A stretch of DNA of 64,000 nt from Streptomyces sp. NBC_00878 (GTDB lineage Bacteria > Actinomycetota > Actinomycetes > Streptomycetales > Streptomycetaceae): contig NZ_JAPEOK010000001.1 of NCBI RefSeq assembly GCF_026341515.1, positions 2,046,001-2,110,000 on the forward strand, written 5' to 3'. Below are positions 1 to 64,000 of the stretch, in pieces; position 1 is the stretch's first letter; each line of letters begins with the position of its first letter. Position numbers and translations under genes: made by a program. The notes under the pieces were generated by a model that saw nothing but the letters and a program-made list of their open reading frames with translations, was not told where the DNA came from and searched no databases.

Positions 1-847
1 GCTCCAGGGAGATGGCTTGATGCCTCGATGCCTTCTCCAGACTGAGTCCGAAGGTGGCCAGGACGCGCCGCTTGACCGGGTCACGCCGGGCCCAATGCGG
101 CACGACGGACGGCCCGTTGTACGGAACGTACCGCAGCGGAAGAGGTGACGACTCCGACTCCAGCCGCATCGAACCGACCATCTGCTCGATCACGAACTGA
201 CCGGTCACCATCTCCTCGGAGAACACGCCACCGAACTTCTCCGCCCACTCCCCCAGCCAGTCCCCCAGCGGATCCTCACGATCCTCGGGCACCTGCTCCT
301 CCCGCACCCGCAGAAAATGCCGCCGCATCCGGCCCACCACGTCGAGTTCGGTCAGCATGCGCCCGTGCGGGACTCCGGCCGCCGTGGCCGCGATGGCGCC
401 CGCGTGGCTCAGCCAGTCCCAGAGCACCAGGTCCGGCTTCCACCAGCGGCAGTACTCCACCAGCTCCTCGACCATCGCGTCGTTCATGGCCGCCTGGGTC
501 CGGCGTGTCATCTGGTATCCCCACCGCAGGCGCTCCCAGGTGAGTTCCTCCTCGCGGTTCTCCGACAGGTCGGTCAGAAGGTCGCCCCGCTCCGCGAGTT
601 CCTGGACCTTCGCCATCACCTCCGGAACCAGCAGCGCATCGAGTTTCTCCATGACCGGCTCGTCGGAACCGACGGGGACGGCCGGCAGACCCGAGGCGGT
701 GATGGCGTCCGTCAGCTCCGGGCCGCTCGCGACGCGGACCTCGTGCCCCGCCGACTGCAAGGCCCAGGCCAGCGGGACAAGAGCCTGGAAGTGGGACTGC
801 CACGGAATACAGGTGAACAGGATTCTCAAGCCGATCAGCCCCTTCAT
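1..847 (-). CDS. Glycosyltransferase, macrolide/antibiotic (GT-B, GT1) type, C-terminus outside window
   Basis: Probably transfers an NDP-deoxysugar to the product of this cluster. About 282 N-terminal residues are visible; the C-terminal nucleotide-sugar half lies beyond the left edge. The N-terminus has the family beta-strand pattern LRILFTCIPWQSHFQ followed by LVPLAWALQSAGHEVRVAS. It is clearly paralogous to the glycosyltransferase at 21407-22708: both carry NDAMVEELV, YCRWWKPDLV, EEMVTG and WARRDP.KRRVLATFG. I chose the ATG at 847, but a TTG seven codons in, preceded by AAGGGG, is an alternative start. It is divergent from rmlA, and the shared gap holds two copies of a motif also found upstream of the second glycosyltransferase. 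Role as a glycosyltransferase is firm; donor and acceptor are unknown. Confidence 0.88.
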   Translation of the reverse strand, partial: MKGLIGLRILFTCIPWQSHFQALVPLAWALQSAGHEVRVASGPELTDAITASGLPAVPVGSDEPVMEKLDALLVPEVMAKVQELAERGDLLTDLSENREEELTWERLRWGYQMTRRTQAAMNDAMVEELVEYCRWWKPDLVLWDWLSHAGAIAATAAGVPHGRMLTELDVVGRMRRHFLRVREEQVPEDREDPLGDWLGEWAEKFGGVFSEEMVTGQFVIEQMVGSMRLESESSPLPLRYVPYNGPSVVPHWARRDPVKRRVLATFGLSLEKASRHQAISLE

Positions 848-896
848 GGACGCCGCACCCATCTGGACACGGGAAACCCTCACCCGGCCACCTTGG

Positions 897-1031
897 GCCG
901 GTCTTGGCCCGCTCTTGATGTCCCGGATCCGGGCGGCACACGTCGGATTCACTACCTGCCGGCTGCCGGCTCTCGCGAGAAGGAGTGACGAACCCGGCCG
1001 CCAAGACGCGCATTAGACCGGCTTTGGACGG
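897..1031. promoter_or_regulatory. Divergent control region with two copies of a cluster motif
   Basis: The gap between the two divergent sugar genes has two sites that recur upstream of the second glycosyltransferase. On the minus strand, 897-912 reads GCGGGCCAAGACCGGC, identical to 21334-21349. On the plus strand, 1015-1031 reads AGACCGGCTTTGGACGG, 16 of 17 identical to 21342-21358. This is directly visible. That they are operators or promoter elements for a cluster regulator is inference. Confidence 0.5.
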
Positions 1032-1078
1032 GGCCCCGAAGATACGAGCACACCAGCCAAGAGGGGGCGAAAGAACGA

Positions 1079-1987
1079 ATGAAAGGCATCATTCTCGCGG
1101 GCGGCAACGGCACCCGCCTGCAACCCCTCACCTTCGCGGGTTCCAAACAACTGGCTCCGGTCTACGACAAGCCAATGATCTACTATCCGCTCTCCGTGCT
1201 CATGCTGGCGGGCGTCCGGGACATCCTCATCGTCACGCGTCCGAACGACCTCCCCGCCTTCCAAACCCTTTTGAGCGACGGTCGGCAACTGGGGCTGAAC
1301 ATCGACTACGCCACGCAGGACGAGCCGCGCGGTATCGCCGACGCCTTCCTCGTGGGGGCGGACCATATCCGCGGCGAGCAGTGCGCGCTGATCCTCGGCG
1401 ACAATCTCTTCCACGGCGCCAACCTGCCCACTTTGCTGCGGCGCAGCGCGCTCAAGATGGGTGGCTGTGTGCTGTTCGGCCAAGAGGTGGCCGACCCGGA
1501 GCGGTACGGCGTCGCCGAGATCGATCCGCGGGGCGAACTCGTCTCCATCGAGGAGAAGCCTCGGCACCCGCGCTCGAACCTCGCCATCCCGGGGATCTAC
1601 TTCTTCGACGCCCAGGTCTCGGACATCGCCAGAGACCTGGAGCCGTCCGCCCGGGGCGAACTGGAAATCACCGACGTGCTGCGCGTCTATCTGAAGATGG
1701 GCACCGCCGAGCTGGTGTGGCTGGGCAGGGGTGTCACCTGGCTGGACACCGGCACCCATGAGTCCCTGCTCGAAGCAGGGGCATTCGTGAGGGACACGCA
1801 GCGCCGACAGGGCATCCGGCTGGGCTGCATCGAGGAGATCGCCATGCACATGGGATACATCGAACCGGACGACTGCCGAGCGCTGGGTGCGGGCATGGGC
1901 AACTCGCCCTACGGCGAGTACGTCATGGAGCGGGCCCGCCTCTGCAGCGCGGGCGTGCTGCCCCCGCTTCCTTCGGAGGGCCTGTGA
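1079..1987 (+). CDS. rmlA: Glucose-1-phosphate thymidylyltransferase
   Basis: Makes dTDP-glucose from glucose-1-phosphate and dTTP, the first step to the cluster's deoxysugar. It shows the nucleotidyltransferase loop GGNGTRLQPLT at residues 8-18, SKQLAPVYDKPMIYYPLS at about 22-39, LILGDN near 105 and IEEKPRHP near 160. At 302 residues it matches the short RmlA class rather than the 355-residue StrD class. The ATG is preceded by GAGGGGG. Its stop overlaps the GTG of rmlB in a GTGA, so the two are translationally coupled. It is divergent from the first glycosyltransferase and shares the motif-bearing promoter region. Confidence 0.95.
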   Translation: MKGIILAGGNGTRLQPLTFAGSKQLAPVYDKPMIYYPLSVLMLAGVRDILIVTRPNDLPAFQTLLSDGRQLGLNIDYATQDEPRGIADAFLVGADHIRGEQCALILGDNLFHGANLPTLLRRSALKMGGCVLFGQEVADPERYGVAEIDPRGELVSIEEKPRHPRSNLAIPGIYFFDAQVSDIARDLEPSARGELEITDVLRVYLKMGTAELVWLGRGVTWLDTGTHESLLEAGAFVRDTQRRQGIRLGCIEEIAMHMGYIEPDDCRALGAGMGNSPYGEYVMERARLCSAGVLPPLPSEGL

Positions 1988-2964
1988 ATCTGCTGGTCAC
2001 CGGCGCCGCCGGATTCATTGGTTCCGCTTATGTCCGGATGCTGCTCGCGGACGGCGCGGCGCAGGGCTCCGGAGTCTCCCGGGTCACGGTGCTGGACAGC
2101 CTCACCTACGCCGGCAGCCTGGACAACCTCGATCTCAGTGATCCCCGGCTCACGTTCGTCCGGGGCGACATCTGCGATGCCCACGTCGTCGACAGGCTGA
2201 TGGAACAAGCCGACCAGGTGGTGCACTTCGCTGCCGAGTCCCACGTGGACCGCTCGATCGCCTCCGCCGACGCTTTCGTCCGAACCAACGTCACGGGCAC
2301 CCAGACCCTGTTGGACGCCGCGCTGCGGCACAGAGTCGGCCGCTTCGTGCACGTGTCCACGGACGAGGTCTACGGCTCGGTGGAAAGCGGCTCCCGCACC
2401 GAGCAGGACCCCCTGGACCCCAATTCGCCCTATGCCGCCTCCAAGGCGGCCTCGGACCTTCTGGCCCTGTCGTACCACCGCACCCACGGCCTGGACGTGC
2501 GGGTCACCCGGTGCAGCAACAACTACGGGCCGCGGCAGTTCCCCGAGAAGATCATCCCGCTGTTCCTCACGAGTCTGCTCGACGGTGATGACGTCCCGCT
2601 CTACGGCGACGGGCTGAACCGGCGCGACTGGCTGCACGTCGAGGACCACTGCGCGGCCGTCGAGCTGGTCCGCGCCGGCGGTGCTCCGGGCCGCGTCTAC
2701 AACATCGGTGGCGGCACCGAACTGAGCAACCGTGAACTGACCGGTCGGCTGCTCGCGGCCTGCGGCGCGGACTGGACACGGGTGCGCCATGTTCCGGACC
2801 GCAAGGGTCACGACAGGCGCTACTCGATCGACGGCACCCGGATGCTGACCGAGCTGGGCTATCGCCCCCGCCACGACTTCGATTCCGGGCTGGCCGAAAC
2901 CTTCGCCTGGTACCGCGACAACCGGAGCTGGTGGGAACCGCTCAAGCGTCGGCAGACCGCGTGA
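1984..2964 (+). CDS. rmlB: dTDP-glucose 4,6-dehydratase
   Basis: Extended SDR that converts dTDP-glucose to dTDP-4-keto-6-deoxyglucose, the branch point for 6-deoxysugars. The NAD-binding motif TGAAGFIGSAYV starts at residue 6. The catalytic YxxxK is in SPYAASKAASDLL. HVSTDEVYG, SNNYGPRQFPEK and NRRDWLHVEDH are all family signatures. The length of 326 residues is normal. The GTG start overlaps the rmlA stop. The last codons and the stop lie in the first copy of a 27-bp-period tandem duplication that continues downstream. Confidence 0.95.
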   Translation: MNLLVTGAAGFIGSAYVRMLLADGAAQGSGVSRVTVLDSLTYAGSLDNLDLSDPRLTFVRGDICDAHVVDRLMEQADQVVHFAAESHVDRSIASADAFVRTNVTGTQTLLDAALRHRVGRFVHVSTDEVYGSVESGSRTEQDPLDPNSPYAASKAASDLLALSYHRTHGLDVRVTRCSNNYGPRQFPEKIIPLFLTSLLDGDDVPLYGDGLNRRDWLHVEDHCAAVELVRAGGAPGRVYNIGGGTELSNRELTGRLLAACGADWTRVRHVPDRKGHDRRYSIDGTRMLTELGYRPRHDFDSGLAETFAWYRDNRSWWEPLKRRQTA

Positions 2965-3000
2965 GAGCACGGGCAGGGGCAGACCGCGTGAGAGCACGGG
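2951..3000 (+). repeat. Tandem duplication of the rmlB 3' end
   Basis: A 23-base block beginning GGCAGACCGCGTGAGAG occurs at 2951-2973 and again at 2978-3000, a period of 27 bases. The first copy holds the rmlB stop codon. Recent slippage is likely. Confidence 0.8.
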
Positions 3001-3017
3001 AAAGGTAGGAGGGGGCG

Positions 3018-3085
3018 GCGGGCACGGGGCCTCTTGGCGATCGGCCCGCGTAGTCATCGACGATGACCACGAGCCCCGTGCCCGC
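3018..3085. terminator. Large hairpin between convergent genes
   Basis: GCGGGCACGGGGC at 3018-3030 pairs perfectly with 3073-3085. The loop itself contains a smaller palindrome at 3053-3067. It lies between rmlB and the convergent regulator, so a bidirectional terminator is likely; there is no obvious U tract. Confidence 0.65.
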
Positions 3086-3163
3086 TCGGGTGCGGCTTCA
3101 GTTCCTGTGCGGCCGGGAACGGTCCACCCGATCCCGGCCAGGAACGTGAAGCCGCACCGGCGT

Positions 3164-3820
3164 CTACCCCGCCAGGATCTCTTCGGCTGCGCTGTCGAGT
3201 GTGACGAGCACCCACTGTTCGAGGTCGATCCCCGCGTGCGACGCGGCACTGTGCCACCGCCGGATGCGGCCGATCGGAACGGCGAGCCGCTGGGTCGGCT
3301 CGATGTCCTGGTCCTCGCCCGCCGCCTCGTTCTCCTGCGCAAGACGCACGGCCTTGCGCAGTTGCTTGGTGCTCCACCCGTGTGCCTCGCACTGGTCGAG
3401 CCAGTGCTCCTGCTCCGCTATCGACAGCGAGGCCACCTCGGCATGGTGCTGAAAGCTGAGTGAGGCCCGTCGCCGGTCTATGGCGAAACGCCGGGATACC
3501 CAGGAGTAGTTGCGCAGTGTCTGATACCGGAGGCCAACAGCGCGAACTCCTCGCTCGTAGCGATCGCTGTAATGGTCCTTCCCATATATCAGCCAGTCGC
3601 CGAGCCACCAGGAAGAGGAATTAATAATTCCTGAAAGCCTTCGCCCGGCGTTCTCCCAGTTCTCGAAGGTGAGTCCGGCGGGGATCTGGAGGCCTACATT
3701 CGTCGTCAGCACCTCGCTGCGCTGCGGACCATCACCGGGTCTCCGCTGCTGCCCGACGGCCGTCTCGACATCATTCTGTCGACGTAACTGGGTTCGTGTA
3801 TCGGATCGCGGTGTCGCCAT
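3164..3820 (-). CDS. LmbU/NovE-family pathway regulator
   Basis: Resembles the LmbU family of actinomycete cluster-situated DNA-binding regulators (lincomycin LmbU, novobiocin NovE). The recognisable core, at about residues 50-120, is LTFENWENAGRRLS, then INSSSWWLGDWLIYGKDHY and SDRYERGVRAVGLRYQTLRN, followed by a Ser/Arg-rich helix SRRFAIDRRRASLSF. The C-terminal helices (LSIAEQEHWLDQCEAHGWS) look helix-turn-helix-like. I place the start at 3820 because GGGGGAAG precedes that ATG; an upstream ATG at 3886 would add 22 residues without a good ribosome site. It is the only obvious pathway regulator in the cluster and probably activates it. Family memory, not a search, supports the name. Confidence 0.72.
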   Translation of the reverse strand: MATPRSDTRTQLRRQNDVETAVGQQRRPGDGPQRSEVLTTNVGLQIPAGLTFENWENAGRRLSGIINSSSWWLGDWLIYGKDHYSDRYERGVRAVGLRYQTLRNYSWVSRRFAIDRRRASLSFQHHAEVASLSIAEQEHWLDQCEAHGWSTKQLRKAVRLAQENEAAGEDQDIEPTQRLAVPIGRIRRWHSAASHAGIDLEQWVLVTLDSAAEEILAG

Positions 3821-4852
3821 GTTCTTCCCCCATCGACCATATCGGATTGTTACACAACCGCTTGTCAGCTCGTCGACATGCTCCATTCACATGAGGGGCC
3901 CGGCTCGCACGTGGCTTGCAAACTTTCGGCAAGCAATTGGCAGCCTGAACCAGGGTGCGGAGTTAGGCATCCAGGTGCTCGCTCAGTCTGCGCCGGAACG
4001 AGCTACTCAAGAGCGCGCCGACCCGGCGGGACGCCTTATAGACCGGACAAGTAGATCCCATAAGATGCGCACCGACAAGGGGGGTCGGGCTACGAGCTCA
4101 CGTGCAGTGCGGAGTACAGGATCAATTGTAGAGCGACGTACGAAGTTGGCCCGGGCGAGGGCGTCAACCCTCGCCCCTGCCGCGTGGGGCAGAGATCAAC
4201 TGGAGGCCCGCGACTGCGAGGTCGACGGCGATATGGGCCCTGCCGAGAGCGGGCGGGCGACGACCAGTTCACTCACGCGGTGTCCTCCGAGTCCTTCGAG
4301 TCCTGCGAGACCGGAACGATGCGGGGACGGGGTTCGGGACGGTGCCGACGATGTCGTCGTGGAACGACAAAGGCCGCTTGCCGATCGGGATTTGGGCCAC
4401 CGAGGAGCGGGTGATCAGATCCTGCGGGGGACCGTCCGAGCCGTGTCCGGCCGACAACAAACGGCTGGTTCGGGGACTTGGCCGGTCGTGCGGCGGCCGG
4501 TAGCGTCAGGCAGGCCTTTGGCCACGTTCGGCCCGCAGCCCGATGACTTCGAAGTGGGCGCGAGCGACAGCCCCGGAGGCGGAACGACCGGTGGCGACGC
4601 CTTGAGGTACGTCTGCACGGTCCACCAGTTCAGCCCGGCCTCCAGGTCGATGGCGGAAATACCCCTTCCTGCCTCTGCACATCAATGTGTACGCGGACAA
4701 GGGGCACGACAGGAGACCCACCCGCACGATCAGTACCACCCGTCCCGGCCCGGACTGAGCGAAGGACGCGCCTCCACCGCCAATGGCGTGACTGTGCGTG
4801 TGGCTGTGTGTATGGCTGTCCAGTTGACAGGACAGTGGCTCATATTCGACCG
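3821..4852. other. About 1 kb without a supported gene
   Basis: The stretch between the LmbU-type regulator and the transposase remnant has only low-quality open frames with no recognisable domain on either strand. The regulator's promoter must lie at its left end. The remainder may be decayed mobile DNA, given the transposase remnant that follows. Confidence 0.5.
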
Positions 4853-5106
4853 ATGCGGATCACGGAACTGACCCACGTGCCGACCTGGTCCCGCTGGGTG
4901 TACGCGGTGTTCGTCCTGGACGTGCAGTCACCGGATGACCGCCGGCCGGCGGGGCACCGGCCACATGCGCACCGACCTCCCGCTGGGTCGCGTGGTACAA
5001 CGAGGAACGGCTCCGCTCCACCCTCGGCCACGTCCCACCCGCCGAGCACGAGGACAGCTACTGGCGAAGCCAGGAAGCCAAGCGCCTTGTGTCACCGGGT
5101 GGTTGA
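4853..5106 (+). pseudogene. IS3-family transposase (OrfB) remnant
   Basis: Two pieces of an rve-type integrase core lie close together in different frames. The first reads MRITELTHVPTWSRWVYAVF (the D-x-T-x-V-P-T-W strand) and then VLDVQSPDD. After a deletion and frame change, the terminal part reads WVAWYNEERLRSTLGHVPPA, then EHEDSYWRSQEAK and a stop at 5106. The middle, including the second catalytic Asp, is missing, so it cannot be active. No inverted repeats are visible. It marks an old insertion between the sugar genes and the thioesterase. Confidence 0.75.
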
Positions 5107-5221
5107 CGCTCCCTTCAACGGCAAGGGACTTGGCCGCGTCCCGGGGCCGCCCATCTCTAGATCGGGCGACGATGAGAAGTACTCAATGGCCCGAATCCAT
5201 CAACCGAAGAAGGAGGATGGA

Positions 5222-6016
5222 GTGACGAACACGCACCGCCGAGGCGCCGCCCGCGGCTGGATACGGCAGTACCACAACCCGAGGGGCGATGCCCCCACCC
5301 TCGTCTGCTTCCCGCACGCCGGGGGTTCCGCAACGTCGTTCTTCTCCCTGTCGGCCGCCCTTTCCGAAGGAGCCGAGGTGCTGATCGTGCAGTACCCCGG
5401 AAGGCAGGATCGCCTGGACGAGGCCGCTCTGAAGGATCTGGGCGAGTTGGCGGACGGGGCCGCCGCGGCTCTGGCGCCCTGGACGGACCGGCCATTGACG
5501 CTGTTCGGGCACAGCATGGGGTCCGTCGTGGCCTACGAGGTCGCACGACGACTGGAGCGGGGACCGGGCCCCGGTCCGGCCGGGCTCATCGTCTCGGGCA
5601 ACACGGCACCGTCGGTCCAGCGAGACCAAGGTGTCCACCTGATGGACGACGAGGAGCTCATGACCTGGATGTCAGCGCTCGCAGGCACACCGCCGGCCGT
5701 GCTGGCGGACAAAGAGATCCTGGCCACCGTTGTCCCCGCCCTGCGTGGCGACTTCACAGCACTGGAGACATATCGCGACCCGGGGGGCAGCTCGGTCGAG
5801 TGCCCCATCAGCGGCTATGTGGGGGACCGCGATCCGCACGTGCCGCACGACGACTTCCTCAAGTGGGCGGAGCACACGACGGCGGAGTTCACGGTCCAGG
5901 TCTTCGAGGGTGACCACTTCTATCTCGAAAGCCAGGCGCAGGAAGTGGCCCGGAGCGTTCTGCGGGACCTGTCCGCCTTCGCCTCCCGGCGCCCGGCGCG
6001 ACACCCCCTCGCCTGA
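5222..6016 (+). CDS. Type II (editing) thioesterase
   Basis: Alpha/beta hydrolase of the external thioesterase class that clears misprimed carrier proteins or helps release products in NRPS/PKS systems. The N-terminus has LVCFPHAGGSATSFF. The nucleophile elbow is LFGHSMGSVVAYE at about residue 97, and the Asp and His of the triad fit GDRDPHVP and FEGDHFYLES near 190-235. Its 264 residues fit the family. The GTG at 5222 is chosen because AAGGAGG lies just upstream. The NRPS has no integrated TE domain, so this protein could take part in release as well as editing (inference). Confidence 0.92.
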   Translation: MTNTHRRGAARGWIRQYHNPRGDAPTLVCFPHAGGSATSFFSLSAALSEGAEVLIVQYPGRQDRLDEAALKDLGELADGAAAALAPWTDRPLTLFGHSMGSVVAYEVARRLERGPGPGPAGLIVSGNTAPSVQRDQGVHLMDDEELMTWMSALAGTPPAVLADKEILATVVPALRGDFTALETYRDPGGSSVECPISGYVGDRDPHVPHDDFLKWAEHTTAEFTVQVFEGDHFYLESQAQEVARSVLRDLSAFASRRPARHPLA

Positions 6017-6057
6017 CGCGCGCCGGCCGTCGAAGGCCCGGAGGGTTTCGGCCAACC

Positions 6058-6100
6058 AAGATATATCTCGATGTTTGACACGCGCTATATCGCGTGCCAC
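6058..6100. promoter_or_regulatory. Operator-like AT-rich repeats upstream of the exporter
   Basis: Two AT-rich elements, GATATATCTCG near 6060 and CACGCGCTATATCGCGTG near 6079-6096 (outer arms CACGCG/CGCGTG), lie about 100 bases ahead of the ABC transporter. They resemble TetR/PadR-type operators (inference). CGCTATATCGCG (6083-6094) recurs exactly at 52890-52901. Confidence 0.45.
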
Positions 6101-6195
6101 AGTCTGGGATCAGAGGCTCGGCGGCAGGTTCATGTCCAGCCTGTCCTGCCGAGTGGCCGCACATGTCCGCAATCCTTTGACCACGGGAGAGCTCT

Positions 6196-7182
6196 ATGCC
6201 AGAGGCCATCCATGCCGAAGGCCTGGTGAAACACTTCGGCGACGTACGGGCGGTGGACGGCGTCGACCTGGATGTCACCCAAGGAACCGTGCTCGGCCTG
6301 CTCGGCCCCAACGGCGCCGGCAAAAGCACCATCGTGCGGATTCTGACCACCCTGCTCATGCCTGACGCCGGGCATGCGACCGTACTCGGAGCGGATGTCG
6401 TCAAGGACCCGGACACGGTGCGCCGCTCGCTCGGCATGGCGGGGCAGTTCGCCGCAGTCGACGAGCTCCTCACCGGGCGCGAGAACCTGCAGATAATGGG
6501 CCGGCTCTATCAGTTGAGGAAACGCGACGCGATAGCCCGCGCCGAGGAGCTGTTAGAGGCGTTCGACCTCACCGAAGCCGCCGACCGACCTGCCAAGAAC
6601 TACTCCGGCGGCATGCGGCGCCGGCTCGACCTCGCGGCGGCAGTGCTCATGAGCCCGGCGGTGATGGTCCTCGACGAGCCGACCTCGGGCCTGGACCCCA
6701 CCAGTCGCCGGGCGCTGTGGGACATCATCCGCGCGCTGGTCGCCGAAGGCACCACGCTGCTGCTGACCACGCAGTACCTGGAAGAGGCCGACCAACTCGC
6801 CGACTCGATCTGCGTCATCGACCACGGCCGCGTGCTCGCCTACGGCACTGGCGACGAACTCAAGGCACGCGTCGGCAACGAGCGGGTCGAGCTGGTCCTT
6901 CCCGAGGGCGAGGACCTCACCGGCGCCGGCCTGGTGATGGCGGCGGAGGGGCGGGGCGAGGTGTCCATCGAGGAGCACACCCGCAAGCTGATCGTGCCGG
7001 TTTCGTCCGGTTCCCGCTCACTCGGCGACATCATTCGCAGGCTGGACGAGCTTGGCATCCCCTTCGATGACATCGCCCTGCGCCGTCCGACCCTGGACGA
7101 CGTATTCATCACCCTCACCGGTCGCGCCGCCGAGACCGGTGACACGAGTGAGGACCTCCGAGTGAAGGAGACGGCCAAGTGA
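6196..7182 (+). CDS. DrrA-type ABC exporter ATPase
   Basis: ATP-binding subunit of a daunorubicin-resistance-type exporter, likely exporting the cluster product and giving self-resistance. It has Walker A GPNGAGKST near residue 37, the signature YSGGMRRRLDLA near 136, Walker B VMVLDEPTSGLDP near 158, and the C-terminal DrrA extension ending around LRRPTLDDVFITLTG. The 328 residues are typical. A rare TTA leucine codon at 6553-6555 suggests bldA-dependent translation. It overlaps the permease gene by a GTGA. Confidence 0.95.
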   Translation: MPEAIHAEGLVKHFGDVRAVDGVDLDVTQGTVLGLLGPNGAGKSTIVRILTTLLMPDAGHATVLGADVVKDPDTVRRSLGMAGQFAAVDELLTGRENLQIMGRLYQLRKRDAIARAEELLEAFDLTEAADRPAKNYSGGMRRRLDLAAAVLMSPAVMVLDEPTSGLDPTSRRALWDIIRALVAEGTTLLLTTQYLEEADQLADSICVIDHGRVLAYGTGDELKARVGNERVELVLPEGEDLTGAGLVMAAEGRGEVSIEEHTRKLIVPVSSGSRSLGDIIRRLDELGIPFDDIALRRPTLDDVFITLTGRAAETGDTSEDLRVKETAK

Positions 7183-8030
7183 CCGTATTGCCACCGCCGC
7201 CCGCCGTCCGGCCGCCCACCGGGGGCGCCATCGGCCAATCCGTCCGCGACTCGTTCATCATCGCCAAGAGCGGGCTGATCAGGGTCCAGCGCGCCCCGGG
7301 CATGATCGTGTTCATGCTGATCCAACCGACCATCTTCATCGTGATGTTCACGTTCGTGTTCGCCGGCTCGGTCAACATCGGCGGCAGCACCGACCGCTCG
7401 GCATTTCGCGAGTTCAACGTGGTCGGCATCATGGCCCAGACCGTCATCTTCTCGGTCATCGCGACCGCCGCGGGCATCGCCGACGATATGCGCAAGGGAC
7501 TTGTCGACCGGTTCCGCTCGCTGCCGATGGCACGCGGCGCGGTGCTCACCGGCCGCACTCTGTCCGACGCGGTGACGATTGCTCTCGTCCTGGTGGTGCT
7601 GGGCGGCGTCGGAGCCGCAGTCGGCTGGCGCTTCCACGAGGGCATTCCCAAGATGCTGGCCGGCTTCGCGCTGCTGTTCCTGCTGGGATACGCCTTCACC
7701 TGGGTCGGCGCTCTGACCGGACTGGCTTCACGCTCCCCGGAGGCGGCCTCGTCGGCTCCCATGCTGTGGATCTTCCCGGTGTCGTTCATCTCCAACGCCT
7801 TCGTGGACCCCACTCGGATGTCGACCCCGCTGCGGTACATGGCCGAATGGAACCCGTTCAGCGCCACCGTGCAGGCCGCCCGCACGTTGTTCGGCAACCC
7901 GGGTACCGGAGCGAGGGACACCTGGCCGATGCAGCACCCGATTGAGGCGTCGCTGATCTACTCGGTCGTCATCATCATCGTCTTTCGCACCTTGGCTGTA
8001 CGGAAGTACCGGCGTACCGCCACATCCTGA
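7179..8030 (+). CDS. DrrB-type ABC-2 exporter permease
   Basis: Membrane partner of the preceding ATPase. About six hydrophobic segments are visible, for example IVFMLIQPTIFIVMFTFVFA near residue 45, the stretch starting FNVVGIMAQTVIFSVI, and a C-terminal segment YSVVIIIVF. The DrrB/ABC-2 signature region includes RKGLVDRFRSLPMARGAVL and GRTLSDAV. The 283 residues are standard. The GTG start sits in the ATPase stop, which points to coupled 1:1 synthesis. A strong hairpin follows it. Confidence 0.93.
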   Translation: MTVLPPPPAVRPPTGGAIGQSVRDSFIIAKSGLIRVQRAPGMIVFMLIQPTIFIVMFTFVFAGSVNIGGSTDRSAFREFNVVGIMAQTVIFSVIATAAGIADDMRKGLVDRFRSLPMARGAVLTGRTLSDAVTIALVLVVLGGVGAAVGWRFHEGIPKMLAGFALLFLLGYAFTWVGALTGLASRSPEAASSAPMLWIFPVSFISNAFVDPTRMSTPLRYMAEWNPFSATVQAARTLFGNPGTGARDTWPMQHPIEASLIYSVVIIIVFRTLAVRKYRRTATS

Positions 8031-8066
8031 CGGGCGTTGCCCCGGAGGCGAGTGTCGACAAGACCA

Positions 8067-8102
8067 AGGCAAGGGGCGGGTCGCCGGACCCGCCCCTTGC
8101 CT
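8067..8102. terminator. Bidirectional terminator
   Basis: A 16-bp perfect stem (AGGCAAGGGGCGGGTC at 8067-8082 against 8087-8102) with a 4-base loop separates the plus-strand exporter operon from the minus-strand NRPS operon. Confidence 0.85.
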
Positions 8103-8160
8103 CGCGTCGTTCGCGCGAAGCGATCCGGACGTCCAGGGCCGAGCCGGAGGAACGGCTCGG

Positions 8161-8931
8161 TCATTCGTCGTCGGCCGGCCCCTGCGTGTAGTACGGCAGA
8201 TAGGTGTCCAGGATGCTGTCCAGATAGCTCGCCGCGCTCAGCAGCCCAGGGCGGAAGTCCGGAACGTACGCCTGGAGCCGGCGGATCGAGGCGCGGGTGA
8301 CTACCACGTCGCCAGGAATGTACGTGCGAACCGCGCTCGTGCCCAGCCGCTTCTCGATGCCGTCCAGGATCGTCTCGACGTGCTGCGGCGCCCCGGATGC
8401 CACGTTGAAGACCTCGCCCCGCACACCTTGGCCGAGCAGTCGCCCGATGGCGTCGACGAGGTCGTTCACGTCCAGCAGGTCCCGGTGGGCGCCCTGCTGC
8501 ACCCGCACGGCACCGGCCCGCACCTGTCGCGTCAGTCCGGGCAGCAGCTGGTGAGCACGTTGATGGCGGCCCACCAGATGACTCGGTCGCAGGATCAGGT
8601 AAGGGACTCCCGAACCGCGGATCGTCGACTCGAGCGCCAACTTGTGTCTGCCGTACACCGTTTGCGGAACCAGCGGGCCCCCTTCGGCGCACAGGGCGCC
8701 GGTGGACCCGTACACCGCGAACGAGGCCGAGGAGAAGAACAGCACCGTCCGATGCCGGTCCCTGCACTCGCGCAGCACCTCATGCACCAGCTCGGCTTCC
8801 CGGCCGAACTCCGCGGGCGCGGTGACCGAGTGACTGGAGACGCCGGCTGCGATCGCGGTGACCTCGGGAAACCGCTCCGTGAAGGCCTCCGAGAGATACC
8901 GGGCGAGAAAGCCGTGGCCGATGATCTGCAC
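8161..8931 (-). CDS. SDR-type NDP-hexose ketoreductase/epimerase
   Basis: A short extended-SDR protein of 256 residues, probably a 4-keto (or 3-keto) reductase in deoxysugar formation. The nucleotide motif is a divergent IIGHGFLARYL at the N-terminus. SSASFAVYG supplies the catalytic Ser region and VYGRHK the YxxxK. LILRPSHLVG and GEVFNVASG follow as in NAD-dependent epimerases. It is the last gene of the minus-strand P450-NRPS-DUF1707 operon. With the 2,3-dehydratase it would lead to a 2,6-dideoxysugar. The exact position reduced cannot be read from sequence. Confidence 0.75.
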   Translation of the reverse strand: MQIIGHGFLARYLSEAFTERFPEVTAIAAGVSSHSVTAPAEFGREAELVHEVLRECRDRHRTVLFFSSASFAVYGSTGALCAEGGPLVPQTVYGRHKLALESTIRGSGVPYLILRPSHLVGRHQRAHQLLPGLTRQVRAGAVRVQQGAHRDLLDVNDLVDAIGRLLGQGVRGEVFNVASGAPQHVETILDGIEKRLGTSAVRTYIPGDVVVTRASIRRLQAYVPDFRPGLLSAASYLDSILDTYLPYYTQGPADDE

Positions 8932-8970
8932 GTTGCTCCTCCTCTGCGGCTCCAGAACCCAGGAAGCGGA

Positions 8971-9516
8971 TCAGCGCAGAAGCGCATGGCGGACGGTCAG
9001 TTTCCGCATACCGACGGTCCCGTGGATCCTGATCCGCAACCCGCCGGAACCGGAGGACCGCCGGGGCTTGTACGAGATGCCCTTCATCCCGGTGTTCATG
9101 TCCTCCAGGTCGACGACCGAGTCGCGCGGCACAATGATCCTGACGCGTCCGAGGCCGGCCAGGACCTCGAGATCGACGACCGGATGCTCGATGACCGCCC
9201 GGGACAAGTCCAGGTACACCGTCGCGAGTGCCGATGCGACCGTGAGGTTCGCGGGCACCTGCCATCGACCGCGCCGGTAGATCAAACCCTTCACCGCGGT
9301 GATCGTTGCCCGGTCGTCCGAGCTCTGTGTCTGGAGCCCGGCCACAGCCACATCGAGCTGGCCTCGCGTCTTGGCGTTCAGCACCTGTTCGAGGCACCGG
9401 TCCAACTCCTGGTGCGTGAGCTCTCCTTTTGCGTACACATCCTGCAACAGCTGTGTGGCCCGGTCTCGTTCATCCTCGCCGATGAGTGCATTGGGGTCCT
9501 TCGGCCGGAGGGCCAT
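8971..9516 (-). CDS. DUF1707 / LiaF-C-like protein
   Basis: 181 residues. Residues about 12-65 are a DUF1707 (SHOCT-like) helical region, with DERDRATQLLQDVYAKGELT and HQELDRCLEQVLNAK. The C-terminal half, VRIIVPRDSVVDLEDMNTG to RIHGTVGMRKLTVRHALLR, resembles the beta-repeat domain of LiaF-type cell-wall-antibiotic response proteins. No membrane segment is seen. It sits between the NRPS and the sugar reductase in the same direction, which is unusual, so a role in sensing or tolerating a membrane-active product is possible but inferred. A second DUF1707 gene lies at 52172-52825. Confidence 0.7.
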   Translation of the reverse strand: MALRPKDPNALIGEDERDRATQLLQDVYAKGELTHQELDRCLEQVLNAKTRGQLDVAVAGLQTQSSDDRATITAVKGLIYRRGRWQVPANLTVASALATVYLDLSRAVIEHPVVDLEVLAGLGRVRIIVPRDSVVDLEDMNTGMKGISYKPRRSSGSGGLRIRIHGTVGMRKLTVRHALLR

Positions 9517-9629
9517 GTCCTCAACTCCCGTGTCATGTCAGTGAATTCCCCGCAACTTGCCCAGTGGCAGGCTCTCACTGCAGGAGAGTACCCAGACCGG
9601 CCCGGGCCCGGGTCGCGCGATCGGACGAA

Positions 9630-12600
9630 TCAGGAATCGTCACCCCTGTCCCTCCTGCGCAACCGTGGCGAGCGGGCCTTCGGAGCGTTGTCGACGATGA
9701 GCGCCAGTGCCGCGACGTCGGGGGCGCCGTACACCTCGTTGATGAGCACCCGAACCCCCAGTTTCCTGCTGATCCGGCCGGTGAGAGCGGACGCCAGCAG
9801 TGAGTCGCCACCCAGGTCGAAGAAGTTGTCGCCGATACCTACTCGGTCGATGTGCAGGACATCCGCCATCAAGGCACACAGCTGCCGCTCCGCCCAGGTG
9901 CGCGGCGGCGTGGAGTCCCTGCGCGGGCGACCGGGTTCGGGCAGCGCCTCCCGGTCCAGCTTGCCGTTCTGATTGAGCGGCAGCGCTTCGAGCAGGGTGT
10001 AGGCGGACGGCTGCATGTACTCCGGGAGAACGTCCCGCAGACTGGTCCGCACGTCGTCGAGCAGGGCAGCCCGGCCGGACCACCGTGGCCGGGCCGGCGC
10101 CGCCGCGGTCCTGGGACCCCGGTCCGCACCGCGGCCGTCGTCGCGCCGGGCGTAGACGTTGTAGAGGGCCGTGTTGTGCAGCAGGCCGCTGTCCTGTTCG
10201 TACACGACCTCGAAGCCGTGGTCCTTGAGGAGCGCCTCGACCTCCGCCAACCTGCCGTCGACATCGTGGAGTTCGATGGCGAGCTGTCGGATCCTCGGCC
10301 AGTGCTCCGGGCGGATGCCCTTGAGCACCTCGTGTTCGGCGCCCTCCACGTCGATCTTCATCAGGTCGATCCGGTCGATGGCTTCCTGCTCGATGATCTC
10401 CGAGAAGGTGCGCACGCGGCAGGTGAACGTCCGGCTGTCGAGGCGGGACTCGACGACCTCGTCGATCAGTTCCTCCTCAGCGGCGCCGGGCCGCACGCCG
10501 TCGGCCGGCTTCGCCTTGTTGCGCAGGTAGGCACGTACCAGATCGTGAGCCTCGGGCGCGGTCGTGGCCCGGGAGGAGACGACGGTGTTGTGCGGGTAGA
10601 AGGTGAAGGTCTCCTCCTGCGACTTCGCCCCCAGACCGCAGTCGAACAGCGTGGCGTTGAGGCCGTGCAGCTCGACGTTGCGGCGCAGCGAGTCGTGCAG
10701 TGGAGGCATCGGTTCGAAGGCGTAGAGACGGCCGTCCGGGTTGCGGTTCGACGCGAACAGCGTGAACAGGCCGATGTTGGCACCCACGTCGACGACCGTG
10801 TCGCCGTTGTCGATGGTGATGCCGCCTCGCAGGTACTCCTCGCGTGTGAAGATCTCGTCGTAGACGAAGTCCGTCTCGCCCTTGTTGTGGTGGAACACCG
10901 CCATGCCGTTGGGCAGTTCGCGGATCGACTGATGAGCGCTCCGGTCGGCGCGTTCCAGGCGGAGCAGTTCGAGCACCGCCGGTGCACGGTCCGCCGCGGG
11001 GACGACGTAGGCCACCAGGCGCTTGTCCCCGTCGCCGTAGTCGCGCGCCACGACCCGTGCGTCCTGGACCGCCGGATGTTCGGTGAGCCGGGCCTCGATC
11101 TCCCCCGGCTCGATCCGGAACCCCCGGACCTTCACCTGATCGTCGTTGCGCCCCAGGTACTCGAGGGTTCGGTCGGACAGCCACCGGACCAGGTCCCCTG
11201 ACCGGTACATCCGTGTGCCCGGCTCCCCGCCGAACGGGTCCGGAAGGAAGCGCTGGGCGGACATGCCCGGCCGGTTCAGGTAGCCGCGCGCCACGCCCGC
11301 GCCGCCGACGTACAGCTCGCCGGCGACGCCGACCGGCGTGGGCCGCAGGTATCGGTCGAGCACATAGGTGCGCAGGTCCGGCAGGCGCCGGCCGATCGGG
11401 CTGACGACCCGGTCCGTGTCGGCCCCGGTCAGGAGGTGGTAAGTGGTGTGCACCGAGGTCTCCGTGATGCCGTACATGTTCACCAGCCGGGTGCCCCGGT
11501 TGACCGCACGCCGCACCCATGGCTTGAGCAGCGTCGGATTCAGTGCCTCGCCACCGAACACCACCACCCGCAGGGCATGGGCCGCACCGTCCTCGCCCTG
11601 GGCCGCGATCAGCTGCCGGAAGGCTGTCGGCGTCTGGTTCAGCACCGTCACACGCGAGGAGCACAGCAGCCGGTACAGGTCCTTCGGGCTGCGGGCGACC
11701 TCCTGCGGCACCACGACCAGACTGCCGCCGTGCAGCAGCGCACCCCACATCTCCCATACCGAGAAGTCGAAGGCGAACGAGTGGAGCAGCGCCCACACGT
11801 CCCGCTCGTCGAAACCGAAGTGCTCCCGCGTGGACGTGAACAGCCGCACGACGTTTCGGTGTTCGACCTTGACGCCCTTCGGGGCACCCGTCGAACCCGA
11901 GGTGTAGATGGCGTAGGCCGCGTGGGCGGGCCGGACACCGGTGCCCGACAGGTTCTCGGCCGAGAGCCCACTCCACCGGTCGGCGTCCGCGCACACATCG
12001 ACGACCGGGATCGGCGGTACGTCGGGACCCGGGTCCGGATCCGAAGGGGCGTCGGTGAGCAACAGGCGCGGCGCGCTGTCGCGCAGCACCAGGGCCACCC
12101 GGTCGGCGGGCGAGGCGGGGTCGATCGGCACATACGCGCCACCGGCCTTGAGCACGGCGAGTACGGCGACAACCAGGTGCTCGGTCCGGTCCAGGCGCAG
12201 CGCGACCAGGACTTCCGGCCCGACGCCCAGGGCCCGCAGATGGCGAGCCATACGGTTGGCGCGTGCGTTCAACTCCCGGTACGACAGGCAGCGGCCCCCG
12301 GCGGTGACAGCGACCGCGTCCGGGGTGGCGGCCGCCACTTCCTCGAACCATTCGTGGACGCACCGGTCCGGCGGTTCCGCTGCCGGCACCTCGTTCCACC
12401 CCGCCAGGACCTGGCGGCGTACCTCGTCGCTCAGGACGGGCAGTTCGAGAGCGGGGCGCTGCGCGGCCCGGTCGGAGTCGAGGGCATCGGCGAGTCGCGC
12501 CACCGAGGTCTCGAGGTGGTCGATGACGGACTCCGGGGCGAAGGGCAGGCCGGCCCGCGCCTCGACGGTGAAGCGCCCCCGGAGTTCGCTGATCGCCACC

Positions 12601-15600
12601 TCCACGGGTTCGGCGCGCGCGTCGTCCGCGGCACTCCCGTTCGTGTGCGGGCCCTGAAAATCGAGGATCGCGTGGAACCTCGGGGGCTGAGCGGGGTGGT
12701 CGGACCCGCGCAGCGCCCGGTCCATGGTGTGCACCAGGTCTCGCACGCTCATCCCGGTCAGCTCGACCCGAACGGGCCGGGCCTCGCCGGCCACCGTGCT
12801 GTGGAAGGACACGTCGGCACGCCCGCTGCACATCGACGCCACCAGGGCCCAGCCCGCGTGGAAAAGCGCGGCCGGGTCGACCCGGAACTCCTGCGCACAC
12901 CTGCGGACCCGCTCGCCGAGGAGGGGGTCCAGCACTCGGCTCCGGACGGAGAGCCCGGTACCCCCGTCGGTCTTCAGCTCTCCTGCGGGCTCCTCGACGA
13001 CCAGGTCACCCAGCGGCGCCCGCACATCTGCGGCGATCCTTTCGAGGACCCGCCCGTACAGTTCGGCGACCTCCTGCGCGTACTCCCGGTCGAGCAGCTG
13101 CCGCTGGTACTGCATGTTCAGGCGCAGCCGGTCACCGTCGGGATAGGCGAACACGGTCACCGGGAAATGGCTGAGGGAATGCAGGCCGATGTCGGTGACG
13201 GCGATGCCCGCCGCCTCGGCCGCCTCGGCAGCGGCCTCCCTGTCCAGAGGGAAGGACTCGAAGCCGATGACGGTGTCGAACAGTGTCGGCAGCCCCGCGG
13301 CACTCTGGATCTCGCCGAGTGAGCAGGGAGCGCGGCCCAACAGGGTCCCCTGCCGTTGCTGCAGATACTCCAGCAGCTGTGCCGCGGTCTCCTCCGGGTC
13401 GCAGTGCACCCATACCGGCACGGTGTTGATGAAGGTTCCGACCATGCGGTCCGCATCGGGCAGCTCGGCGGGCCGACCCGCCACCGCGGCGCCGAACACC
13501 ACATCCCGGCGGCCGGTCAGATGGCTGAGGACAACGGCCCAGGCCCCCTGCACCAGGGTGTTGAGGGTGATCCCGATGTCGGCGGCACGGTGCGGCAGTG
13601 CCAGGGCGGCGGCGGTCGACAGCGGGACGTCGACACGGTCGATGCCCCCCGTCGAACCGGTGGTGGCGGTGCCGGCCGCGAGCAGCGACGGCTCCGTCAG
13701 GCCCGCCAGCTCCCCCGCCCATGCGCGGGCCGCCTCCTGCGTGTCCTGTCGGCCCAGCCAGGCTAGGTACTCGCGGTAGCTGGGGGCCGGTGGCAGCGCG
13801 GCGGCGCCCTGACCGGCGTAGAGCCACAGCAGGTCCTGTGCCAGCAGGGGCAGGCACCAGCCGTCCAGGGTGGCATGGTGGGCCGTCAGGATCAGCACAT
13901 GACGGTCCTCGGCCAGGGTCAGCAGCGACATGCGCAGCACCGGGGGCGCCGCGAGGTCGAAGTGGATCGTCAGGTCGCTCGACAGGAACTGCCGGTACGC
14001 GCTGTCGCGCATGGCTTCGTCGAGGCTGCTGAGATCGAGATACTGCCAGGGCAACTCGACGCCGTCCACGACGAACTGGACGAGGGTGCCATCGGGTCCC
14101 GGCGCATAGGCGGCCCGCAGACCGGGGTGCCGGTCGACCAGGGCCTGTGCGGCGGTGCGCAGGCGAGCGGGGTCGACCGGCCCGGACAGGCGCAAGGTGT
14201 ACTGGACCTGGTAGGTGTCGACCTCGGCGGATGTCTCGTGCTCCATCATCGAGTGCACCAACAGCCCCTGCGGGAGCGGCGCGACGGGCCAGACATCGGA
14301 CAGGCCCGGGCAGCGCCGCTGCCAGTCGTCGAGTTCCTCCTGGGTGACGCCGGACAGGAGCACGTCCGACGGTGTCAGGCCGCCCGCGCCGGTCCGGACG
14401 GCATGCCGGGAGATCGCGTCGAGCGCCCGGCGCCACAGATCCAGCAGATCCTGCACCTCGGCGGTGGTGAGGACTGTCCCGGAGCCGGTGAACACGGCTT
14501 CGAGGCACCGGCCTTCGGAGGTGTCGACCAAGGCGGTCCGGACGGCGAGGTCGACATCCGCGGCAGCGTCCGGTGCCGCGGGCACGGTCCATCCCTCGAC
14601 CGGAGTGAATCCCGCGCCGAGCAGGTCGGCAGCGGGCCCCGGGGCCGGGAATCCGCCCAGGTGGGCAAAGGAGATCCGGCCGCATCCGGACCGCTCCAGG
14701 ACGGCAGCGGTCCCGGAGTTGAGGTGGCGCAGGAGGCCGTAGCCGATCCCCTGGTCGGGCAGGGCGCCCAGCTGCTCCTTGACGGCCTTGACAGCGGTGC
14801 CCGCGGCGGGTCCGCCCGCGAACGCCTCCGCCAGGTCGACTCCGGTCACATCCAGGCGTACCGGGGTGGCACCGGTCAACCGGCCGACGGTCCGGGACGG
14901 GTCGACCCCGGCCAGCTCGGCCGCCGCCCGGCCGTACTCGTCCAGGCGGATCAGCACTGACGACGCGTCGGCACCGCACGCCGCACGCCGACTCGCCAGG
15001 GCCAGCGCGAGCGCCGCCAGCAGACCGTCCTCGACCCCGCAGCGGAAGGCGGACGGGAGAGCGGTCAGGAGGGTCTCGGTGACGGGGGCCGGGAGCAGGA
15101 GCCGGGCGCCGACCGGTGCGGGGTCCGCGCCCTCGGCCGGGTTCCGGCGGCCCGCACCGACAGCCGGGTCGGGCCCGTCGACGCCGGCGAGCCACGTGTC
15201 CAGCTCGACCAGGCGTGCGGGCCGGTGCGCCTCCTCGGCCAGGGCGCGGGCGACGGACCGCAGCGGTGCGGTGACCGGGGGCAGTTCGAGGTCCCGGCTG
15301 TCCCGGAGCTGTTCCCCGGCCGTGGCCAGGTCGGAGAGGAGGATTCGCCAGGAGTGGGCGTCCACCAGGAGGTGGTGCAGGACCATCAGGAGCCGCCCCG
15401 GCCCGCGGCGGCCCGCGTCGAACCAGGTGAACCGCGCCACCGAGCCGGCCTCCGGGTCCAACCGGGCCGCGGCGGCCTCGAGTTCGGTCCGCAGCAGGTG
15501 GTCCCATGCGTCGGCCCGATCGGTGCCCGCTCCGGCCTCCCACGGAGCGTCCGCGGCGACCCGGCGGATCAGGGAGTCCGCGGCCACCGAGCCCGGCGGG

Positions 15601-17738
15601 GCCACGACGAGCCCGCCTCCGCCGGATTCCGTCACGCGGACACGGAGCATGTCGTGATGGTCGATCAGCGCGGCCAGGGTGGCGGCCAGCCCGGCCCGGT
15701 CCAGGCCTTGGGGAAGGTTCAGGAGTGTCGCCTGGCAGTATCGCGCGGAGCCGGGACCGAGATCGTGCAGGAGGCGAGTCGCCGGAAGGTGCGGCAGCCG
15801 CCCCGCGTCCCCACCGGTGAGTTCCGTGGCGGGGGCCGGTCCCGCCTCGCCGATCGCGTCGGCGAGGGCGGCCACCGTGCGGAGGTCGAAGATCTGCCGG
15901 AAGGAGACCTCCACTCCTCGTGCGCGTGCCCGTGAGGCGACCCGCATGGCCTGGATACTGTCTCCGCCCAGCGACACGAAGTCGTCGTCGATGCCGACCC
16001 GGCCGAGGCAGAGCACCTCGGCGAAGGAGTCGGAGAGCACCTCCTCGACCGGGGAGCCGGGCGGGCGGTAGTCGGCCCCGCGGAACTGCGGCCGGGGCAG
16101 CGCCGTCCTGTCCACCTTGCCGTTCGGCGTCAGTGGCATCTCGTCGACGACCACAATCGTTGCGGGCACCATGCCCTCCGGCAGCCGCCGGGCCAGGAAC
16201 GCACGGAGTTCGGCCGCGCCGAGTCCCGGCCCCAGGGTGAGCTGCCCGGCCCCGCCGACAAGCTCGGCCCGGTGGGGCCCCTGGTCGGGCGCCGGCACCA
16301 CGAAGCCGACCAGCTGCTTTCCCCGGGTGCCGCGCTCATGGACCACGACGGCGGCCTGACGCACCCTCGGATGCGTCGCGAGGACCGCCTCCACCTCGCC
16401 GAGTTCGATCCGCTGACCCCGCAGTTTCACCTGGTCGTCGCTGCGGCCCAGATACTCCAACTGCCCATCGGCGCCGACTCGGGCCACGTCGCCGGTGCGG
16501 TACATCCGCCCGCCCGCGGGGCCCAGCGGATCGGCCAGGAACCGCGTCGCGGTCAGGGACGGGCGCCCCAGGTATCCGCGGGCCAGCCCCGGACCGGCCA
16601 GGTACAGGTCGCCGGCCTGCCCCTCGGCGACCGGCGTGAGGTGCTCGTCGAGCAGGTACGCACGAGCGTCCGTCATCGCGGTGCCGATCGGCACCGCACC
16701 GTCGCGGAGCGGACCGCCGAACGTGGCCCACACGGTGGCCTCGGTCGGACCGTACGCATTGAACAGCCGTCGCCCGGCGCCCCATTCGGCCACCAGTGCG
16801 GGGGTGCTCGCCTCCCCTCCGACGACCAGGACCCGCAGCTGATCCAGGGATGCCGTGGCGCCTGCGGGCAGCGTGGCCAGTACGCTCGGCGGCAGCGTCG
16901 CATGCGTCACCTCGCGCTCCGCCAGGACCTCGGCGAGTTCCTCACCCGCCAGTTGCTCCTGTGCCGGGAGGACGAGCAGGGCACCCGTGGTCAGAGCCGT
17001 CACCAGGTCCCACACCGACATGTCGAAGCTGAGCGCCGCGTACTGAAGCACTCGGGCACCCGCACCGACACCGAGTTCGCCGGTACCGGCACCGAGTTCA
17101 CCGGTACCGAGTTCGCCGACTCGCACGGCCTCGGCCCGCAGTGCGGCGAGCCCGACGTGCGTCACCGTCACGCCCTTGGGCCGGCCGGTGGAACCCGAGG
17201 TGTAGATGACATATGCGGCGTTGGCCACGCTCAGCGGCGCGACCCGGTCCGAGTCGACCGGGTCCGACTCGGACACATCACGCCGAGCCGCCGCGGTCTG
17301 CGGCGCATCCACGACCAGTACGTCCGCCGCGAGCCCCGCGGGCAGCCCCGCGGCGGCGGCCCGGGTGGTGAGCACGGCCGCCGGAGCGGCATCGGCCGCC
17401 ATGTACGCGATGCGCTTCTCCGGATGGCCCAGGTCCCAGGGCAGGTAGGCCGCGCCGGCCTTCATGATGCCGAGCACCGCTGCGATCTGCTCGACCGAAC
17501 GCGGCATCGCCACAGCCACCGTCTGCTCCGGGCCGACACCGCGGCCGATCAGCCAGTGCGCGAACCTGTTCGCCGACGCGTTCAACTCCCGGTACGTCCA
17601 GACCGTGCCGGCACACTCGACAGCCGGATTCAGCGGCACCTCCCGAACCCGTGCCTCGAACAGCTCGGTGAAGGTGGCCGGAGGAACGCCCTTCCCGGCG
17701 AACGGCACGTCAGCGGACGATCCTCGTGGGTCGTTCAC
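9630..17738 (-). CDS. Two-module NRPS: A-T-E-C-(half C)-A[FkbM MT]-T
   Basis: 2702 residues, GTG start behind GGAG. Domains by residue: A1 about 25-545 (YTSGSTGRPKG, NAYGPTE); T1 with LGGDSIQAM near 592; epimerisation domain about 640-1105 (HHLLVDAHSWRIL near 790, then KEQLGALPDQGIGYGLL); condensation domain about 1120-1580 (HHATLDGW near 1290); a C-domain C-terminal lobe only, about 1590-1760; A2 about 1775-2600; T2 with LGGDSLLA near 2643. Reading Stachelhaus positions by eye, A2 gives D-F-W-N-V-G-M-V-H-K, the threonine code. A1 gives D-M-W-T-V-G-A-V-W-K, which I cannot assign but which is near aromatic codes. Between A8 (GRNDDQVKVRGFRIEPGEIE) and A9/A10, A2 is split by an FkbM-type methyltransferase, about 2265-2540 (VVDVGANIGLFTLF; DLMKIDVEGAEHEVL). 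There is no starter C and no TE. Predicted product: D-X-Thr, with Thr probably O-methylated. Confidence 0.95.
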   Translation of the reverse strand: MNDPRGSSADVPFAGKGVPPATFTELFEARVREVPLNPAVECAGTVWTYRELNASANRFAHWLIGRGVGPEQTVAVAMPRSVEQIAAVLGIMKAGAAYLPWDLGHPEKRIAYMAADAAPAAVLTTRAAAAGLPAGLAADVLVVDAPQTAAARRDVSESDPVDSDRVAPLSVANAAYVIYTSGSTGRPKGVTVTHVGLAALRAEAVRVGELGTGELGAGTGELGVGAGARVLQYAALSFDMSVWDLVTALTTGALLVLPAQEQLAGEELAEVLAEREVTHATLPPSVLATLPAGATASLDQLRVLVVGGEASTPALVAEWGAGRRLFNAYGPTEATVWATFGGPLRDGAVPIGTAMTDARAYLLDEHLTPVAEGQAGDLYLAGPGLARGYLGRPSLTATRFLADPLGPAGGRMYRTGDVARVGADGQLEYLGRSDDQVKLRGQRIELGEVEAVLATHPRVRQAAVVVHERGTRGKQLVGFVVPAPDQGPHRAELVGGAGQLTLGPGLGAAELRAFLARRLPEGMVPATIVVVDEMPLTPNGKVDRTALPRPQFRGADYRPPGSPVEEVLSDSFAEVLCLGRVGIDDDFVSLGGDSIQAMRVASRARARGVEVSFRQIFDLRTVAALADAIGEAGPAPATELTGGDAGRLPHLPATRLLHDLGPGSARYCQATLLNLPQGLDRAGLAATLAALIDHHDMLRVRVTESGGGGLVVAPPGSVAADSLIRRVAADAPWEAGAGTDRADAWDHLLRTELEAAAARLDPEAGSVARFTWFDAGRRGPGRLLMVLHHLLVDAHSWRILLSDLATAGEQLRDSRDLELPPVTAPLRSVARALAEEAHRPARLVELDTWLAGVDGPDPAVGAGRRNPAEGADPAPVGARLLLPAPVTETLLTALPSAFRCGVEDGLLAALALALASRRAACGADASSVLIRLDEYGRAAAELAGVDPSRTVGRLTGATPVRLDVTGVDLAEAFAGGPAAGTAVKAVKEQLGALPDQGIGYGLLRHLNSGTAAVLERSGCGRISFAHLGGFPAPGPAADLLGAGFTPVEGWTVPAAPDAAADVDLAVRTALVDTSEGRCLEAVFTGSGTVLTTAEVQDLLDLWRRALDAISRHAVRTGAGGLTPSDVLLSGVTQEELDDWQRRCPGLSDVWPVAPLPQGLLVHSMMEHETSAEVDTYQVQYTLRLSGPVDPARLRTAAQALVDRHPGLRAAYAPGPDGTLVQFVVDGVELPWQYLDLSSLDEAMRDSAYRQFLSSDLTIHFDLAAPPVLRMSLLTLAEDRHVLILTAHHATLDGWCLPLLAQDLLWLYAGQGAAALPPAPSYREYLAWLGRQDTQEAARAWAGELAGLTEPSLLAAGTATTGSTGGIDRVDVPLSTAAALALPHRAADIGITLNTLVQGAWAVVLSHLTGRRDVVFGAAVAGRPAELPDADRMVGTFINTVPVWVHCDPEETAAQLLEYLQQRQGTLLGRAPCSLGEIQSAAGLPTLFDTVIGFESFPLDREAAAEAAEAAGIAVTDIGLHSLSHFPVTVFAYPDGDRLRLNMQYQRQLLDREYAQEVAELYGRVLERIAADVRAPLGDLVVEEPAGELKTDGGTGLSVRSRVLDPLLGERVRRCAQEFRVDPAALFHAGWALVASMCSGRADVSFHSTVAGEARPVRVELTGMSVRDLVHTMDRALRGSDHPAQPPRFHAILDFQGPHTNGSAADDARAEPVEVAISELRGRFTVEARAGLPFAPESVIDHLETSVARLADALDSDRAAQRPALELPVLSDEVRRQVLAGWNEVPAAEPPDRCVHEWFEEVAAATPDAVAVTAGGRCLSYRELNARANRMARHLRALGVGPEVLVALRLDRTEHLVVAVLAVLKAGGAYVPIDPASPADRVALVLRDSAPRLLLTDAPSDPDPGPDVPPIPVVDVCADADRWSGLSAENLSGTGVRPAHAAYAIYTSGSTGAPKGVKVEHRNVVRLFTSTREHFGFDERDVWALLHSFAFDFSVWEMWGALLHGGSLVVVPQEVARSPKDLYRLLCSSRVTVLNQTPTAFRQLIAAQGEDGAAHALRVVVFGGEALNPTLLKPWVRRAVNRGTRLVNMYGITETSVHTTYHLLTGADTDRVVSPIGRRLPDLRTYVLDRYLRPTPVGVAGELYVGGAGVARGYLNRPGMSAQRFLPDPFGGEPGTRMYRSGDLVRWLSDRTLEYLGRNDDQVKVRGFRIEPGEIEARLTEHPAVQDARVVARDYGDGDKRLVAYVVPAADRAPAVLELLRLERADRSAHQSIRELPNGMAVFHHNKGETDFVYDEIFTREEYLRGGITIDNGDTVVDVGANIGLFTLFASNRNPDGRLYAFEPMPPLHDSLRRNVELHGLNATLFDCGLGAKSQEETFTFYPHNTVVSSRATTAPEAHDLVRAYLRNKAKPADGVRPGAAEEELIDEVVESRLDSRTFTCRVRTFSEIIEQEAIDRIDLMKIDVEGAEHEVLKGIRPEHWPRIRQLAIELHDVDGRLAEVEALLKDHGFEVVYEQDSGLLHNTALYNVYARRDDGRGADRGPRTAAAPARPRWSGRAALLDDVRTSLRDVLPEYMQPSAYTLLEALPLNQNGKLDREALPEPGRPRRDSTPPRTWAERQLCALMADVLHIDRVGIGDNFFDLGGDSLLASALTGRISRKLGVRVLINEVYGAPDVAALALIVDNAPKARSPRLRRRDRGDDS

Positions 17739-17778
17739 GGATTCTCCAGAGTCTCGGGACGATAAAGGGGATCGAGGG

Positions 17779-18999
17779 CTATCCGGCTGAACTCAGGGAG
17801 ACCGGCAGACTGCTGTATCCGTGCAGGAAGTTGGAGTGGATGGGCTTGGCCGGGCCATTCGGCACGGCCTGGGCGACGTGGGCGCGCAGGGCGGAGAGCA
17901 TGGCGGCGATCTCTGCCCGGCCCAGGTAGGCGCCGGGGCAGAAATGGGGTCCGTAGCCGAATGACACATGCTTGTTGGGAGTCCGGCCCAGGTCGAAGGA
18001 ACCGGGGTCGGCGAAGAGGTCCTCGTCGTGGTTGGCCGAACTGTTCCAGAGCGTGACGACGTCGCCGGCCCGAAGGAGCCGGCCCCCGATCTCGGTGTCG
18101 GCGAGGACCCGCCGGCCGAAGTGCATGGCGGGGCTGGCCCAGCGCAGCACCTCTTCCACGGCGGTCTCCACGGTGACTTCCCCGGACTTGAGCCGCCGCC
18201 ACTGCTCCGGGTGCTCCATCAGCCCGCGCATGCCACTGATCATCGAAAGCCTGCTGGTCTCGTCGCCGCCGATGATGATGCTGTAGCAGTTGAAAATGAT
18301 CTCCTGCTCAGTGAGCGGCTCGCCGTTGATCGTGCTGGTCGTGAGGACGCTCAGCACGTCGTCGCGCGGATCCTTGCGCCGCACCGCGGCCAACTCCGCG
18401 AAGTAGAAGAGCAGTTCGTTGCGGGCGACGAGCGCCTCGTCTGCGGGGCTGCCCTCCTCCTCGGTGCTGAGCGCCTCCTTCGTCAGGACCAGCAGATCGT
18501 CGCGGTCGGCGGCGGGCACCCCCAACAGGTCGGCGATGGTGGCCATCGGAATATGCTCCGCGACGTCCTTGGCGAAATCGCAGTCCCCGGCCTCGACAGC
18601 GCGCCGCACCAGCCGGTCCGTGCGCTCCCGCACTCCGGCGACGACCGGTTCGAGCACCCGGGGTGCGAACGCCTTCAGCATCAAGTTGCGTAGTTCACGG
18701 TGGCGTTGGCCGTCCGTGACGGCGAGCATCTTGCCTGCGGCCGAGTCGCCGCCCTTCAGCAGAGTCGCCAGCACATTGCCGTACTCGGAGGTGAAGCGCT
18801 TGTTGTCCCGATAGACCTCCATCACATCGGGGTAGCGCGAGAGCACCCAGAAGCCGGGCACGGCACCGCCGTTCACCTCGTGCCAGTGGACCGGACTCTC
18901 CGACCGGAAGCGGCTCCACATCTCCACGAGTTCGGCACGGGGCGCGAGGAAGGTATGCGGATCGGTAAGGTCGGCGCACTCGACAGTCAGGGTGGTCAC
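17779..18999 (-). CDS. Cytochrome P450
   Basis: Soluble class I P450 of 406 residues from the GTG at 18999, which has GGGAG seven bases upstream; a longer reading from 19026 is less likely. The I-helix is IIGGDETSRL, the K-helix ExxR is EEVLRWA, and the heme loop FGYGPHFCPGAYLGRAE keeps the Cys ligand. It is the first gene of the minus-strand operon, 40 bases ahead of the NRPS, so hydroxylation of a carrier-bound amino acid or of the polyene/sugar-bearing product is plausible. It is not one of the heme-less glycosyltransferase helper P450s, because the Cys is present. No ferredoxin gene lies nearby. Confidence 0.93.
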   Translation of the reverse strand: MTTLTVECADLTDPHTFLAPRAELVEMWSRFRSESPVHWHEVNGGAVPGFWVLSRYPDVMEVYRDNKRFTSEYGNVLATLLKGGDSAAGKMLAVTDGQRHRELRNLMLKAFAPRVLEPVVAGVRERTDRLVRRAVEAGDCDFAKDVAEHIPMATIADLLGVPAADRDDLLVLTKEALSTEEEGSPADEALVARNELLFYFAELAAVRRKDPRDDVLSVLTTSTINGEPLTEQEIIFNCYSIIIGGDETSRLSMISGMRGLMEHPEQWRRLKSGEVTVETAVEEVLRWASPAMHFGRRVLADTEIGGRLLRAGDVVTLWNSSANHDEDLFADPGSFDLGRTPNKHVSFGYGPHFCPGAYLGRAEIAAMLSALRAHVAQAVPNGPAKPIHSNFLHGYSSLPVSLSSAG

Positions 19000-19321
19000 G
19001 TTTGATCTCCCGCCTTTTCCGGGCACTGGGAACTCGTCATGGATTCCGAGGCTCGCCTACGATGCGCGACATCTACGCGGACTGTAAAGCAGTCGGAACG
19101 CGGACCCGGACCCCTCGGCCAAAATTCGCCCGACTCCCACGATGTCCGGTCGCCAGGACAGCCCTGTGTATCGATGAATTCCTCCGGGGCGTGCACAGCG
19201 GGCGGTAGCCTCAGCCTTGTTCGACAAGACCCTCAGTGGGATCATTGCCGAACGGTTCACCGCCCGATCAATGGGCAAGTAGTTTTCTCCGAACCGCCAT
19301 TCCGAACCCCATGGAGCCTAC
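19000..19321. promoter_or_regulatory. Divergent promoter region, P450-NRPS operon versus YidB-like gene
   Basis: This 322-bp gap has no gene. It must hold the promoters of the NRPS operon and of the small plus-strand gene. The shared cluster motif seen at 897-1031 and 21334-21358 is not obvious here. An imperfect repeat, GATCATTGCCGAACGG and CCGCCCGATCAATGGGC, lies near 19240-19275. Confidence 0.4.
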
Positions 19322-19759
19322 GTGACCGAGAATCTGTCAACCCCTGTCGGGCAGGACAATGAAGTCGAATCCGGAAAGCTCGACGGCTATTACTGCGTCG
19401 CCGTGTTGCCCGAGCCGGGCGTCACGGCGACGAGTGAAGAAGCGTTCGACCGAGCCGAATCCCAGGGCCTCATGATTCCGCTTGCACAGGTGTACCAAGC
19501 GAAGTCCTGGGTTTCAACAGGCGCCAACACGCCGCTCCTGCGGCAGGATGTGGTCAACGGCATAGGCCGGGACAATCTGGAAGCCCTCGCCGAGGTTTCG
19601 GGAATTTCGGTAGACGAGGTCGTTGCCGAGGCGATCGAGAAGCTGCCGGCACTCGTGGACGGCGCTTCTCCCGAAGGAACACTGATCGTCGACTCCGAGA
19701 ACCCGCCGACGGTCGATCTGGGAATCGGGAAGATCGTCCTCGCGAAGATCTCCGAGTAG
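19322..19759 (+). CDS. YidB-like (DUF937-related) small protein
   Basis: 145 residues, GTG start with GGAG five bases upstream. From about residue 60 it reads KSWVSTGANTPLLRQDVVN, GIGRDNLEALAEVSGIS, VDEVVAEAIEKLPALVD and GASPEGTL. This follows the YidB pattern (SW-x-G-x-N-x-P-(I/L)-...-LGxxxLxxLAxxxGxxxxxxxxxLAxxLPxxVDxxTPxG). The N-terminal 55 residues are unlike YidB and have no signal peptide. Its role is unknown. It stands alone between the divergent P450-NRPS operon and the convergent 2,3-dehydratase, an unusual place for this family. The similarity is by eye and moderately sure. Confidence 0.6.
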   Translation: MTENLSTPVGQDNEVESGKLDGYYCVAVLPEPGVTATSEEAFDRAESQGLMIPLAQVYQAKSWVSTGANTPLLRQDVVNGIGRDNLEALAEVSGISVDEVVAEAIEKLPALVDGASPEGTLIVDSENPPTVDLGIGKIVLAKISE

Positions 19760-19800
19760 CGCCGGACCACTTGCCCGCTACGCCTTGAGCGTGTTGCCCA

Positions 19801-21186
19801 CTACGGCTTGAGCGTGTTCAGGCACATCAGCAGGGTACGGGCCTGTGCGCTGACGTAGTGGCTGTACCGGGTGAACGCGGCGAGCTGGTCACGGGAGACC
19901 CAGCGGAACCCGGGTGGTTCCCGCAACGGCGCCTCGCTCTCGGTGGCCTCGACGACGAGGTACCGGCTCACCGAGTTGAGGAAGCGGCCTCCCTCCTCCG
20001 AGTGCAGCGCCGAGTAGCGGACCCGCGACGGGGCAGCCGACCTCGCCAGGTCGAGAAAGCGCGGCTGCTCCGCTGCGGGCAGGTGCTCGTGGTTGCGCGG
20101 CACGCACTGCACGGTGGGACCCAGTTCGGCGTCGGAGAAGCCGGCCTCCGCGCGAGCGCTGACCAGGACGTGCGGCACGCCGTTGAAGGTGCGGGTCAGG
20201 AACGCGACGACGCCCTGGTCGTTCGGTTCGAAGAGTGGTTGGGTCCACTGGCCCACCTCGCGGTTGCCTGCCCGCACCGACACGGCCACGACGCTGAAGT
20301 ACCGTTCCTCGTCATGGTGGATGGAGTACCTGTCGCGCGTCCAGCCCGGGAGGTCGCCGAGCGAGACCGGCACCCCGGTGATCGGGGTCGCCGACCGCCG
20401 CGCCGCGAGCCAGGACAGCAGTTCCGTGTCGGAGTGCAGTGCGGAGGAGGCGCCGGCCCCGTACAGGCCGGCCAGCGCCGAGCGGGCGTCGAAGTTCATC
20501 GTGTTGTCGCAGCCCAGCAGTTCATGGATCTGTCCCAGAGTGAGCCAGCGGAAGTCCTCATGGTCCGGGACCGGGTCCGTCACCTCCACGACCATGTTGC
20601 GGTTGCGCTTGCGACGGAACCACGAGCCGTGCTCACTCTGCAGCACGTCCGACAGGATGCGGCCGCGGGACCGGTCGGTGAAGTACTCCAGGTAGCGGAC
20701 GTCCGCACCCTTGTGGATCTTGGTGTAGTTGCTGTAGGTGGCCTGCACGGTGGGCGAGATCTGCACCAGTCCGGGATTGCCCGGCTCCATCTTGGCCTGC
20801 ATGAGAAAGTGCAGGACCCCGTCGAACTCCCGCGCGAGAACACCCAGGATGCCGACCTCGGGCTGGGCGATGATGGGCTGGTGCCAGTTCACGCGGTCGG
20901 GCTGCTCACCCACGCTGACGCGTAGCCCCTGAATAGTGAAGAACCTCCCGCTGCGGTGCACGAGGTTGCCCGTCTCGGGTGAGAAGGACCAGCCGTCGAG
21001 GTCCTCGAACGGGATGCGCTGAACCGTGAAGCCGACTTCCTTACGGCGCCGGTGTACCCAGGCGGTGATGTCCTCCACGGATTCGCCCCGCAGTGCGGCC
21101 GCGGACCGCGCGATGCGCTCGGGCAGCACGGGATCCTCGCGATCCGTGAGCCGCGGCCGAGCCTGATAGTCCTTCGCACCCTGCAA
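19801..21186 (-). CDS. NDP-hexose 2,3-dehydratase
   Basis: Catalyses C-2 deoxygenation of dTDP-4-keto-6-deoxyglucose, the committed step to 2,6-dideoxysugars (EvaA/TylX3 type). At 461 residues it matches the family, which is built of two related halves. Here the first half has WHQPIIAQPEVGILG, FLMQAKMEPGNPGLVQISPT and VQATYSNYTKIHKG. The second half has WTQPLFEPNDQGVVAFL, VSARAEAGFSDAELGPTVQC and VPRNHEHLP. Its presence predicts that the sugar attached by the two glycosyltransferases is a 2,6-dideoxyhexose. It is divergent from the second glycosyltransferase and probably shares its control region. Confidence 0.93.
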   Translation of the reverse strand: MQGAKDYQARPRLTDREDPVLPERIARSAAALRGESVEDITAWVHRRRKEVGFTVQRIPFEDLDGWSFSPETGNLVHRSGRFFTIQGLRVSVGEQPDRVNWHQPIIAQPEVGILGVLAREFDGVLHFLMQAKMEPGNPGLVQISPTVQATYSNYTKIHKGADVRYLEYFTDRSRGRILSDVLQSEHGSWFRRKRNRNMVVEVTDPVPDHEDFRWLTLGQIHELLGCDNTMNFDARSALAGLYGAGASSALHSDTELLSWLAARRSATPITGVPVSLGDLPGWTRDRYSIHHDEERYFSVVAVSVRAGNREVGQWTQPLFEPNDQGVVAFLTRTFNGVPHVLVSARAEAGFSDAELGPTVQCVPRNHEHLPAAEQPRFLDLARSAAPSRVRYSALHSEEGGRFLNSVSRYLVVEATESEAPLREPPGFRWVSRDQLAAFTRYSHYVSAQARTLLMCLNTLKP

Positions 21187-21333
21187 CGCCGGCTCCTCAC
21201 ACGATCGATGGTGGCATCGGCATCGGTCTGCCCTGTGTCGAATGTGGTCGGCACGGCTTGGGTCGATCTAGGCCCGGCCTTGCGGAGCCGATCATCGACA
21301 GACCGTGGCGGCGGGGCCCCGGCGGGGGCAAGG

Positions 21334-21358
21334 GCGGGCCAAGACCGGCTTTAGACGG
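21334..21358 (+). promoter_or_regulatory. Cluster motif upstream of second glycosyltransferase
   Basis: 21334-21349 reads GCGGGCCAAGACCGGC, identical to the inverted site upstream of the first glycosyltransferase. It runs into AGACCGGCTTTAGACGG (21342-21358), matching the rmlA upstream site at 16 of 17 positions. It lies about 50 bases ahead of the GTG. A candidate operator or promoter element (inference). Confidence 0.5.
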
Positions 21359-21406
21359 TCCACCGAGGGTTCTCGGCATCCCGCTGTCGATGGAGGAGTT
21401 GGTGCT

Positions 21407-22708
21407 GTGCGCGTCCTCATCGTGTCCTGGCCCTGGAGGACTCACTTCCAACCGATGGTCCCGTTGGGCTGGGCACTTCAGGCCGCGGGGCACGAGGTGC
21501 GTGTCTCCAGCAGCCCGGACCTGCTCGACTCCCTGACCGCGTCGGGCCTGATGACGGTTCCGGTCGGCCCCCCCGGCATCCTGCAGAAGATGTCCGAGCA
21601 ATTCACCGAGGAACAGGTGGAGCTCGTACGGACCCTGGAGCAGCTCGGATCGCGGGACGACTTCTTCTTTGACTTCGCCCTGCGCACCGAAGAGGCGCTC
21701 ACCTGGGACCGGCTGCGCCTGAGAACCCGGTACTTCACGGAGATCCTCAAGGGCGTGAACGACGCGATGGTCGAGGAGTTGGTCGACTACTGCCGCTGGT
21801 GGAAGCCGGACCTGGTCGTGTGGGAGTGGCTGAGCCACGCGGGCCAGATCGCGGCCCGCGCGACAGGCGTGGCCGGCGCGCGCATTCGCTCCGAGATCGA
21901 TGTCGACGCCTGGTCCCGGCGCGCCTTCCTCCAGGTGCGCGAACAGCAGGCACCCGAGGAGCGAGAGGACGCGCTGGCGGATTGGCTGGGGCGCTGGGCG
22001 GAGAAGTTCGGGAAGTCGTACTCCGAGGAGATGGTGACCGGAAACTTCACCATCGAGCACATGCTGGGTTCCATGCGGCTGGATTCGGATGTGCCGCACA
22101 TACCCCTGCGCTATGTCTCATACCACGGGCCCGCCGTCGTGCCCCAGTGGGCCCGCCGCGACCCGGCGAAGCGGCGCGTTCTGGCCACCTTCGGGGTCAG
22201 CCAGAAAGAGGGAAGGGTTTACCAAGCCGTTTCCGTCAAGCAGTTGCAGCAGATACTCGACTCTCTGGCCGATCTGGATATCGAACTGGTGGTAACGGCG
22301 CCGGAGAAAATTCGGAGAAACCTGAAACGGGTTCCCTCCAATACGATGCTGGCGGAGTTCGTCCCCTTGCACGCGGTTGTCCCCACGTGCTCAGCTGTGA
22401 TCCATCACGGCGGGATTCCCGCATTCATGGAGTCGGTCGCCAACGGCGTTCCGCAGTTGATGGTCGGCCGGGTTGTCGGTGACATCGACTTGCGTGCCCC
22501 GCTGCTGGAGAAGGCCCAGGGAGGCCTGTACATATCGAGGCCGCAATTGTCCGGGGACCGGGTTCGGGAGTGCCTGGTGCGGCTGCTGGAGGAGCCCGCG
22601 TTCCGGGAGGGCGCCAGCAGGCTGCGTGCGGAGCAGGCCGCGCAGCCGACGCCCAGCGAACTGGTCCCCGAACTGGAAAAGCTCGCGGCCCGCTATCGCT
22701 CTCGCTGA
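21407..22708 (+). CDS. Glycosyltransferase, macrolide/antibiotic (GT-B, GT1) type
   Basis: 433 residues from the GTG at 21407, which has GGAGGAG eight bases upstream. The N-terminus reads MRVLIVSWPWRTHFQPMVPL. The C-terminal donor-binding half has VTAPEKIRRNLKRVPSNTML, AEFVPLHAVVPTCSAVIHHG and GGIPAFMESVANGVPQL, the usual H-H-G-G sugar-nucleotide region. It is a paralog of the truncated enzyme at the left edge, so the product may carry two sugars or a disaccharide. It leads an eight-gene stretch with the polyketide genes: 42 bases to the ACP start. Confidence 0.95.
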   Translation: MRVLIVSWPWRTHFQPMVPLGWALQAAGHEVRVSSSPDLLDSLTASGLMTVPVGPPGILQKMSEQFTEEQVELVRTLEQLGSRDDFFFDFALRTEEALTWDRLRLRTRYFTEILKGVNDAMVEELVDYCRWWKPDLVVWEWLSHAGQIAARATGVAGARIRSEIDVDAWSRRAFLQVREQQAPEEREDALADWLGRWAEKFGKSYSEEMVTGNFTIEHMLGSMRLDSDVPHIPLRYVSYHGPAVVPQWARRDPAKRRVLATFGVSQKEGRVYQAVSVKQLQQILDSLADLDIELVVTAPEKIRRNLKRVPSNTMLAEFVPLHAVVPTCSAVIHHGGIPAFMESVANGVPQLMVGRVVGDIDLRAPLLEKAQGGLYISRPQLSGDRVRECLVRLLEEPAFREGASRLRAEQAAQPTPSELVPELEKLAARYRSR

Positions 22709-22750
22709 ACGGATCTCGTCCTGCTCTCGGAACCAAGGAGGAACATCACC

Positions 22751-22993
22751 ATGCTGGCAGATCGAATGGCGGAGCTGCGGGACATGGCAGCGGACATATT
22801 CACCGTGGAACCCGAAGAAGTGGAACGGGCCACCACCTTCTCCGACGATCTGGGCGTCGACTCGCTGCTGGCCGTCGAGCTGCTGAGTCGGATCGAGCAG
22901 CGGTACAACATCATGATCGACGCAGACGACTTGCAGAAGATGACCGACCTCCGTTCCACGTACAAGGTCGTGGCCGACGCGGCGGGATGGTAG
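22751..22993 (+). CDS. Acyl carrier protein 1 (type II PKS)
   Basis: 80 residues. The phosphopantetheine serine is in DDLGVDSLLAVELLSRIEQ (DSL near residue 37). Start ATG is preceded by AAGGAGGAA. Its stop overlaps the ketosynthase ATG, so translation is coupled. It is the probable chain carrier for the KS/CLF pair that follows. Confidence 0.93.
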   Translation: MLADRMAELRDMAADIFTVEPEEVERATTFSDDLGVDSLLAVELLSRIEQRYNIMIDADDLQKMTDLRSTYKVVADAAGW

Positions 22994-24204
22994 TCGCGGT
23001 GCACCGCGTGGTCATCACCGGTCTCGGGCCGGTGTCGAACATCGGCATCGGAGTGGACGGTTTCTGCACTGCCGTGCGGGCGGGGAAGAGCGGAATCTCG
23101 CGGATCTCCTCGTTCGACGCGTCGAGGTTCGAACACCAGATGGCAGGTGAGGTGGCGGACTTCGATTCCGCGGAACTGGTCACCCGGCTGGACGTCGCCG
23201 ACTGGGGACGAGCCTCGCTCTTCGCCGCGGCCGCCGCTCGGCTGGCGGCGGACGACGCCGGTATCCAGGACTTCGGCGATGACGCCGCCGTTCTCATGGG
23301 AACGACGTCGGGCGAGATTCCGAACGTCGTGGCGATGACCGAGTCCTGGTACCGAGACGGTCCGGCGGCCCCTGACCGGACGCTGGCCGCACAACTGCCC
23401 ACCGGCCGCCTGGCCCTGGCGGCCGCTCAGGAGATCGGTGCCACCGGCGAGACGATGACCTTCTCGGCCGCGTGCGCGGCGGCCAACTGCGCCATCGGCT
23501 ACGCGTACGACCTTGTCAGCTCCGGAGAGACCACCGTCGCCATGGCCGGGGGCGCCGACGCGGTGAGCCGGTTCACCCATGCCGCGTTCCACCGGCTCGG
23601 CGCCCTAGCGAAGGACACCTGCCGGCCCTTCGACCGGGAACGGGACGGCATGCTGACGGCGGAGGGCGGTGCGGCGCTGGTTCTGGAGGCCCTGGACAGC
23701 GCGATCGAACGGGGCGCCCGCATCTACGCGGAGGTTCTGGGATACGCGGTCAGCTGCGATGCCTACCATCCCTCGGCGCCGGAGCCGGAGAGCATCGCGC
23801 GGACCATGGGCACCGCACTGCGGCGCTCCGGTGTGACGCCGGACGAGGTCGACTACATCTGCGCGCACGGTACGGGCACTCGACTCAACGACCGGGTGGA
23901 GGCCCAGGCCATCCGCGGTGTGTACGGCGAGACGGCACCCCCGGTCAGCTCCCTCAAGTCCATGCTCGGGCACACCATGGGGGCGGCCAGCGGCTTCGGC
24001 AGCATCGCCTGCGCACTGGCACTGAGCAGGGGCTTCATCCCGCCCACCATCAACCACCGGCACCCGGATCCGGAACTGGGCGGCATCGATCCCGTTGCGG
24101 GAACCGCGCGGGAGACGACCGTTCGAGTGGCCCAGAACAACGCCTTCGGTTTCGGCGGCAACAATGCCATCGTCCTCTTTGGGAGTGCTCCATGCACATC
24201 GTGA
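22987..24204 (+). CDS. Beta-ketoacyl-ACP synthase (KS-alpha), highly reducing type II PKS
   Basis: 405-residue FabF-like condensing enzyme that extends the ACP-bound chain with malonyl units. Catalytic residues are all present: Cys in TFSAACAAANCAIGYAYDLV, His in ICAHGTGTRLNDRVEAQAI, and the Lys/His pair in SSLKSMLGHTMGAASGFG. The ATG lies inside the ACP stop, and the 3' end overlaps the chain-length factor by 13 bases, so the two subunits are made together. Dedicated dehydratases and a ketoreductase close by point to a polyene-forming rather than aromatic polyketide. Confidence 0.95.
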   Translation: MVVAVHRVVITGLGPVSNIGIGVDGFCTAVRAGKSGISRISSFDASRFEHQMAGEVADFDSAELVTRLDVADWGRASLFAAAAARLAADDAGIQDFGDDAAVLMGTTSGEIPNVVAMTESWYRDGPAAPDRTLAAQLPTGRLALAAAQEIGATGETMTFSAACAAANCAIGYAYDLVSSGETTVAMAGGADAVSRFTHAAFHRLGALAKDTCRPFDRERDGMLTAEGGAALVLEALDSAIERGARIYAEVLGYAVSCDAYHPSAPEPESIARTMGTALRRSGVTPDEVDYICAHGTGTRLNDRVEAQAIRGVYGETAPPVSSLKSMLGHTMGAASGFGSIACALALSRGFIPPTINHRHPDPELGGIDPVAGTARETTVRVAQNNAFGFGGNNAIVLFGSAPCTS

Positions 24205-25181
24205 TCTCGGGCCGGGGAACCGTCTGGCCGGATCCCGTCCCCCGGGCGCACACCCCGCCGTCCGGACCGGCCTTCACCGTCGGCGACTTCGACGGTGAGG
24301 CGCTGCTCGGCCGCAGAACCGCTCAGTACAACCACCGGAGTGCCCAACTGGCCATGGTGGCATGCGGCAGGGCGCTCGATGACGCGGGCCTGCGGGTGAC
24401 CGATGAGAACCGTGATCGCATCGGCGTCACGCTGGGCACGGCAGCGGGCAGCGTCACCGGCATGGCCGAGTTCGGCATGGACACCTTCTCCCAACCGCGT
24501 CCGCACATGGTGGCCGCCGCCAAGTCCTCCCACTGCGTTCTCAGTTCGCCCGCGGGGGCAGCGGCCATCGCCTACGGCCTCCGGGGTGCCAACGCGACAG
24601 TGGCCTCCGGGCCGGCGACCGGTCTTGCCGTACTGCGCCATGCCATGGTCATGCTGAGAGCCGGGCACGCCGACGCGGTGCTCGCGGGCGCCTCGGAGGA
24701 GTTCGGCGGACCGACTTCATGGCTCGCCCGGGCGGCCCGCGGCCCCCAGGTCCAGGGCGAGGGCGCGGCCGTTTTCGTGCTGGAGGGCAGTGCCTCTGCC
24801 CGGGCCGCCGGCCGGAGGCCACTGGCGGCGGTCGCCGCCGTGGACGTGCGGGCGGTGCCCGACTTCTCCGCCGGCCGGTTCGCCGACACGATCGCCCGAA
24901 CGCTGGAAAGAGCTGGCGTCGCCGCGCCGGATGTGTCGGCCGCGGCCACCCGTCACACGGGTGTCGACGAGGTGGACGAAGCTCAGCGCGGCGGAATCGC
25001 CCACGTGTTGCCCGAGGCAGCACACGTCACCGACGAGAAGCGAATCGGGGACTGCTACAGCGCCCACGCGCTGCTTCAGCTCGCACGGCTCCTCGATGAG
25101 GCGACGCTGCCCGCTGTCGTCGTCGCGGCGGATCCGGACGGCCTGTTGTCGGTCGCCGTACTGAAGGGTGTCCCGGAGTGA
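24192..25181 (+). CDS. Chain-length factor (KS-beta)
   Basis: 329 residues, shorter than a full KS. Where the KS has Cys (SAACAAAN), this protein reads ATVASGPATGLAVL, so the nucleophile is replaced (Pro in my alignment). The catalytic His motifs are also lost: the AHGTG equivalent is ATRHTGVDEVDEA, and the C-terminal motif reads RIGDCYSAHALLQLARLL. It should form the inactive half of the KS-CLF heterodimer and set chain length. It overlaps the KS gene by 13 bases. The N-terminus is divergent (MHIVISGRGTVWPDPVPRAH). Confidence 0.9.
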   Translation: MHIVISGRGTVWPDPVPRAHTPPSGPAFTVGDFDGEALLGRRTAQYNHRSAQLAMVACGRALDDAGLRVTDENRDRIGVTLGTAAGSVTGMAEFGMDTFSQPRPHMVAAAKSSHCVLSSPAGAAAIAYGLRGANATVASGPATGLAVLRHAMVMLRAGHADAVLAGASEEFGGPTSWLARAARGPQVQGEGAAVFVLEGSASARAAGRRPLAAVAAVDVRAVPDFSAGRFADTIARTLERAGVAAPDVSAAATRHTGVDEVDEAQRGGIAHVLPEAAHVTDEKRIGDCYSAHALLQLARLLDEATLPAVVVAADPDGLLSVAVLKGVPE

Positions 25182-25220
25182 GCCGCACATCGCACGCATG
25201 GCACTCGGCGGGGAGTCACT

Positions 25221-26822
25221 GTGGACGATCGTGACCCCACGGCGGACAACCTCTGCCAGTTCCTGCTGGCTCCCGCCGCTCGCACGCCGGACAAGGCCGC
25301 CGTGGTGGAATCCGACGAGACCGGGCTGCTCACCGAGGTCTCGTACCGGCAACTCACCGTGCTCGTACAGGAGTTCACCCGCGCCCTGGAACCACTCGGC
25401 CTCGATGTCGGCGACCGGGTCGTTGTGGAAGCACACAGTTCCGCGGCGACGGTAGCGCTGCTGCTCGCCTGTTCCAAGCTGGGTCTGCCGTTCGTCCCGA
25501 TCAGTCCGCAGACCCCCGACAACCGCCTCCTCACCATTCTGAGGTCGGTCGAACCGGCGCTCCACGCCCGGGCGGACGGCCTTGACCGGCGTGACCTGCC
25601 GTGGGCCGGTGGCACCGCGCGCTTCGGACGAAGCGGGCTGGCAGTGGAACACCGTCCGGCGCGCCGGACGCGGCGACGCCGACGCGTACTCGCCGTCGAC
25701 ACGGCCTACATCATCTTCACCTCCGGGTCGACCGGGCGCCCCAAGGGCGTGGTGATGAGCCATCGGGCGATCGTCACGTTCCTGCGCGCGGTGATCGGAG
25801 ACGGACTGGTCGGCGACACCGACCGGGTCGCCAGCACCTCTCCGCTCCAGTTCGACTTCGCGCTCTTCGGGATCGGCGTCGCTCTGGGGAGCGGTGCGAC
25901 CCTGGTGCCGGTCGGACGCGAGTGCATCGACTCGCCCCGGCGCATGGTCAACTTCCTTCGTGACACCGACGTCACCCAGGTCCATGGAGTGCCCTCGCTG
26001 TGGCGTCCGGTCCTGCGCCACGATCCGGAACTGCTGAAGCGGCTGGACAAGGTGCGCTCGGTGGTCTTCGCAGGCGAGGGCTTCCCCCTGTCCGAACTGC
26101 GTCGACTCCAGGAGATGCTGGTCGGCACCCGCCTGGTCAACGGCTACGGCGCCACCGAGTCGATGGCCGCCTCGTTCACCGATGTTCCCGACCCACTGCC
26201 CGCGGAGCAGCGGTCGCTGTCGATCGGGCGCGCCCACTCCGGGGCCGAGATGACTCTGGTGGACACAGCCGGGCGAGTGGTGACGCGGCCGGGGGTGGTC
26301 GGAGAGATCCACCTGCGGAGCCCCGCGCTGTTCAGCGGCTACTGGGACGATCCTCGGGCCACCGCCCAGGTGCTGGTTCCCGACCCGCTGGACCCGCGGC
26401 ACGGGCAGGCGGTGCTCCGCACAGGCGATCTGGCCTACCTGGACGAGCGGAACGAGCTGTACTTCGTCGGCCGATCCGACTCCCAGGTGCAGATCCGGGG
26501 CAACAGGGTCGAACTGGGCGAGGTGGAGAGCGTGCTGGCCCGGCTGCCCGCCGTGACGGCGGCCGCGGCCGCCATCGTGCCGCACGGCGGCGACCACGTA
26601 CTGATGGCGGGCGTCGTTCTGGACGACACAGCGGCGCCGTTCGACGAGGAGGCGGCGCTCGCCTTCTGCGCCGAGGAGTTGTCCGCCTATATGACGCCGC
26701 GCCGGATTCAGCCCTTGGCCGACCTTCCCCTGACCGAGAACGGCAAGGTCGACCGGCTGATGCTCGCGCGCCTTGTGACGACCGCTGTTCACGACAGGCG
26801 CACGACATCGAACCGACACTGA
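25221..26822 (+). CDS. AMP-forming acyl/aminoacyl ligase (starter activation)
   Basis: 533-residue ANL-superfamily ligase, GTG start. A3 is IIFTSGSTGRPKGVVMSH, A5 NGYGATES, A7 LRTGDLAYLDERNELYFVGR, A8 SQVQIRGNRVELGEVES, and A10 LTENGKVDRLML with the catalytic Lys. It probably activates an acid and loads it on one of the two ACPs. The A4-like segment LQFDFALFG keeps the Asp that binds the amino group in amino-acid-activating A domains. The substrate may therefore be an amino acid such as a beta-aryl amino acid rather than plain cinnamate; this is unsure. The MIO enzyme 10 bases downstream is the natural supplier. Confidence 0.88.
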   Translation: MDDRDPTADNLCQFLLAPAARTPDKAAVVESDETGLLTEVSYRQLTVLVQEFTRALEPLGLDVGDRVVVEAHSSAATVALLLACSKLGLPFVPISPQTPDNRLLTILRSVEPALHARADGLDRRDLPWAGGTARFGRSGLAVEHRPARRTRRRRRVLAVDTAYIIFTSGSTGRPKGVVMSHRAIVTFLRAVIGDGLVGDTDRVASTSPLQFDFALFGIGVALGSGATLVPVGRECIDSPRRMVNFLRDTDVTQVHGVPSLWRPVLRHDPELLKRLDKVRSVVFAGEGFPLSELRRLQEMLVGTRLVNGYGATESMAASFTDVPDPLPAEQRSLSIGRAHSGAEMTLVDTAGRVVTRPGVVGEIHLRSPALFSGYWDDPRATAQVLVPDPLDPRHGQAVLRTGDLAYLDERNELYFVGRSDSQVQIRGNRVELGEVESVLARLPAVTAAAAAIVPHGGDHVLMAGVVLDDTAAPFDEEAALAFCAEELSAYMTPRRIQPLADLPLTENGKVDRLMLARLVTTAVHDRRTTSNRH

Positions 26823-26832
26823 GGAGCCCTGT

Positions 26833-28389
26833 ATGACGTACACCCTGTCCCTGGACCGCCGCGTACGGCTGGCGGACATCGAGTCGATCGCCGCCCCGGA
26901 GGGCCCTGAGGTGGCTCTGGACGGTGCGGCGCGAGAGCGGGTCGACGCCTCCCGGCGCACGCTGGAGAAGTTCGTGGCGGACGGCCGAATCATCTACGGC
27001 GTCACCACCAGCATGGGCGGGTTCGTCGACTGGCTCGTGCCCGTTTCCATGGCACGCCAGTTGCAGGAGAACCTGCTCAACGCGGTGGCGACCAACGTGG
27101 GGGAGCGCCTGGACGACGTCACCGTCCGCGCGATCATGGTGTCCCGCATCGCGTCGCTCTCCCGCGGCAACTCGGCCATTTCCCTGGCCAACTTGGACAA
27201 GCTCATCGCGGTGGTGAACTCGGGAGTCGTGCCCTGTGTCCCGGAGAAGGGGTCACTCGGTACCAGTGGCGACCTCGGCCCGCTCGCCGCCATCGCGCTG
27301 GTCTGCATAGGCCAGTGGAAGGCTCGGCTGGGCGGCGAGGTCCTGCCGGGCGCCGAGGCGCTGCGACGAGTCGGCATCGCTCCGATGGAGCTCAGCTACA
27401 AGGAAGGCCTCGCCCTGATCAACGGCACGTCGGGGATGGTCGGCCTGGGCTCACTCAATGTGCAGCGGGCCCGTCGGCTACTGCGGTCGTACCTGCTCAT
27501 CTCGGCACTGTCCGTGGAGGCACTGGCGGGCAAGACCAAGCCGTTCGACCCACGGGTCCACCGGCTCAAGCCGCATCTCGGACAGCTGGAGGTCGCGGAC
27601 TACCTGTGGCGGACGCTGGGCGACTCCCGACTCGCGGTCGACGAACTCGATACCGAGCACCTGCTCGCGGACGAGATCGGAGAAACCGCGAAGGCTGGGT
27701 CGCAGTCGATCGAGGACGCCTACTCCGTCCGGTGCACACCCCAGATCCTCGGACCGGTTCTGGACAGCTTGGGCACGATCGAGCGAACCGTCGAGGACGA
27801 GCTGAATTCCTCCAACGACAATCCGCTTGTCAACCCCGATGAGACGGAGGTCTTCCACAACGGGCACTTCCACGGACAGTACGTGTCCATGGCGATGGAC
27901 CACCTGGTGATCGCCATGACGACCCTGATGAACCTCTCCAACCGCCGGATCGACCGATTCCTGGACAACAGCAACAGCAATGGGCTGCCTGCCTTCCTGT
28001 GCCGGGAGGATCCGGGCCTGCGGCTGGGTCTGATGGGTGGGCAGTTCATGACCGCATCGCTGACTGCGGAGACCCGGGCGATGGCGATGCCCATGTCCAT
28101 CCAGTCCTTGAGCACCACCGCGGACTTCCAGGACATCGTCTCGTTCGGCTTCGTCGCGGCACGCCGTGCCCGGGAGGTGCTGGACAACGTGGCCCACGTG
28201 GTGGCGTTCGAGCTCCTGTGCGCCTGCCAGGCGGTGGACATCCGCGGTACCGACGGCCTGTCCTCGGCCACCCGCGTCCTGTACGAACAGACCCGGGAAG
28301 TGATCCCGTACCTCGACCACGACATCACGATCACCGAGTACGTGGAAGAGCTCGCCCAACGGCTGCTGACTCACCCGAGCCTGGGCTGA
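26833..28389 (+). CDS. MIO-type aromatic amino acid ammonia-lyase or aminomutase
   Basis: 518-residue HAL/PAL/TAL-family enzyme. The MIO triad is in KGSLGTSGDLGPLAAIAL, with Thr-Ser-Gly in place of the usual Ala-Ser-Gly. The catalytic Tyr loop is IYGVTTSMGGF, differing from the common TTGFG. Other family marks are DAYSVRCTPQILGP, LNSSNDNPLVN and FQDIVSFGFVAAR. At the aryl-selectivity pair (His-His in bacterial tyrosine ammonia-lyase, within NLVHHLASG) this protein has Asn-Ala in NLLNAVATN, so a tyrosine substrate is not supported. Product could be a cinnamic acid or a beta-amino acid, feeding the adjacent ligase. It is tightly packed in the polyketide operon. Confidence 0.9.
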   Translation: MTYTLSLDRRVRLADIESIAAPEGPEVALDGAARERVDASRRTLEKFVADGRIIYGVTTSMGGFVDWLVPVSMARQLQENLLNAVATNVGERLDDVTVRAIMVSRIASLSRGNSAISLANLDKLIAVVNSGVVPCVPEKGSLGTSGDLGPLAAIALVCIGQWKARLGGEVLPGAEALRRVGIAPMELSYKEGLALINGTSGMVGLGSLNVQRARRLLRSYLLISALSVEALAGKTKPFDPRVHRLKPHLGQLEVADYLWRTLGDSRLAVDELDTEHLLADEIGETAKAGSQSIEDAYSVRCTPQILGPVLDSLGTIERTVEDELNSSNDNPLVNPDETEVFHNGHFHGQYVSMAMDHLVIAMTTLMNLSNRRIDRFLDNSNSNGLPAFLCREDPGLRLGLMGGQFMTASLTAETRAMAMPMSIQSLSTTADFQDIVSFGFVAARRAREVLDNVAHVVAFELLCACQAVDIRGTDGLSSATRVLYEQTREVIPYLDHDITITEYVEELAQRLLTHPSLG

Positions 28390-28397
28390 GGACTGCC

Positions 28398-28811
28398 GTG
28401 CCCTCCTCACCGCCGAAAGCGACCATGTCCGCCCTGCCCGTACCCCGGGCATGGAGCGAGCGGACAGCCGACGGCACACACGCCGTCCTGCGGCTTCCGG
28501 TGGATCTCGGCGCCGACTACATGGCCGGCCACTATCCGGGCTACCCGATTCTGCCCGGAGTGGTCGTCATGGACTGGGTACAGCAGGCGGTCGACAGCCT
28601 CCACGGCAGCGACCTGCGACTGTGCCGCATCGACAGAGCACGCTTCGTCCGGCCCCTCTTCCCGGGAGACGTACTGGAACTCGCCATCCAGGTGCGCCGC
28701 CGCGAATCGAACGGTGAGGCGATCTCCGCCAACGCCCGGATAGTGCGCTCGGACCGCCAACTGGCCGTCGAGCTCGACGCCACGTTCGGACCGGTGGGGC
28801 CCCATGCTTGA
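28398..28811 (+). CDS. Hot-dog dehydratase subunit A (His-bearing)
   Basis: 137 residues if the GTG at 28398 (GAGG upstream) is used; the ATG at 28425 is possible. The FabA/FabZ active-site helix reads GHYPGYPILPGVVVMDWVQQ, keeping the catalytic His and an Asp where FabZ has Glu. It removes water from beta-hydroxyacyl-ACP to make the conjugated double bonds. It overlaps the next dehydratase by 8 bases, which has the opposite residue pattern, so a heterodimer is likely, as in aryl-polyene and ishigamide-type systems. Confidence 0.85.
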   Translation: MPSSPPKATMSALPVPRAWSERTADGTHAVLRLPVDLGADYMAGHYPGYPILPGVVVMDWVQQAVDSLHGSDLRLCRIDRARFVRPLFPGDVLELAIQVRRRESNGEAISANARIVRSDRQLAVELDATFGPVGPHA

Positions 28812-29259
28812 CCATGCGCAGGTGCGCAGCCTGCTACGACAGCGTCCTCCGATGGTTCTGCTCGACACCGTCGGGGAGTACTCGCCGACCTCGCTCGTCG
28901 CCACGAAGGCGATCACCGGCTCCGAAAGCTGCTACCGGGACCTCGCGGACAGCACGCCCCTCGCGGGCTTCGCGTACCCGCAGGCGCTCATGGTGGAGTC
29001 GTTCGGTCAGGCGTGTTCTCTTCTCTGGACATTGGCCGGTCTCGGTCCGCCGGACCGCATCCCTTTGCTGGTCGGAGTGAGCGACCTGGTTTTCCACTCG
29101 CCGTCCCTCCCGGGGGACGTCCTGGAACATCAGGTCCGACTCGTGCACAGCTCCGAAACCGCTTGCGAGTTCACGGGCCGGTCCCACGTGAACGGCGACA
29201 CCGTTCTCAGCGTCCGCTCCCTGCTGGTTGCTTCGCTGCCCGGCCCCTCCCCCACGTAA
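28804..29259 (+). CDS. Hot-dog dehydratase subunit B (His lost)
   Basis: 151-residue FabZ-like protein starting LLRQRPPMVLLDTV. In the active-site helix, AGFAYPQALMVESFGQACSL, the Glu is present but the His of the H-(F/Y)-P-G motif is absent. Alone it should be inactive; paired with the His-bearing partner it may complete or shape one site. The ATG lies inside the partner gene, which favours equimolar heterodimer formation. Confidence 0.82.
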   Translation: MLDHAQVRSLLRQRPPMVLLDTVGEYSPTSLVATKAITGSESCYRDLADSTPLAGFAYPQALMVESFGQACSLLWTLAGLGPPDRIPLLVGVSDLVFHSPSLPGDVLEHQVRLVHSSETACEFTGRSHVNGDTVLSVRSLLVASLPGPSPT

Positions 29260-29305
29260 GACCGCACGCCACGCCCCGTGACCAACCCCGACCGAAGGAC
29301 GGATC

Positions 29306-29578
29306 ATGCAGGACATCGACCACCCGGCCGTACGAATCCGATCGATCGTCGCCGGCATTCTGGACCTGAGGCCGGACCACATCGACGACGACGAGGACTT
29401 CATCGACTCCTACCGGGCGGATTCCCTCAACCTGATCGAGATCGTCGCCCAGCTGGAGAAGCACTACCAGGTGGAGCTGCCCCCGGACGAGCTGCAACGC
29501 GCACGCTCCGTCAACGCCCTTCGAGACCTGCTCGTCCGGCTCCTGGACGAAACCCGGATCCCGGATTCGGCGGGTTAG
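29306..29578 (+). CDS. Acyl carrier protein 2
   Basis: 90 residues with the phosphopantetheine site YRADSLNLIEIVAQLEKHYQ (DSL near residue 40). It is only distantly like ACP1 (acidic loop IDDDEDFIDS). Two ACPs suggest split roles, for example one loaded by the ligase with the starter and one used for extension or transfer to the peptide (inference). It is the last gene of the plus-strand polyketide operon; a hairpin follows. Confidence 0.92.
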   Translation: MQDIDHPAVRIRSIVAGILDLRPDHIDDDEDFIDSYRADSLNLIEIVAQLEKHYQVELPPDELQRARSVNALRDLLVRLLDETRIPDSAG

Positions 29579-29608
29579 CGTCCGGCAGGCCCCCGTGCGG
29601 CCTCTCCA

Positions 29609-29643
29609 GGGTGCCTCCCCCCGTCGCACCGGTGGAGGCACCC
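29609..29643. terminator. Bidirectional terminator
   Basis: GGGTGCCTCC at 29609-29618 pairs perfectly with 29634-29643. It sits between the polyketide operon and the convergent ketoreductase; the right arm reaches to three bases before the ketoreductase stop. Confidence 0.75.
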
Positions 29644-29645
29644 GC

Positions 29646-30410
29646 TCACAGTGCCACGCCGCCGTCGATGCGGAACACCTGGCCCGTGACATATGCGGCC
29701 TCGGGCGAGAGCAGATAGGAGACCAGCCCGGCCACCTCTTCGGGTGTGCCGAAACGGCCCAGCGGTATGCGGTCGAGGACAGCGCTCTTGGACACGGAGG
29801 CGACCATCTCGGTATCGATGAAGCCGGGGGCCACGGCATTGGCGCGCACGCCGAACCGCGCGAACTCCTTCGCCATTACCTGGGTGAGCGCGATGATCCC
29901 AGCCTTGGACGCGGAGTAGTTGGCCTGCCCGACGTTGCCGACGACTCCCGCGACCGACGACAGGGTGACAATCGCCCCCGCACTGCGCCGGGCCATCGAG
30001 CGGGCCACCGCGCGCAGCAGGTTGTAGGTGCCGTCGAGGTTGGTCCGCAGCACGGTGTCCCACTCGTCGTCGGACATCAGCGCGAGCGGTCGGTCCCGGG
30101 TGATCCCGGCGGATGCCACGACCGCTGCGACGGGCCCGAGCCCGGCCTCGACATCGGCGACGAAGCCGCGAACCCCGTCGCGGTCGGCGACGTCGACGCG
30201 CCGGACCAGCACCCGCCTCCCGGCATCGCGAACCTCCTTGCCGACCAATTCGGCTGCATCGGCGTCAGAGCGATAACACAACGCCACATCGAACCCGTCG
30301 CGCGCCAGCCGTACGGCGACCGCCCGTCCTATCCCCCGCGACCCGCCGGTCACCAGAGCCACCGGCCTGGCCTCCGCCACCGCACCGGCCTCGCTCGAAT
30401 CGATGGACAT
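29646..30410 (-). CDS. 3-oxoacyl-ACP reductase (FabG-type ketoreductase)
   Basis: 254-residue classical SDR. The NADPH motif is [20 protein letters not shown]; the catalytic Ser and Tyr-x-x-x-Lys are in [10 protein letters not shown] and [10 protein letters not shown]. The C-terminus reads [12 protein letters not shown]. It should reduce the beta-keto group after each KS/CLF extension, ahead of the dehydratase pair, giving the highly reducing type II set. It is transcribed on its own from the right, converging on the operon it serves, and marks the likely right border of the cluster. Confidence 0.92.
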
Positions 30411-30560
30411 ACCCGCTCCTCTCCGGGAAAGACGGAACGAGCGTCGCCTCCCTGCCTATACGGCACCTAGCGGAGGACTTAAGAGGACGTTGAGTCCGTT
30501 TCTCGTACTGACCGCGTCCGCCGCTCGGCGGCGCGACCACGGCTGCCACGGGCGCGGCGT

Positions 30561-30938
30561 CTAACAGTGCATGGAAGCACACGTACAGGTCACACTGACA
30601 AAGGAATTGTGCACCCACCCCTGCTGCGAAGTGCCCACCCGCTGGACGTGCCACCATTGCGAACTCCCATTGCCGAAGTCACCAGTGGTCCAACAATGGT
30701 GAGCGATGGGAACGTTGTGCCACTGCCCGAACGACCCGCAGCCCAGATGAGGCCCATTGCGGTAGTTGACGTTGGTTCCAGAGATTGTTCCGGTGAACGT
30801 ACTCCTGTCACTCCACGACTGGGGGCAACTCAATATCCCCGCGTCCGAGGCGGTGGCCGTCGCGGTGGCCGTGGTCAGGCCGCCTGCCCTCAGCATCGCC
30901 GTCACCAGAATCCTGACGGCCCGTGAACGGATGTACAT
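30561..30938 (-). CDS. Secreted SH3-like small protein
   Basis: 125 residues from the ATG at 30938, which has AGGGGG just upstream. A signal peptide (MYIRSRAVRILVTAMLRAGG then an Ala/Thr-rich end) leads to a Cys-rich domain with NVNYRNGPHLGCGSFGQW, like bacterial SH3 (N-Y-R-x-G-P) repeats. The mature part ends WVHNSFVSVTCTCASMHC. Function unknown. It resembles the secreted SH3-type gene at 37219-37539. Confidence 0.7.
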   Translation of the reverse strand: MYIRSRAVRILVTAMLRAGGLTTATATATASDAGILSCPQSWSDRSTFTGTISGTNVNYRNGPHLGCGSFGQWHNVPIAHHCWTTGDFGNGSSQWWHVQRVGTSQQGWVHNSFVSVTCTCASMHC

Positions 30939-30975
30939 GATTCCCCCTGTCTTCATCCTCACGGAGTCTTCATCC

Positions 30976-31218
30976 TCACGGATCTTCCTGAACCGTGCAG
31001 GTGCGCAAGCCGGCCCAGTAGTTCTCAGAACCCCCGAAATGGACCGCCGGCACCCAGCCCCAATTGCCGTTGCCGGCCAGGGTGATCGCCCAGTCGTTCG
31101 AGGTGTAGCCGTGGGCCGAATACGTGTCCTTGAAGGAGTTGCTGCGGCAGACGAACAGAAAGGAGTTCAGGCAACGTCGGGAGTGTGTTCCGGACAGCTC
31201 GATGACTATCCGGCCTGG
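30976..31218 (-). pseudogene. 3' fragment of a secreted-protein gene
   Basis: An open stretch with no start reads CLNSFLFVCRSNSFKD, TYSAHGYTSNDWAITLAG, NGNWGWVPAVHFGG and SENYWAGLRTCTVQEDP before the stop. The composition (W, N, G and Cys-rich) is that of a small secreted domain. An in-frame stop at 31219-31221 closes it upstream, so it is a remnant. It lies directly upstream of the intact SH3-like gene in the same direction. Confidence 0.55.
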
Positions 31219-31494
31219 TCACAATCGCATCCGGATTCCTGTCCGGATTCCTGTCCGGATTCTCGTACGGAATCCCGTACGGATCCTGTGCCGCGCAACC
31301 TGGCCCGGAGGCCGGCGCCGGTCACCCGTGGGTCCCACGTCCGGTCGTAACCCCGCCCACTGGCGGATCGCCAGGGCGTTCTGCCAGTGGGTGCGAGCGT
31401 GATCGTGATCGCCGAGTGCCTGGTAGGCGTGGGCCAGGCCGTCGTGGGCGCGGGCCAAAAGTCGGGGGGCGAGCCGGTGGGCGGCGTGCACCGC
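31219..31494 (-). pseudogene. TPR 3' part of an IS-disrupted NB-ARC regulator
   Basis: Reads VHAAHRLAPR, the end of the P-loop helix, then directly LLARAHDGLAHAYQALGDHD and HARTHWQNALAIRQWAG, a TPR unit of AfsR/SARP-like regulators. The 5' part, ending IDGMAGVGKTGLA, lies at 34216-34985 beyond two insertion sequences. Walker A running straight into TPR shows that most of the NB-ARC domain was also deleted. The 3' tail is a run of 12-bp repeats giving Arg-Thr-Gly-Ile/Phe repeats. Confidence 0.7.
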
Positions 31495-31496
31495 TA

Positions 31497-32766
31497 GTGC
31501 GTTGGCCACGAACGTTCGCCGGGTTTGATCAGGCGGCTTTGGGTCGTGGTCGGCCCCAGCGTTGCTGGCGTTCGCTGCGGACCTTGGCGCGTTCGCGGCG
31601 CTGGGCGGCCAGGACGTCGGGGTGACGGGCGTTGGCGTTGCGCCAGCGCAGGTAGTCCTGAAGCTTCCAGGACAGGACGGTGTGGTTGGGGTGGTTGGAG
31701 TTGCCCATGACGAAGTTGCGCAGGGGCCCGAACTGAGCCTCGATCGGGTTGGCCCACGACGCGCTCGTCGGCGTCAGGCACAACTCGACCTTGTTCTTCC
31801 TGGCCCAGGTCCGGATGGCCGGGGTCTTGTTCGCCGACAAATTGTCCATGATCACGTAGACGGGGGCGCCGTCGGGGCGGGCGGCCCGGATCGACTTCAG
31901 CGCCGAGAGGCTGTGGTCACCGCCTTTGCGGCGGCGGGTCACGCCCCACAACTGGTCATCGCCGAGGGAATAGCAGCCGTGGAAGTACCGGATACCGTGA
32001 GTGCGGTGATAGGTGGCCGGCAGCCGGTCCGGTTTCTTCTCCCCGGCCCAGCCGGAGCCGTGGCAGGGCCGGATCGACAGCGGACCGAACTGGTCGAACG
32101 CGAAGCACCGGTCCAGGAAACGGCTGGTCACGTGCTCGATGCGGTCGAGTTTGGCGTCCTTGTCGGGATCCCTGGACTCCTTCCAGGTGCGGGTCCGCTG
32201 AAACGAGATCCCGTGCTCGCGCAGGATCTGCCGCAGTCGTTCCCGGCCGACCTTCACCGTCCGGACCCGGTTGCGGGCCAGGTACTCGGTGAGCTTGCGA
32301 AGGCTCCAGTGCGTGAACGGGCGTCCCAGCGTGACTGGGCGGGTCCTGGCCGTCGCGATGATGAACTCGCGTTCGTCATCGCTGATCAGGCGGGGACGGC
32401 CTCCCGCCCACCGAGGGTCCAGCGCGGCCAGGCCCTTCTCGTTGAACGCATGGATCACGTCCCGGACGGTGTCCTCGTGCGCGGCGGCCAGCCGTGCGAT
32501 CGCCGCCACGGGAGTGCCCGACGCCGACGCCATGATGATCAGTGCCCGACGGACCCGTACGGACTCATGGCGGCCCCGCCGGACGATCTGCTGCAGTCTC
32601 TGGCCCTCTTGATCAGTCAACCGCCGTGCTCTGACCGGCTCTGCCATGCATGACCTCACTCCCCACGACAACCACGTCGCTATCGAGAGTGAGACTGACA
32701 GACCCAGGCACCCCGGACATCGACCGGCGTATCACCAGACCCGGCGAACGTTCGTGGCCAACGCAC
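31497..32766 (-). mobile_element. IS630-family insertion sequence, complete
   Basis: 1270 bp bounded by perfect 28-bp inverted repeats (31497-31524 and 32739-32766; the outer end begins GTGCGTTGGCCACGAACGTT). It is flanked by TA on both sides (31495-31496, 32767-32768), the TA target duplication of this family. It carries one transposase gene and has split a regulator gene. Its right junction CTAG is the target of the next element. Confidence 0.93.
31529..32647 (-). CDS. IS630-family transposase
   Basis: 372 residues from the ATG at 32647; the reading from 32671 would add eight. N-terminal helix-turn-helix region: VRRALIIMASASGTPVAAIA and HEDTVRDVIHAFNEKGLAAL, followed by DPRWAGGRP. DDE residues fit CFAFDQFGPLSI, YVIMDNLSANKT and WANPIEAQFGPLRNFV. 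It appears intact and lies within perfect inverted repeats, so the element may be active. Confidence 0.92.
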   Translation of the reverse strand: MAEPVRARRLTDQEGQRLQQIVRRGRHESVRVRRALIIMASASGTPVAAIARLAAAHEDTVRDVIHAFNEKGLAALDPRWAGGRPRLISDDEREFIIATARTRPVTLGRPFTHWSLRKLTEYLARNRVRTVKVGRERLRQILREHGISFQRTRTWKESRDPDKDAKLDRIEHVTSRFLDRCFAFDQFGPLSIRPCHGSGWAGEKKPDRLPATYHRTHGIRYFHGCYSLGDDQLWGVTRRRKGGDHSLSALKSIRAARPDGAPVYVIMDNLSANKTPAIRTWARKNKVELCLTPTSASWANPIEAQFGPLRNFVMGNSNHPNHTVLSWKLQDYLRWRNANARHPDVLAAQRRERAKVRSERQQRWGRPRPKAA

Positions 32767-32769
32767 TAG

Positions 32770-34211
32770 TAGGGCTTGGTCAGATTCGTATCGGTGTGGG
32801 CATGTTGCGGTGGCAGGTGGGGCAGGCACCGGTCCAGAGGGCGAGGAGTGTCTGTAGCTCGCGGACGACTTGGTAGAGGCTCAGGCCGGTGCTGGGTCTT
32901 TTGGGGCCCGGGCCAGTCGTTGCAGGGTGCAGAAGGCGTGCGCGACGGAGACGAGGGTGACGTGGTGGTGCCAGCCGCCCCAGGTCCGGCCCTCGAAGTG
33001 GGCAAGTCCCAGGGCCTGCTTCATCTCCCGGTAGTCGTGCTCGATGCGCCAGCGGAGTTTGGCGAGGCGGACCAGCGTGGTCAGAGGCATGCCGGAGGGC
33101 AGGTCGGACAGCCAGAACTGCACCGGCTCGTTCTCACCGGCGGGCCATTCGGCCAGCAGCCAGCACACGGGCAGTTCCGGGCCGTCGGTGGCCTGGCGGA
33201 CCTCGCGTCCGGCAGGCCGGATGCGCAAGGCCACGAAGCGGGAGTACATCCGCTTACGGCCAAAGCGGCCGGTGCCGGGCCGGGAGCCCTCTCGCCACTG
33301 CACCGGCCGGGCAGCCTTCCGGCCCGCCGCGATGACCAGCTCCTTCACCGACCGCGGCTTGTCGGGATACTTGGCCAGCGGCGGGCGTCCCGTCCCGCAG
33401 TACGGCCCGGCCACCGGCACCGCGTCGGCGGGCTGGGCCGACAGTGTGGTGGAGATCCCCACCACGTAGTTCAGGCCGCGGGCCTGCAGTCCGTGCCGGA
33501 ACGCGGCAGCGTCGCCGTATCCGGCGTCCGCGACGGCCAGCGGCACCTCGATCCCCCACGAGCGGGTCTCGTCGAGCATGTCCAGGGCCAGCTGCCACTT
33601 CTCCACATGCCCGACATCGTCCGGGATGCCGCAGGCGGTGCGGCGGGCGACCTTGTCCGCATCGGCCTCCGGTGAGGCGGGATCCCATGTCCGGGGCAGG
33701 AACAGCCGCCAGTTGACCGCCGCCGAGGCGTGGTCGGACGCGAGGTGGAGTGAGACGCCGACCTGGCAGTTGGTGACCTTGCCCGCGGTGCCGGTGTACT
33801 GCCGCGACACGCATGCCGAGGCCATCCCGTCCTTGAGGAACCCGGTGTCGTCGAAGATGAGGGCCTTGGGCCCGATCGTCTCCTCCATCCGCCAGGCGAG
33901 CTGGGCCCGGATGTGCGCCGGGTCCCAGGGGCTGGTGGTGATGAAGTTGGCCAGTGCCTGACGATTGCCGTCCTCCCCGAGCCGGGCGGCCATCGGCTCG
34001 ACCGACTTACGCTGCCCGTCGGTCAGCAGCCCCCGCACATAAACCTGCCCCCACCGGCGCTGATCCTTGCGCGCGAACGGCTCGAACACCTCCGCCGCGA
34101 ACGTCTCCAACTCACCACGCACCACAGCAATCTCGTCCGGAGTCACACACTCTCAACGCCACACCGGGCCCGCAGGACACGCACCACAACAACCGACCTG
34201 ACCAAGCCCTA
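32770..34211 (-). mobile_element. IS701-family insertion sequence, nested at the IS630 end
   Basis: 1442 bp with perfect 14-bp inverted repeats (TAGGGCTTGGTCAG at 32770-32783; its complement at 34198-34211) and a CTAG target duplication (32766-32769 and 34212-34215), typical of IS701 elements. The left CTAG is formed by the last base of the IS630 element, its TA duplication and the next base, so this element came second. Confidence 0.92.
32881..34146 (-). CDS. IS701-family transposase
   Basis: 421 residues. DDE_5-type catalytic blocks: ALIFDDTGFLKDGMASACVS, then QYTGTAGKVTNCQVGVSLH; VPLAVADAGYGDAAAFRHGL; and the Glu region KLRWRIEHDYREMKQALG followed by HFEGRTWGGWHHHVTL. Intact, and inside perfect inverted repeats. 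Only about 35% like the other IS701-type transposase at 41868-43079 by eye, so the two elements are distinct. Confidence 0.92.
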   Translation of the reverse strand: MTPDEIAVVRGELETFAAEVFEPFARKDQRRWGQVYVRGLLTDGQRKSVEPMAARLGEDGNRQALANFITTSPWDPAHIRAQLAWRMEETIGPKALIFDDTGFLKDGMASACVSRQYTGTAGKVTNCQVGVSLHLASDHASAAVNWRLFLPRTWDPASPEADADKVARRTACGIPDDVGHVEKWQLALDMLDETRSWGIEVPLAVADAGYGDAAAFRHGLQARGLNYVVGISTTLSAQPADAVPVAGPYCGTGRPPLAKYPDKPRSVKELVIAAGRKAARPVQWREGSRPGTGRFGRKRMYSRFVALRIRPAGREVRQATDGPELPVCWLLAEWPAGENEPVQFWLSDLPSGMPLTTLVRLAKLRWRIEHDYREMKQALGLAHFEGRTWGGWHHHVTLVSVAHAFCTLQRLARAPKDPAPA

Positions 34212-34215
34212 CTAG

Positions 34216-34985
34216 GCCGGTCTTGCCGACTCCCGCCATCCCGTCGATCGCGGCGATCACCAGCGCCCCCGAGTCGTGGCCGGGGCTGAGGGAGAAAAGC
34301 ATGTCGAGCACCGCCTGGCGGCCCGTGAACGCCGAGGGGCCTGCGGGAAGTTGAGCGGGGGTGGCAGGGAGGTCCGGAGGGTCGTACGGGTGCTGGTCAT
34401 GCGGGTACGGGTCGAGGCGGGTGGTGCGGTGCGCGGCGCGGGCGTATCGGCCCGAGCCCGGACCGGGGAAGCTTCACGGCCCGCGCTGACCTGCCGACGC
34501 GCGGCCAGCCAGGCACCGCGTTCCTCCGCTGAGCAGCCGCAGGCGCGTACGAAGGCCGACACAAGCTCAGCACGCGACAACGACACACGGTTCAGCGCAC
34601 CGGCCAAGGTGCTGTGCGACTGCACTTCCCCGCGCTCGGCCGCCCGCGCCTCCAGCTGCCGGTAGGTCAGTCCCGACGCTTCCTTCAACCGCCGCAACGA
34701 GGCGACGAATGCGGCAGCATCCCCTGCCTCGTGAGGCCCCAGTACCCCGTGGTCCCCCCGTGGTCCCCCATGGGGGTCATCGTGGCCAGGGTCAAGCCCT
34801 TTGGCAACACGCAGTTTCAGCACGGTCGGCCAGTCACCGGGCAGGTCCGGACACGAATCCAGACACGTCCGTGACCGGGCCGGACCAGCACCGCCGCGCT
34901 CGGACTTCTCAACCGCCGGCTTCCTCACGCACATCACGAAGTGGAGGGCGGCAACCAGCGGTGGCCCCGTTGAGGTCGGGGCCAC
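34216..34985 (-). pseudogene. XRE-type HTH and P-loop 5' part of the disrupted regulator
   Basis: The N-terminal part has an XRE-like helix-turn-helix: AFVASLRRLKEASGLTYRQL, then ARAAERGEVQSHSTLAGALN and AFVRACGCSAEERGAWLAAR. After a Pro-rich linker the correct frame changes, showing a frameshift, and continues FTGRQAVLDMLFSLSPGHDS then VIAAIDGMAGVGKTGLA with Walker A. At that point the insertion sequences begin. The rest is at 31219-31494. In life this would be an XRE-NB-ARC-TPR signalling regulator. The true start is uncertain (GTG or ATG near 34740-34985). Confidence 0.65.
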
Positions 34986-35004
34986 CGCCGTGTGTCAGTC
35001 GGTG

Positions 35005-35187
35005 TCAGTTCACCGTCGGGTTGTCGTAGAAGCCGCTGCGGGAGCAGGAATCGGAGCCCGCGTCATCGACACACGCGTACACGCGAATGCCGGTGATGTG
35101 GTTGGAGGCCTCGAACTTGAGGTTCGAGTACGTCACGGTCGTGCCGCAGCCGCTGGAGTTGTGTGGCCAACCGCCTCTTCATCTTCA
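35005..35187 (-). pseudogene. Internally deleted secreted-protein gene
   Basis: A start with a signal-peptide beginning (MKMKRRLAT) runs after nine codons into DNA that, in another frame, encodes a C-terminal secreted domain: SSGCGTTVTYSNLKFEAS, NHITGIRVYACVDDAG and SDSCSRSGFYDNPTVN before the stop. Most of the signal peptide and the frame are lost, so it is a remnant. Confidence 0.6.
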
Positions 35188-35597
35188 TGGATCGCCCTTC
35201 CCTCCAGGGTCCACATGGCCGGTCTGCCATGCACGGCCAGTCTGGGAGCCGCGCACCGGACGGCGTACCTATAACTCTTCAGGGCAACCGTCAGACGCCC
35301 CCCACCAGCACGTCCACCGTCTTGGCACCCTTCTCGCTGAGCACCATTCGATGGCCGCGCACCGGCCATCGTCGGGTGCCATGGCTGGGGCCGCTGGGAT
35401 GCCCGGAGGGCGTGCCGGAGTCTAGTTGGCCACTCGCGACCCCTGACAGATGTCAGGACCGGTAGGCACGCCCACTCCTTCACCCTGAAGCAGCTTCGGA
35501 ATTGCTGGCTGACGGTGCGTCCGGACCCTAGCTCACCTCGCCCCGGACACCCTGCTCAAGACGGCATATCCAACTCTCATTTGACCAGGGGGAACTC
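35188..35597. other. 410 bp without a gene
   Basis: No coding frame with recognisable features is seen on either strand. It should contain the promoter of the lectin gene (AGGGGG at 35586-35592 is its ribosome site). Confidence 0.5.
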
Positions 35598-36158
35598 ATG
35601 CGCGTCTTCTTCCGTGCACTGGCGGTGCCGACCATCGCCGCAGCGTTGATCACCGGATCGCTCACCTCGGCGACGGCGGCGCCGGCCCGCTCCGACACAA
35701 CCGATTCGGCTTTGATGGCCGACGTCTTCCGACTTGTCAATCGCGGCACCGGGCGCTGTCTCGACGCTTTCTGGTCCGGCGGCGGTGTCAACGGCAACGC
35801 CGTCGGGCTGTGGGACTGCAACGACGGCGTCTCCGAGCAGTGGCGGCTCGTCGCCTCGGGCAACCCCGGCTATCCCTACGCTCTCGTGAACCAGCGGTCG
35901 GGCAATCGCTGTCTGGACTACCCGGCCGAGTCGGGAGGCGCCATCGGCTGGCAGTTCAAGCTGTGGGACTGCAACGGTTCGGCGTCGCAGGATCTCAAAC
36001 TCGTGCCTTTCGGCAACTTCTACAAGATCTACGTGGAGCGCAACGGGAACGCGCCGATGGACGCCTATTCCAGCAGCGGCGGCCTCAATGGCAACCCGGT
36101 CGGCATCTGGAACGACACGGGCAGCCCCCTGCAGCACTGGACGCTGGAGCCTTACTAG
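35598..36158 (+). CDS. Secreted ricin-type beta-trefoil lectin
   Basis: 186 residues. A signal peptide (MRVFFRALAVPTIAAALITG, Ala-x-Ala cleavage near residue 28) precedes one ricin-B beta-trefoil: FRLVNRGTGRCLDAFW ... NAVGLWDCNDGVSEQWRLV, ALVNQRSGNRCLDYP ... LWDCNGSASQDLKLV and a third, degenerate repeat ending GSPLQHWTLEPY. It is probably an extracellular carbohydrate-binding protein. No catalytic domain is attached and the sugar bound cannot be told. Confidence 0.9.
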   Translation: MRVFFRALAVPTIAAALITGSLTSATAAPARSDTTDSALMADVFRLVNRGTGRCLDAFWSGGGVNGNAVGLWDCNDGVSEQWRLVASGNPGYPYALVNQRSGNRCLDYPAESGGAIGWQFKLWDCNGSASQDLKLVPFGNFYKIYVERNGNAPMDAYSSSGGLNGNPVGIWNDTGSPLQHWTLEPY

Positions 36159-36232
36159 AAAGGGTCAGACACTGGCGCGGTGGCTGCCTCTCCCCTCTCG
36201 GTTCCCGTGACATTTCAGCGTGGCGTGACGTG

Positions 36233-36970
36233 TCAGCGCATGTTGAGGGGCGGTCTTCCGTAAGTACGGGTCAGCCGGTCTCGTCGGCTCTCGCGGGCGG
36301 CCTGGGGCGCCGGTTCCTGCGTGCCGGAGGAAGTGAACACGATCAGGTACGCCTCCAGGGCGGAGGCGCCCTCGGTATCCGCGCCCGGCGCGGCATCGTC
36401 GAACCGCTCGCGGGAGTCGGAGCGACCTTGGGCCCACACCTGCACGTCATACGTGTGAGACGGATCCAGATCGATGGTCGGCTCGCCTGGGTCGGCCAGC
36501 TGTCCGAACACTCTGACGGCTTCGTCGGCACTCCGTGCCGGTCCGTTCGTCGTGTCGAACGCAGCCATACGGCCCGCATAGACAGGCCGGTACGCCACGG
36601 AAGCAAGCAGTTCCCACCCGGCCCCCGGCGCCTCGCCACGCTGACCGCTGAGGGCCAGGACAACGGGCGCGGTGTGCTGCTGCACTCGTGATCTCACGAC
36701 GATGTTGCCAGGGACGACGACGACCGCTTCGCTCGTCTTGAAGTCCGGTCTGCCGTCCCTTCGTTCGAAGCCTGGTTCCCACTGCTCCCCGACGGGAAAG
36801 TGGCTGTACTCGATGTTGACGGCCCCGGCGTGACTGATGTGCAGCATGCCCAGAGGCTTGCAGGAAATCGGTTCAGTGCACATCGGTTCAGTGCACGCGG
36901 CTCTGATGAAATCGTCGATCCAGTCACGGAACGTAGGAATCTCCGACCCGCTGGTCTTCGGTACAACCAC
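36233..36970 (-). CDS. Hypothetical protein
   Basis: I do not recognise the family. From a GTG at 36970 it gives 245 residues, soluble and without a signal peptide; upstream in-frame starts reach 37177 but that part looks non-coding. It contains ACTEPMCTEPIS from a 15-bp tandem duplication (near 36868-36900), then KPLGMLHISHAGAVNIEYSH, FPVGEQWEPGFERRDGRPDF and VVVVPGNIVVRSRVQQHTAP. The tail is charged (ESRRDRLTRTYGRPPLNMR). Coding character is good from about 36900 leftward. The start is uncertain. Confidence 0.55.
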   Translation of the reverse strand: MVVPKTSGSEIPTFRDWIDDFIRAACTEPMCTEPISCKPLGMLHISHAGAVNIEYSHFPVGEQWEPGFERRDGRPDFKTSEAVVVVPGNIVVRSRVQQHTAPVVLALSGQRGEAPGAGWELLASVAYRPVYAGRMAAFDTTNGPARSADEAVRVFGQLADPGEPTIDLDPSHTYDVQVWAQGRSDSRERFDDAAPGADTEGASALEAYLIVFTSSGTQEPAPQAARESRRDRLTRTYGRPPLNMR

Positions 36971-37218
36971 GCTGCGATCGGCGAGATTTCTGTGGTTCCC
37001 CAAGGGGCGGTATGCGATGTGACAGAACTGGGTTACGGGTCGGGCAAGCGAGGTGAACGCGGTTTGCCGCCGCCCGGCTGTCTGCCGGACGGCGGCCATG
37101 TGTCCCGGCCCCGCGCACGTGGTACCGGGGACCGGCGTTCGGGGGTGCGGGGGTGCGGGGGTGCGGGGCACCGTCACACGTGGTGACAGTGCCCCGCGAT
37201 ACCGACGGGACGGTGCCG

Positions 37219-37539
37219 TCAGCAGCCGTCGCCGTCGAGGTAGGCCTCGTGGATCCAGACTCCGGTGGGCCCGCCCACCAGGTCTCCCATGACCCAGACG
37301 CCGTCTCGGTCACGGAAGATGAGCTCCTGCCCCCAGTTCACCTGGCCCAGGACCGGGTACTGGGTGCCGGGGCCGCCTCGGAAGTTGACCCCGTCGTCGT
37401 TGACGACGCAGACGTTGTCCTGCCGCACGACAGCGGACGGGGCGGCGGCCTCCGCCGCCTGCCCGGCCTGTGCGAGCGGCCCGGCGGTCAGCGCGAGCCC
37501 GCTGATCAGGAGGTACGCGGCCAGCATTCGCTTCTTCAT
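37219..37539 (-). CDS. Secreted SH3b-domain protein
   Basis: 106 residues from the ATG at 37539 (AGAGGAA upstream). Signal peptide MKKRMLAAYLLISGLALTAG, then an SH3-like repeat with GVNFRGGPGTQYPVLGQV and GQELIFRDRDGVWVMGD. It ends in a Cys. Probably acts outside the membrane, perhaps on the cell wall. It is divergent from the STAND-WD40 gene and shares its promoter region. Confidence 0.82.
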   Translation of the reverse strand: MKKRMLAAYLLISGLALTAGPLAQAGQAAEAAAPSAVVRQDNVCVVNDDGVNFRGGPGTQYPVLGQVNWGQELIFRDRDGVWVMGDLVGGPTGVWIHEAYLDGDGC

Positions 37540-37671
37540 GGGATTCCTCTTTTCCGTTCGTTGTCCGGTCCTCGGTGCGGGACCTGATGCACCGTTTGTA
37601 GCCGCTAATCTGTTGTTCAAGGCCGGTCGGCCGAGGCTGAACAAACGGATACCGAACAATCCGTGTGACCC

Positions 37672-40605
37672 ATGGGGAAGGGTGCGCGCATGCCACGGGG
37701 AGAGCGTCCGCTGGACCCGGACGGCGGTCCGCTGTCCGAATTCGCGGCGCGTTTACGGAAACTGCGGGAACAGGCCGGCCGTCCCACCTACCGGGACCTC
37801 GCACGGAACGCGCATTACTCGATCGCGACGCTGTCCTCGGCCGCGGCGGGACGTCAACTGCCCAGCCTGGCCGTCACCCTGGCCTACGTCCGAGCCTGCG
37901 GCGGTGACGAGCGCGAATGGAAGCTGATCTGGCGACGGGCGGCTGACGCGTGTACCGCAGCGGGCACGTCGGTGGACGGTGACTCGGAGGACCGGGAGAA
38001 GAAAGGCGCCAGGCCGCCCTATGTCGGTCTGGCCGCGTTCGGGGAAGCCGACGCCGGTGTTTTCTTCGGCCGCGAGAAACTCACCGGCACACTCGTCGAA
38101 CATTTGAAGGAAAAGCGGCTTCTTGTTTTGTTCGGGGCGTCGGGATCCGGTAAATCATCGGTGCTGCGCGCAGGCGTACTTCCCGCCTTTCCCGGTGTTT
38201 CCTCGCTGGCCTTCACGCCCGGCCCGCATCCGCTGGAGGAATGCGCCGTCCGACTGGCGGCCCGCGCCGACGCCGATCCCGGCCGGGTGCGCGCCGAACT
38301 CACGGCCGAGCCGCACACCTTCCACCGGATGGTGCGGCAGATCCTCGCCCGGCAGCAGGAGGCAGGCTCCGCGGCGGACGAACTGCTCGTCGTCGTGGAC
38401 CAGTTCGAGGAGGTGTTCACCGTCTGCCGCGACGCACGGGAACGGGAGCGGTTCGTCGCCTCGCTCGTACACGCGGCGCAGGTCCCCGACAGCCGCACGC
38501 GGGTCGTCATCGCCGTGCGGTCCGACTTCTACACGCACTGCACGCGGCTGCCCGGCCTCGTCGACGCCCTGCCCCATGCCCACCATCCCGTCGGCCCGAT
38601 GACCGCCGAGGAACTGAGGGCGGCGATCGTCCAGCCCGCCGCCCGCTCCCGGCTCACCGTCGAGAGCGCCCTGCTGACGACCCTCACGGCCGACGCCCAC
38701 GGCCGGCCGGGGGCGCTGCCGCTGCTGTCGCACGCCCTGCTGGAGACGTGGAGCAGGCGGCGCGGCAACGCCCTCACGCTGGCCGGATACCGTGCGGCGG
38801 GCGGCTTCGAGGGCGCGCTCACCCAGACCGCCGAGGAGTTCCACCGCGCCCTGAGCGACAGCCGGCAGAGGGCAGCTCGGCGGCTGTTCCTGCGGCTCGT
38901 CGCGCTGGGCGAGGGCACCGAGGACACCAAACGCCGTGTGCCCCGTCAGGAACTCGATGGCGGTCCTGACACCGAGTTCGTCCTCGAACAGGCCACCCGG
39001 GCCAGGCTGCTGACCGCCGACGGCGACCACGTGGAGATCGCCCACGAGGCGTTGATCCGCTGCTGGTCCCGGCTCGGCGGCTGGCTGGACGAGGACCGCG
39101 GCCAGGAACGCCTGCAACGCGCACTCACCGAGGCCACCACCCTCTGGGAGTCCTTGGACCACGACCCCGACATCCTGTACCGCGGAGTACGCCTCGCCGC
39201 CGCGCAGGACCTTCCGCGGCAGGCGCTGACCGCACGGGAACGCGCCTTCCTCGACGCCGGTGTGTCGGCGGCGCGGGAGGAGGAGCGGCGCGACCGCCGC
39301 CGCCTGCGCCGGCTGCGCCGCATGGTCGGGGCCCTGGCCGTACTCCTCGTGTGTGCCGTGGCCGCCGTCGGCTTCGCCGTACAGGCACAGGACACCATCA
39401 CCCGGCAGCGCAACGAGGCAGTGATCCTGCGGGCCGCCGACGAATCCGTGCGCCTGAGCCCGCAATATCCGTCACTGGCCGCCCAGATCGCGCTGGCCGC
39501 CTACCGCCAGGCCCCGCAGGAGCGCACGCGGGACACCCTGCTCAGTACCCTGTCCGTCGCGTCGGCCGGCCCGAGGCTGACCGGGCGTACACCGGCCGGG
39601 CACACACCGGCCGTGACCGCCGACGGCCGCATGCTGGCCATGGCCGACAGCGCGTACACCGTCCTGTGGGACATGGCGGATCCACGTCGGCCCCGTCGGC
39701 TCGCCACCATCGACGGCGACGGGGCCGGCCTGAACTTCGTCGAGTTCACCCCGGACGGCGGCACGCTGATCGGAGCCGGCGGCGACCACACGCTCCGGCT
39801 GTGGGACGTGTCCGATCCCATGCACCCGACGCTGCTGTCGAAGCGGCCCACAGGGCACTCGGACGCCGTCTACGCCGTCGCCGTGAGCCGGGACGGCCGC
39901 ATGGCCGCCACCAGCAGCTACGACGACACCGTCCGTCTCTGGGACATGACGGACCCGGCACGCCCGCGCACCCTCGACACGTTGACCGGGCACCGGGGCA
40001 ACGTCAAACCCGTGGCCTTCAGCGCCGACGGAACGACCCTGGCCTCGGGCTCCGACGACCGCACCATCCGCATCTGGGACATGACACACCCACAGCACGC
40101 CACCCTCGCCGTCCTCAAGGGGCACCGGCACTTCGTCGACGCCCTCGCCTACAGTCCGGACGGCCGGACCCTGCTGAGCGGGAGCGACGACCACACGGCG
40201 AAACTGTGGGACATCAGCGCCCTTCCCCGCCACCGCGAGCTGGGCGAACTGGCGAGGCACGCCGACATCGTCGCCGGTGTGGCCTTCGCTCCGCACGGCC
40301 GTACGGCAGTGACGGTCGGCGTGGACGGCACGGTGAACGCCTGGGACGTGACCGACCGCACGCGCCCCGCCCCGCTGGCCGTCCTCACCAACCCCGGCGG
40401 GTCGGTCAAGGAGGTGCGCTACCTCGCGGCGGACGGCACGATCCTCACCGTGACGGCCCACCGCAGCGTCCAGGTCTGGTACACCGACCTCGACCGGGTA
40501 CTCGCCGACGCCTGCGACCGCGTCCGCGACCCCATCAGCCGCGCCCAGTGGTCCCGCCATTTCCCGCGCCTCGACTACGCCCCGCCCTGCCCACGCCACA
40601 CGTGA
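37672..40605 (+). CDS. Transmembrane XRE-STAND NTPase-WD40 protein
   Basis: 977 residues. An XRE-like helix-turn-helix is at about 20-85 (FAARLRKLREQAGRPTYRDL, ATLSSAAAGRQLPSLAVTLA). The nSTAND NTPase domain starts with PPYVGLAAFGEADAGVFFGR at about 115, Walker A LFGASGSGKSSVLRAG near 152 and Walker B LLVVVDQFEEVF near 240. One membrane segment at about 550 (MVGALAVLLVCAVAAVGFAV) is followed by six or so WD40 repeats (for example TGHSDAVYAVAVSRDGRMAA; SYDDTVRLWDM; SDDRTIRIWDM). A membrane-anchored signalling protein with an outside or membrane-side propeller; its signal and target are unknown. The ATG at 37690 is an alternative start. Confidence 0.92.
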   Translation: MGKGARMPRGERPLDPDGGPLSEFAARLRKLREQAGRPTYRDLARNAHYSIATLSSAAAGRQLPSLAVTLAYVRACGGDEREWKLIWRRAADACTAAGTSVDGDSEDREKKGARPPYVGLAAFGEADAGVFFGREKLTGTLVEHLKEKRLLVLFGASGSGKSSVLRAGVLPAFPGVSSLAFTPGPHPLEECAVRLAARADADPGRVRAELTAEPHTFHRMVRQILARQQEAGSAADELLVVVDQFEEVFTVCRDARERERFVASLVHAAQVPDSRTRVVIAVRSDFYTHCTRLPGLVDALPHAHHPVGPMTAEELRAAIVQPAARSRLTVESALLTTLTADAHGRPGALPLLSHALLETWSRRRGNALTLAGYRAAGGFEGALTQTAEEFHRALSDSRQRAARRLFLRLVALGEGTEDTKRRVPRQELDGGPDTEFVLEQATRARLLTADGDHVEIAHEALIRCWSRLGGWLDEDRGQERLQRALTEATTLWESLDHDPDILYRGVRLAAAQDLPRQALTARERAFLDAGVSAAREEERRDRRRLRRLRRMVGALAVLLVCAVAAVGFAVQAQDTITRQRNEAVILRAADESVRLSPQYPSLAAQIALAAYRQAPQERTRDTLLSTLSVASAGPRLTGRTPAGHTPAVTADGRMLAMADSAYTVLWDMADPRRPRRLATIDGDGAGLNFVEFTPDGGTLIGAGGDHTLRLWDVSDPMHPTLLSKRPTGHSDAVYAVAVSRDGRMAATSSYDDTVRLWDMTDPARPRTLDTLTGHRGNVKPVAFSADGTTLASGSDDRTIRIWDMTHPQHATLAVLKGHRHFVDALAYSPDGRTLLSGSDDHTAKLWDISALPRHRELGELARHADIVAGVAFAPHGRTAVTVGVDGTVNAWDVTDRTRPAPLAVLTNPGGSVKEVRYLAADGTILTVTAHRSVQVWYTDLDRVLADACDRVRDPISRAQWSRHFPRLDYAPPCPRHT

Positions 40606-40855
40606 CCCGGCCCGGAGGAATCGGACCGGAGGAATCGGACCGGCGGGCCTGGATCAAGGCGCTGGGCATATCTGCCGATCCTGCTGACGGGCGTCGCAAG
40701 GACAAGGACGCCGACCGCAGGACGGGATGGAGACCGATGCACCGGGCGAGGCGGCTGCCGACGAGTACGAATCCGGGTGCCGTCGCAGCGATGAGTCCGC
40801 CGGTACCCATGGGTCTACCTCCCGACCGAGCCGACCACCGCACCGGGAGCAGGAC

Positions 40856-41500
40856 ATGGGTCTCATTCACATCGAGCTGTTCGCAAGCCTCGACCTCGTC
40901 GGGCAGTCGCCCGGTGGCCCCGACGAGGACCCGGTGGGGTTCCCGTTCGGCGGCTGGCAGGCGCCCCTGCTGGACGAGGTCGCCGGGGCGCAGATCGGTG
41001 CGGCGTACGAGGGCACGGACGCCCTCCTGCTCGGCCGACGGACGTACGACATCTTCGCCGCCTACTGGCCGCACCAGGAGAGCGGCGAGGACAACGAGAT
41101 CGCCACGCTCTTCAACAGGGTCCCGAAGTACGTAGCCTCCCGCGGCGAACCCGATCTCTCGTGGGCCGGGTCCACGCAGCTCGGCCCGGATCTGGCCGGC
41201 GCCGTGCGCGAGATCCGTGACCGGCACGAGCACGTGAAGGTCGTCGGGAGTCTGAACCTGGTGCAGACCCTGCTGCGCGAGAAGCTCTTCGACCGTCTCG
41301 ACCTCTGGGTGCACCCGATCGTGCTCGGCGTCGGGAAGAAGGTGTTCGACGGTGGCGCGGTGCCCACGAACGTCACGCTCCTCGAACCACCGGTAGCCAG
41401 CCCGAAGGGCACCGTGTATCTGCGCTACGGGCTGGCCGACGGCACGCCCAGGACGGGGGACATGACCGCACCCGATCGCGGTGTCGGGCACGACGACTGA
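40856..41500 (+). CDS. Dihydrofolate reductase-fold (RibD C-terminal) protein
   Basis: 214 residues from the ATG at 40856 (GGGAGC upstream). RibD-C/DHFR-like features: IELFASLDLVGQSPGGPDED, DALLLGRRTYDIFAAYW, HVKVVGSLNLVQTLLREKLF and HPIVLGVGKKVFDGG. Many Streptomyces carry such stand-alone reductases of unknown substrate. It is the last intact gene before the IS701 element. Confidence 0.88.
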   Translation: MGLIHIELFASLDLVGQSPGGPDEDPVGFPFGGWQAPLLDEVAGAQIGAAYEGTDALLLGRRTYDIFAAYWPHQESGEDNEIATLFNRVPKYVASRGEPDLSWAGSTQLGPDLAGAVREIRDRHEHVKVVGSLNLVQTLLREKLFDRLDLWVHPIVLGVGKKVFDGGAVPTNVTLLEPPVASPKGTVYLRYGLADGTPRTGDMTAPDRGVGHDD

Positions 41501-41665
41501 ATCCGCCCCGCGCCAGGTGGGTCCGTGTCGGCGCCGGAGAAGGGCGGCATCCCGGATCCCCTTCTTGGAGACGCTTCTTCAGGACACTCCTTGAAGACCT
41601 TCGTGTCCTCACCCGCCACAGCCACCGCCACCGCCACACTCGTGGAACCGGAGCTGGCGCCCTAG

Positions 41666-41785
41666 TACTCCAGCAGTACTTCGTGGCTTGACCTGGGGGA
41701 ACGTCGAGCGGTGGGAGTGTAGCGGGCGGAATGCCGTCACGGATGGGTTCTGCCCGCCCGCCCCTCGAAGGAGTGCCCACGACGG
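41666..41785. repeat. Left 120-bp terminal inverted repeat
   Basis: Base-for-base complement of 43113-43232. Identity ends abruptly at 41785/43113, where the flanks read CGGTAG and (complement) AGATAT. Confidence 0.92.
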
Positions 41786-41867
41786 CGGTAGTGGCAGCGG
41801 CGCGCCACCGCTTGACGTCGTCGGCGCCAGTGCGACCAGCTCAACGCGTGGGTGCGGGCACGGGGAT

Positions 41868-43079
41868 CTAGGGGTGCGTGAGCTGCCAGGAGTCGCCGCA
41901 CTTCTGCCACAGTGAGCGCGATAGCCTCGGCATCCTCACTGATGGATCCCCTTTTTCGACTGCTTGCGCGCTCATCGCGGCGAGGAAGGCGTGGGCGAGC
42001 ATGGCGAGGGTGATGTGCCGGTACCAGCCGACGTAGCGGCGGACCTCGTACTGGTCCAGGCCGCACTCGTTCTTCGCCGCCTGGAAACACTCCTCGATCG
42101 CCCACCGGGTGCCGGCCACGCGCACGAGCTCGTCCACGCCGACATCCAGCGGCGCGTAGCCGAGGTAATAGGCGATCTCGTCCGGGCGGCTCAGGCTGCG
42201 CCGTGCCAGTGCCCACCGTCGCCGGATCAGCACACCGTCCTGGTGGTCGTACTCGGTAACCGGTCGCAACTGCACGGCCGCCCAGTCGTACGCGCGCTGC
42301 CCCTTCGCGCCCGCGCCGCAGGAACGGCGTTCCCACGCCTGGTCGGGGGCCTGCTCAAAGACCATGTCGATGCGCGGGCCGGCCAGGGAGAACTGGGACT
42401 TCGGGACGGCGAGGACGTAGCCGACGCCGGACGTTTCCAGCATCCGGCGGAAGCGGTTGTCCTGTCCGTAGGCGGCGTCCGCCGTCACCCAGGCGATCGG
42501 CAGCGGCGAGGCCAGAGCTCTGCGGACGATCGTTGCCGCGAGGGTGTTCTTGGTGGCGAACTCCCGCTCGTCGGGGATCTTGGCGGCGCGGCATCGGTCA
42601 CGGTCATCCGTCCAGGACTTGGGCAGGTAGAGCTCCCGGTCCACCAGGGCGCGGCCGGCCGTGCTGGCGTAGGCGGCGAAGACGCCGATCTGGCAGTTCT
42701 CGGTGCGGCCAGCGGTGCCGGAGTACTGCCGTTGGACTCCGGCGGAGGTGGTGCCCTTCTTCAGGAAGCCGCTGTCGTCGACGATCAGTACCCCGTCGGG
42801 GCGCCCGAGTTGTTCGGCGATGTAGGTCTGCAGGTCATCGCGGATGTCGTCGGGGTTCCAGCGGGCGCGGGAGAGCAGGTGCTGCAGGCCGTCGGGGGTG
42901 GCGTGGCCGGCGTGTTCGGCGAGCTGCCAGCTGTTTTTGCGGGCTACCGGGGCGAGTAGTGCGCGCACGTAGTCCCGCATCCGGCGGCGGGGTTCGACGC
43001 GGCTGAAGTGGTGCCCGATGGCGGTGAAGAGGTGGTCCAGGTCGCGGTCCCAGGTCTCGGCTGCCTGTTCGGTGATCAC
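41868..43079 (-). CDS. IS701-family transposase
   Basis: 403 residues, intact. Catalytic blocks: GVLIVDDSGFLKKGTTSAGV, then QRQYSGTAGRTENCQIGVF; PIAWVTADAAYGQDNRFRRM; and TRWAIEECFQAAKNECGLDQ with the Glu, followed by YEVRRYVGWYRHITL. It lies inside long perfect inverted repeats, so it may be recent and active. Confidence 0.93.
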   Translation of the reverse strand: MITEQAAETWDRDLDHLFTAIGHHFSRVEPRRRMRDYVRALLAPVARKNSWQLAEHAGHATPDGLQHLLSRARWNPDDIRDDLQTYIAEQLGRPDGVLIVDDSGFLKKGTTSAGVQRQYSGTAGRTENCQIGVFAAYASTAGRALVDRELYLPKSWTDDRDRCRAAKIPDEREFATKNTLAATIVRRALASPLPIAWVTADAAYGQDNRFRRMLETSGVGYVLAVPKSQFSLAGPRIDMVFEQAPDQAWERRSCGAGAKGQRAYDWAAVQLRPVTEYDHQDGVLIRRRWALARRSLSRPDEIAYYLGYAPLDVGVDELVRVAGTRWAIEECFQAAKNECGLDQYEVRRYVGWYRHITLAMLAHAFLAAMSAQAVEKGDPSVRMPRLSRSLWQKCGDSWQLTHP

Positions 43080-43112
43080 GGCCTGAGGCTTTCCCGAACA
43101 CGGGCGATATCT

Positions 43113-43232
43113 CCGTCGTGGGCACTCCTTCGAGGGGCGGGCGGGCAGAACCCATCCGTGACGGCATTCCGCCCGCTACACTCCCACCGCTCGACGTTCC
43201 CCCAGGTCAAGCCACGAAGTACTGCTGGAGTA
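43113..43232. repeat. Right 120-bp terminal inverted repeat
   Basis: Perfect complement of 41666-41785, ending at the CTAG that contains the kdpD stop. It lies between the transposase start and the element end, so it also contains the transposase upstream region. Confidence 0.92.
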
Positions 43233-45012
43233 CTAGGACGTGGCCGTCGCCGGAAGGTCGGCCCGGACCGGCTGGACGCCGGACGCTGCCGGGACCGTGA
43301 GGACCATGGTGAGGCCGCCGCCGGGAGTGTCCTCCGCGGTGAGGGTGCCGCGCATCGCCTCGGCGAAGCCGCGGGCGACCGCGAGGCCGAGGCCCACGCC
43401 CGCACCGCGCGGAGCGTCCCCGTACCGCTGGAACGGCTCGAAGATGCGGTCCTTGGCCTCGTCCGGGACGCCCGGGCCACGGTCCACCACCCGGACCTCC
43501 ACGCGGTCGGCCATGGCGCTCGCCGACACGACGACCCGCTCCTCGGCGGGGCTGTACTTCACCGCGTTCTCGACCAGGTTGGCGACCGACCGCTCCAGCA
43601 GGCCGGGGTCGACGGCGACCATCGGCAGGGTTTCCGGGATGTCCAGTTCCACGCTGTCCTCGGGTACGCCGCCGAGGGCCATCGGGACCACCTCGTCGAG
43701 GTCGATCTCGCGGATCAGCGGAGTGACCGTGCCGGTCTGGAGCCTGGACATGTCCAGCAGGTTGCCCACGAGGTTGTCGAGGCGGTCCGCGCCCTCTTCG
43801 ATGCCTTCGAGCAGTTCCGCCCGGTCCTCCTCGGACCAGGCCACGTCCTCCGAACGGAGCGAGGAGACCGCGGCCTTGATGCCCGCGAGCGGGGTGCGCA
43901 GATCATGGCTGACAGCGGCGAGGAGAGCGGTACGGATACGGTTGCCCTCGGCCAGCGCACGTGACTGGTCGGCCTGGGACTGGAGCCGCTGGCGGTCCAG
44001 GACCACCGCGGCCTGCGCGGCGAACGCGGCGAGCACCCGCCGGTCCTCCGCCGGCAGCATCCGCCCCGACAGTGCGAGGGCCAAGTGGTCGCTGACCGGC
44101 ATGTCGACGTCCGCGCCCTCGGGGCTCTGACAGGGCCGCGGGCCCACGCTGCCCGCGCACGTCCACGGCTCGACGTCGCTGACCCGCTCCAGCAGGGCGA
44201 CCGACTCCATGCCGAAGGTCTCCCGGACCCGCTCCAACAGCGCCTCCAGGCTGGTCTCCCCGCGCAGCACGCTGCCCGCCAGGACCGAGAGGATCTCCGA
44301 CTCGGCCCGCAGGCGCGCCGCCTGATGCGTACGCCGGGCCGCGAGGTCCACCACGGAGGCGACCGACACGGCGACGCCTACGAAGATGGCGATGGCGACG
44401 ATGTTCTCGGGGTCGGCGATCGTCAGGGTGTGCACGGGCGGGGTGAAGAACCAGTTCAGCAACAGGGAGCCCACCACGGCCGAGGCCAGCGCCGGGTGGA
44501 GGCCGCCGAGCAGGGCCGCGGCCACCGTCATCGCCAGGAACAGCAGCATGTCGTTGGCCAGGCCGACCGACGGCGTGACGCCGGTGAGCAGCAGCGTCAG
44601 GAGGGCGGGGCCGGCCACACCCACCAGCCAGCCCCAGATGACCCGGGACCGGCCGAGCCGTGCACCCCGGGCGACGGGCAGACCCCGCCCCTTGCCCGCC
44701 TCGCCGTGGGTGATCAGGTGGACGTCCAGGTCGGGCCCCGACTCCCGGGCGACCGTGGCTCCGACGCCGAGGCCGAACAGCGTCCACGTCCATCTCGGTG
44801 AAGACCGTGCGCCGGTACTCCAGTTCCCTGCGAGGTATCTGCTCCAGACCGTGCCGCATCACCTCCGTACGCGGCCGGTTGTGGTGCTCCACGAAGGCGA
44901 CCACGCAGTCCGTGCCCCGCTCTACACGGCGGTGCGCCTCGGACAGCATCGCGTACGTCTTCCCGACGCCCGGCGCCGCACCGAGGTAGATCCGAAGCTT
45001 GCCGCGTGCCAT
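43233..45012 (-). pseudogene. kdpD: KdpD sensor kinase, internally deleted and frameshifted
   Basis: The N-terminal 76 or so residues (MARGKLRIYLGAAPGVGKTY with Walker A, up to FTEMDVDA) are joined near 44780, in a different frame, to LFGLGVGATVARESGPDLDV and the rest of KdpD: four membrane helices (DUF4118), a GAF-like region, the H-box SHDLRTPLAGIKAAVSS and the ATPase domain to the end. Compared with a normal KdpD of about 850 residues, roughly 255 are gone, including the remainder of the KdpD domain and the universal-stress (USP) domain. Full-length kinase cannot be made; an internal start (GTG or ATG near 44624) could still give a membrane kinase core. The stop codon lies in the IS701 target duplication. 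Confidence 0.88.
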
Positions 45013-45058
45013 CTTCTCGTCTCTTCGTCTGGAAGTCGGTCGGTAAGCCTGTGTCGTT

Positions 45059-45742
45059 TCAGCCTTCGAAGCGGTAGCCCATGCCGGGTTCCGTGATGAG
45101 GCAGCGGGGGTGGGAGGGGTCCGTCTCCAGTTTTCGGCGCAGTTGCGCCATGTAGACCCGGAGGTAGTTGGTCTTGTTGCTGTGCGAGACGCCCCACACC
45201 TCCTGGAGCAGGTGCTTCTGCGTGATGAGGCGCCCGGGGCTGGTGACCAGGATCTCCAGCAGATGCCATTCGGTCGGCGTGAGGCGTATGTCGTGTCCGG
45301 CTCGGGTGGCCTTCTTGGCCAGCAGGTCGATGCTGAAGTCGTCCGTGACGACCAGCACCGTCTCCGGTGCGAGCGGGGCGGTCTCCGTACGGCGGACGGC
45401 GGCCCGCAGCCGGGCCATCAACTCGTCCATGCTGAACGGCTTGGTGATGTAGTCGTCGGCACCCGCGTCGAGGGCGGCGACCTTCTCGTCGGAGGCCCGT
45501 CGGGCGGACAGGACGAGGATCGGTAAGCGGGTCCAGCCGCGCAGTTCCTTGATGACGTCCACGCCGTCCATGTCGGGCAGGCCCAGGTCGAGGACGACCA
45601 TGTCCGGCCGGCGTGCGGCGGCGAGACGGAGCGCGGTGGCGCCGTCGGGTGCGGCGTCGACTCCGTACTTCCGTGCCTGAAGGTTGAGGACGAGGGCCCG
45701 GACGAGCTGGGGATCGTCCTCCACCACCAGTACGCGCGTCAC
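45059..45742 (-). CDS. kdpE: KdpE response regulator
   Basis: 227-residue OmpR-class regulator of the kdp operon. The receiver has VVEDDPQLVRAL, the phosphorylated Asp in MVVLDLGLPDMDGVDVI, and KPFSMDELMARLRAA. The winged helix has LTPTEWHLLEILVTSPGRLI and NYLRVYMAQLRRKLETDPSH. Intact, in order kdpC-kdpE-kdpD. Its partner kinase gene is broken, so control may now be altered or come from another kinase. Confidence 0.95.
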   Translation of the reverse strand: MTRVLVVEDDPQLVRALVLNLQARKYGVDAAPDGATALRLAAARRPDMVVLDLGLPDMDGVDVIKELRGWTRLPILVLSARRASDEKVAALDAGADDYITKPFSMDELMARLRAAVRRTETAPLAPETVLVVTDDFSIDLLAKKATRAGHDIRLTPTEWHLLEILVTSPGRLITQKHLLQEVWGVSHSNKTNYLRVYMAQLRRKLETDPSHPRCLITEPGMGYRFEG

Positions 45743-45875
45743 CGGCGTGCACCTTTCATGTCGTACGTGGGGTCATGAGGGCCGGAAGTGCGGTGACCGG
45801 CTTCATGGCTGCGGGAGTCGGCGGAACCGGGGGTTGTCCCCGGGCACCGACTCCCGCGCGCCGCGCGTAAGGCCA

Positions 45876-46586
45876 TCAGCTCTTCGCCACGAGTTCCTTG
45901 AGCGCGATGTTGAGTTGGAGGACGTTGACGGTGGGCTCGCCGATGAAGCCGAGGGTGCGGCCGTCGGTGTGCTCGTCGACCAGCTTCTGCACCTGGTCGA
46001 CGGACAGCCCGTTCTTCGCCGCGATCCGGTGGACCTGGATGTCCGCGTACTGCGGGGAGATGTCCGGGTCCAGGCCGGAGCCGGAGGAGGTGACCGCGTC
46101 GGGTGGCACGCTCGTGACGGTGTAGCCGTTCACGGAGTTGTCCTTGATGACGGCCTGCTTGGCGGCGACGACCCACTGGCAGAGGGTGGCTTCCTCCGCC
46201 TTGGCCGGGTCCGTCGGGCAGACGCCGTCGACCGCGCCGTTGTCGCCGGAGCGGTTGGTGGCGCCGGACAGGATCAGCTTGTACTGGGTGTTGACGCTGT
46301 TGGCGCCCAGCCCGTTCTGCGGACGTCCCTGGAACCACTTCAGGTCGGGCTCCGGGGTCTCCTGGCCCTTCTTCAGCGGCAGGTTGTACGCCTGGCCGAT
46401 GAGTGAGGAGCCGACGACCTTGCCGTTCGACGTGATCTCCGAGCCGTTCGCCTTGTCGTCGAAGAGGCCCTGGGCGACGCCGGTGATGGCCAGCGGGTAG
46501 AGGACGCCCGTCACCACCGTGAGTACGAGGAGGGCACGCAGGCCGGCCCAGAGCAACCGGGCAGTGTTCGTAACCGAGTTGTTCAT
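45876..46586 (-). CDS. kdpC: Potassium-transporting ATPase KdpC subunit
   Basis: 236 residues from the ATG at 46586. One N-terminal membrane helix (ALLVLTVVTGVLYPLAITGV), then the conserved GSSLIGQ, FQGRPQ and SGSGLDPDISPQYADIQVHR. It stabilises the KdpFABC complex and assists ATP binding. Actinobacterial KdpC proteins have the longer insert seen here (GVCPTDPAKAEEATLCQW). Confidence 0.95.
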   Translation of the reverse strand: MNNSVTNTARLLWAGLRALLVLTVVTGVLYPLAITGVAQGLFDDKANGSEITSNGKVVGSSLIGQAYNLPLKKGQETPEPDLKWFQGRPQNGLGANSVNTQYKLILSGATNRSGDNGAVDGVCPTDPAKAEEATLCQWVVAAKQAVIKDNSVNGYTVTSVPPDAVTSSGSGLDPDISPQYADIQVHRIAAKNGLSVDQVQKLVDEHTDGRTLGFIGEPTVNVLQLNIALKELVAKS

Positions 46587-46610
46587 GGCGATCAGCACGC
46601 TTTCAAGAAA

Positions 46611-48788
46611 TTACAGCCCGGGGATGAAGGAGATGAGCAGGTCGATGATCTTGATGCCGATGAACGGGGCGATCAGCCCGCCCAGCCCGTAGATGCCGAG
46701 GTTGCGCCGCAGCATCTTGTCGGCGCTGACCGGCCGGTACTGCACACCGCGCAGGGCGAGCGGCACCAGCGCGATGATGATCAGCGCGTTGAAGACGACC
46801 GCGGACAGGATCGCGGAGTCCGGCGAGGACAGGGCCATGATGTTGAGCTTGTCCAGGCCCGGGTAGACCGCCGCGAACAGCGCCGGGATGATCGCGAAGT
46901 ATTTCGCGACGTCGTTGGCGATCGAGAACGTCGTCAACGCGCCCCGGGTGATGAGGAGTTGCTTGCCGATCTCGACGATCTCGATGAGCTTGGTCGGGTT
47001 GGAGTCCAGGTCCACCATGTTCCCGGCCTCCTTGGCGGCCGAGGTACCGGTGTTCATGGCCACGCCGACGTCGGCCTGGGCCAGCGCGGGGGCGTCGTTC
47101 GTACCGTCGCCGGTCATCGCGACGAGCTTGCCGCCCGCCTGCTCCCGCTTGATGAGCACCATCTTGTCCTCGGGAGTGGCCTCCGCGAGGAAGTCGTCGA
47201 CACCGGCCTCGTCCGCGATCGCCTTGGCGGTCAGCGGGTTGTCACCGGTGATCATGACGGTCTTGATGCCCATGCGGCGCAGCTCGTCGAACCGCTCGCG
47301 CATGCCGTCCTTGACGACGTCCTTGAGGTGGATGACGCCCAACACCCGGGCGCCTTCCGTGTCTTCGACGGCCACCAGCAGCGGTGTGCCGCCCGCCTCG
47401 GAGATCCCGTTGGCCAGGGTGTCGGCGTCGTCGGAGACCGCACCGCCCCGCTCGCGGACCCAGGCGAGGACCGAACCGGCCGCTCCCTTGCGGATCTTCC
47501 TGCCGTCGACGTCCACACCCGACATCCGGGTCTGGGCGGTGAAGGCGATCCACTCGGCGCCGGACAGCTCGCCCTGGCTGCGCTCGCGCAGCGCGTACTT
47601 CTCCTTCGCCAGGACGACGATGGAACGGCCTTCGGGCGTCTCGTCGGCCAGCGAGGACAGCTGCGCCGCGTCGGCCAGCTCGGCCGCGGCCGTCCCGGTC
47701 ACCGGTACGAACTCGGATGCCTGGCGGTTGCCGAGCGTGATGGTGCCGGTCTTGTCGAGGAGCAGGGTCGAGACGTCACCCGCCGCCTCGACCGCCCTGC
47801 CGGACATGGCCAGGACGTTGCGCTGCACGAGGCGGTCCATGCCCGCGATGCCGATCGCGGAGAGCAGCGCGCCGATCGTGGTCGGGATCAGACAGACCAG
47901 CAGGGCCACCAGCACGACCATGCTGAGGTGCGTGCCCGCGTAGTCCGCGAACGGCGGCAGGGTCGCGACGGCCAGCAGAAAGACGATCGTCAGCGAGGCC
48001 AGCAGGATGTTCAGCGCGATCTCGTTGGGCGTCTTCTGCCGGGCCGCGCCCTCGACCAGGGCGATCATGCGGTCGATGAAGGTCTCGCCCGGCTTCGTCG
48101 TGATCTTGATGACGATGCGGTCGGAGAGGACCTTCGTACCGCCGGTGACCGCGGACCGGTCGCCGCCGGACTCACGTATGACCGGCGCCGACTCACCGGT
48201 GATCGCCGACTCGTCGACGGACGCGACGCCCTCGACGACGTCACCGTCGCCGGGGATGATGTCGCCCGCCTCGCAGACAACCAGGTCACCGACGCGCAGG
48301 TCGTTGCCGGGCACCTGCTCCTCCACGGAGCCGTTGAGCCGCCGGGCCACCGTGTCGGTCTTGGCCTTGCGCAGCGTGTCCGCCTGCGCCTTGCCGCGGC
48401 CCTCGGCGACCGCCTCCGCCAGGTTGGCGAAGATCACGGTGAGCCAGAGCCAGGCGCTGATCGCCCAGCCGAACCAGTCGCCCGGATCCTTGAACGAGAA
48501 CGCGGTCGTCAGGACCGAGCCGACCAGCACCACGAACATCACGGGGGACTTGACCATCACCCGCGGATCGAGCTTGCGGCAGGCGTCCGGCAGCGACCTG
48601 ACCAGCTGCTTCGGGTCGAACAGACCCGCGCCGACACGTGCTTCGGCCTTGTGGCCGGTCGGCACATCGCTGTGCGGCGCCCGGGTCGGAGTAGTCGTGG
48701 ACATCGAGTTCTCTTGCTTCTCTGAATCTGAATGGGACTTCTCTGTACGGGACTTCTTTGTACGGGACTTCTTTGTACGGGTGGTCAT
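46611..48788 (-). CDS. kdpB: Potassium-transporting ATPase KdpB subunit
   Basis: 725-residue P-type ATPase that powers K+ uptake by KdpFABC. Phosphorylation site [16 protein letters not shown], hinge [20 protein letters not shown] and [20 protein letters not shown] are present. The ATG at 48788 overlaps the kdpA stop (ATGA). This start gives an odd 28-residue N-terminal extension with KKSRT repeats from a 15-bp tandem repeat; the more usual KdpB start is the Met of [13 protein letters not shown]. Confidence 0.95.
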
Positions 48789-50485
48789 GACGCCAGCCCC
48801 TCGGCCAGCGGCCCCAGCGCGAGTGCCGGGAAGTAGGTCAGACCGGTGATGATCAGAATCGCGCCCACCAACAGCCCGGTGAACAGCGGCTTTTCGGTGC
48901 GCAGGGTGCCCGCGGTGGCCGGCACCGGCTTCTGCTCGGCGAGCGATCCGGCCAGGGCCAGCACGAACACCATCGGCAGGAAGCGGCCGAGCAGCATCGC
49001 CAGACCCAGCGTGCTGTTGAACCACTGCGTGTCCGCGTTCAGCCCCGCGAAGGCGGAACCGTTGTTGTTCGCGGCCGACGAGTACGCGTACAGGATCTCG
49101 GAGAATCCGTGCGCCCCGCTGTTGGTCATCGAGTTGCCCGGCGTCGGCAGGGCCATCGCCGCGGCGGTGAAGACCAGCACCAGCGCCGGGGTGATGAGGA
49201 TGTAGCAGGCCGCGAACTTGATCTCGCGGGTGCCGATCTTCTTGCCCAGGTACTCGGGCGTACGGCCGACCATGAGGCCCGCGATGAACACCGCGATGAT
49301 CGCCATGATCAGCATGCCGTAGAGACCGGAACCGGTACCACCGGGCGCGATCTCGCCCAACTGCATGCCCAGGATGGTGATGCCGCCGCCGAAGCCGGTG
49401 AACGAGGAGTGGAAGGAGTCCACCGCGCCGGTCGAGGTGAGGGTGGTCGACACCGCGAAGATCGACGAGGCGCCGACGCCGAAGCGCGTCTCCTTGCCCT
49501 CCAGCGCGCCGCCGGCGATGTCGAACGCCGGGCCGTGGTGCGCGAACTCGGTCCACCACATCAGGCAGATGAAGCCGATCCAGATGGTGGCCATCGTGGC
49601 GAGGATCGCGTAGCCCTGCCGCAGCGAGCCGACCATCCGGCCGAAGGTACGGGTCAGCGCGAAGGGGATGACCAGGAGCAGGAAGATCTCGAAGAGGTTG
49701 GAGAACGCACTCGGGTTCTCGAAAGGGTGGGCGCTGTTGGCGTTGAAGTAGCCGCCGCCGTTGGTGCCCAGCTCCTTGATCGCCTCCTGCGAGGCGACCG
49801 CGCCGCCGTTCCACTGCTGCGAGCCGCCGGTGAACTGGCCCACCTCGTGGATCCCGGCGAAGTTCTGGATCGCGCCGCACGCGACCAGGATGATCGCGGC
49901 GATCACCGAGAGCGGCAGCAGGATGCGGATGGTGCCGCGTACCAAGTCGGCCCAGAAGTTGCCGAGTTCACCGGTGCGCATGGGGGTCCCCCCGCTCGAG
50001 CGAAGCCGAGAGTGGGGGAGGGAGAAGCCGCGTACGAGCGCGACGGCCACCGCGATACCGACGGCCGCCGAGACGAAGTTCTGCACCGCCAGGCCGCCGG
50101 TCTGTACGACGTGGCCCATGGCCTGCTCGCCGTAGTACGACTGCCAGTTGGTGTTCGACACGAACGACGCCGCCGTGTTGAACGCCTGGTCCGGGTCGAT
50201 CGAGGAGAAGCCCAGCGAGCCGGGCAGGCTGCCCTGGAGGCGCTGCAACAGGTACAGGAAGACCACGCCGACCGCGGAGAAGGCGAGGACGCCGCGCAGA
50301 TAGGCGGGCCAGCGCATCTCGGTGTTCGGGTTGGCGCCGATGCTCCGGTAGATCCACTTCTCGACGCGCAGGTGCTTGCCCGAGGAGTAGACCCGGGCCA
50401 TGTAGTCGCCGAGGGGACGGTAGGCGAGCGCCAGTGCCGCTATCAGCGCGAGCAACTGCAGCACACCGGCGAGGACGGGACTCAT
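48785..50485 (-). CDS. kdpA: Potassium-transporting ATPase KdpA subunit
   Basis: 566-residue K+ channel-like subunit with about ten membrane helices and selectivity-filter-like loops (for example [19 protein letters not shown] and GLNADTQW). In the cytoplasmic loop after [11 protein letters not shown] it carries [20 protein letters not shown]; the [12 protein letters not shown] part is encoded by an in-frame palindromic repeat (about 49981-50021) that is normally intergenic. Coupled to kdpB by ATGA. Confidence 0.95.
49981..50021. repeat. Palindromic dispersed repeat inside kdpA
   Basis: A hairpin-forming block (arms CCCCCGCTCG and CGAGAGTGGGGG around a short loop) of a type I recall as a common multi-copy intergenic palindrome of Streptomyces. 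Here it lies in frame within kdpA. Copy number cannot be checked in this window. Confidence 0.6.
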
Positions 50486-50493
50486 ATCTCTCC

Positions 50494-50583
50494 TCAGAAC
50501 CTCTCCGGGAACACAAGGGCGAGGACGAGATAGCCCAGCAGTGCGACGGCCACGATCAATCCGACAACGTTCTCGGCGGTCAC
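50494..50583 (-). CDS. kdpF: KdpF small subunit
   Basis: 29 residues: [20 protein letters not shown] then LALVFPERF, a single membrane helix with the usual short P-E-R-F end. GTG start. It stabilises the KdpABC complex. It lies eight bases ahead of kdpA, and its GTG overlaps the stop of an even smaller upstream ORF (GTGA). Confidence 0.9.
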
Positions 50584-50663
50584 AGCTTCGTCACCCCCTT
50601 GGCGACGAGAGCCACCAGCGCGAACACCGCGATCGTGATGACGACGAAGGCCACGTCGGCCAT
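50580..50663 (-). CDS. 27-residue membrane peptide leading the kdp operon
   Basis: [20 protein letters not shown] then AKGVTKL: one hydrophobic helix with a basic end. AGGAG lies upstream of its ATG, and its stop overlaps the kdpF GTG. It is a plausible extra small component or regulator of the Kdp complex. The family is unnamed to me. Confidence 0.7.
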
Positions 50664-51011
50664 CGCATGCTCCTAGATGAGGTTCGAATCGAACGGACGG
50701 TTAGAGGAAAACGCCTCTCCGGCCGGATTCGACCGCCGTTGACGGCTCTCATACGCAGGTTCGTACGGCTTTGACGGACCTCTTACGGCGGGCTGATCCA
50801 TCTGCCGGAACCAATCCCCCGGGTGCCTGAAGCACCCCGTACGCCGATCGGACGCGGAACCGCAGCCGGCAGATCACCGCGTCCGTGTCCCTGCGCACGG
50901 CGTGGGCGACCACGGCACCTCGCTGGTTCTGACGACCACCGCATCAGCGACCCGACCCGCCGACGGCTGCAACGATCCCTGGTACCTGGAGGAGACGCGG
51001 CTGACGGACGC

Positions 51012-51749
51012 CTAGGTCGTCGCGTCCAGTCGAGCGCGGACGAGGGTGTCGAGTCGCTGCCATGCCGGGGACGCGTCGTTGACCGTGCCCTGGATGAGGG
51101 CGGGGATCTCGGAGTCCCCGTCCAGCTCGGGCAGTTCGTCGGAGCCGTAGCGTTCCTGGGTCGCCCCGACCATCCGGCGGGCGAGGTCGTCGATGCGGGG
51201 ATCGTCGGGTTCGAGGTCGTACGCGTTGTCGTAGTCGAGGAAGAGCTGTCGTAGCGCCGGGTCTGCCAGGATCTCGGCCTGGTCGTGGAACAGGGTGGTG
51301 GCCCGGTCCGGGTGGGTGGCGAACACGAGGATCCACAGGTCGCGTTGCAGGTCCACCCATCGAGGGGTGAACCCCCAGCGGGCCAGGTTCTCCAGATGGG
51401 CACCGACCTCGGGGGGCAGCGGTGCCAGATCCCCGGCGGCGAGCCGGCGCAGGCGCCCCTGCGTCGCCCGCAGGCCGCGGATGCGCGCGGTGAGCCCGCC
51501 GTCGATCTCGTGCAGCGCCCGCTGGAACTCCTCATCGGTCGCCGACCTCAGGTCCCGGATACGAGCCAGGGGGACGCCGGCTTCGGCGAGCGTCCGGATC
51601 TTGATCAGCTCGATGGCGTCGCTCGCGCCGTACCTCCGGTAACCGGACGCGTCGCGGTCGGGCTCGGGGAGCAGTCCCTTGTCGTGATAGACGCGGATGG
51701 TCTTGACCGACACTCCGACGTACCCGGCCAGCTGCCCGATGGTGATCAC
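51012..51749 (-). CDS. MerR-family regulator, TipA type
   Basis: 245 residues from the GTG at 51749. N-terminal MerR helix-turn-helix: VITIGQLAGYVGVSVKTIRV, YHDKGLLPEPDRDASGYRRY. A coiled-coil dimer helix follows, then a C-terminal effector-type half, starting around LFHDQAEILADPALRQLFLD. It is divergent from a small gene, with a perfect palindrome between them that fits the MerR mode of binding a stretched promoter spacer. The effector is unknown. Confidence 0.9.
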   Translation of the reverse strand: MITIGQLAGYVGVSVKTIRVYHDKGLLPEPDRDASGYRRYGASDAIELIKIRTLAEAGVPLARIRDLRSATDEEFQRALHEIDGGLTARIRGLRATQGRLRRLAAGDLAPLPPEVGAHLENLARWGFTPRWVDLQRDLWILVFATHPDRATTLFHDQAEILADPALRQLFLDYDNAYDLEPDDPRIDDLARRMVGATQERYGSDELPELDGDSEIPALIQGTVNDASPAWQRLDTLVRARLDATT

Positions 51750-51768
51750 CCGGCCATCGTCCCACTTG

Positions 51769-51789
51769 ACCCTGCCCCTGGGGCAGGGT
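51769..51789. promoter_or_regulatory. MerR operator palindrome
   Basis: Perfect 10-1-10 palindrome: arms ACCCTGCCCC and GGGGCAGGGT separated by one T, with TTGACC overlapping its left arm as a -35. It lies between the divergent MerR gene and the 95-residue gene, just ahead of the latter's ATG. Confidence 0.75.
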
Positions 51790-51803
51790 TGCAGCATGGC
51801 GTC

Positions 51804-52091
51804 ATGGCGAACACGAGTATCGACCGGGAGACCCTGCGCGAGCTGGCCGACGAGGGCAACGAGACCGCTCTGGACCGGCTGGCCGATCTCGCCGACACGG
51901 CCGGCGACCTCGAAGAGCTGAGCGAGCTGTTGGACGAGGGATCCATGCACGCCGGTTTCCTGCTCACACGACGCGCGGTGGCGGCCGGCGATGTGCGCGA
52001 GCTGCAACGGATCTCCGACGCCGGTTACGACGAGGCCGGGAGGGAGCTGGACCGGCTACTGAGGGCACCGGCCGAGGGGCAGAGCGGCTGA
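51804..52091 (+). CDS. Small hypothetical protein, likely MerR target
   Basis: 95 residues, acidic and helical: LRELADEGNETALDRLADLA, DTAGDLEELSELLDEGSMHA, VRELQRISDAGYDEAGRELD. The repeating A/G/L pattern looks like short helical repeats. No membrane or signal sequence. The ATG is only about 15 bases from the operator, so the message may have a very short leader. Function unknown. Confidence 0.75.
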   Translation: MANTSIDRETLRELADEGNETALDRLADLADTAGDLEELSELLDEGSMHAGFLLTRRAVAAGDVRELQRISDAGYDEAGRELDRLLRAPAEGQSG

Positions 52092-52171
52092 GGAGCAGAG
52101 CCACTGAGGCGACGAACACCGAGGTCGGTCGCTCGCTGACTGACGATCACCGTGGAAAAGCTCCGACGGAG

Positions 52172-52825
52172 TCAATCGCCGGCGGGCAGGGACGCGGGCC
52201 TGCGCAGCAGCCACTGTCCGAACGTCCGGCGCGGGGGCCGCACCACGACACGGCCAAAGCTCTTCGAGCCGACCAGCTCCACGCGGAGCTTGATCGGCAC
52301 AGCGAGGTCCGACGCCTGATGGATCCTGACCTTGCTGTGTGCCAGTGACAGGCCGTCGGCGTCGACCACGATGCCCGGCCTGGTGATCAGCGTCAGGGTC
52401 TTGCCGGGCATATCCATGTCGATCCGCAAGGTGTCCTGCGTGATCACTGCCTGAGTGAAGTCGAGCGTCACATCGCACCACTGCACCGCGAGCTCCAGCC
52501 TCCGCGGCACCACCCAAGGCCCCCCGCGTTTGACCGTGCTGAACTTCCGGTCGATCCGGAGTACGTCCTTGACCTCTGTCACGGCCGCGCCGACCGAGGC
52601 CGACACGGGCGGCAGATCAGCGGTGAGCGGTGTCAGCTCGCCGACGGTCCGCGCCGACAGAGCGACCTCCAGTCGCTCGTCCAACTCGGCCGCGGTCAGC
52701 AGGCCGTCCCCCGCCGCGACACGCAGCACATCCACCACCCGGTCCCGGTCCGCATGAGAAGCCCGCAGCTCGGGCGACGAGCCGGACCCGGAGCGCTTCC
52801 CCGTGGGCAAGATCTCTCCTGACAT
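52172..52825 (-). CDS. DUF1707 domain protein
   Basis: 217 residues from the ATG at 52825. DUF1707 region at about 20-75: RASHADRDRVVDVLRVAAGD, LLTAAELDERLEVALSARTV. The C-terminal half is beta-rich (TLTLITRPGIVVDADGLSLA ... VELVGSKSFGRVVVRPPRR), like the cluster's DUF1707 gene. No membrane helix. Function unknown. An operator-like site shared with the exporter promoter lies about 65 bases upstream. Confidence 0.8.
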   Translation of the reverse strand: MSGEILPTGKRSGSGSSPELRASHADRDRVVDVLRVAAGDGLLTAAELDERLEVALSARTVGELTPLTADLPPVSASVGAAVTEVKDVLRIDRKFSTVKRGGPWVVPRRLELAVQWCDVTLDFTQAVITQDTLRIDMDMPGKTLTLITRPGIVVDADGLSLAHSKVRIHQASDLAVPIKLRVELVGSKSFGRVVVRPPRRTFGQWLLRRPASLPAGD

Positions 52826-53299
52826 GCTTCCGTCCTGGTCCTGTCGACATCGTCGCGCCATACGGTCACCGGCGCAGCTGAAGTACTGACGCTATATCGC
52901 GACATGAATCCCCGCCACCACCTGGTCGCCGGAGGCCACCAACTCGCCTGAGTGTCCATGCAGTTCAGCACGATGTCGAGGTCGGCGGCGCTGACGGCGC
53001 GCGGCGCGTCCCAGCCGGCAACCGCGTACGGGATGACGCTGGGTGCGCGCGCCCGACCCGTGCCCGACCCACGACCCGCGACCCGTTGACGCCCCTCGAA
53101 CAGCCCTCGCCACGTCCCCGAAGCCAAGACGTCGTCTTCTTGTTGCCCCTCGGACGGCCGCGCCGTCCCTCTTAACGGAAGCTTGACGCCTACGGCGGCC
53201 TCATCCGTGGGCCTGTGCGTCACTCTCTGCATACGCTGGCACCGCCGTCCGCGTGATGGCCGGAAACCGCATGCTGAGCCGGACATCAGGAGCACGCCG
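52826..53299. promoter_or_regulatory. Divergent region between DUF1707 gene and permease
   Basis: No gene seen in these 474 bp. CGCTATATCGCG at 52890-52901 is identical to 6083-6094 upstream of the DrrAB exporter. The permease ribosome site CAGGAG is at 53287-53292. Confidence 0.45.
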
Positions 53300-55255
53300 A
53301 TGGCCACCACCGAACACTCTCCTCCCAGTCGCCTGCGCGCCTGGATGCTGGAGGGGCTGTCCGACATGGGCAAGGGCCGGCAGGCGGCACCGCGGCCCGC
53401 CGCGCCGGAGCCCGTGCACAAGGGACAGCGCTGGTGGCGGGTGATGTGCCTGACCGGCGTCGACTACTTCTCCACGCTCGGTTACCAGCCGGGTATCGCG
53501 GCTCTCGCCGCCGGGCTGCTGTCGCCCGTGGCCACCATCGTGCTGGTCGTCGTCACGCTGGCGGGTGCGCTCCCGGTGTACCGGCGGGTCGCCGAGGAGA
53601 GCCCCCACGGCGAGGGCTCGATCGCCATGCTGGAGCGGCTGCTGACCTTCTGGAAGGGCAAGCTGTTCGTTCTGACCCTGCTCGGTTTCGCCGCCACCGA
53701 CTTCCTGATCACCATCACCCTGTCGGCCGCCGACGCCTCCACCCACCTGGTGGAGAACCCTCATCTGGCCGACGCGCTGCACGACAGGCAATTGCTGATC
53801 ACGCTGGTGCTCATCGCGCTCCTCGGCGCGGTCTTCCTCAAGGGCTTCCTGGAGGCGATCGGTGTCGCCGTGGCGCTGGTGGGCCTCTATCTGGCGCTCA
53901 ACGTCGTGGTCGTGATGACCGGGCTCTGGCACGTGGCCACCGAGGGTCATGTGATCAGCGACTGGTCCACCGCCCTGACCGCCGAGCACGGAAACGTTTT
54001 TGCCATGGTGGGGGTGGCGCTACTGGTCTTCCCGAAGCTGGCGCTCGGCCTGTCCGGCTTCGAGACCGGCGTGGCGGTCATGCCGCACGTCGAGGGCGGC
54101 CCCGGCGACACCGAGGAGAACCCCAAGGGCCGTATCCGCGGCACGAAGAAGCTGCTGACCACGGCCGCGCTCATCATGAGCGTGTTCCTGATCGCCACCA
54201 GCTTCATCACCACGCTGCTCATCCCGGAGAAGGAGTTCGAGTCGGGCGGCGAGGCCAACGGCCGCGCGCTCGCGTATCTGGCGCACGAGTACCTGGGCAA
54301 CGCCTTCGGCACGGTCTACGACGTGTCCACCATCGCGATCCTGTGGTTCGCCGGCGCCTCCGCCATGGCCGGGCTGCTCAACCTGATGCCCCGCTATCTG
54401 CCCCGCTACGGCATGGCCCCGCACTGGGCGCGCGCCGTCCGCCCGATGGTGATCGTCTTCACCCTGGTCGGGTTCCTGGTCACGTGGATCTTCGACGCGG
54501 ACGTCGACGCCCAGGGCGGTGCGTACGCGACCGGCGTTCTGGTGCTGATCAGTTCGGCCGCCATCGCCGTGACCATCGCCGCGCGGAAGGCCGGTCAGCG
54601 CAACTGGACCATCGCCTTCGCCGTGATCTCGGCGGTCTTCCTCTATGTCACCGTCGCGAATGTCATCGAGCGTCCGGACGGCGTGAAGATCGGCGCCTGC
54701 TTCATCGCGGGCATCATCCTCGTCTCCCTCCTCTCGCGCCTCGCCCGTGCCTTCGAGCTGCGCGTCACCAGCGTGACCATGGACGACATGGCCGCGCGCT
54801 TCGTACGTGACATCGCCAGCCGCCGGATCCGCTTCATCGCGAACGAGCCCGACAACCGCGACCTCACCGAGTACCGCGAAAAGGTCGAGCAGATCCGCGC
54901 GGACAACGACGTCCCCGCCCAAGAGGACTTCGTCTTCGTCGAGGTCACGGTCCTGGACCCGTCGGAATTCGAGGCGGGCCTGACCGTACGCGGAGAGGTC
55001 CTCCACGGCCGCTACCGCGTCCTCACCCTGGAGTCGTCCTCCGTCCCCAACGCCCTGGCCGCCCTCGTCCTGCACGTACGGGACACCACCGGCTGCATAC
55101 CGCACATCTACTTCGAATGGACCGAGGGCAACCCCTTCACCAACTTCCTGCGCTTCTTCCTCTTCGGCCAGGGCGAAGTCGCCCCCGTCACCCGAGAGGT
55201 CCTCCGCGAGGCCGAGCCGGACCGCGCACGGCGACCACGGGTACACGTCGGCTGA
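53300..55255 (+). CDS. APC-superfamily permease with cytosolic C-terminal domain
   Basis: 651 residues from the ATG at 53300. Twelve or so membrane helices begin at [20 protein letters not shown], with the early APC motif [15 protein letters not shown]. The last about 140 residues are cytosolic (starting [36 protein letters not shown]). Annotated relatives are usually called amino acid transporters. The layout of APC core plus soluble C-terminal domain resembles the KimA/Kup-type potassium importers, and it lies near kdp, so K+ uptake is worth considering (inference). Confidence 0.82.
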
Positions 55256-55272
55256 ACCGGACCGCGACCGCA

Positions 55273-55400
55273 GCACTCGACACCCGGCCGAAACCCTCGG
55301 CACCCGACCGAAGCACTCGCCACCCGACCGAAGCACTCGCCACCCGGCCGAAGCACTCGGCACCCGACCGAAGCACTTGGTACCCGGCCGAAGCCCTCTC
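55273..55400. repeat. 20-bp tandem repeat array
   Basis: About six copies of a 20-bp unit, consensus GCACTCGGCACCCGACCGAA with few changes, fill the gap between the permease and the convergent cation transporter. Possibly a termination or protein-binding region; function unknown. Confidence 0.8.
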
Positions 55401-55435
55401 CGCACCCGGTCCGGACATCCGCGCGGGACGCGGAA

Positions 55436-56158
55436 TCACGCGCAGCAGTCGCAGCCGGACCGACACCCACACGGGTCGGCCTTGGCCTCAACCGGCAGCA
55501 GGGCGGCGGAGGTCGGCGCACAGCAGCCCTTGCCCTGCCAGGCGTCGCGGCCCTCCTTGACCGCGACGGCCGCGATCACCAGGGCGGCGACCGGGTCGGC
55601 CCACGACCAGCCGAGCGTCGCGTTGGCGACCAGACCGACCAGCAGTACCGCCGACAAGTAGGTGCACAGCAAGGTCTGTTTGGAGTCGGCGACGGCCGTT
55701 GCCGATCCCAGTTCGCGCCCGGCCCGGCGCTGGGCGGCGGACAGGAACGGCATCACCGCGAGCGAGACGGCGGCCAGGGCGATACCGACGTACGAGCGGT
55801 CCGCGTCGCCGCCCCCGGCGAAGGCGTGTACGGACTGCGCGGTGACGTAGGCCGCCAGGGCGAAGAACGAGACCGCGATGATCCGCAGCGTCCGCCGCTC
55901 ACGGGCCTCGCGGGCCGCATGGTCGGACGCGGAGAACTGCCAGGCGACGGCGGTCGCGGAGGACACCTCGATCACCGAGTCGAGGCCGAAGCCGATCAGC
56001 GCGCCGGAGGACGCCGCGGTTCCAGCGGCCAGGGCGATGCCCGCTTCGACGACGTTGTAGGCGATGGTCACCCCGACCAGCACGCGTATCCGCCGGGCGA
56101 GGGCGTCCCGGCGGGACGAGGAAGGCCCCACCGCGCCCAGGGACATCCCGGCGCTCAT
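55436..56158 (-). CDS. Cation efflux protein with Cys-rich tail
   Basis: 240 residues, six membrane helices, related to cation diffusion facilitators (GALIGFGLDSVIEVSSATAV near residue 52; ATAVADSKQTLLCTYLSAVL near 153; WADPVAALVIAAVAVKEG). It ends in metal-binding-looking CCAPTS and CGCRSGCDCCA. Its start shares a base with the stop of the upstream ArsR-type gene (TGATG), so the two form a metal-resistance operon, likely for Cd/Pb/Zn. Confidence 0.88.
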   Translation of the reverse strand: MSAGMSLGAVGPSSSRRDALARRIRVLVGVTIAYNVVEAGIALAAGTAASSGALIGFGLDSVIEVSSATAVAWQFSASDHAAREARERRTLRIIAVSFFALAAYVTAQSVHAFAGGGDADRSYVGIALAAVSLAVMPFLSAAQRRAGRELGSATAVADSKQTLLCTYLSAVLLVGLVANATLGWSWADPVAALVIAAVAVKEGRDAWQGKGCCAPTSAALLPVEAKADPCGCRSGCDCCA

Positions 56159-56493
56159 CAGCAGCAGCCCTTGTCGTCCGCGTCCGGGCAGGTACGGTCG
56201 CTCTCCACCGCCAGCACTGCCGTCCGCAGGTCACCCAGCGCGTGGCCGAGGCGCGGATCGGCGAGTTCGTAACGCGTACGGCGGCCGACCGGCACGGCGA
56301 CGGCGAGTCCGCAGTCGCGCAGGCACGCCAGGTGGTTGGAGAGCCGGGTGCGGGAGATACCCAACTCCTCCGCCAGGTCGGAGGGATGGGCCGGCGCCTC
56401 GCGCAGTGCGAGCAGCAGACGGCAGCGGATCGGGTCGGCGAGGGCGCGGCCGAAGCGGGACAGCACCTCGATCTCGGAGGCAAGAGTCAACAT
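56158..56493 (-). CDS. CmtR-like ArsR-family metal sensor
   Basis: 111 residues from the ATG at 56493 (MLTLASEIEVLSRFGRALAD). Winged-helix region: HPSDLAEELGISRTRLSNHL. The metal ligands of mycobacterial CmtR are conserved: two Cys four apart in ACLRDCGLAVAV and a third in VESDRTC, followed by a C-terminal KGCC. Predicted to repress its own operon until Cd(II) or Pb(II) binds. The perfect palindrome just upstream is the likely operator. Confidence 0.9.
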   Translation of the reverse strand: MLTLASEIEVLSRFGRALADPIRCRLLLALREAPAHPSDLAEELGISRTRLSNHLACLRDCGLAVAVPVGRRTRYELADPRLGHALGDLRTAVLAVESDRTCPDADDKGCC

Positions 56494-56512
56494 ACGACGA
56501 CGGTACACGCAA

Positions 56513-56526
56513 TCCTGAATTCAGGA
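56513..56526. promoter_or_regulatory. Likely ArsR/CmtR operator
   Basis: Perfect 14-bp palindrome TCCTGAATTCAGGA, 20 bases upstream of the ArsR-type start codon. Confidence 0.7.
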
Positions 56527-56706
56527 AATCCTGTCGCCAGCTCATCGTCGGCTCGTCCGAAGGGGGCCAACTCCCCCTGGAGGGCCGGGGTGCCCCTATG
56601 GGTTTCGTCAACCCGTAGGGGCACCCCCCGACGCCTACCACCACTCAACTGTCGCTGCCCTACCGTTCCCGGCGCCTGCCGGGCGGGCAGCACGCTGACC
56701 CGCATG

Positions 56707-57753
56707 ACTCGCAGAGCGGGCCAAGGAACGCAAGCGATGGCCGTTCTACGCCGCCGACGGCGGGCTGGCCGTGGCCGATTCCACCGCCCGCCACGAGGCC
56801 AAGCAGGCCGTGCGCAACTCACCGCGGGCGGCGGCACCTCGATCGGCGGCTGGCTGCGGCTCGCCGACCAGCCGCTCGCGACGGCCGACGTCCCGATACG
56901 CCATGGCATCCTGCTCAGGGACGGCCGCACTGAGCACGAGGCTCCCGGCGAGCTGTGGGCCGTACTTGACGCCTGCGCCGGACGTTTCATCTGTGACGCC
57001 CGAGGCGTCGGCACCGACTGGGAGGTCAAGGAAGTCACCGGGATAGCCTCGGCGCTGCTCGGTTCCGTGGACATCGTCGCCGACCCAGCCGGACTGGCCG
57101 ACGGCTTCCGGCAGATGACGGAGAGTGTGATGGGCAAGGGTGTCGCCGATGTGGCGCTGCGTGTCTGGACCCCTCAGGGCTCCGAGATCAAGTGGGTCAA
57201 GCAGGTCGCCCCCACGGTCGAGGACCTGACCCTCCGCCGCAGCGAAGCCGGCCCCCGCGCCAACGACTACCCCACCGGTTCCTGGGGTGACGAGTCCCGC
57301 GACTACCACGTCCGCGTCCGGCTCCCCCGCGCGGAGGTCGGCGAGGAGATGCCGGCCACCCGGATCTCCCTCGTGGTCCCCCAGCCGGACCATACGACGC
57401 AGGTGGTCTCCCAAGGCTTCGTACGAGCCCTCTGGACCGACGACATGGCCGCCTCCACCCGCATCAACCCCCAGGTCGCCCACTACACCGGGCAGGCCGA
57501 ACTCGCCGAGGCCATCCAGCAGGGCCTGGAAGCCCGCAGGCAGGGCGACTTCGCGTCCGCGACCGCCCAACTGGGCCGTGCCGTCCAACTGGCAGACTCC
57601 TCCGGCAACGACGACACCGCGAAGCTGCTGGCCAAGGTGGTGGATGTCGTCGACGCCGCGAGCGGGACCGTGCGGCTGAAGGCCAGGGTGGCCAACGCGG
57701 ACGAGATGACACTGGAAACACGCTCGACGAAAACCGTGCGCGTCCAGAGATAG
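56707..57753 (+). pseudogene. VWA-domain protein gene, truncated and frameshifted
   Basis: The main frame from about 56820 reads LTAGGGTSIGGWLRLADQPL, IRHGILLRDGRTEHEAPGEL, CDARGVGTDWEVKEVTGIAS and runs to a normal-looking C-terminus (TKTVRVQR). Upstream coding, FYAADGGLAVADSTARHEAK, is in another frame, joined near 56812 where one A appears lost. The N-terminal VWA part with the DxSxS metal site is missing altogether. It is followed 38 bases later by the FHA gene, its usual partner type. Confidence 0.75.
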
Positions 57754-57791
57754 CGCACGCCACGCTCACAGGGGCAGAGAGAAAGAGCACC

Positions 57792-58583
57792 ATGCCGAGT
57801 TGCCCGAAGGGTCACCAGTCCGCGACCGACGACTGGTGCGAGGTGTGCGGCCACCGCATGTCCTCCGCACCGCGCCCCTCCCCCGCCCCGGAGCGGCACG
57901 CGGCGCTCTCCGCCGCCGAGCCCTGCCCCTACTGCGGCGCGCCCCGCGACGGCCTCGCCCAGTTCTGCGAGGGGTGCCGCTACAACTTCGTCACTCGCTC
58001 CGGCATGGTCTCCGCCCCCAAGTCACCGCCGTCGCAGTCGCGGCCGTCGCAGTCACCGCTCTCGCAGTCGCCACCGTCGCAGTCACCGCCGTCGCAGTCA
58101 CCGCAGTCACCGCAGTCACCGCTATCGCCGTCACAGCCGTCGCAGGCTCCGACCGGCGCGGGAGTTCCCGCGGCGGCGCCGACCTGGACCGTCACCGTCA
58201 GCGCCGACCGTGGCTACTTCACCGAGATGATGGCCAACGGCGGTCCCGAGGGCCTGGGATTCTCCTTCCCCGGCTACTTCGCCGACCTCCACGTCCCCCT
58301 CACCCAGGTCCTGGTCACCATCGGCCGTCGCCGCCAGTCCACCGGCGAGACCCCGGACATCGACCTCGCCGGTTCCCCGGAAGACCCCGGCGTCTCCCAC
58401 GAACACGCCATGCTCATCCAGCAACCCGACTCCACCTGGTCCCTCATCGACAAGGGCTCCACCAACGGCACGACGGTGAACGGCACGGAGGACCCCATCA
58501 CCCCCTACGTGCCGGTGCAGTTGAAGGACGGTGACCGCGTACACGTCGGCCTCTGGACGACGATCACGATCCGCCAGGACTGA
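57792..58583 (+). CDS. Zinc-ribbon and FHA-domain protein
   Basis: 263 residues. Two zinc ribbons at the N-terminus (CPKGHQSATDDWCEVCG; CPYCGAPRDGLAQFCEGC), a low-complexity linker of S-Q-S-P-P repeats at about 75-120 from a trinucleotide-rich DNA repeat, then an FHA domain (VLVTIGRRRQ, GVSHEHAMLIQQ, DKGSTNGTTVNG). It should bind phosphothreonine partners, often of Ser/Thr kinases with VWA proteins. Confidence 0.9.
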   Translation: MPSCPKGHQSATDDWCEVCGHRMSSAPRPSPAPERHAALSAAEPCPYCGAPRDGLAQFCEGCRYNFVTRSGMVSAPKSPPSQSRPSQSPLSQSPPSQSPPSQSPQSPQSPLSPSQPSQAPTGAGVPAAAPTWTVTVSADRGYFTEMMANGGPEGLGFSFPGYFADLHVPLTQVLVTIGRRRQSTGETPDIDLAGSPEDPGVSHEHAMLIQQPDSTWSLIDKGSTNGTTVNGTEDPITPYVPVQLKDGDRVHVGLWTTITIRQD

Positions 58584-58716
58584 ACGCGTCCGCCATCGGC
58601 GTAGCATCGGCGATTCCGGAAACCAGCCCTTTGAGAGTTGGCCGATTCCGCAACTTCTCCACCATTGACATCCCGAGCGTGAGTACGCCATCACGCAACG
58701 CGTCCAATTGTTGATC

Positions 58717-59535
58717 ATGAATACTATTGAGCAGTTGTTGAGCAGCGCCTTGGCTGTGGGCGGCCAGCGGGTTGCCCTTAGCTGGTATTCATCATCCGCA
58801 CTACCCCGGGTTTCCGTAATGCTCTTTCAGCAGACTCTTTACGGGCCGACAGCTTCCGGGACGGCCGACTCAGGCTTGTCCGGCTCGGTCGACGCGGTCT
58901 TCTCGATGCAGCGCAGCGGAACAGTGGCACTGCTGCGTGACATGAGAAGCCAGCACGTCCTGCCGACGTTTCCTCAGCCGTGGGGATCGATCAGCTCCTA
59001 CCTTTCCCTGCTGCGCCGACCACGCCCCCTGGCAATCCTGGATGTGCCGGACATCGGTCTGGTCCCGGAACTGGCGCAGAGGGTTCACGTACTGGGCAGA
59101 CTGGCCGCGGTCGTTGTCCTGGTACCGGACGGCACCGACTCGGTCACTCTTCTGCGGGGCGGCGCCGCGAACGTACTGCCTCGTAGTACGCCTCCCAAGG
59201 AGCTGGCCAGCCGAATAGCCGCCGAGCGTCGCTGGCTGACCGTGCTTCCCCCGTTCCATGCCACGGACGACGCCCACGAACGCCTCAAACTCACCTTGAA
59301 CCTGAGGCAGAGCTCTCAACAGATCCTTCTGGAGCTCGTCCAAGCCTCAAGGCATCCATGGTGTTGCCATGACCTCTGCCTCCTGCTCGGTGATGCGCGG
59401 AGTCCGCTCAGCCGACGCGCCCTGCAGGCCCGTATGGCACGCCTGGCCCGCCGCGCGGAGGAGTGCGGCATGTCACTCACCACCAGCCATCAGTGGGGTC
59501 GCACCAGCTTCATCAGGGTGAACGATCACTCGTAG
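58717..59535 (+). CDS. Receiver-like atypical regulator, putative
   Basis: 272 residues from the ATG at 58717. I do not recognise a named family. The middle, RPRPLAILDVPDIGLVPELA and AAVVVLVPDGTDSVTLLRGG then AANVLPRSTPPKELASRIAA, is like a receiver domain (beta strands, L-x-x-G-A-x-x-V-L-P-x-S) but without a clear phospho-acceptor Asp. The C-terminal 90 residues (LLLGDARSPLSRRALQARMA, RTSFIRV) look like a winged helix of OmpR type. Lower GC upstream of the start is notable. It is convergent with the ATPase regulator that follows, with a terminator between. Confidence 0.65.
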   Translation: MNTIEQLLSSALAVGGQRVALSWYSSSALPRVSVMLFQQTLYGPTASGTADSGLSGSVDAVFSMQRSGTVALLRDMRSQHVLPTFPQPWGSISSYLSLLRRPRPLAILDVPDIGLVPELAQRVHVLGRLAAVVVLVPDGTDSVTLLRGGAANVLPRSTPPKELASRIAAERRWLTVLPPFHATDDAHERLKLTLNLRQSSQQILLELVQASRHPWCCHDLCLLLGDARSPLSRRALQARMARLARRAEECGMSLTTSHQWGRTSFIRVNDHS

Positions 59536-59558
59536 GCGCTGCCGGCAGATACACGGCG

Positions 59559-59596
59559 GACGTCCCTTGGCTGCTCGGTCGCGGTCAAGGGACGTC
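59559..59596. terminator. Bidirectional terminator
   Basis: GACGTCCCTTG at 59559-59569 pairs perfectly with 59586-59596, between two convergent genes. Confidence 0.8.
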
Positions 59597-59600
59597 TTCG

Positions 59601-61685
59601 TCACGAGCCGGTCGGCCGGTCCCGGTTGACGTTGACGGGTTCTCCGCTCAGCGCATGACTCCACAACAGTTCGCTGATGCGTTGCACGGCGGCCGTCAGA
59701 TGCCGACGGTAGGTGCTGAAGGACATTCCGAGCCCCCTGGCCACCGACTCCTGGGTGGGGCCGGCCTTGCTGTACGTGGTCGAGACGACCTGATGGCGCT
59801 TCTCCCCGCCACGCTCGCCCACCAGCGACTCGATGGCACTCAGCAGGACGTCCTGGAGGCCCGGGCCGTTCTCCACGACCAGGCGGCTGCGGCTGAGGGG
59901 GTTCGTCGCGAGCTCGGCGGGCCACCACATCGCGCGCAGAGCGTCCCGTACGGCGGCGTCGAACTCCGGCCGGGACAGCGTGACATGTTCCCCGAGCTCC
60001 TGCGAAGCCGGGCCCGGAGGCGTGATGGCGGTCGCGTTCTCCTGCACGGATTCGTACTTCTCCATCACGAACCCCGAGCCGGACTGGTCGCTCCAGTCGT
60101 GGGCGAACAGGCGGTATCCATAGTCATCGACGACGAGTCGGGCATCGACCGGCATCATGTCGGAGCGCGCAAGGTAGGTGTCCCAGAATCCGTCGTCCCG
60201 CATCACGACGAACGACCAGGCCATCCGTTCGGCCCGGATGAACTCCGCCCCCACGCGCCACTGCATCAGGTTCAGTGAAGGCGACGGCCGTTGGTACGCC
60301 TGCGGATCCACGTAGAACCGCCCGATGCCCATGTGCTCGCCCGCTCGCAGTGGCCTGCCGACGCGCGCGTGGGCCCATGCGGCGGCCACCACCGGATCGA
60401 CGTCCGCCCCCTCTCCCTCCCGCTCGCCGAGCCGCAGCCAGGCCGAACAGGCGACGATCTCGTCGGTCCGGCTCAAGCGATAGACACTGAACGCCTCGGG
60501 CTGCCGATCCAGCCAGTAGCGGGCGATCGCGGCGGACTCGGGTCCCTCCGCCTCCTTCACCAGCTCCACGACGCGGCTCTCGTCGGCGGGGGCACAGCGC
60601 ATTTCCCGCACCACGCCCTCGCAATTCCACACGATGGCCTCGGACATGAGGTCGGAGGACCGCAGAAGGTACACCAGGGAGTACATCGCCTGGAGCACCT
60701 GCGCGGGGGGCACTTCGCGGACCCGGCCGAGCAGATACTGGTGCATCCGTCGGCGGAGCGCGTCGAATCCGTCCGGGTCACGCCAGTGGAGATCGGCTGC
60801 CAGCACCTCGCGCACCACATCGTGCGGAAAGATCCCGGCGGCGGTGGATTCGATGAAGGGCTGGGTGCGCAACCAGCCGAAGAGTTCGGCGGCACGCGGG
60901 CCCATCACCGCCCGCAGCAGGGCCTCGGAGGTGACATCGGCCAGGGCGCACACCTCCAGCGCCGTGCGGTGTGCCTGGCTCGGTGGCTCGCCCACGAGTT
61001 GGGACAGCAGCGTCGAGATCACATCCTGGCCGGGTGACCAGTGGGTCGCCCGGGTTGTCCCGTCCGCGTCCTGCCGCACGGCGACCGCCGCCGCCAGGGA
61101 CAGGGCCAGCGGATTGCCTCCGGTGAAGGACAGCAGCGTTTGATGCGCTTCGGCGGGAACACCGCGTATCTGGAGGAACGACGCGGCGTCGTCCCGGGCC
61201 AGGTCACGCAGCGGGATCACCCGCAACAGGTCGGCCCAGCCGGGGTCCGCGACCCAGTGCGAGTCGGGGGCCGCGCGTCCGGCGATCACGGCGACCGTGC
61301 CGACCGGAAGCCGCGGCAGGAAGTGCTGCCACAACCAGTCTTCCAGGCCCTGGCAGTGCTCGAAGGTGTCGATCAGGAGCACCGCTCCCGGCTCGCCGAT
61401 CGCCTTTCCCGCGGCCTGCTCGAAGTCCTCCGGCGTCGCGGGAACCGTCCGGCCGTCCACCTCGACCACCAGCCGCCCGGCCTCGCGCGACTCGAGGGCG
61501 AACCGCCTCAGCAACGCGGATTTGCCGATCCCGCCGGGACCGTACAGATAGAAAACGGATGAACCGCCGGGTTCGCCCGTCAGCGCGGACCGGAACAGGG
61601 CCCGCTCCACGACCCGCCCGACAAAGGCCCGGTCCCGCGCCGCGACCACAAGGTCACCGAACGAGCCGCCGTCCCCCAGGTTCAT
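59601..61685 (-). CDS. AAA-type ATP-binding regulator with C-terminal HTH
   Basis: 694 residues. N-terminal ATPase: FVGRVVERALFRSAL, Walker A LYGPGGIGKSALLRR near residue 52, Walker B AVLLIDTFEHCQG near 105, then sensor and TPR-like helical parts as in LAL/LuxR-type regulators. The C-terminus, PTQESVARGLGMSFSTYRRH then LTAAVQRISELLW, is a helix-turn-helix that fits sigma-like or LuxR-like recognition, though not the usual LuxR motif. The middle, HMGIGRFYVDPQAYQRPSPS to VVMRDDGFWDTYLARSD, resembles a GNAT-like region. Target unknown. Confidence 0.8.
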   Translation of the reverse strand: MNLGDGGSFGDLVVAARDRAFVGRVVERALFRSALTGEPGGSSVFYLYGPGGIGKSALLRRFALESREAGRLVVEVDGRTVPATPEDFEQAAGKAIGEPGAVLLIDTFEHCQGLEDWLWQHFLPRLPVGTVAVIAGRAAPDSHWVADPGWADLLRVIPLRDLARDDAASFLQIRGVPAEAHQTLLSFTGGNPLALSLAAAVAVRQDADGTTRATHWSPGQDVISTLLSQLVGEPPSQAHRTALEVCALADVTSEALLRAVMGPRAAELFGWLRTQPFIESTAAGIFPHDVVREVLAADLHWRDPDGFDALRRRMHQYLLGRVREVPPAQVLQAMYSLVYLLRSSDLMSEAIVWNCEGVVREMRCAPADESRVVELVKEAEGPESAAIARYWLDRQPEAFSVYRLSRTDEIVACSAWLRLGEREGEGADVDPVVAAAWAHARVGRPLRAGEHMGIGRFYVDPQAYQRPSPSLNLMQWRVGAEFIRAERMAWSFVVMRDDGFWDTYLARSDMMPVDARLVVDDYGYRLFAHDWSDQSGSGFVMEKYESVQENATAITPPGPASQELGEHVTLSRPEFDAAVRDALRAMWWPAELATNPLSRSRLVVENGPGLQDVLLSAIESLVGERGGEKRHQVVSTTYSKAGPTQESVARGLGMSFSTYRRHLTAAVQRISELLWSHALSGEPVNVNRDRPTGS

Positions 61686-61808
61686 GAGCCCCTCACAACC
61701 GAACTGTGTATGGCCGAAACAGCCTACGTCTCACACGTCGGATCTTTAGCGGGGATTCAACGGCGCGTCGGTATGCGGTGCTTCACATCCCCACGGCAAA
61801 CCGACTGG

Positions 61809-62132
61809 TCAGCATGGATGAGCGGGGGCGAACGCCGCACGACACCAACGCAGGCCACGAGCCCGACGCTCTCCAGACATCGCCTGTTTCCGGCCCGGCT
61901 CGTGCCCGCTTTCCGAGCAGACACTCGACTCACCGCCGCCGCTGAGCAGGCGTGTGAAGACGCCGGGGCGGCGGCGAGGCACGCTGTGGGTTTCCACGCA
62001 GCCGATCGCGAACTCGGCGATGTCTCCGAGCAGTTGGGTCTCCGCCTCGGCCAGCATCGCGTTCCGCGACTGAGGATCCAGTTCCTCGAAGGCGCATCGG
62101 CGGCTCGCGGCGTCGTACAACTGATCGGGCAT
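61809..62132 (-). CDS. Small hypothetical protein, doubtful
   Basis: 107 residues. The first 65 (FEELDPQSRNAMLAEAETQL, GDIAEFAIGCVETHSVPRRR) look like a real small protein; the tail from about residue 70 looks random. No recognised family. The 120 bases between it and the ATPase gene hold only that gene's promoter. Confidence 0.35.
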   Translation of the reverse strand: MPDQLYDAASRRCAFEELDPQSRNAMLAEAETQLLGDIAEFAIGCVETHSVPRRRPGVFTRLLSGGGESSVCSESGHEPGRKQAMSGERRARGLRWCRAAFAPAHPC

Positions 62133-62214
62133 CCGCGAATCGTAGCTCTGTCGGATATTTCACGGAGACAACCGCTGTGCCTCGGCCTGGACTTGAACCT
62201 GGAGGGCTCGCGGC

Positions 62215-63120
62215 TCAGAGTCCGCCCCATTCGGCTGCCGCCTCGATGAGCCGGTCGCGTACGACGGTGAGTGCGGGGTTGACCGGTGTGCCGCGTCGGG
62301 TGGCGACGTAGAGGGTGTTGAGCGGCGGGACCTCGGGGTGGTGGAGCTGCACGACGCGGCCCGCGGCCAGTGACGGCTCGGCAAGATAGCGCGGCAGAAC
62401 GGAGATACCCGCACCCGCCTCGACCGCGGCCAGGACCGCTCGGAGGTCCGCCACGAGGAGGGCGACGGGGTTGGTGGGACGGTGGCCGAACTCGCTTCGC
62501 CAGTAGCGGCGCACGATGGGCAGCTCCTCCGCGTAGGCGACGAGCGGCAGTGCGGCGAGTGCCTCCGCCGGGGCGGTACGGAGCCGCTCGGCGTCCACGG
62601 TGTGGACACCGGACGGCGGGCCGACGAGCAGGAACTCCTCGTCCACGAGGGGTACGGCCAGGAGCGCCCGTTGGGTGGGGCGGACGGCGGACACGACCAG
62701 GTCGAGACGGCCTTCGTCCAGCTCGACGAGCAGGTCCTGGGCCAGGCCGAGCGTCACGCGGAGGACCAGCCCGCGGCCGGTGAGCGGGGCGAGCGCGGGC
62801 AGGACCCGAACGGTCATGGCCTCTGCCGCGCCGCCGATCCGCACCGTGCCACGCAGTGGCGGTTCGTTCGTCGTCGAGCCGACAGCTTCCCGGAGTCCGT
62901 CCACGTGCGGGCTCACCCGGGCCGCGAGGGCGGCGGCGCGTGGGGTGGGTGCGGCTCCGTGGCGGGAGCGGACGAACAGTTGCTCACCGATCTGCTCCTC
63001 CAGCCGGGCGAGCTGACCGGTGACGGCGGGCTGGGTCACGCCCAGCCGCTGAGCGGCGGCGGAGAGGGACCCTGTCCGGTAGATCTCCAGAAATGTCGCC
63101 AGCAGGTCCAGGCTCGGCAC
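62215..63120 (-). CDS. LysR-family transcriptional regulator
   Basis: 301 residues from the GTG at 63120 (GGAAGG upstream). N-terminal helix-turn-helix: FLEIYRTGSLSAAAQRLGVT, QPAVTGQLARLEEQIGEQLF. A typical periplasmic-binding-like effector half follows (TVRIGGAAEAM, ISVLPRYLAEPSLAAGRVVQ). It lies downstream of the DJ-1/PfpI gene in the same direction and may control it. Confidence 0.92.
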   Translation of the reverse strand: MPSLDLLATFLEIYRTGSLSAAAQRLGVTQPAVTGQLARLEEQIGEQLFVRSRHGAAPTPRAAALAARVSPHVDGLREAVGSTTNEPPLRGTVRIGGAAEAMTVRVLPALAPLTGRGLVLRVTLGLAQDLLVELDEGRLDLVVSAVRPTQRALLAVPLVDEEFLLVGPPSGVHTVDAERLRTAPAEALAALPLVAYAEELPIVRRYWRSEFGHRPTNPVALLVADLRAVLAAVEAGAGISVLPRYLAEPSLAAGRVVQLHHPEVPPLNTLYVATRRGTPVNPALTVVRDRLIEAAAEWGGL

Positions 63121-63267
63121 GCGCCCTTCCTTCCGTCTTCCGTCAGTGGCCCAGGGGCACCGGTGCACGGTACGTGCGGCACGGCAGCTCAGTGTAGGGA
63201 GCCCGCCGCTGGGAGAGTGCGTGTGCCGGGAGCGGGCGGGATGCGGTGGGAGTGGACAGGAGCAAGT

Positions 63268-63304
63268 GGGAGCGGGCGGGTCTCACCCACTCCTGCCCGC
63301 TCCC
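63268..63304 (-). terminator. Terminator after the DJ-1/PfpI gene
   Basis: GGGAGCGGGC at 63268-63277 pairs with 63295-63304, in a G/C-rich stretch of related GGGAG/CTCCC repeats. Confidence 0.55.
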
Positions 63305-63358
63305 CCTCGCTCCCCGCTCCCCCGGCTCCCCGCTTCCCAACTGGCGCGACCCCTGGGT

Positions 63359-64000
63359 TCAGTTGGCGAGCGCCTTCAGGACGGCCTCGGCCGTGCCGGT
63401 GCTCGACTGCGGGTTCTGGCCGGTGATCAGGTTGCCGTCCACGACGACGGTGTTGCTCCAGGCCGCGCCGGTCCGCAGCACCGCGCCCTTCTCCCGCAGC
63501 CGGTCCTCGACGAAGAAGGGCGAGTTCTCGCCGAGCCCGCCCTGGTTCTCCTCCTCGTCGGTGAAGGCGGTCAGGTTCCGGCCGGCGAAGGTGAAGCCGC
63601 CGTCCTCCGTGGTGGCGCTGAGCAGGGCGGCGCCGCCATGGCAGAGGGCGGCGACCGTCGTGCCCCGCGCGTTGGCCGCGTTCAGCAGGCGGCCGAGGTC
63701 GGCGTCCTGGGCGAGGTCCGCCATCGGGGCGTGGCCGCCGGGGATGTAGATCGCGTCGTAGTCGCCGACGTTGACGTCCGACAGGGCGAGCGGCGTGGCG
63801 AGTTCATCGGCGATGCCGGCGAGGTAGGTCCGGAACTCCGCGGCGTCGGCCTCGGAGACGCCGCCCTGCTCACTGAGGCTGAGGGCGTCGACCGTGGGGC
63901 GGGCACCGGCCGGGGTGGCGATGTCCACGTCCGCGCCGGCGGCCTTGAGCACCTGGTGCGAGGCTGCGACCTCCTCGGCCCAGTAGCCGGTGGGGTGGGT
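63359..64000 (-). CDS. DJ-1/PfpI-family protein (Hsp31-like), N-terminus outside window
   Basis: 214 residues visible, open at the right edge (first residues THPTGYWAEEVAASHQVLKA). The nucleophile elbow is VAALCHGGAALLSA with the family Cys; DYDAIYIPGGHAPMADLAQD and NLTAFTDEEE are typical of the Hsp31/glyoxalase III branch. Likely detoxifies methylglyoxal or protects proteins. It heads toward the LysR gene. Confidence 0.9.
   Translation of the reverse strand, partial: THPTGYWAEEVAASHQVLKAAGADVDIATPAGARPTVDALSLSEQGGVSEADAAEFRTYLAGIADELATPLALSDVNVGDYDAIYIPGGHAPMADLAQDADLGRLLNAANARGTTVAALCHGGAALLSATTEDGGFTFAGRNLTAFTDEEENQGGLGENSPFFVEDRLREKGAVLRTGAAWSNTVVVDGNLITGQNPQSSTGTAEAVLKALAN

Follow-up and report, generated by a model that had tools for sequence, protein, structure and literature searches.

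What does a Streptomyces locus make when it places a highly reducing type II PKS, a MIO enzyme and a ligase beside NRPS and deoxysugar genes, and is it a single locus? We addressed this in a window of 64,000 nucleotides from Streptomyces sp. NBC_00878 (the window is that whole stretch; positions to the left of its first base are negative). The best explanation overall, on which our confidence is evenly balanced, is a glycosylated piperazate (Piz) cyclic hexapeptide that contains an amino acid begun on a type II PKS primed with beta-phenylalanine (beta-Phe) and continued on a type I PKS. No described product of this cluster was found in the open-access literature among the matches listed.

The cluster comprises 39 genes (R12–R50; 73.5 kb, window positions -43081 to 30410). 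The window cuts it at base 1, with about 43 kb more and 16 of the genes (R12–R27) lying to the left. Matches for all 39 genes, with their order kept, are present in S. orinoci NRRL B-3379 and in a third species, G247 (38 called genes, with R48 found by tblastn), and the genes flanking the borders, R11 and R51, have no match in either. Because the gene order and both borders recur in these two genomes, we conclude from the sequence that R12–R50 is one cluster. Ka/Ks ranged from 0.07 to 0.53 against S. orinoci and from 0.10 to 0.82 against G247 (38 called genes; highest for the dehydratase R47, 0.82, with R49 at 0.52), and divergence in G247 is greatest in the beta-Phe block (R47 55%, R48 67%, R49 62%). 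Each of the two halves occurs elsewhere without the other, as would be expected of two unrelated neighbouring clusters, a piperazate NRPS/type I PKS on the left and a type II PKS on the right. That arrangement is nonetheless very improbable: the blocks interleave, with the two-module NRPS, the 2,3-dehydratase and a glycosyltransferase between them and sugar genes both at the left end and mid-cluster. Moreover, the entire order recurs with both borders in two other species. The same synteny answers the doubt attached to the original prediction of a PKS/NRPS hybrid, namely that two adjacent clusters had been read as one. A further gene in 3832–5172 was considered, but this DNA is unmatched in S. 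orinoci except for two short pieces, and none was assigned.

The genes for the peptide are as follows.
9630..17708 (-), R37: NRPS, A-T-E-C-A(FkbM O-methyltransferase)-T, no N-terminal C domain
-18295..-1955, left of the window, R26: four-module NRPS of 5446 aa with terminal thioesterase
left of the window, R16: ornithine N-hydroxylase (PF13434)
left of the window, R17: piperazate synthase (PF04299)

R26 has the domain order C-A-T-E-C-A-T-C-A-T-E-C-A-T-TE, and the NRPS as a whole has six modules and a terminal GHSLG thioesterase. The original prediction of a two-module NRPS making a dipeptide describes the gene in the window correctly but accounts for only two of the six modules; the other four are in R26, left of the window, and a dipeptide is thus ruled out. 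The D-X-Thr unit that it proposed fits the first two modules, except that the Thr module also contains an inserted FkbM-type methyltransferase, which probably O-methylates Thr. The kutzneride NRPS likewise has an O-methyltransferase inside an A domain. The nine-residue codes of R37 are DMWTVGAVW and DFWNVGMVH, the second of which we take to denote Thr; DVFSVAAYA occurs twice, and the code of the last module, X6, is DTYIWVGAA. All six codes are identical across the three species, and the module order reads D-X1, Thr (possibly O-methylated), D-Piz, L-Piz, D-X5, X6, with X1, X5 and X6 having no match to known A-domain codes. DVFSVAAYA is identical over nine positions to published Piz codes, being the first nine residues of those of HmtL-A1 and Lun22, whose tenth residue is Lys (excerpts of PMC9866976 and PMC3943440). 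The peptide core is well supported, and that the product is a piperazate hexapeptide we regard as very likely. R16 and R17 would convert ornithine to piperazate, R37 would begin the chain with a residue that bears no N-acyl group (A-T-E) and then add Thr, and R26 would add D-Piz, L-Piz, a D-residue and the final residue, after which its thioesterase presumably cyclises the chain. Lipopeptides of the skyllamycin/pachycephalamide type, in which a type II PKS makes the acyl chain, need a starter C domain (excerpt of PMC11446937). The first NRPS module has none, since R37 opens with an A domain, and the type II chain is therefore ruled out as an N-acyl group on the peptide.

Sugar genes lie on both sides of R37.
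1..862 (-), continuing to -475, R28: glycosyltransferase, EryCIII type (PF21036, 189 bits for the in-window part)
1079..1987 (+), R29: glucose-1-phosphate thymidylyltransferase, RmlA (PF00483)
1984..2964 (+), R30: dTDP-glucose 4,6-dehydratase, RmlB (PF16363)
8161..8931 (-), R35: NDP-sugar epimerase/ketoreductase-like (PF01370, 68 bits)
19801..21186 (-), R40: NDP-hexose 2,3-dehydratase (PF03559, 480.5 bits on 19801-21129)
21407..22708 (+), R41: glycosyltransferase, activator-dependent family (TIGR04516, 447 bits, cut-off 440)

We are confident that the product is glycosylated. The cluster contains three glycosyltransferases (R23, R28 and R41) where two had been counted, and an RfbH/SpnQ-type 3-dehydrase together with a C-methyltransferase-like gene points to a C-methylated trideoxyhexose instead of the dideoxysugar first proposed. 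The sugar genes would make this trideoxyhexose, and the three glycosyltransferases would attach it. No sugar-bearing piperazate cyclohexapeptide was among the literature matches listed.

The remaining in-window genes left of the type II PKS, apart from the thioesterase R32, are these.
3164..3712 (-), R31: LmbU-family transcriptional regulator (NF038070, 226 bits, cut-off 125)
6196..7182 and 7179..8030 (+), R33-R34: ABC exporter, ATPase and membrane protein
8971..9516 (-), R36: DUF1707 protein (PF08044)
17779..18999 (-), R38: cytochrome P450, heme Cys present
19322..19759 (+), R39: small YidB-like protein (PF20159)

The P450 and the 2,3-dehydratase are both present as predicted. R38 was rejected as a P450-derived glycosyltransferase activator: its TIGR04515 match falls under the cut-off and the heme Cys is kept.

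At the right end of the cluster are the type II PKS and the genes for its putative starter.
22751..22993 (+), R42: ACP of the type II PKS (PF00550)
22987..24204 (+), R43: ketosynthase (KS), highly reducing type II (best PDB 6kxd_A, 376 bits)
24192..25181 (+), R44: chain-length factor (CLF; best PDB 6kxd_B, 97 bits)
25221..26822 (+), R45: beta-aminoacyl-ACP synthetase (best PDB 7dq5, 620 bits; 6m01, 617 bits)
26833..28389 (+), R46: probable phenylalanine 2,3-aminomutase, MIO enzyme (TIGR04475, 881 bits, cut-off 800)
28398..28811 (+), R47: dehydratase, FabA/FabZ-like (PF07977/PF22818; motif by eye)
28852..29259 (+), start maybe 28804, R48: dehydratase partner without catalytic His (motif by eye)
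29306..29578 (+), R49: second ACP, in the beta-Phe cassette (PF00550; cassette in relatives)
29646..30410 (-), R50: ketoreductase, right border gene (PF13561)

Every part predicted for this block is in place: KS/CLF, two ACPs, two dehydratase-like genes, ketoreductase, MIO enzyme and ligase. R44 has SGPATG at the active-Cys position and no active Cys, and R48 scores as FabZ-like at 54 bits in NCBIfam, under the cut-off, with no Pfam hit. The block thus contains what defines a highly reducing type II PKS, that is, a KS/CLF with a Cys-less CLF, a discrete ACP, a ketoreductase and a dehydratase.

The choice of starter depends on R45 and R46. R45 is nearest to solved beta-aminoacyl-ACP synthetases and keeps the Asp of FDFALF. 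The nearest solved MIO enzyme to R46 is AdmH (720 bits), and in a tree of MIO enzymes R46 falls with aminomutase-type sequences, away from those that we take to be EncP-type. Because of this grouping and the adjoining beta-amino-acid ligase, (S)-beta-phenylalanine is predicted as the more likely starter over cinnamate. The original prediction pictured an aryl polyene, for which the MIO enzyme would act as an ammonia lyase, cinnamate would prime a classical chain and any amine would be lost. MIO enzymes of this family are capable of both reactions, polyene chemistry would permit loss of ammonia, and MIO sequences from clusters that we take, by their content, to be enterocin-type also exceed the TIGR04475 cut-off, which rules out that match as sole proof of an aminomutase. 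Given the class of R45, its conserved Asp and the position of R46 in the tree, we find this route improbable. A glycosylated aryl polyene carrying the D-X-Thr unit is also not supported by the other genes: the NRPS has six modules and a thioesterase, piperazate genes and codes are present, and the cluster includes a type I PKS, probably for an alpha-amino acid. KS relatives were dropped as a guide to the starter: those in G006, G407, G031 and G035 (52–59% identity) have no ligase or MIO match in 20 kb each.

In relatives, the dehydratases, an ACP, the ligase and the aminomutase move together as a cassette. This cassette bears on a scheme modelled on andrimid, in which a type II-like PKS is paired with beta-Phe through the transglutaminase-like, amide-forming enzyme AdmF: here, the type II PKS would use acetate to build an unsaturated acyl chain, to which beta-Phe would be joined as an amide instead of serving as starter. 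The likeness of R46 to AdmH is in its favour. We consider the scheme quite improbable, however, because dehydratases and ACP share a cassette with the ligase and aminomutase, there is no starter C domain, and Pfam scans covering R15–R22, R24, R25, R27–R30 and R32–R50 showed no AdmF-like transglutaminase. We favor instead, as likely, that beta-Phe is the starter of the type II PKS. R46 would make (S)-beta-phenylalanine, R45 would load this onto an ACP, and extension and reduction of the primed chain would fall to R43/R44 together with R50 and R47/R48. Macrolactam pathways that use such starters protect the amine with a set of aminoacyl ligase, acyltransferase and peptidase; none was found among the cluster genes scanned, which counts against the proposal. 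A probable aminomutase with a beta-aminoacyl-ACP synthetase, the pairing of HitA and HitB, is present, and the block may work like HitA/HitB outside the macrolactam class.

We then considered how the type I PKS fits. R18–R22 and R32 comprise a PKS pair without thioesterase (R20/R21), a P450 (R19), an FMN oxidase (R22), an aminotransferase (R18) and a type II thioesterase.
5222..6016 (+), R32: type II thioesterase (PF00975, 180 bits)

The cluster has no further type I KS and no PKS loading module, and R20 starts 20 residues before its KS. In the homologous PKS of G234, Pfam places a loading KS-AT-ACP together with M1 and M2 on a single protein and M3 on the following one, and that of G136 has the same layout from the loading AT-ACP onward (first ~380 residues left out). 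Since the KS domains of R20 and R21 are 82% alike and group together, KS identities were dropped as sole guide, and modules were matched by their AT-to-ACP parts and docking ends. Over AT-ACP, R20 is nearer to M2 (1140 and 1056 bits) than to M1 (854 and 678), and its C-terminal docking end resembles that of M2. R21 shares the docking start of M3; its best single BLAST segment is M1 of G136 (543 bits), but three segments summed against M3 give 995 and 1012 bits, favouring M3. The AT of R21 is truncated and R20/R21 of G247 contain frame breaks, so the pair may be decaying, or R21 may be served in trans by the AT of R20. It is quite likely that this PKS makes an alpha-amino acid: R20 and R21 would add its last units, R19 and R22 would oxidise the alpha carbon, R18 would aminate it and R32 would release it. 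X6 is the best candidate for the module that takes it. Matching A domains to those of relatives did not single out a module: X6 has I278, G322 and small residues at 331, and no more, in common with the closing module of a 5854-aa NRPS in G042.

What primes R20? Because the loading and first modules of G234 (in part those of G136) are missing here, we propose, with somewhat less than even confidence, that the type II system makes the chain given to R20 and so supplies the missing starter. This confidence was lowered slightly on recheck, since a loading module is fully checked in just one relative. No enzyme or docking feature linking the type II ACPs to R20 was seen. R20 could instead receive a short acyl-CoA, or a chain from another PKS of the genome, which has 75 KS matches. 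If a short acyl group primed it, a small amino acid would result, and the beta-Phe type II chain would be attached later to the peptide or sugar. This is unlikely in our judgement. In Dactylosporangium roseum (L010, L143, L144), beta-Phe/type II genes lie beside deoxysugar, glycosyltransferase, PhyH and methyltransferase genes, and the fetched stretches have no NRPS-gene match, apart from an FkbM-type gene similar to the methyltransferase part of R37; the PKS cassette occurs in five other genomes, four of them without an MIO match above the family cut-off. Both observations are consistent with separate chains. Against this, no attaching acyltransferase or starter C domain was seen among the cluster genes, with Pfam covering the same set as above, and R20 is without the loading parts that G234 has. 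We retain the hand-off as a tentative reading: a beta-Phe-primed type II chain would pass to a type I pair whose loading module and first module have been lost, giving a phenyl-capped, amine-bearing polyenyl beta-hydroxy-alpha-amino acid that the NRPS would build into a glycosylated piperazate cyclohexapeptide.

To our knowledge, no type II-to-type I relay making an amino acid for an NRPS has been described. If the relay is true, it shows how evolution can exchange the loading portion of a type I PKS for an entire type II PKS that brings its own starter, and engineers could imitate this exchange. The prediction is testable without new isolation, since S. orinoci NRRL B-3379 is available as a named strain in a collection; an excerpt of PMC11761653 names neoantimycin and SW-163B for this species.

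The type II part resembles the ishigamide system and other highly reducing type II PKSs in its KS/CLF (nearest to 6kxd, which we take to be Iga11-Iga12), discrete ACP, ketoreductase and paired dehydratases; it differs in the adjoining beta-Phe ligase and aminomutase and in the absence of a downstream starter C domain. Piperazimycin-type compounds are Piz hexadepsipeptides, without sugar, that contain a polyketide-like alpha-amino acid, 2-amino-8-methyl-4,6-nonadienoic acid. This residue would fit the loading-M1-M2-M3 PKS of G234; the reviews PMC13194151 and PMC12339860 make no mention of piperazimycin. Hitachimycin biosynthesis shares the phenylalanine aminomutase (HitA) and beta-aminoacyl-ACP synthetase (HitB), but HitB feeds a macrolactam PKS, whereas the cassette here adjoins a type II PKS (excerpt of PMC11284099). 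The ilamycin route to 2-amino-4-hexenoic acid (IlaE, IlaD, IlaH, IlaF) has in common with this cluster a thioesterase-less type I PKS, a P450, an aminotransferase and a type II thioesterase that yield an alpha-amino acid for an NRPS; here there is an additional FMN-dependent oxidase, and the loading and first modules are missing (excerpt of PMC5577134).

The closest likeness in the peptide part is to lunaemycin, himastatin and kutzneride, which combine an A-T-E start with a C-A-T-E-C-A-T-C-A-T-E-C-A-T-TE finishing NRPS, as in R37 and R26; the domain order given for Lun22 of lunaemycin equals that of R26 (excerpts of PMC9866976 and PMC3943440). KtzI- and KtzT-like genes are common to this cluster and piperazate pathways, and the pair is described for lunaemycin in the same excerpts. 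Piperazate cyclohexapeptides include agents against multi-drug-resistant Gram-positive bacteria (lunaemycin paper, in excerpt). Lunaemycin has four Piz modules where this cluster has two, and beyond all three systems the locus has type I and type II PKSs, beta-Phe genes, three glycosyltransferases and deoxysugar genes.

We conclude from conserved gene order that R12 to R50, numbered left to right, represent a single 39-gene cluster. A scan of public genomes for the MIO enzyme, R46, gave 71 loci, the best of which (92% identity) lies in Streptomyces orinoci NRRL B-3379, where all 39 genes are matched on a single contig with the order kept and Ka/Ks of 0.07–0.53 (R15 as a broken frame only). In the Streptomyces genome G247, 38 of the 39 genes were found by gene calling and the remaining one, R48, by tblastn (67%); Ka/Ks was 0.10–0.82, highest for R47 and R49. 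Searching the MIO family gave matches over the cut-off in 9 of 392 genomes, and the cluster is present in two of these, the window genome and G247, the other seven having different neighbors in the stretches seen (~1.5 kb or more on each side). In total, 36 loci were annotated against the region (27 of the 71 from the scan and 9 of 30 from the family search).

The first genes outside, R11 and R51, have no match in the S. orinoci or G247 clusters; therefore, we place the borders at approximately −43081 and 30410, a span of 73.5 kb, having examined flanks of 60 kb (left) and 20 kb (right) around the window (C1:2046001–2110000 of an 11.1-Mb genome). The S. orinoci contig stops ~3.2 kb past R50, which leaves little sequence on its right flank. 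The original prediction drew the cluster at 1..30410: its right border stands, while its left end moves 43 kb further left, and the order and borders common to S. orinoci and G247 place the PKS and NRPS in one cluster, as it had proposed. Genes were called with a simple codon-usage script, making start positions approximate, and Pfam annotation covered the cluster genes other than R12, R13, R14, R23, R26, and R31. We additionally observed three transposase-like (DDE) genes right of the border, at 31529–32647(−), which is ~1.1 kb past R50, 32881–34125(−), and 41868–43079(−), and a 971-aa nSTAND1 NTPase with WD40 repeats at 37690–40605(+). Within the cluster, a 145-aa YidB-like protein (R39, 19322–19759(+)) is kept in all three clusters at 82 and 80% identity.

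Cluster genes left of the window (negative numbers are bases left of it).
R12, −43081..−41846 (−), C-methyltransferase-like; 44% to L010:14187–15485, itself matching Methyltransf_13/14
R13, −41362..−40049 (−), RfbH/SpnQ-type 3-dehydrase; 672 bits, cut-off 423
R14, −40052..−39042 (−), ketoreductase/epimerase-like, judged by eye
R15, −38858..−37866 (−), GFO/IDH/MocA; 3-ketoreductase-like
R16, −37854..−36229 (−), ornithine N-hydroxylase; PF13434, 352.8 bits
R17, −35914..−35246 (+), piperazate synthase family; PF04299, 132 bits; presumably linked to KtzT
R18, −35183 or −35099..−34005 (+), aminotransferase
R19, −33991..−32822 (+), P450
R20, −32813..−27420 (+), type I PKS module
R21, −27423..−22351 (+), type I PKS module
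R22, −22354..−21122 (+), FMN-dependent dehydrogenase
R23, −21134..−19833 (−), glycosyltransferase
R24, −19774..−18560 (−), P450
R25, −18517..−18305 (−), MbtH-like
R26, −18295..−1955 (−), NRPS
R27, −1247..−498 (+), SARP regulator
R28, −475..862 (−), glycosyltransferase

The sugar genes are RmlA, RmlB, a 2,3-dehydratase, R12, R13, R14, R15, and R35 (ketoreductase/epimerase-like, as R14), and this set points to a C-methylated 2,3,6-trideoxyhexose. Of the three glycosyltransferases in the cluster, the paralogues R23 and R28 of this one strain share a nearly identical sequence across most of the C-terminal two thirds, whereas their N-termini diverge; this is suggestive of gene conversion.

In the type II system, the KS R43 and the CLF R44 are both nearest 6kxd. 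R46 scores 881 bits against the phenylalanine aminomutase model, above its cut-off of 800, and AdmH is the closest solved structure to R46. Because MIO genes from enterocin-like clusters pass the same model, we built a tree of 35 rows (midpoint root), with provisional pathway labels. R46 falls within a 14-row clade of ligase–aminomutase–DH–DH′–ACP cassettes and Dactylosporangium roseum (support 93/99), which joins Embleya scabrispora, Serratia, and Vibrionales rows (98/95), presumably of hitachimycin and andrimid type, apart from the enterocin-like rows. The ligase R45 is nearest solved β-aminoacyl-ACP synthetases (620 bits; we take the nearest to be HitB) and retains the Asp of FDFALF. A review describes the β-amine as bound by a conserved Asp (PMC11284099). 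The tree position of R46, together with the class of R45 and its retained Asp, favors the predicted R46 product, (S)-β-Phe, as starter. On visual inspection, the two catalytic residues are intact in R47, whereas the His is missing from R48, the pattern of a heterodimeric dehydratase.

The ligase–aminomutase–DH–DH′–ACP cassette is also present in other contexts (L006, L007, L009, L034, L080, L082); in Streptacidiphilus fuscans (L006) it adjoins a KS, a KS–KS fusion, a KSIII-like gene, and a SnoaL-like cyclase. In D. roseum NRRL B-16295 (L010, L144), β-Phe ligase, aminomutase, and DH genes accompany KS, CLF, and ACP genes (45, 35, and 32% to R43, R44, and R42) and a KR (56% to R50). That block also holds a 2,3-dehydratase, methyltransferases, three PhyH oxygenases, an FkbM enzyme, and a radical SAM enzyme; it looks like a different glycoside cluster, which we assume is perhaps orthosomycin-like.

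R18–R22 encode an aminotransferase, a P450, two PKS proteins, and an FMN dehydrogenase. R22 matched 149 of 246 genomes at E ≤ 1e-90, with matches of 63–67% in five genomes besides the window genome. All five carry PKS and type II thioesterase genes around the match, and two (G234 and G136) also match R18 and R19, the other three ending at contig edges. By Pfam, a 4530-aa protein of the G234 PKS carries a loading KS-AT-ACP followed by modules M1 and M2, and a separate protein carries M3; the G136 PKS has AT-ACP-M1-M2 in the examined part of a 4221-aa protein, from about residue 380 onward, and M3 in another protein. From AT to ACP, R20 scores 1140 and 1056 bits to M2 versus 854 and 678 to M1, and its C-terminal docking end resembles M2. 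R21 shares its docking start with M3, and its KS is nearest the M3 KS (69–70%, setting aside R20's own KS); three segments against M3 total 995 and 1012 bits, the best single BLAST segment being to M1 of G136 (543 bits). R21 lacks the second half of the AT and a ~340-residue M3 insert, a putative ER; at the position of the DH His, R21 carries Tyr in the window genome and in S. orinoci but His in G247.

R20 needs priming. Among the 39 genes, only the type II system offers another source of acyl-ACP, and we infer that it primes R20. We found no further type I KS within the window cluster, and R20 and R21 are the only type I PKS genes in both orthologous clusters. A PKS elsewhere could instead prime R20, the genome having 75 KS matches. 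It is also possible that the β-Phe/type II product is a separate appendage: the D. roseum β-Phe/type II block sits with sugar genes, in ~60 kb whose only NRPS gene match is an FkbM-type methyltransferase. The β-Phe block is the most diverged part of the G247 cluster, and the reading frames of the G247 PKS genes are interrupted, possibly through assembly error or decay. Among the open-access papers listed in the literature searches, none describes a product of the cluster. In G042, the PKS cassette is linked to a different piperazate line, with DVFSVAAYA twice; this genome gave no MIO match over the cut-off, and nothing in the 67 kb examined matches R42–R49 of the type II PKS. Its locus (G042:C10:267772–312726, L164–L167) holds this second piperazate NRPS line, P450 genes, and a PKS amino-acid cassette of the same kind.

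The NRPS R37 (9630–17708(−)) reads A-T-E-C-A-T, its second A domain being interrupted by an FkbM methyltransferase, and R26, read from motifs and BLAST with R37 domains, C-A-T-E-C-A-T-C-A-T-E-C-A-T-TE. The codes, nine residues with the tenth (Lys) assumed, are in order DMWTVGAVW, DFWNVGMVH (which we take to be a Thr code), DVFSVAAYA, DVFSVAAYA, DAWMTGAVC, and DTYIWVGAA; those of modules 1, 5, and 6 have no known match. All are identical in the three species, the second Piz domain of G247 being read by eye. An ornithine hydroxylase and a piperazate synthase in the cluster are piperazate supply genes. The line starts without a C domain, and therefore a fatty N-acyl group, described as typically requiring a starter C domain (PMC11446937), is not expected. 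DVFSVAAYAK is the piperazate code published for HmtL-A1 and Lun22, and Lun22, as described there, has a domain layout identical to that of R26 (PMC3943440, PMC9866976). R18–R22 with the type II thioesterase R32 are similar to the gene set described for the 2-amino-4-hexenoic acid of ilamycin (PMC5577134).
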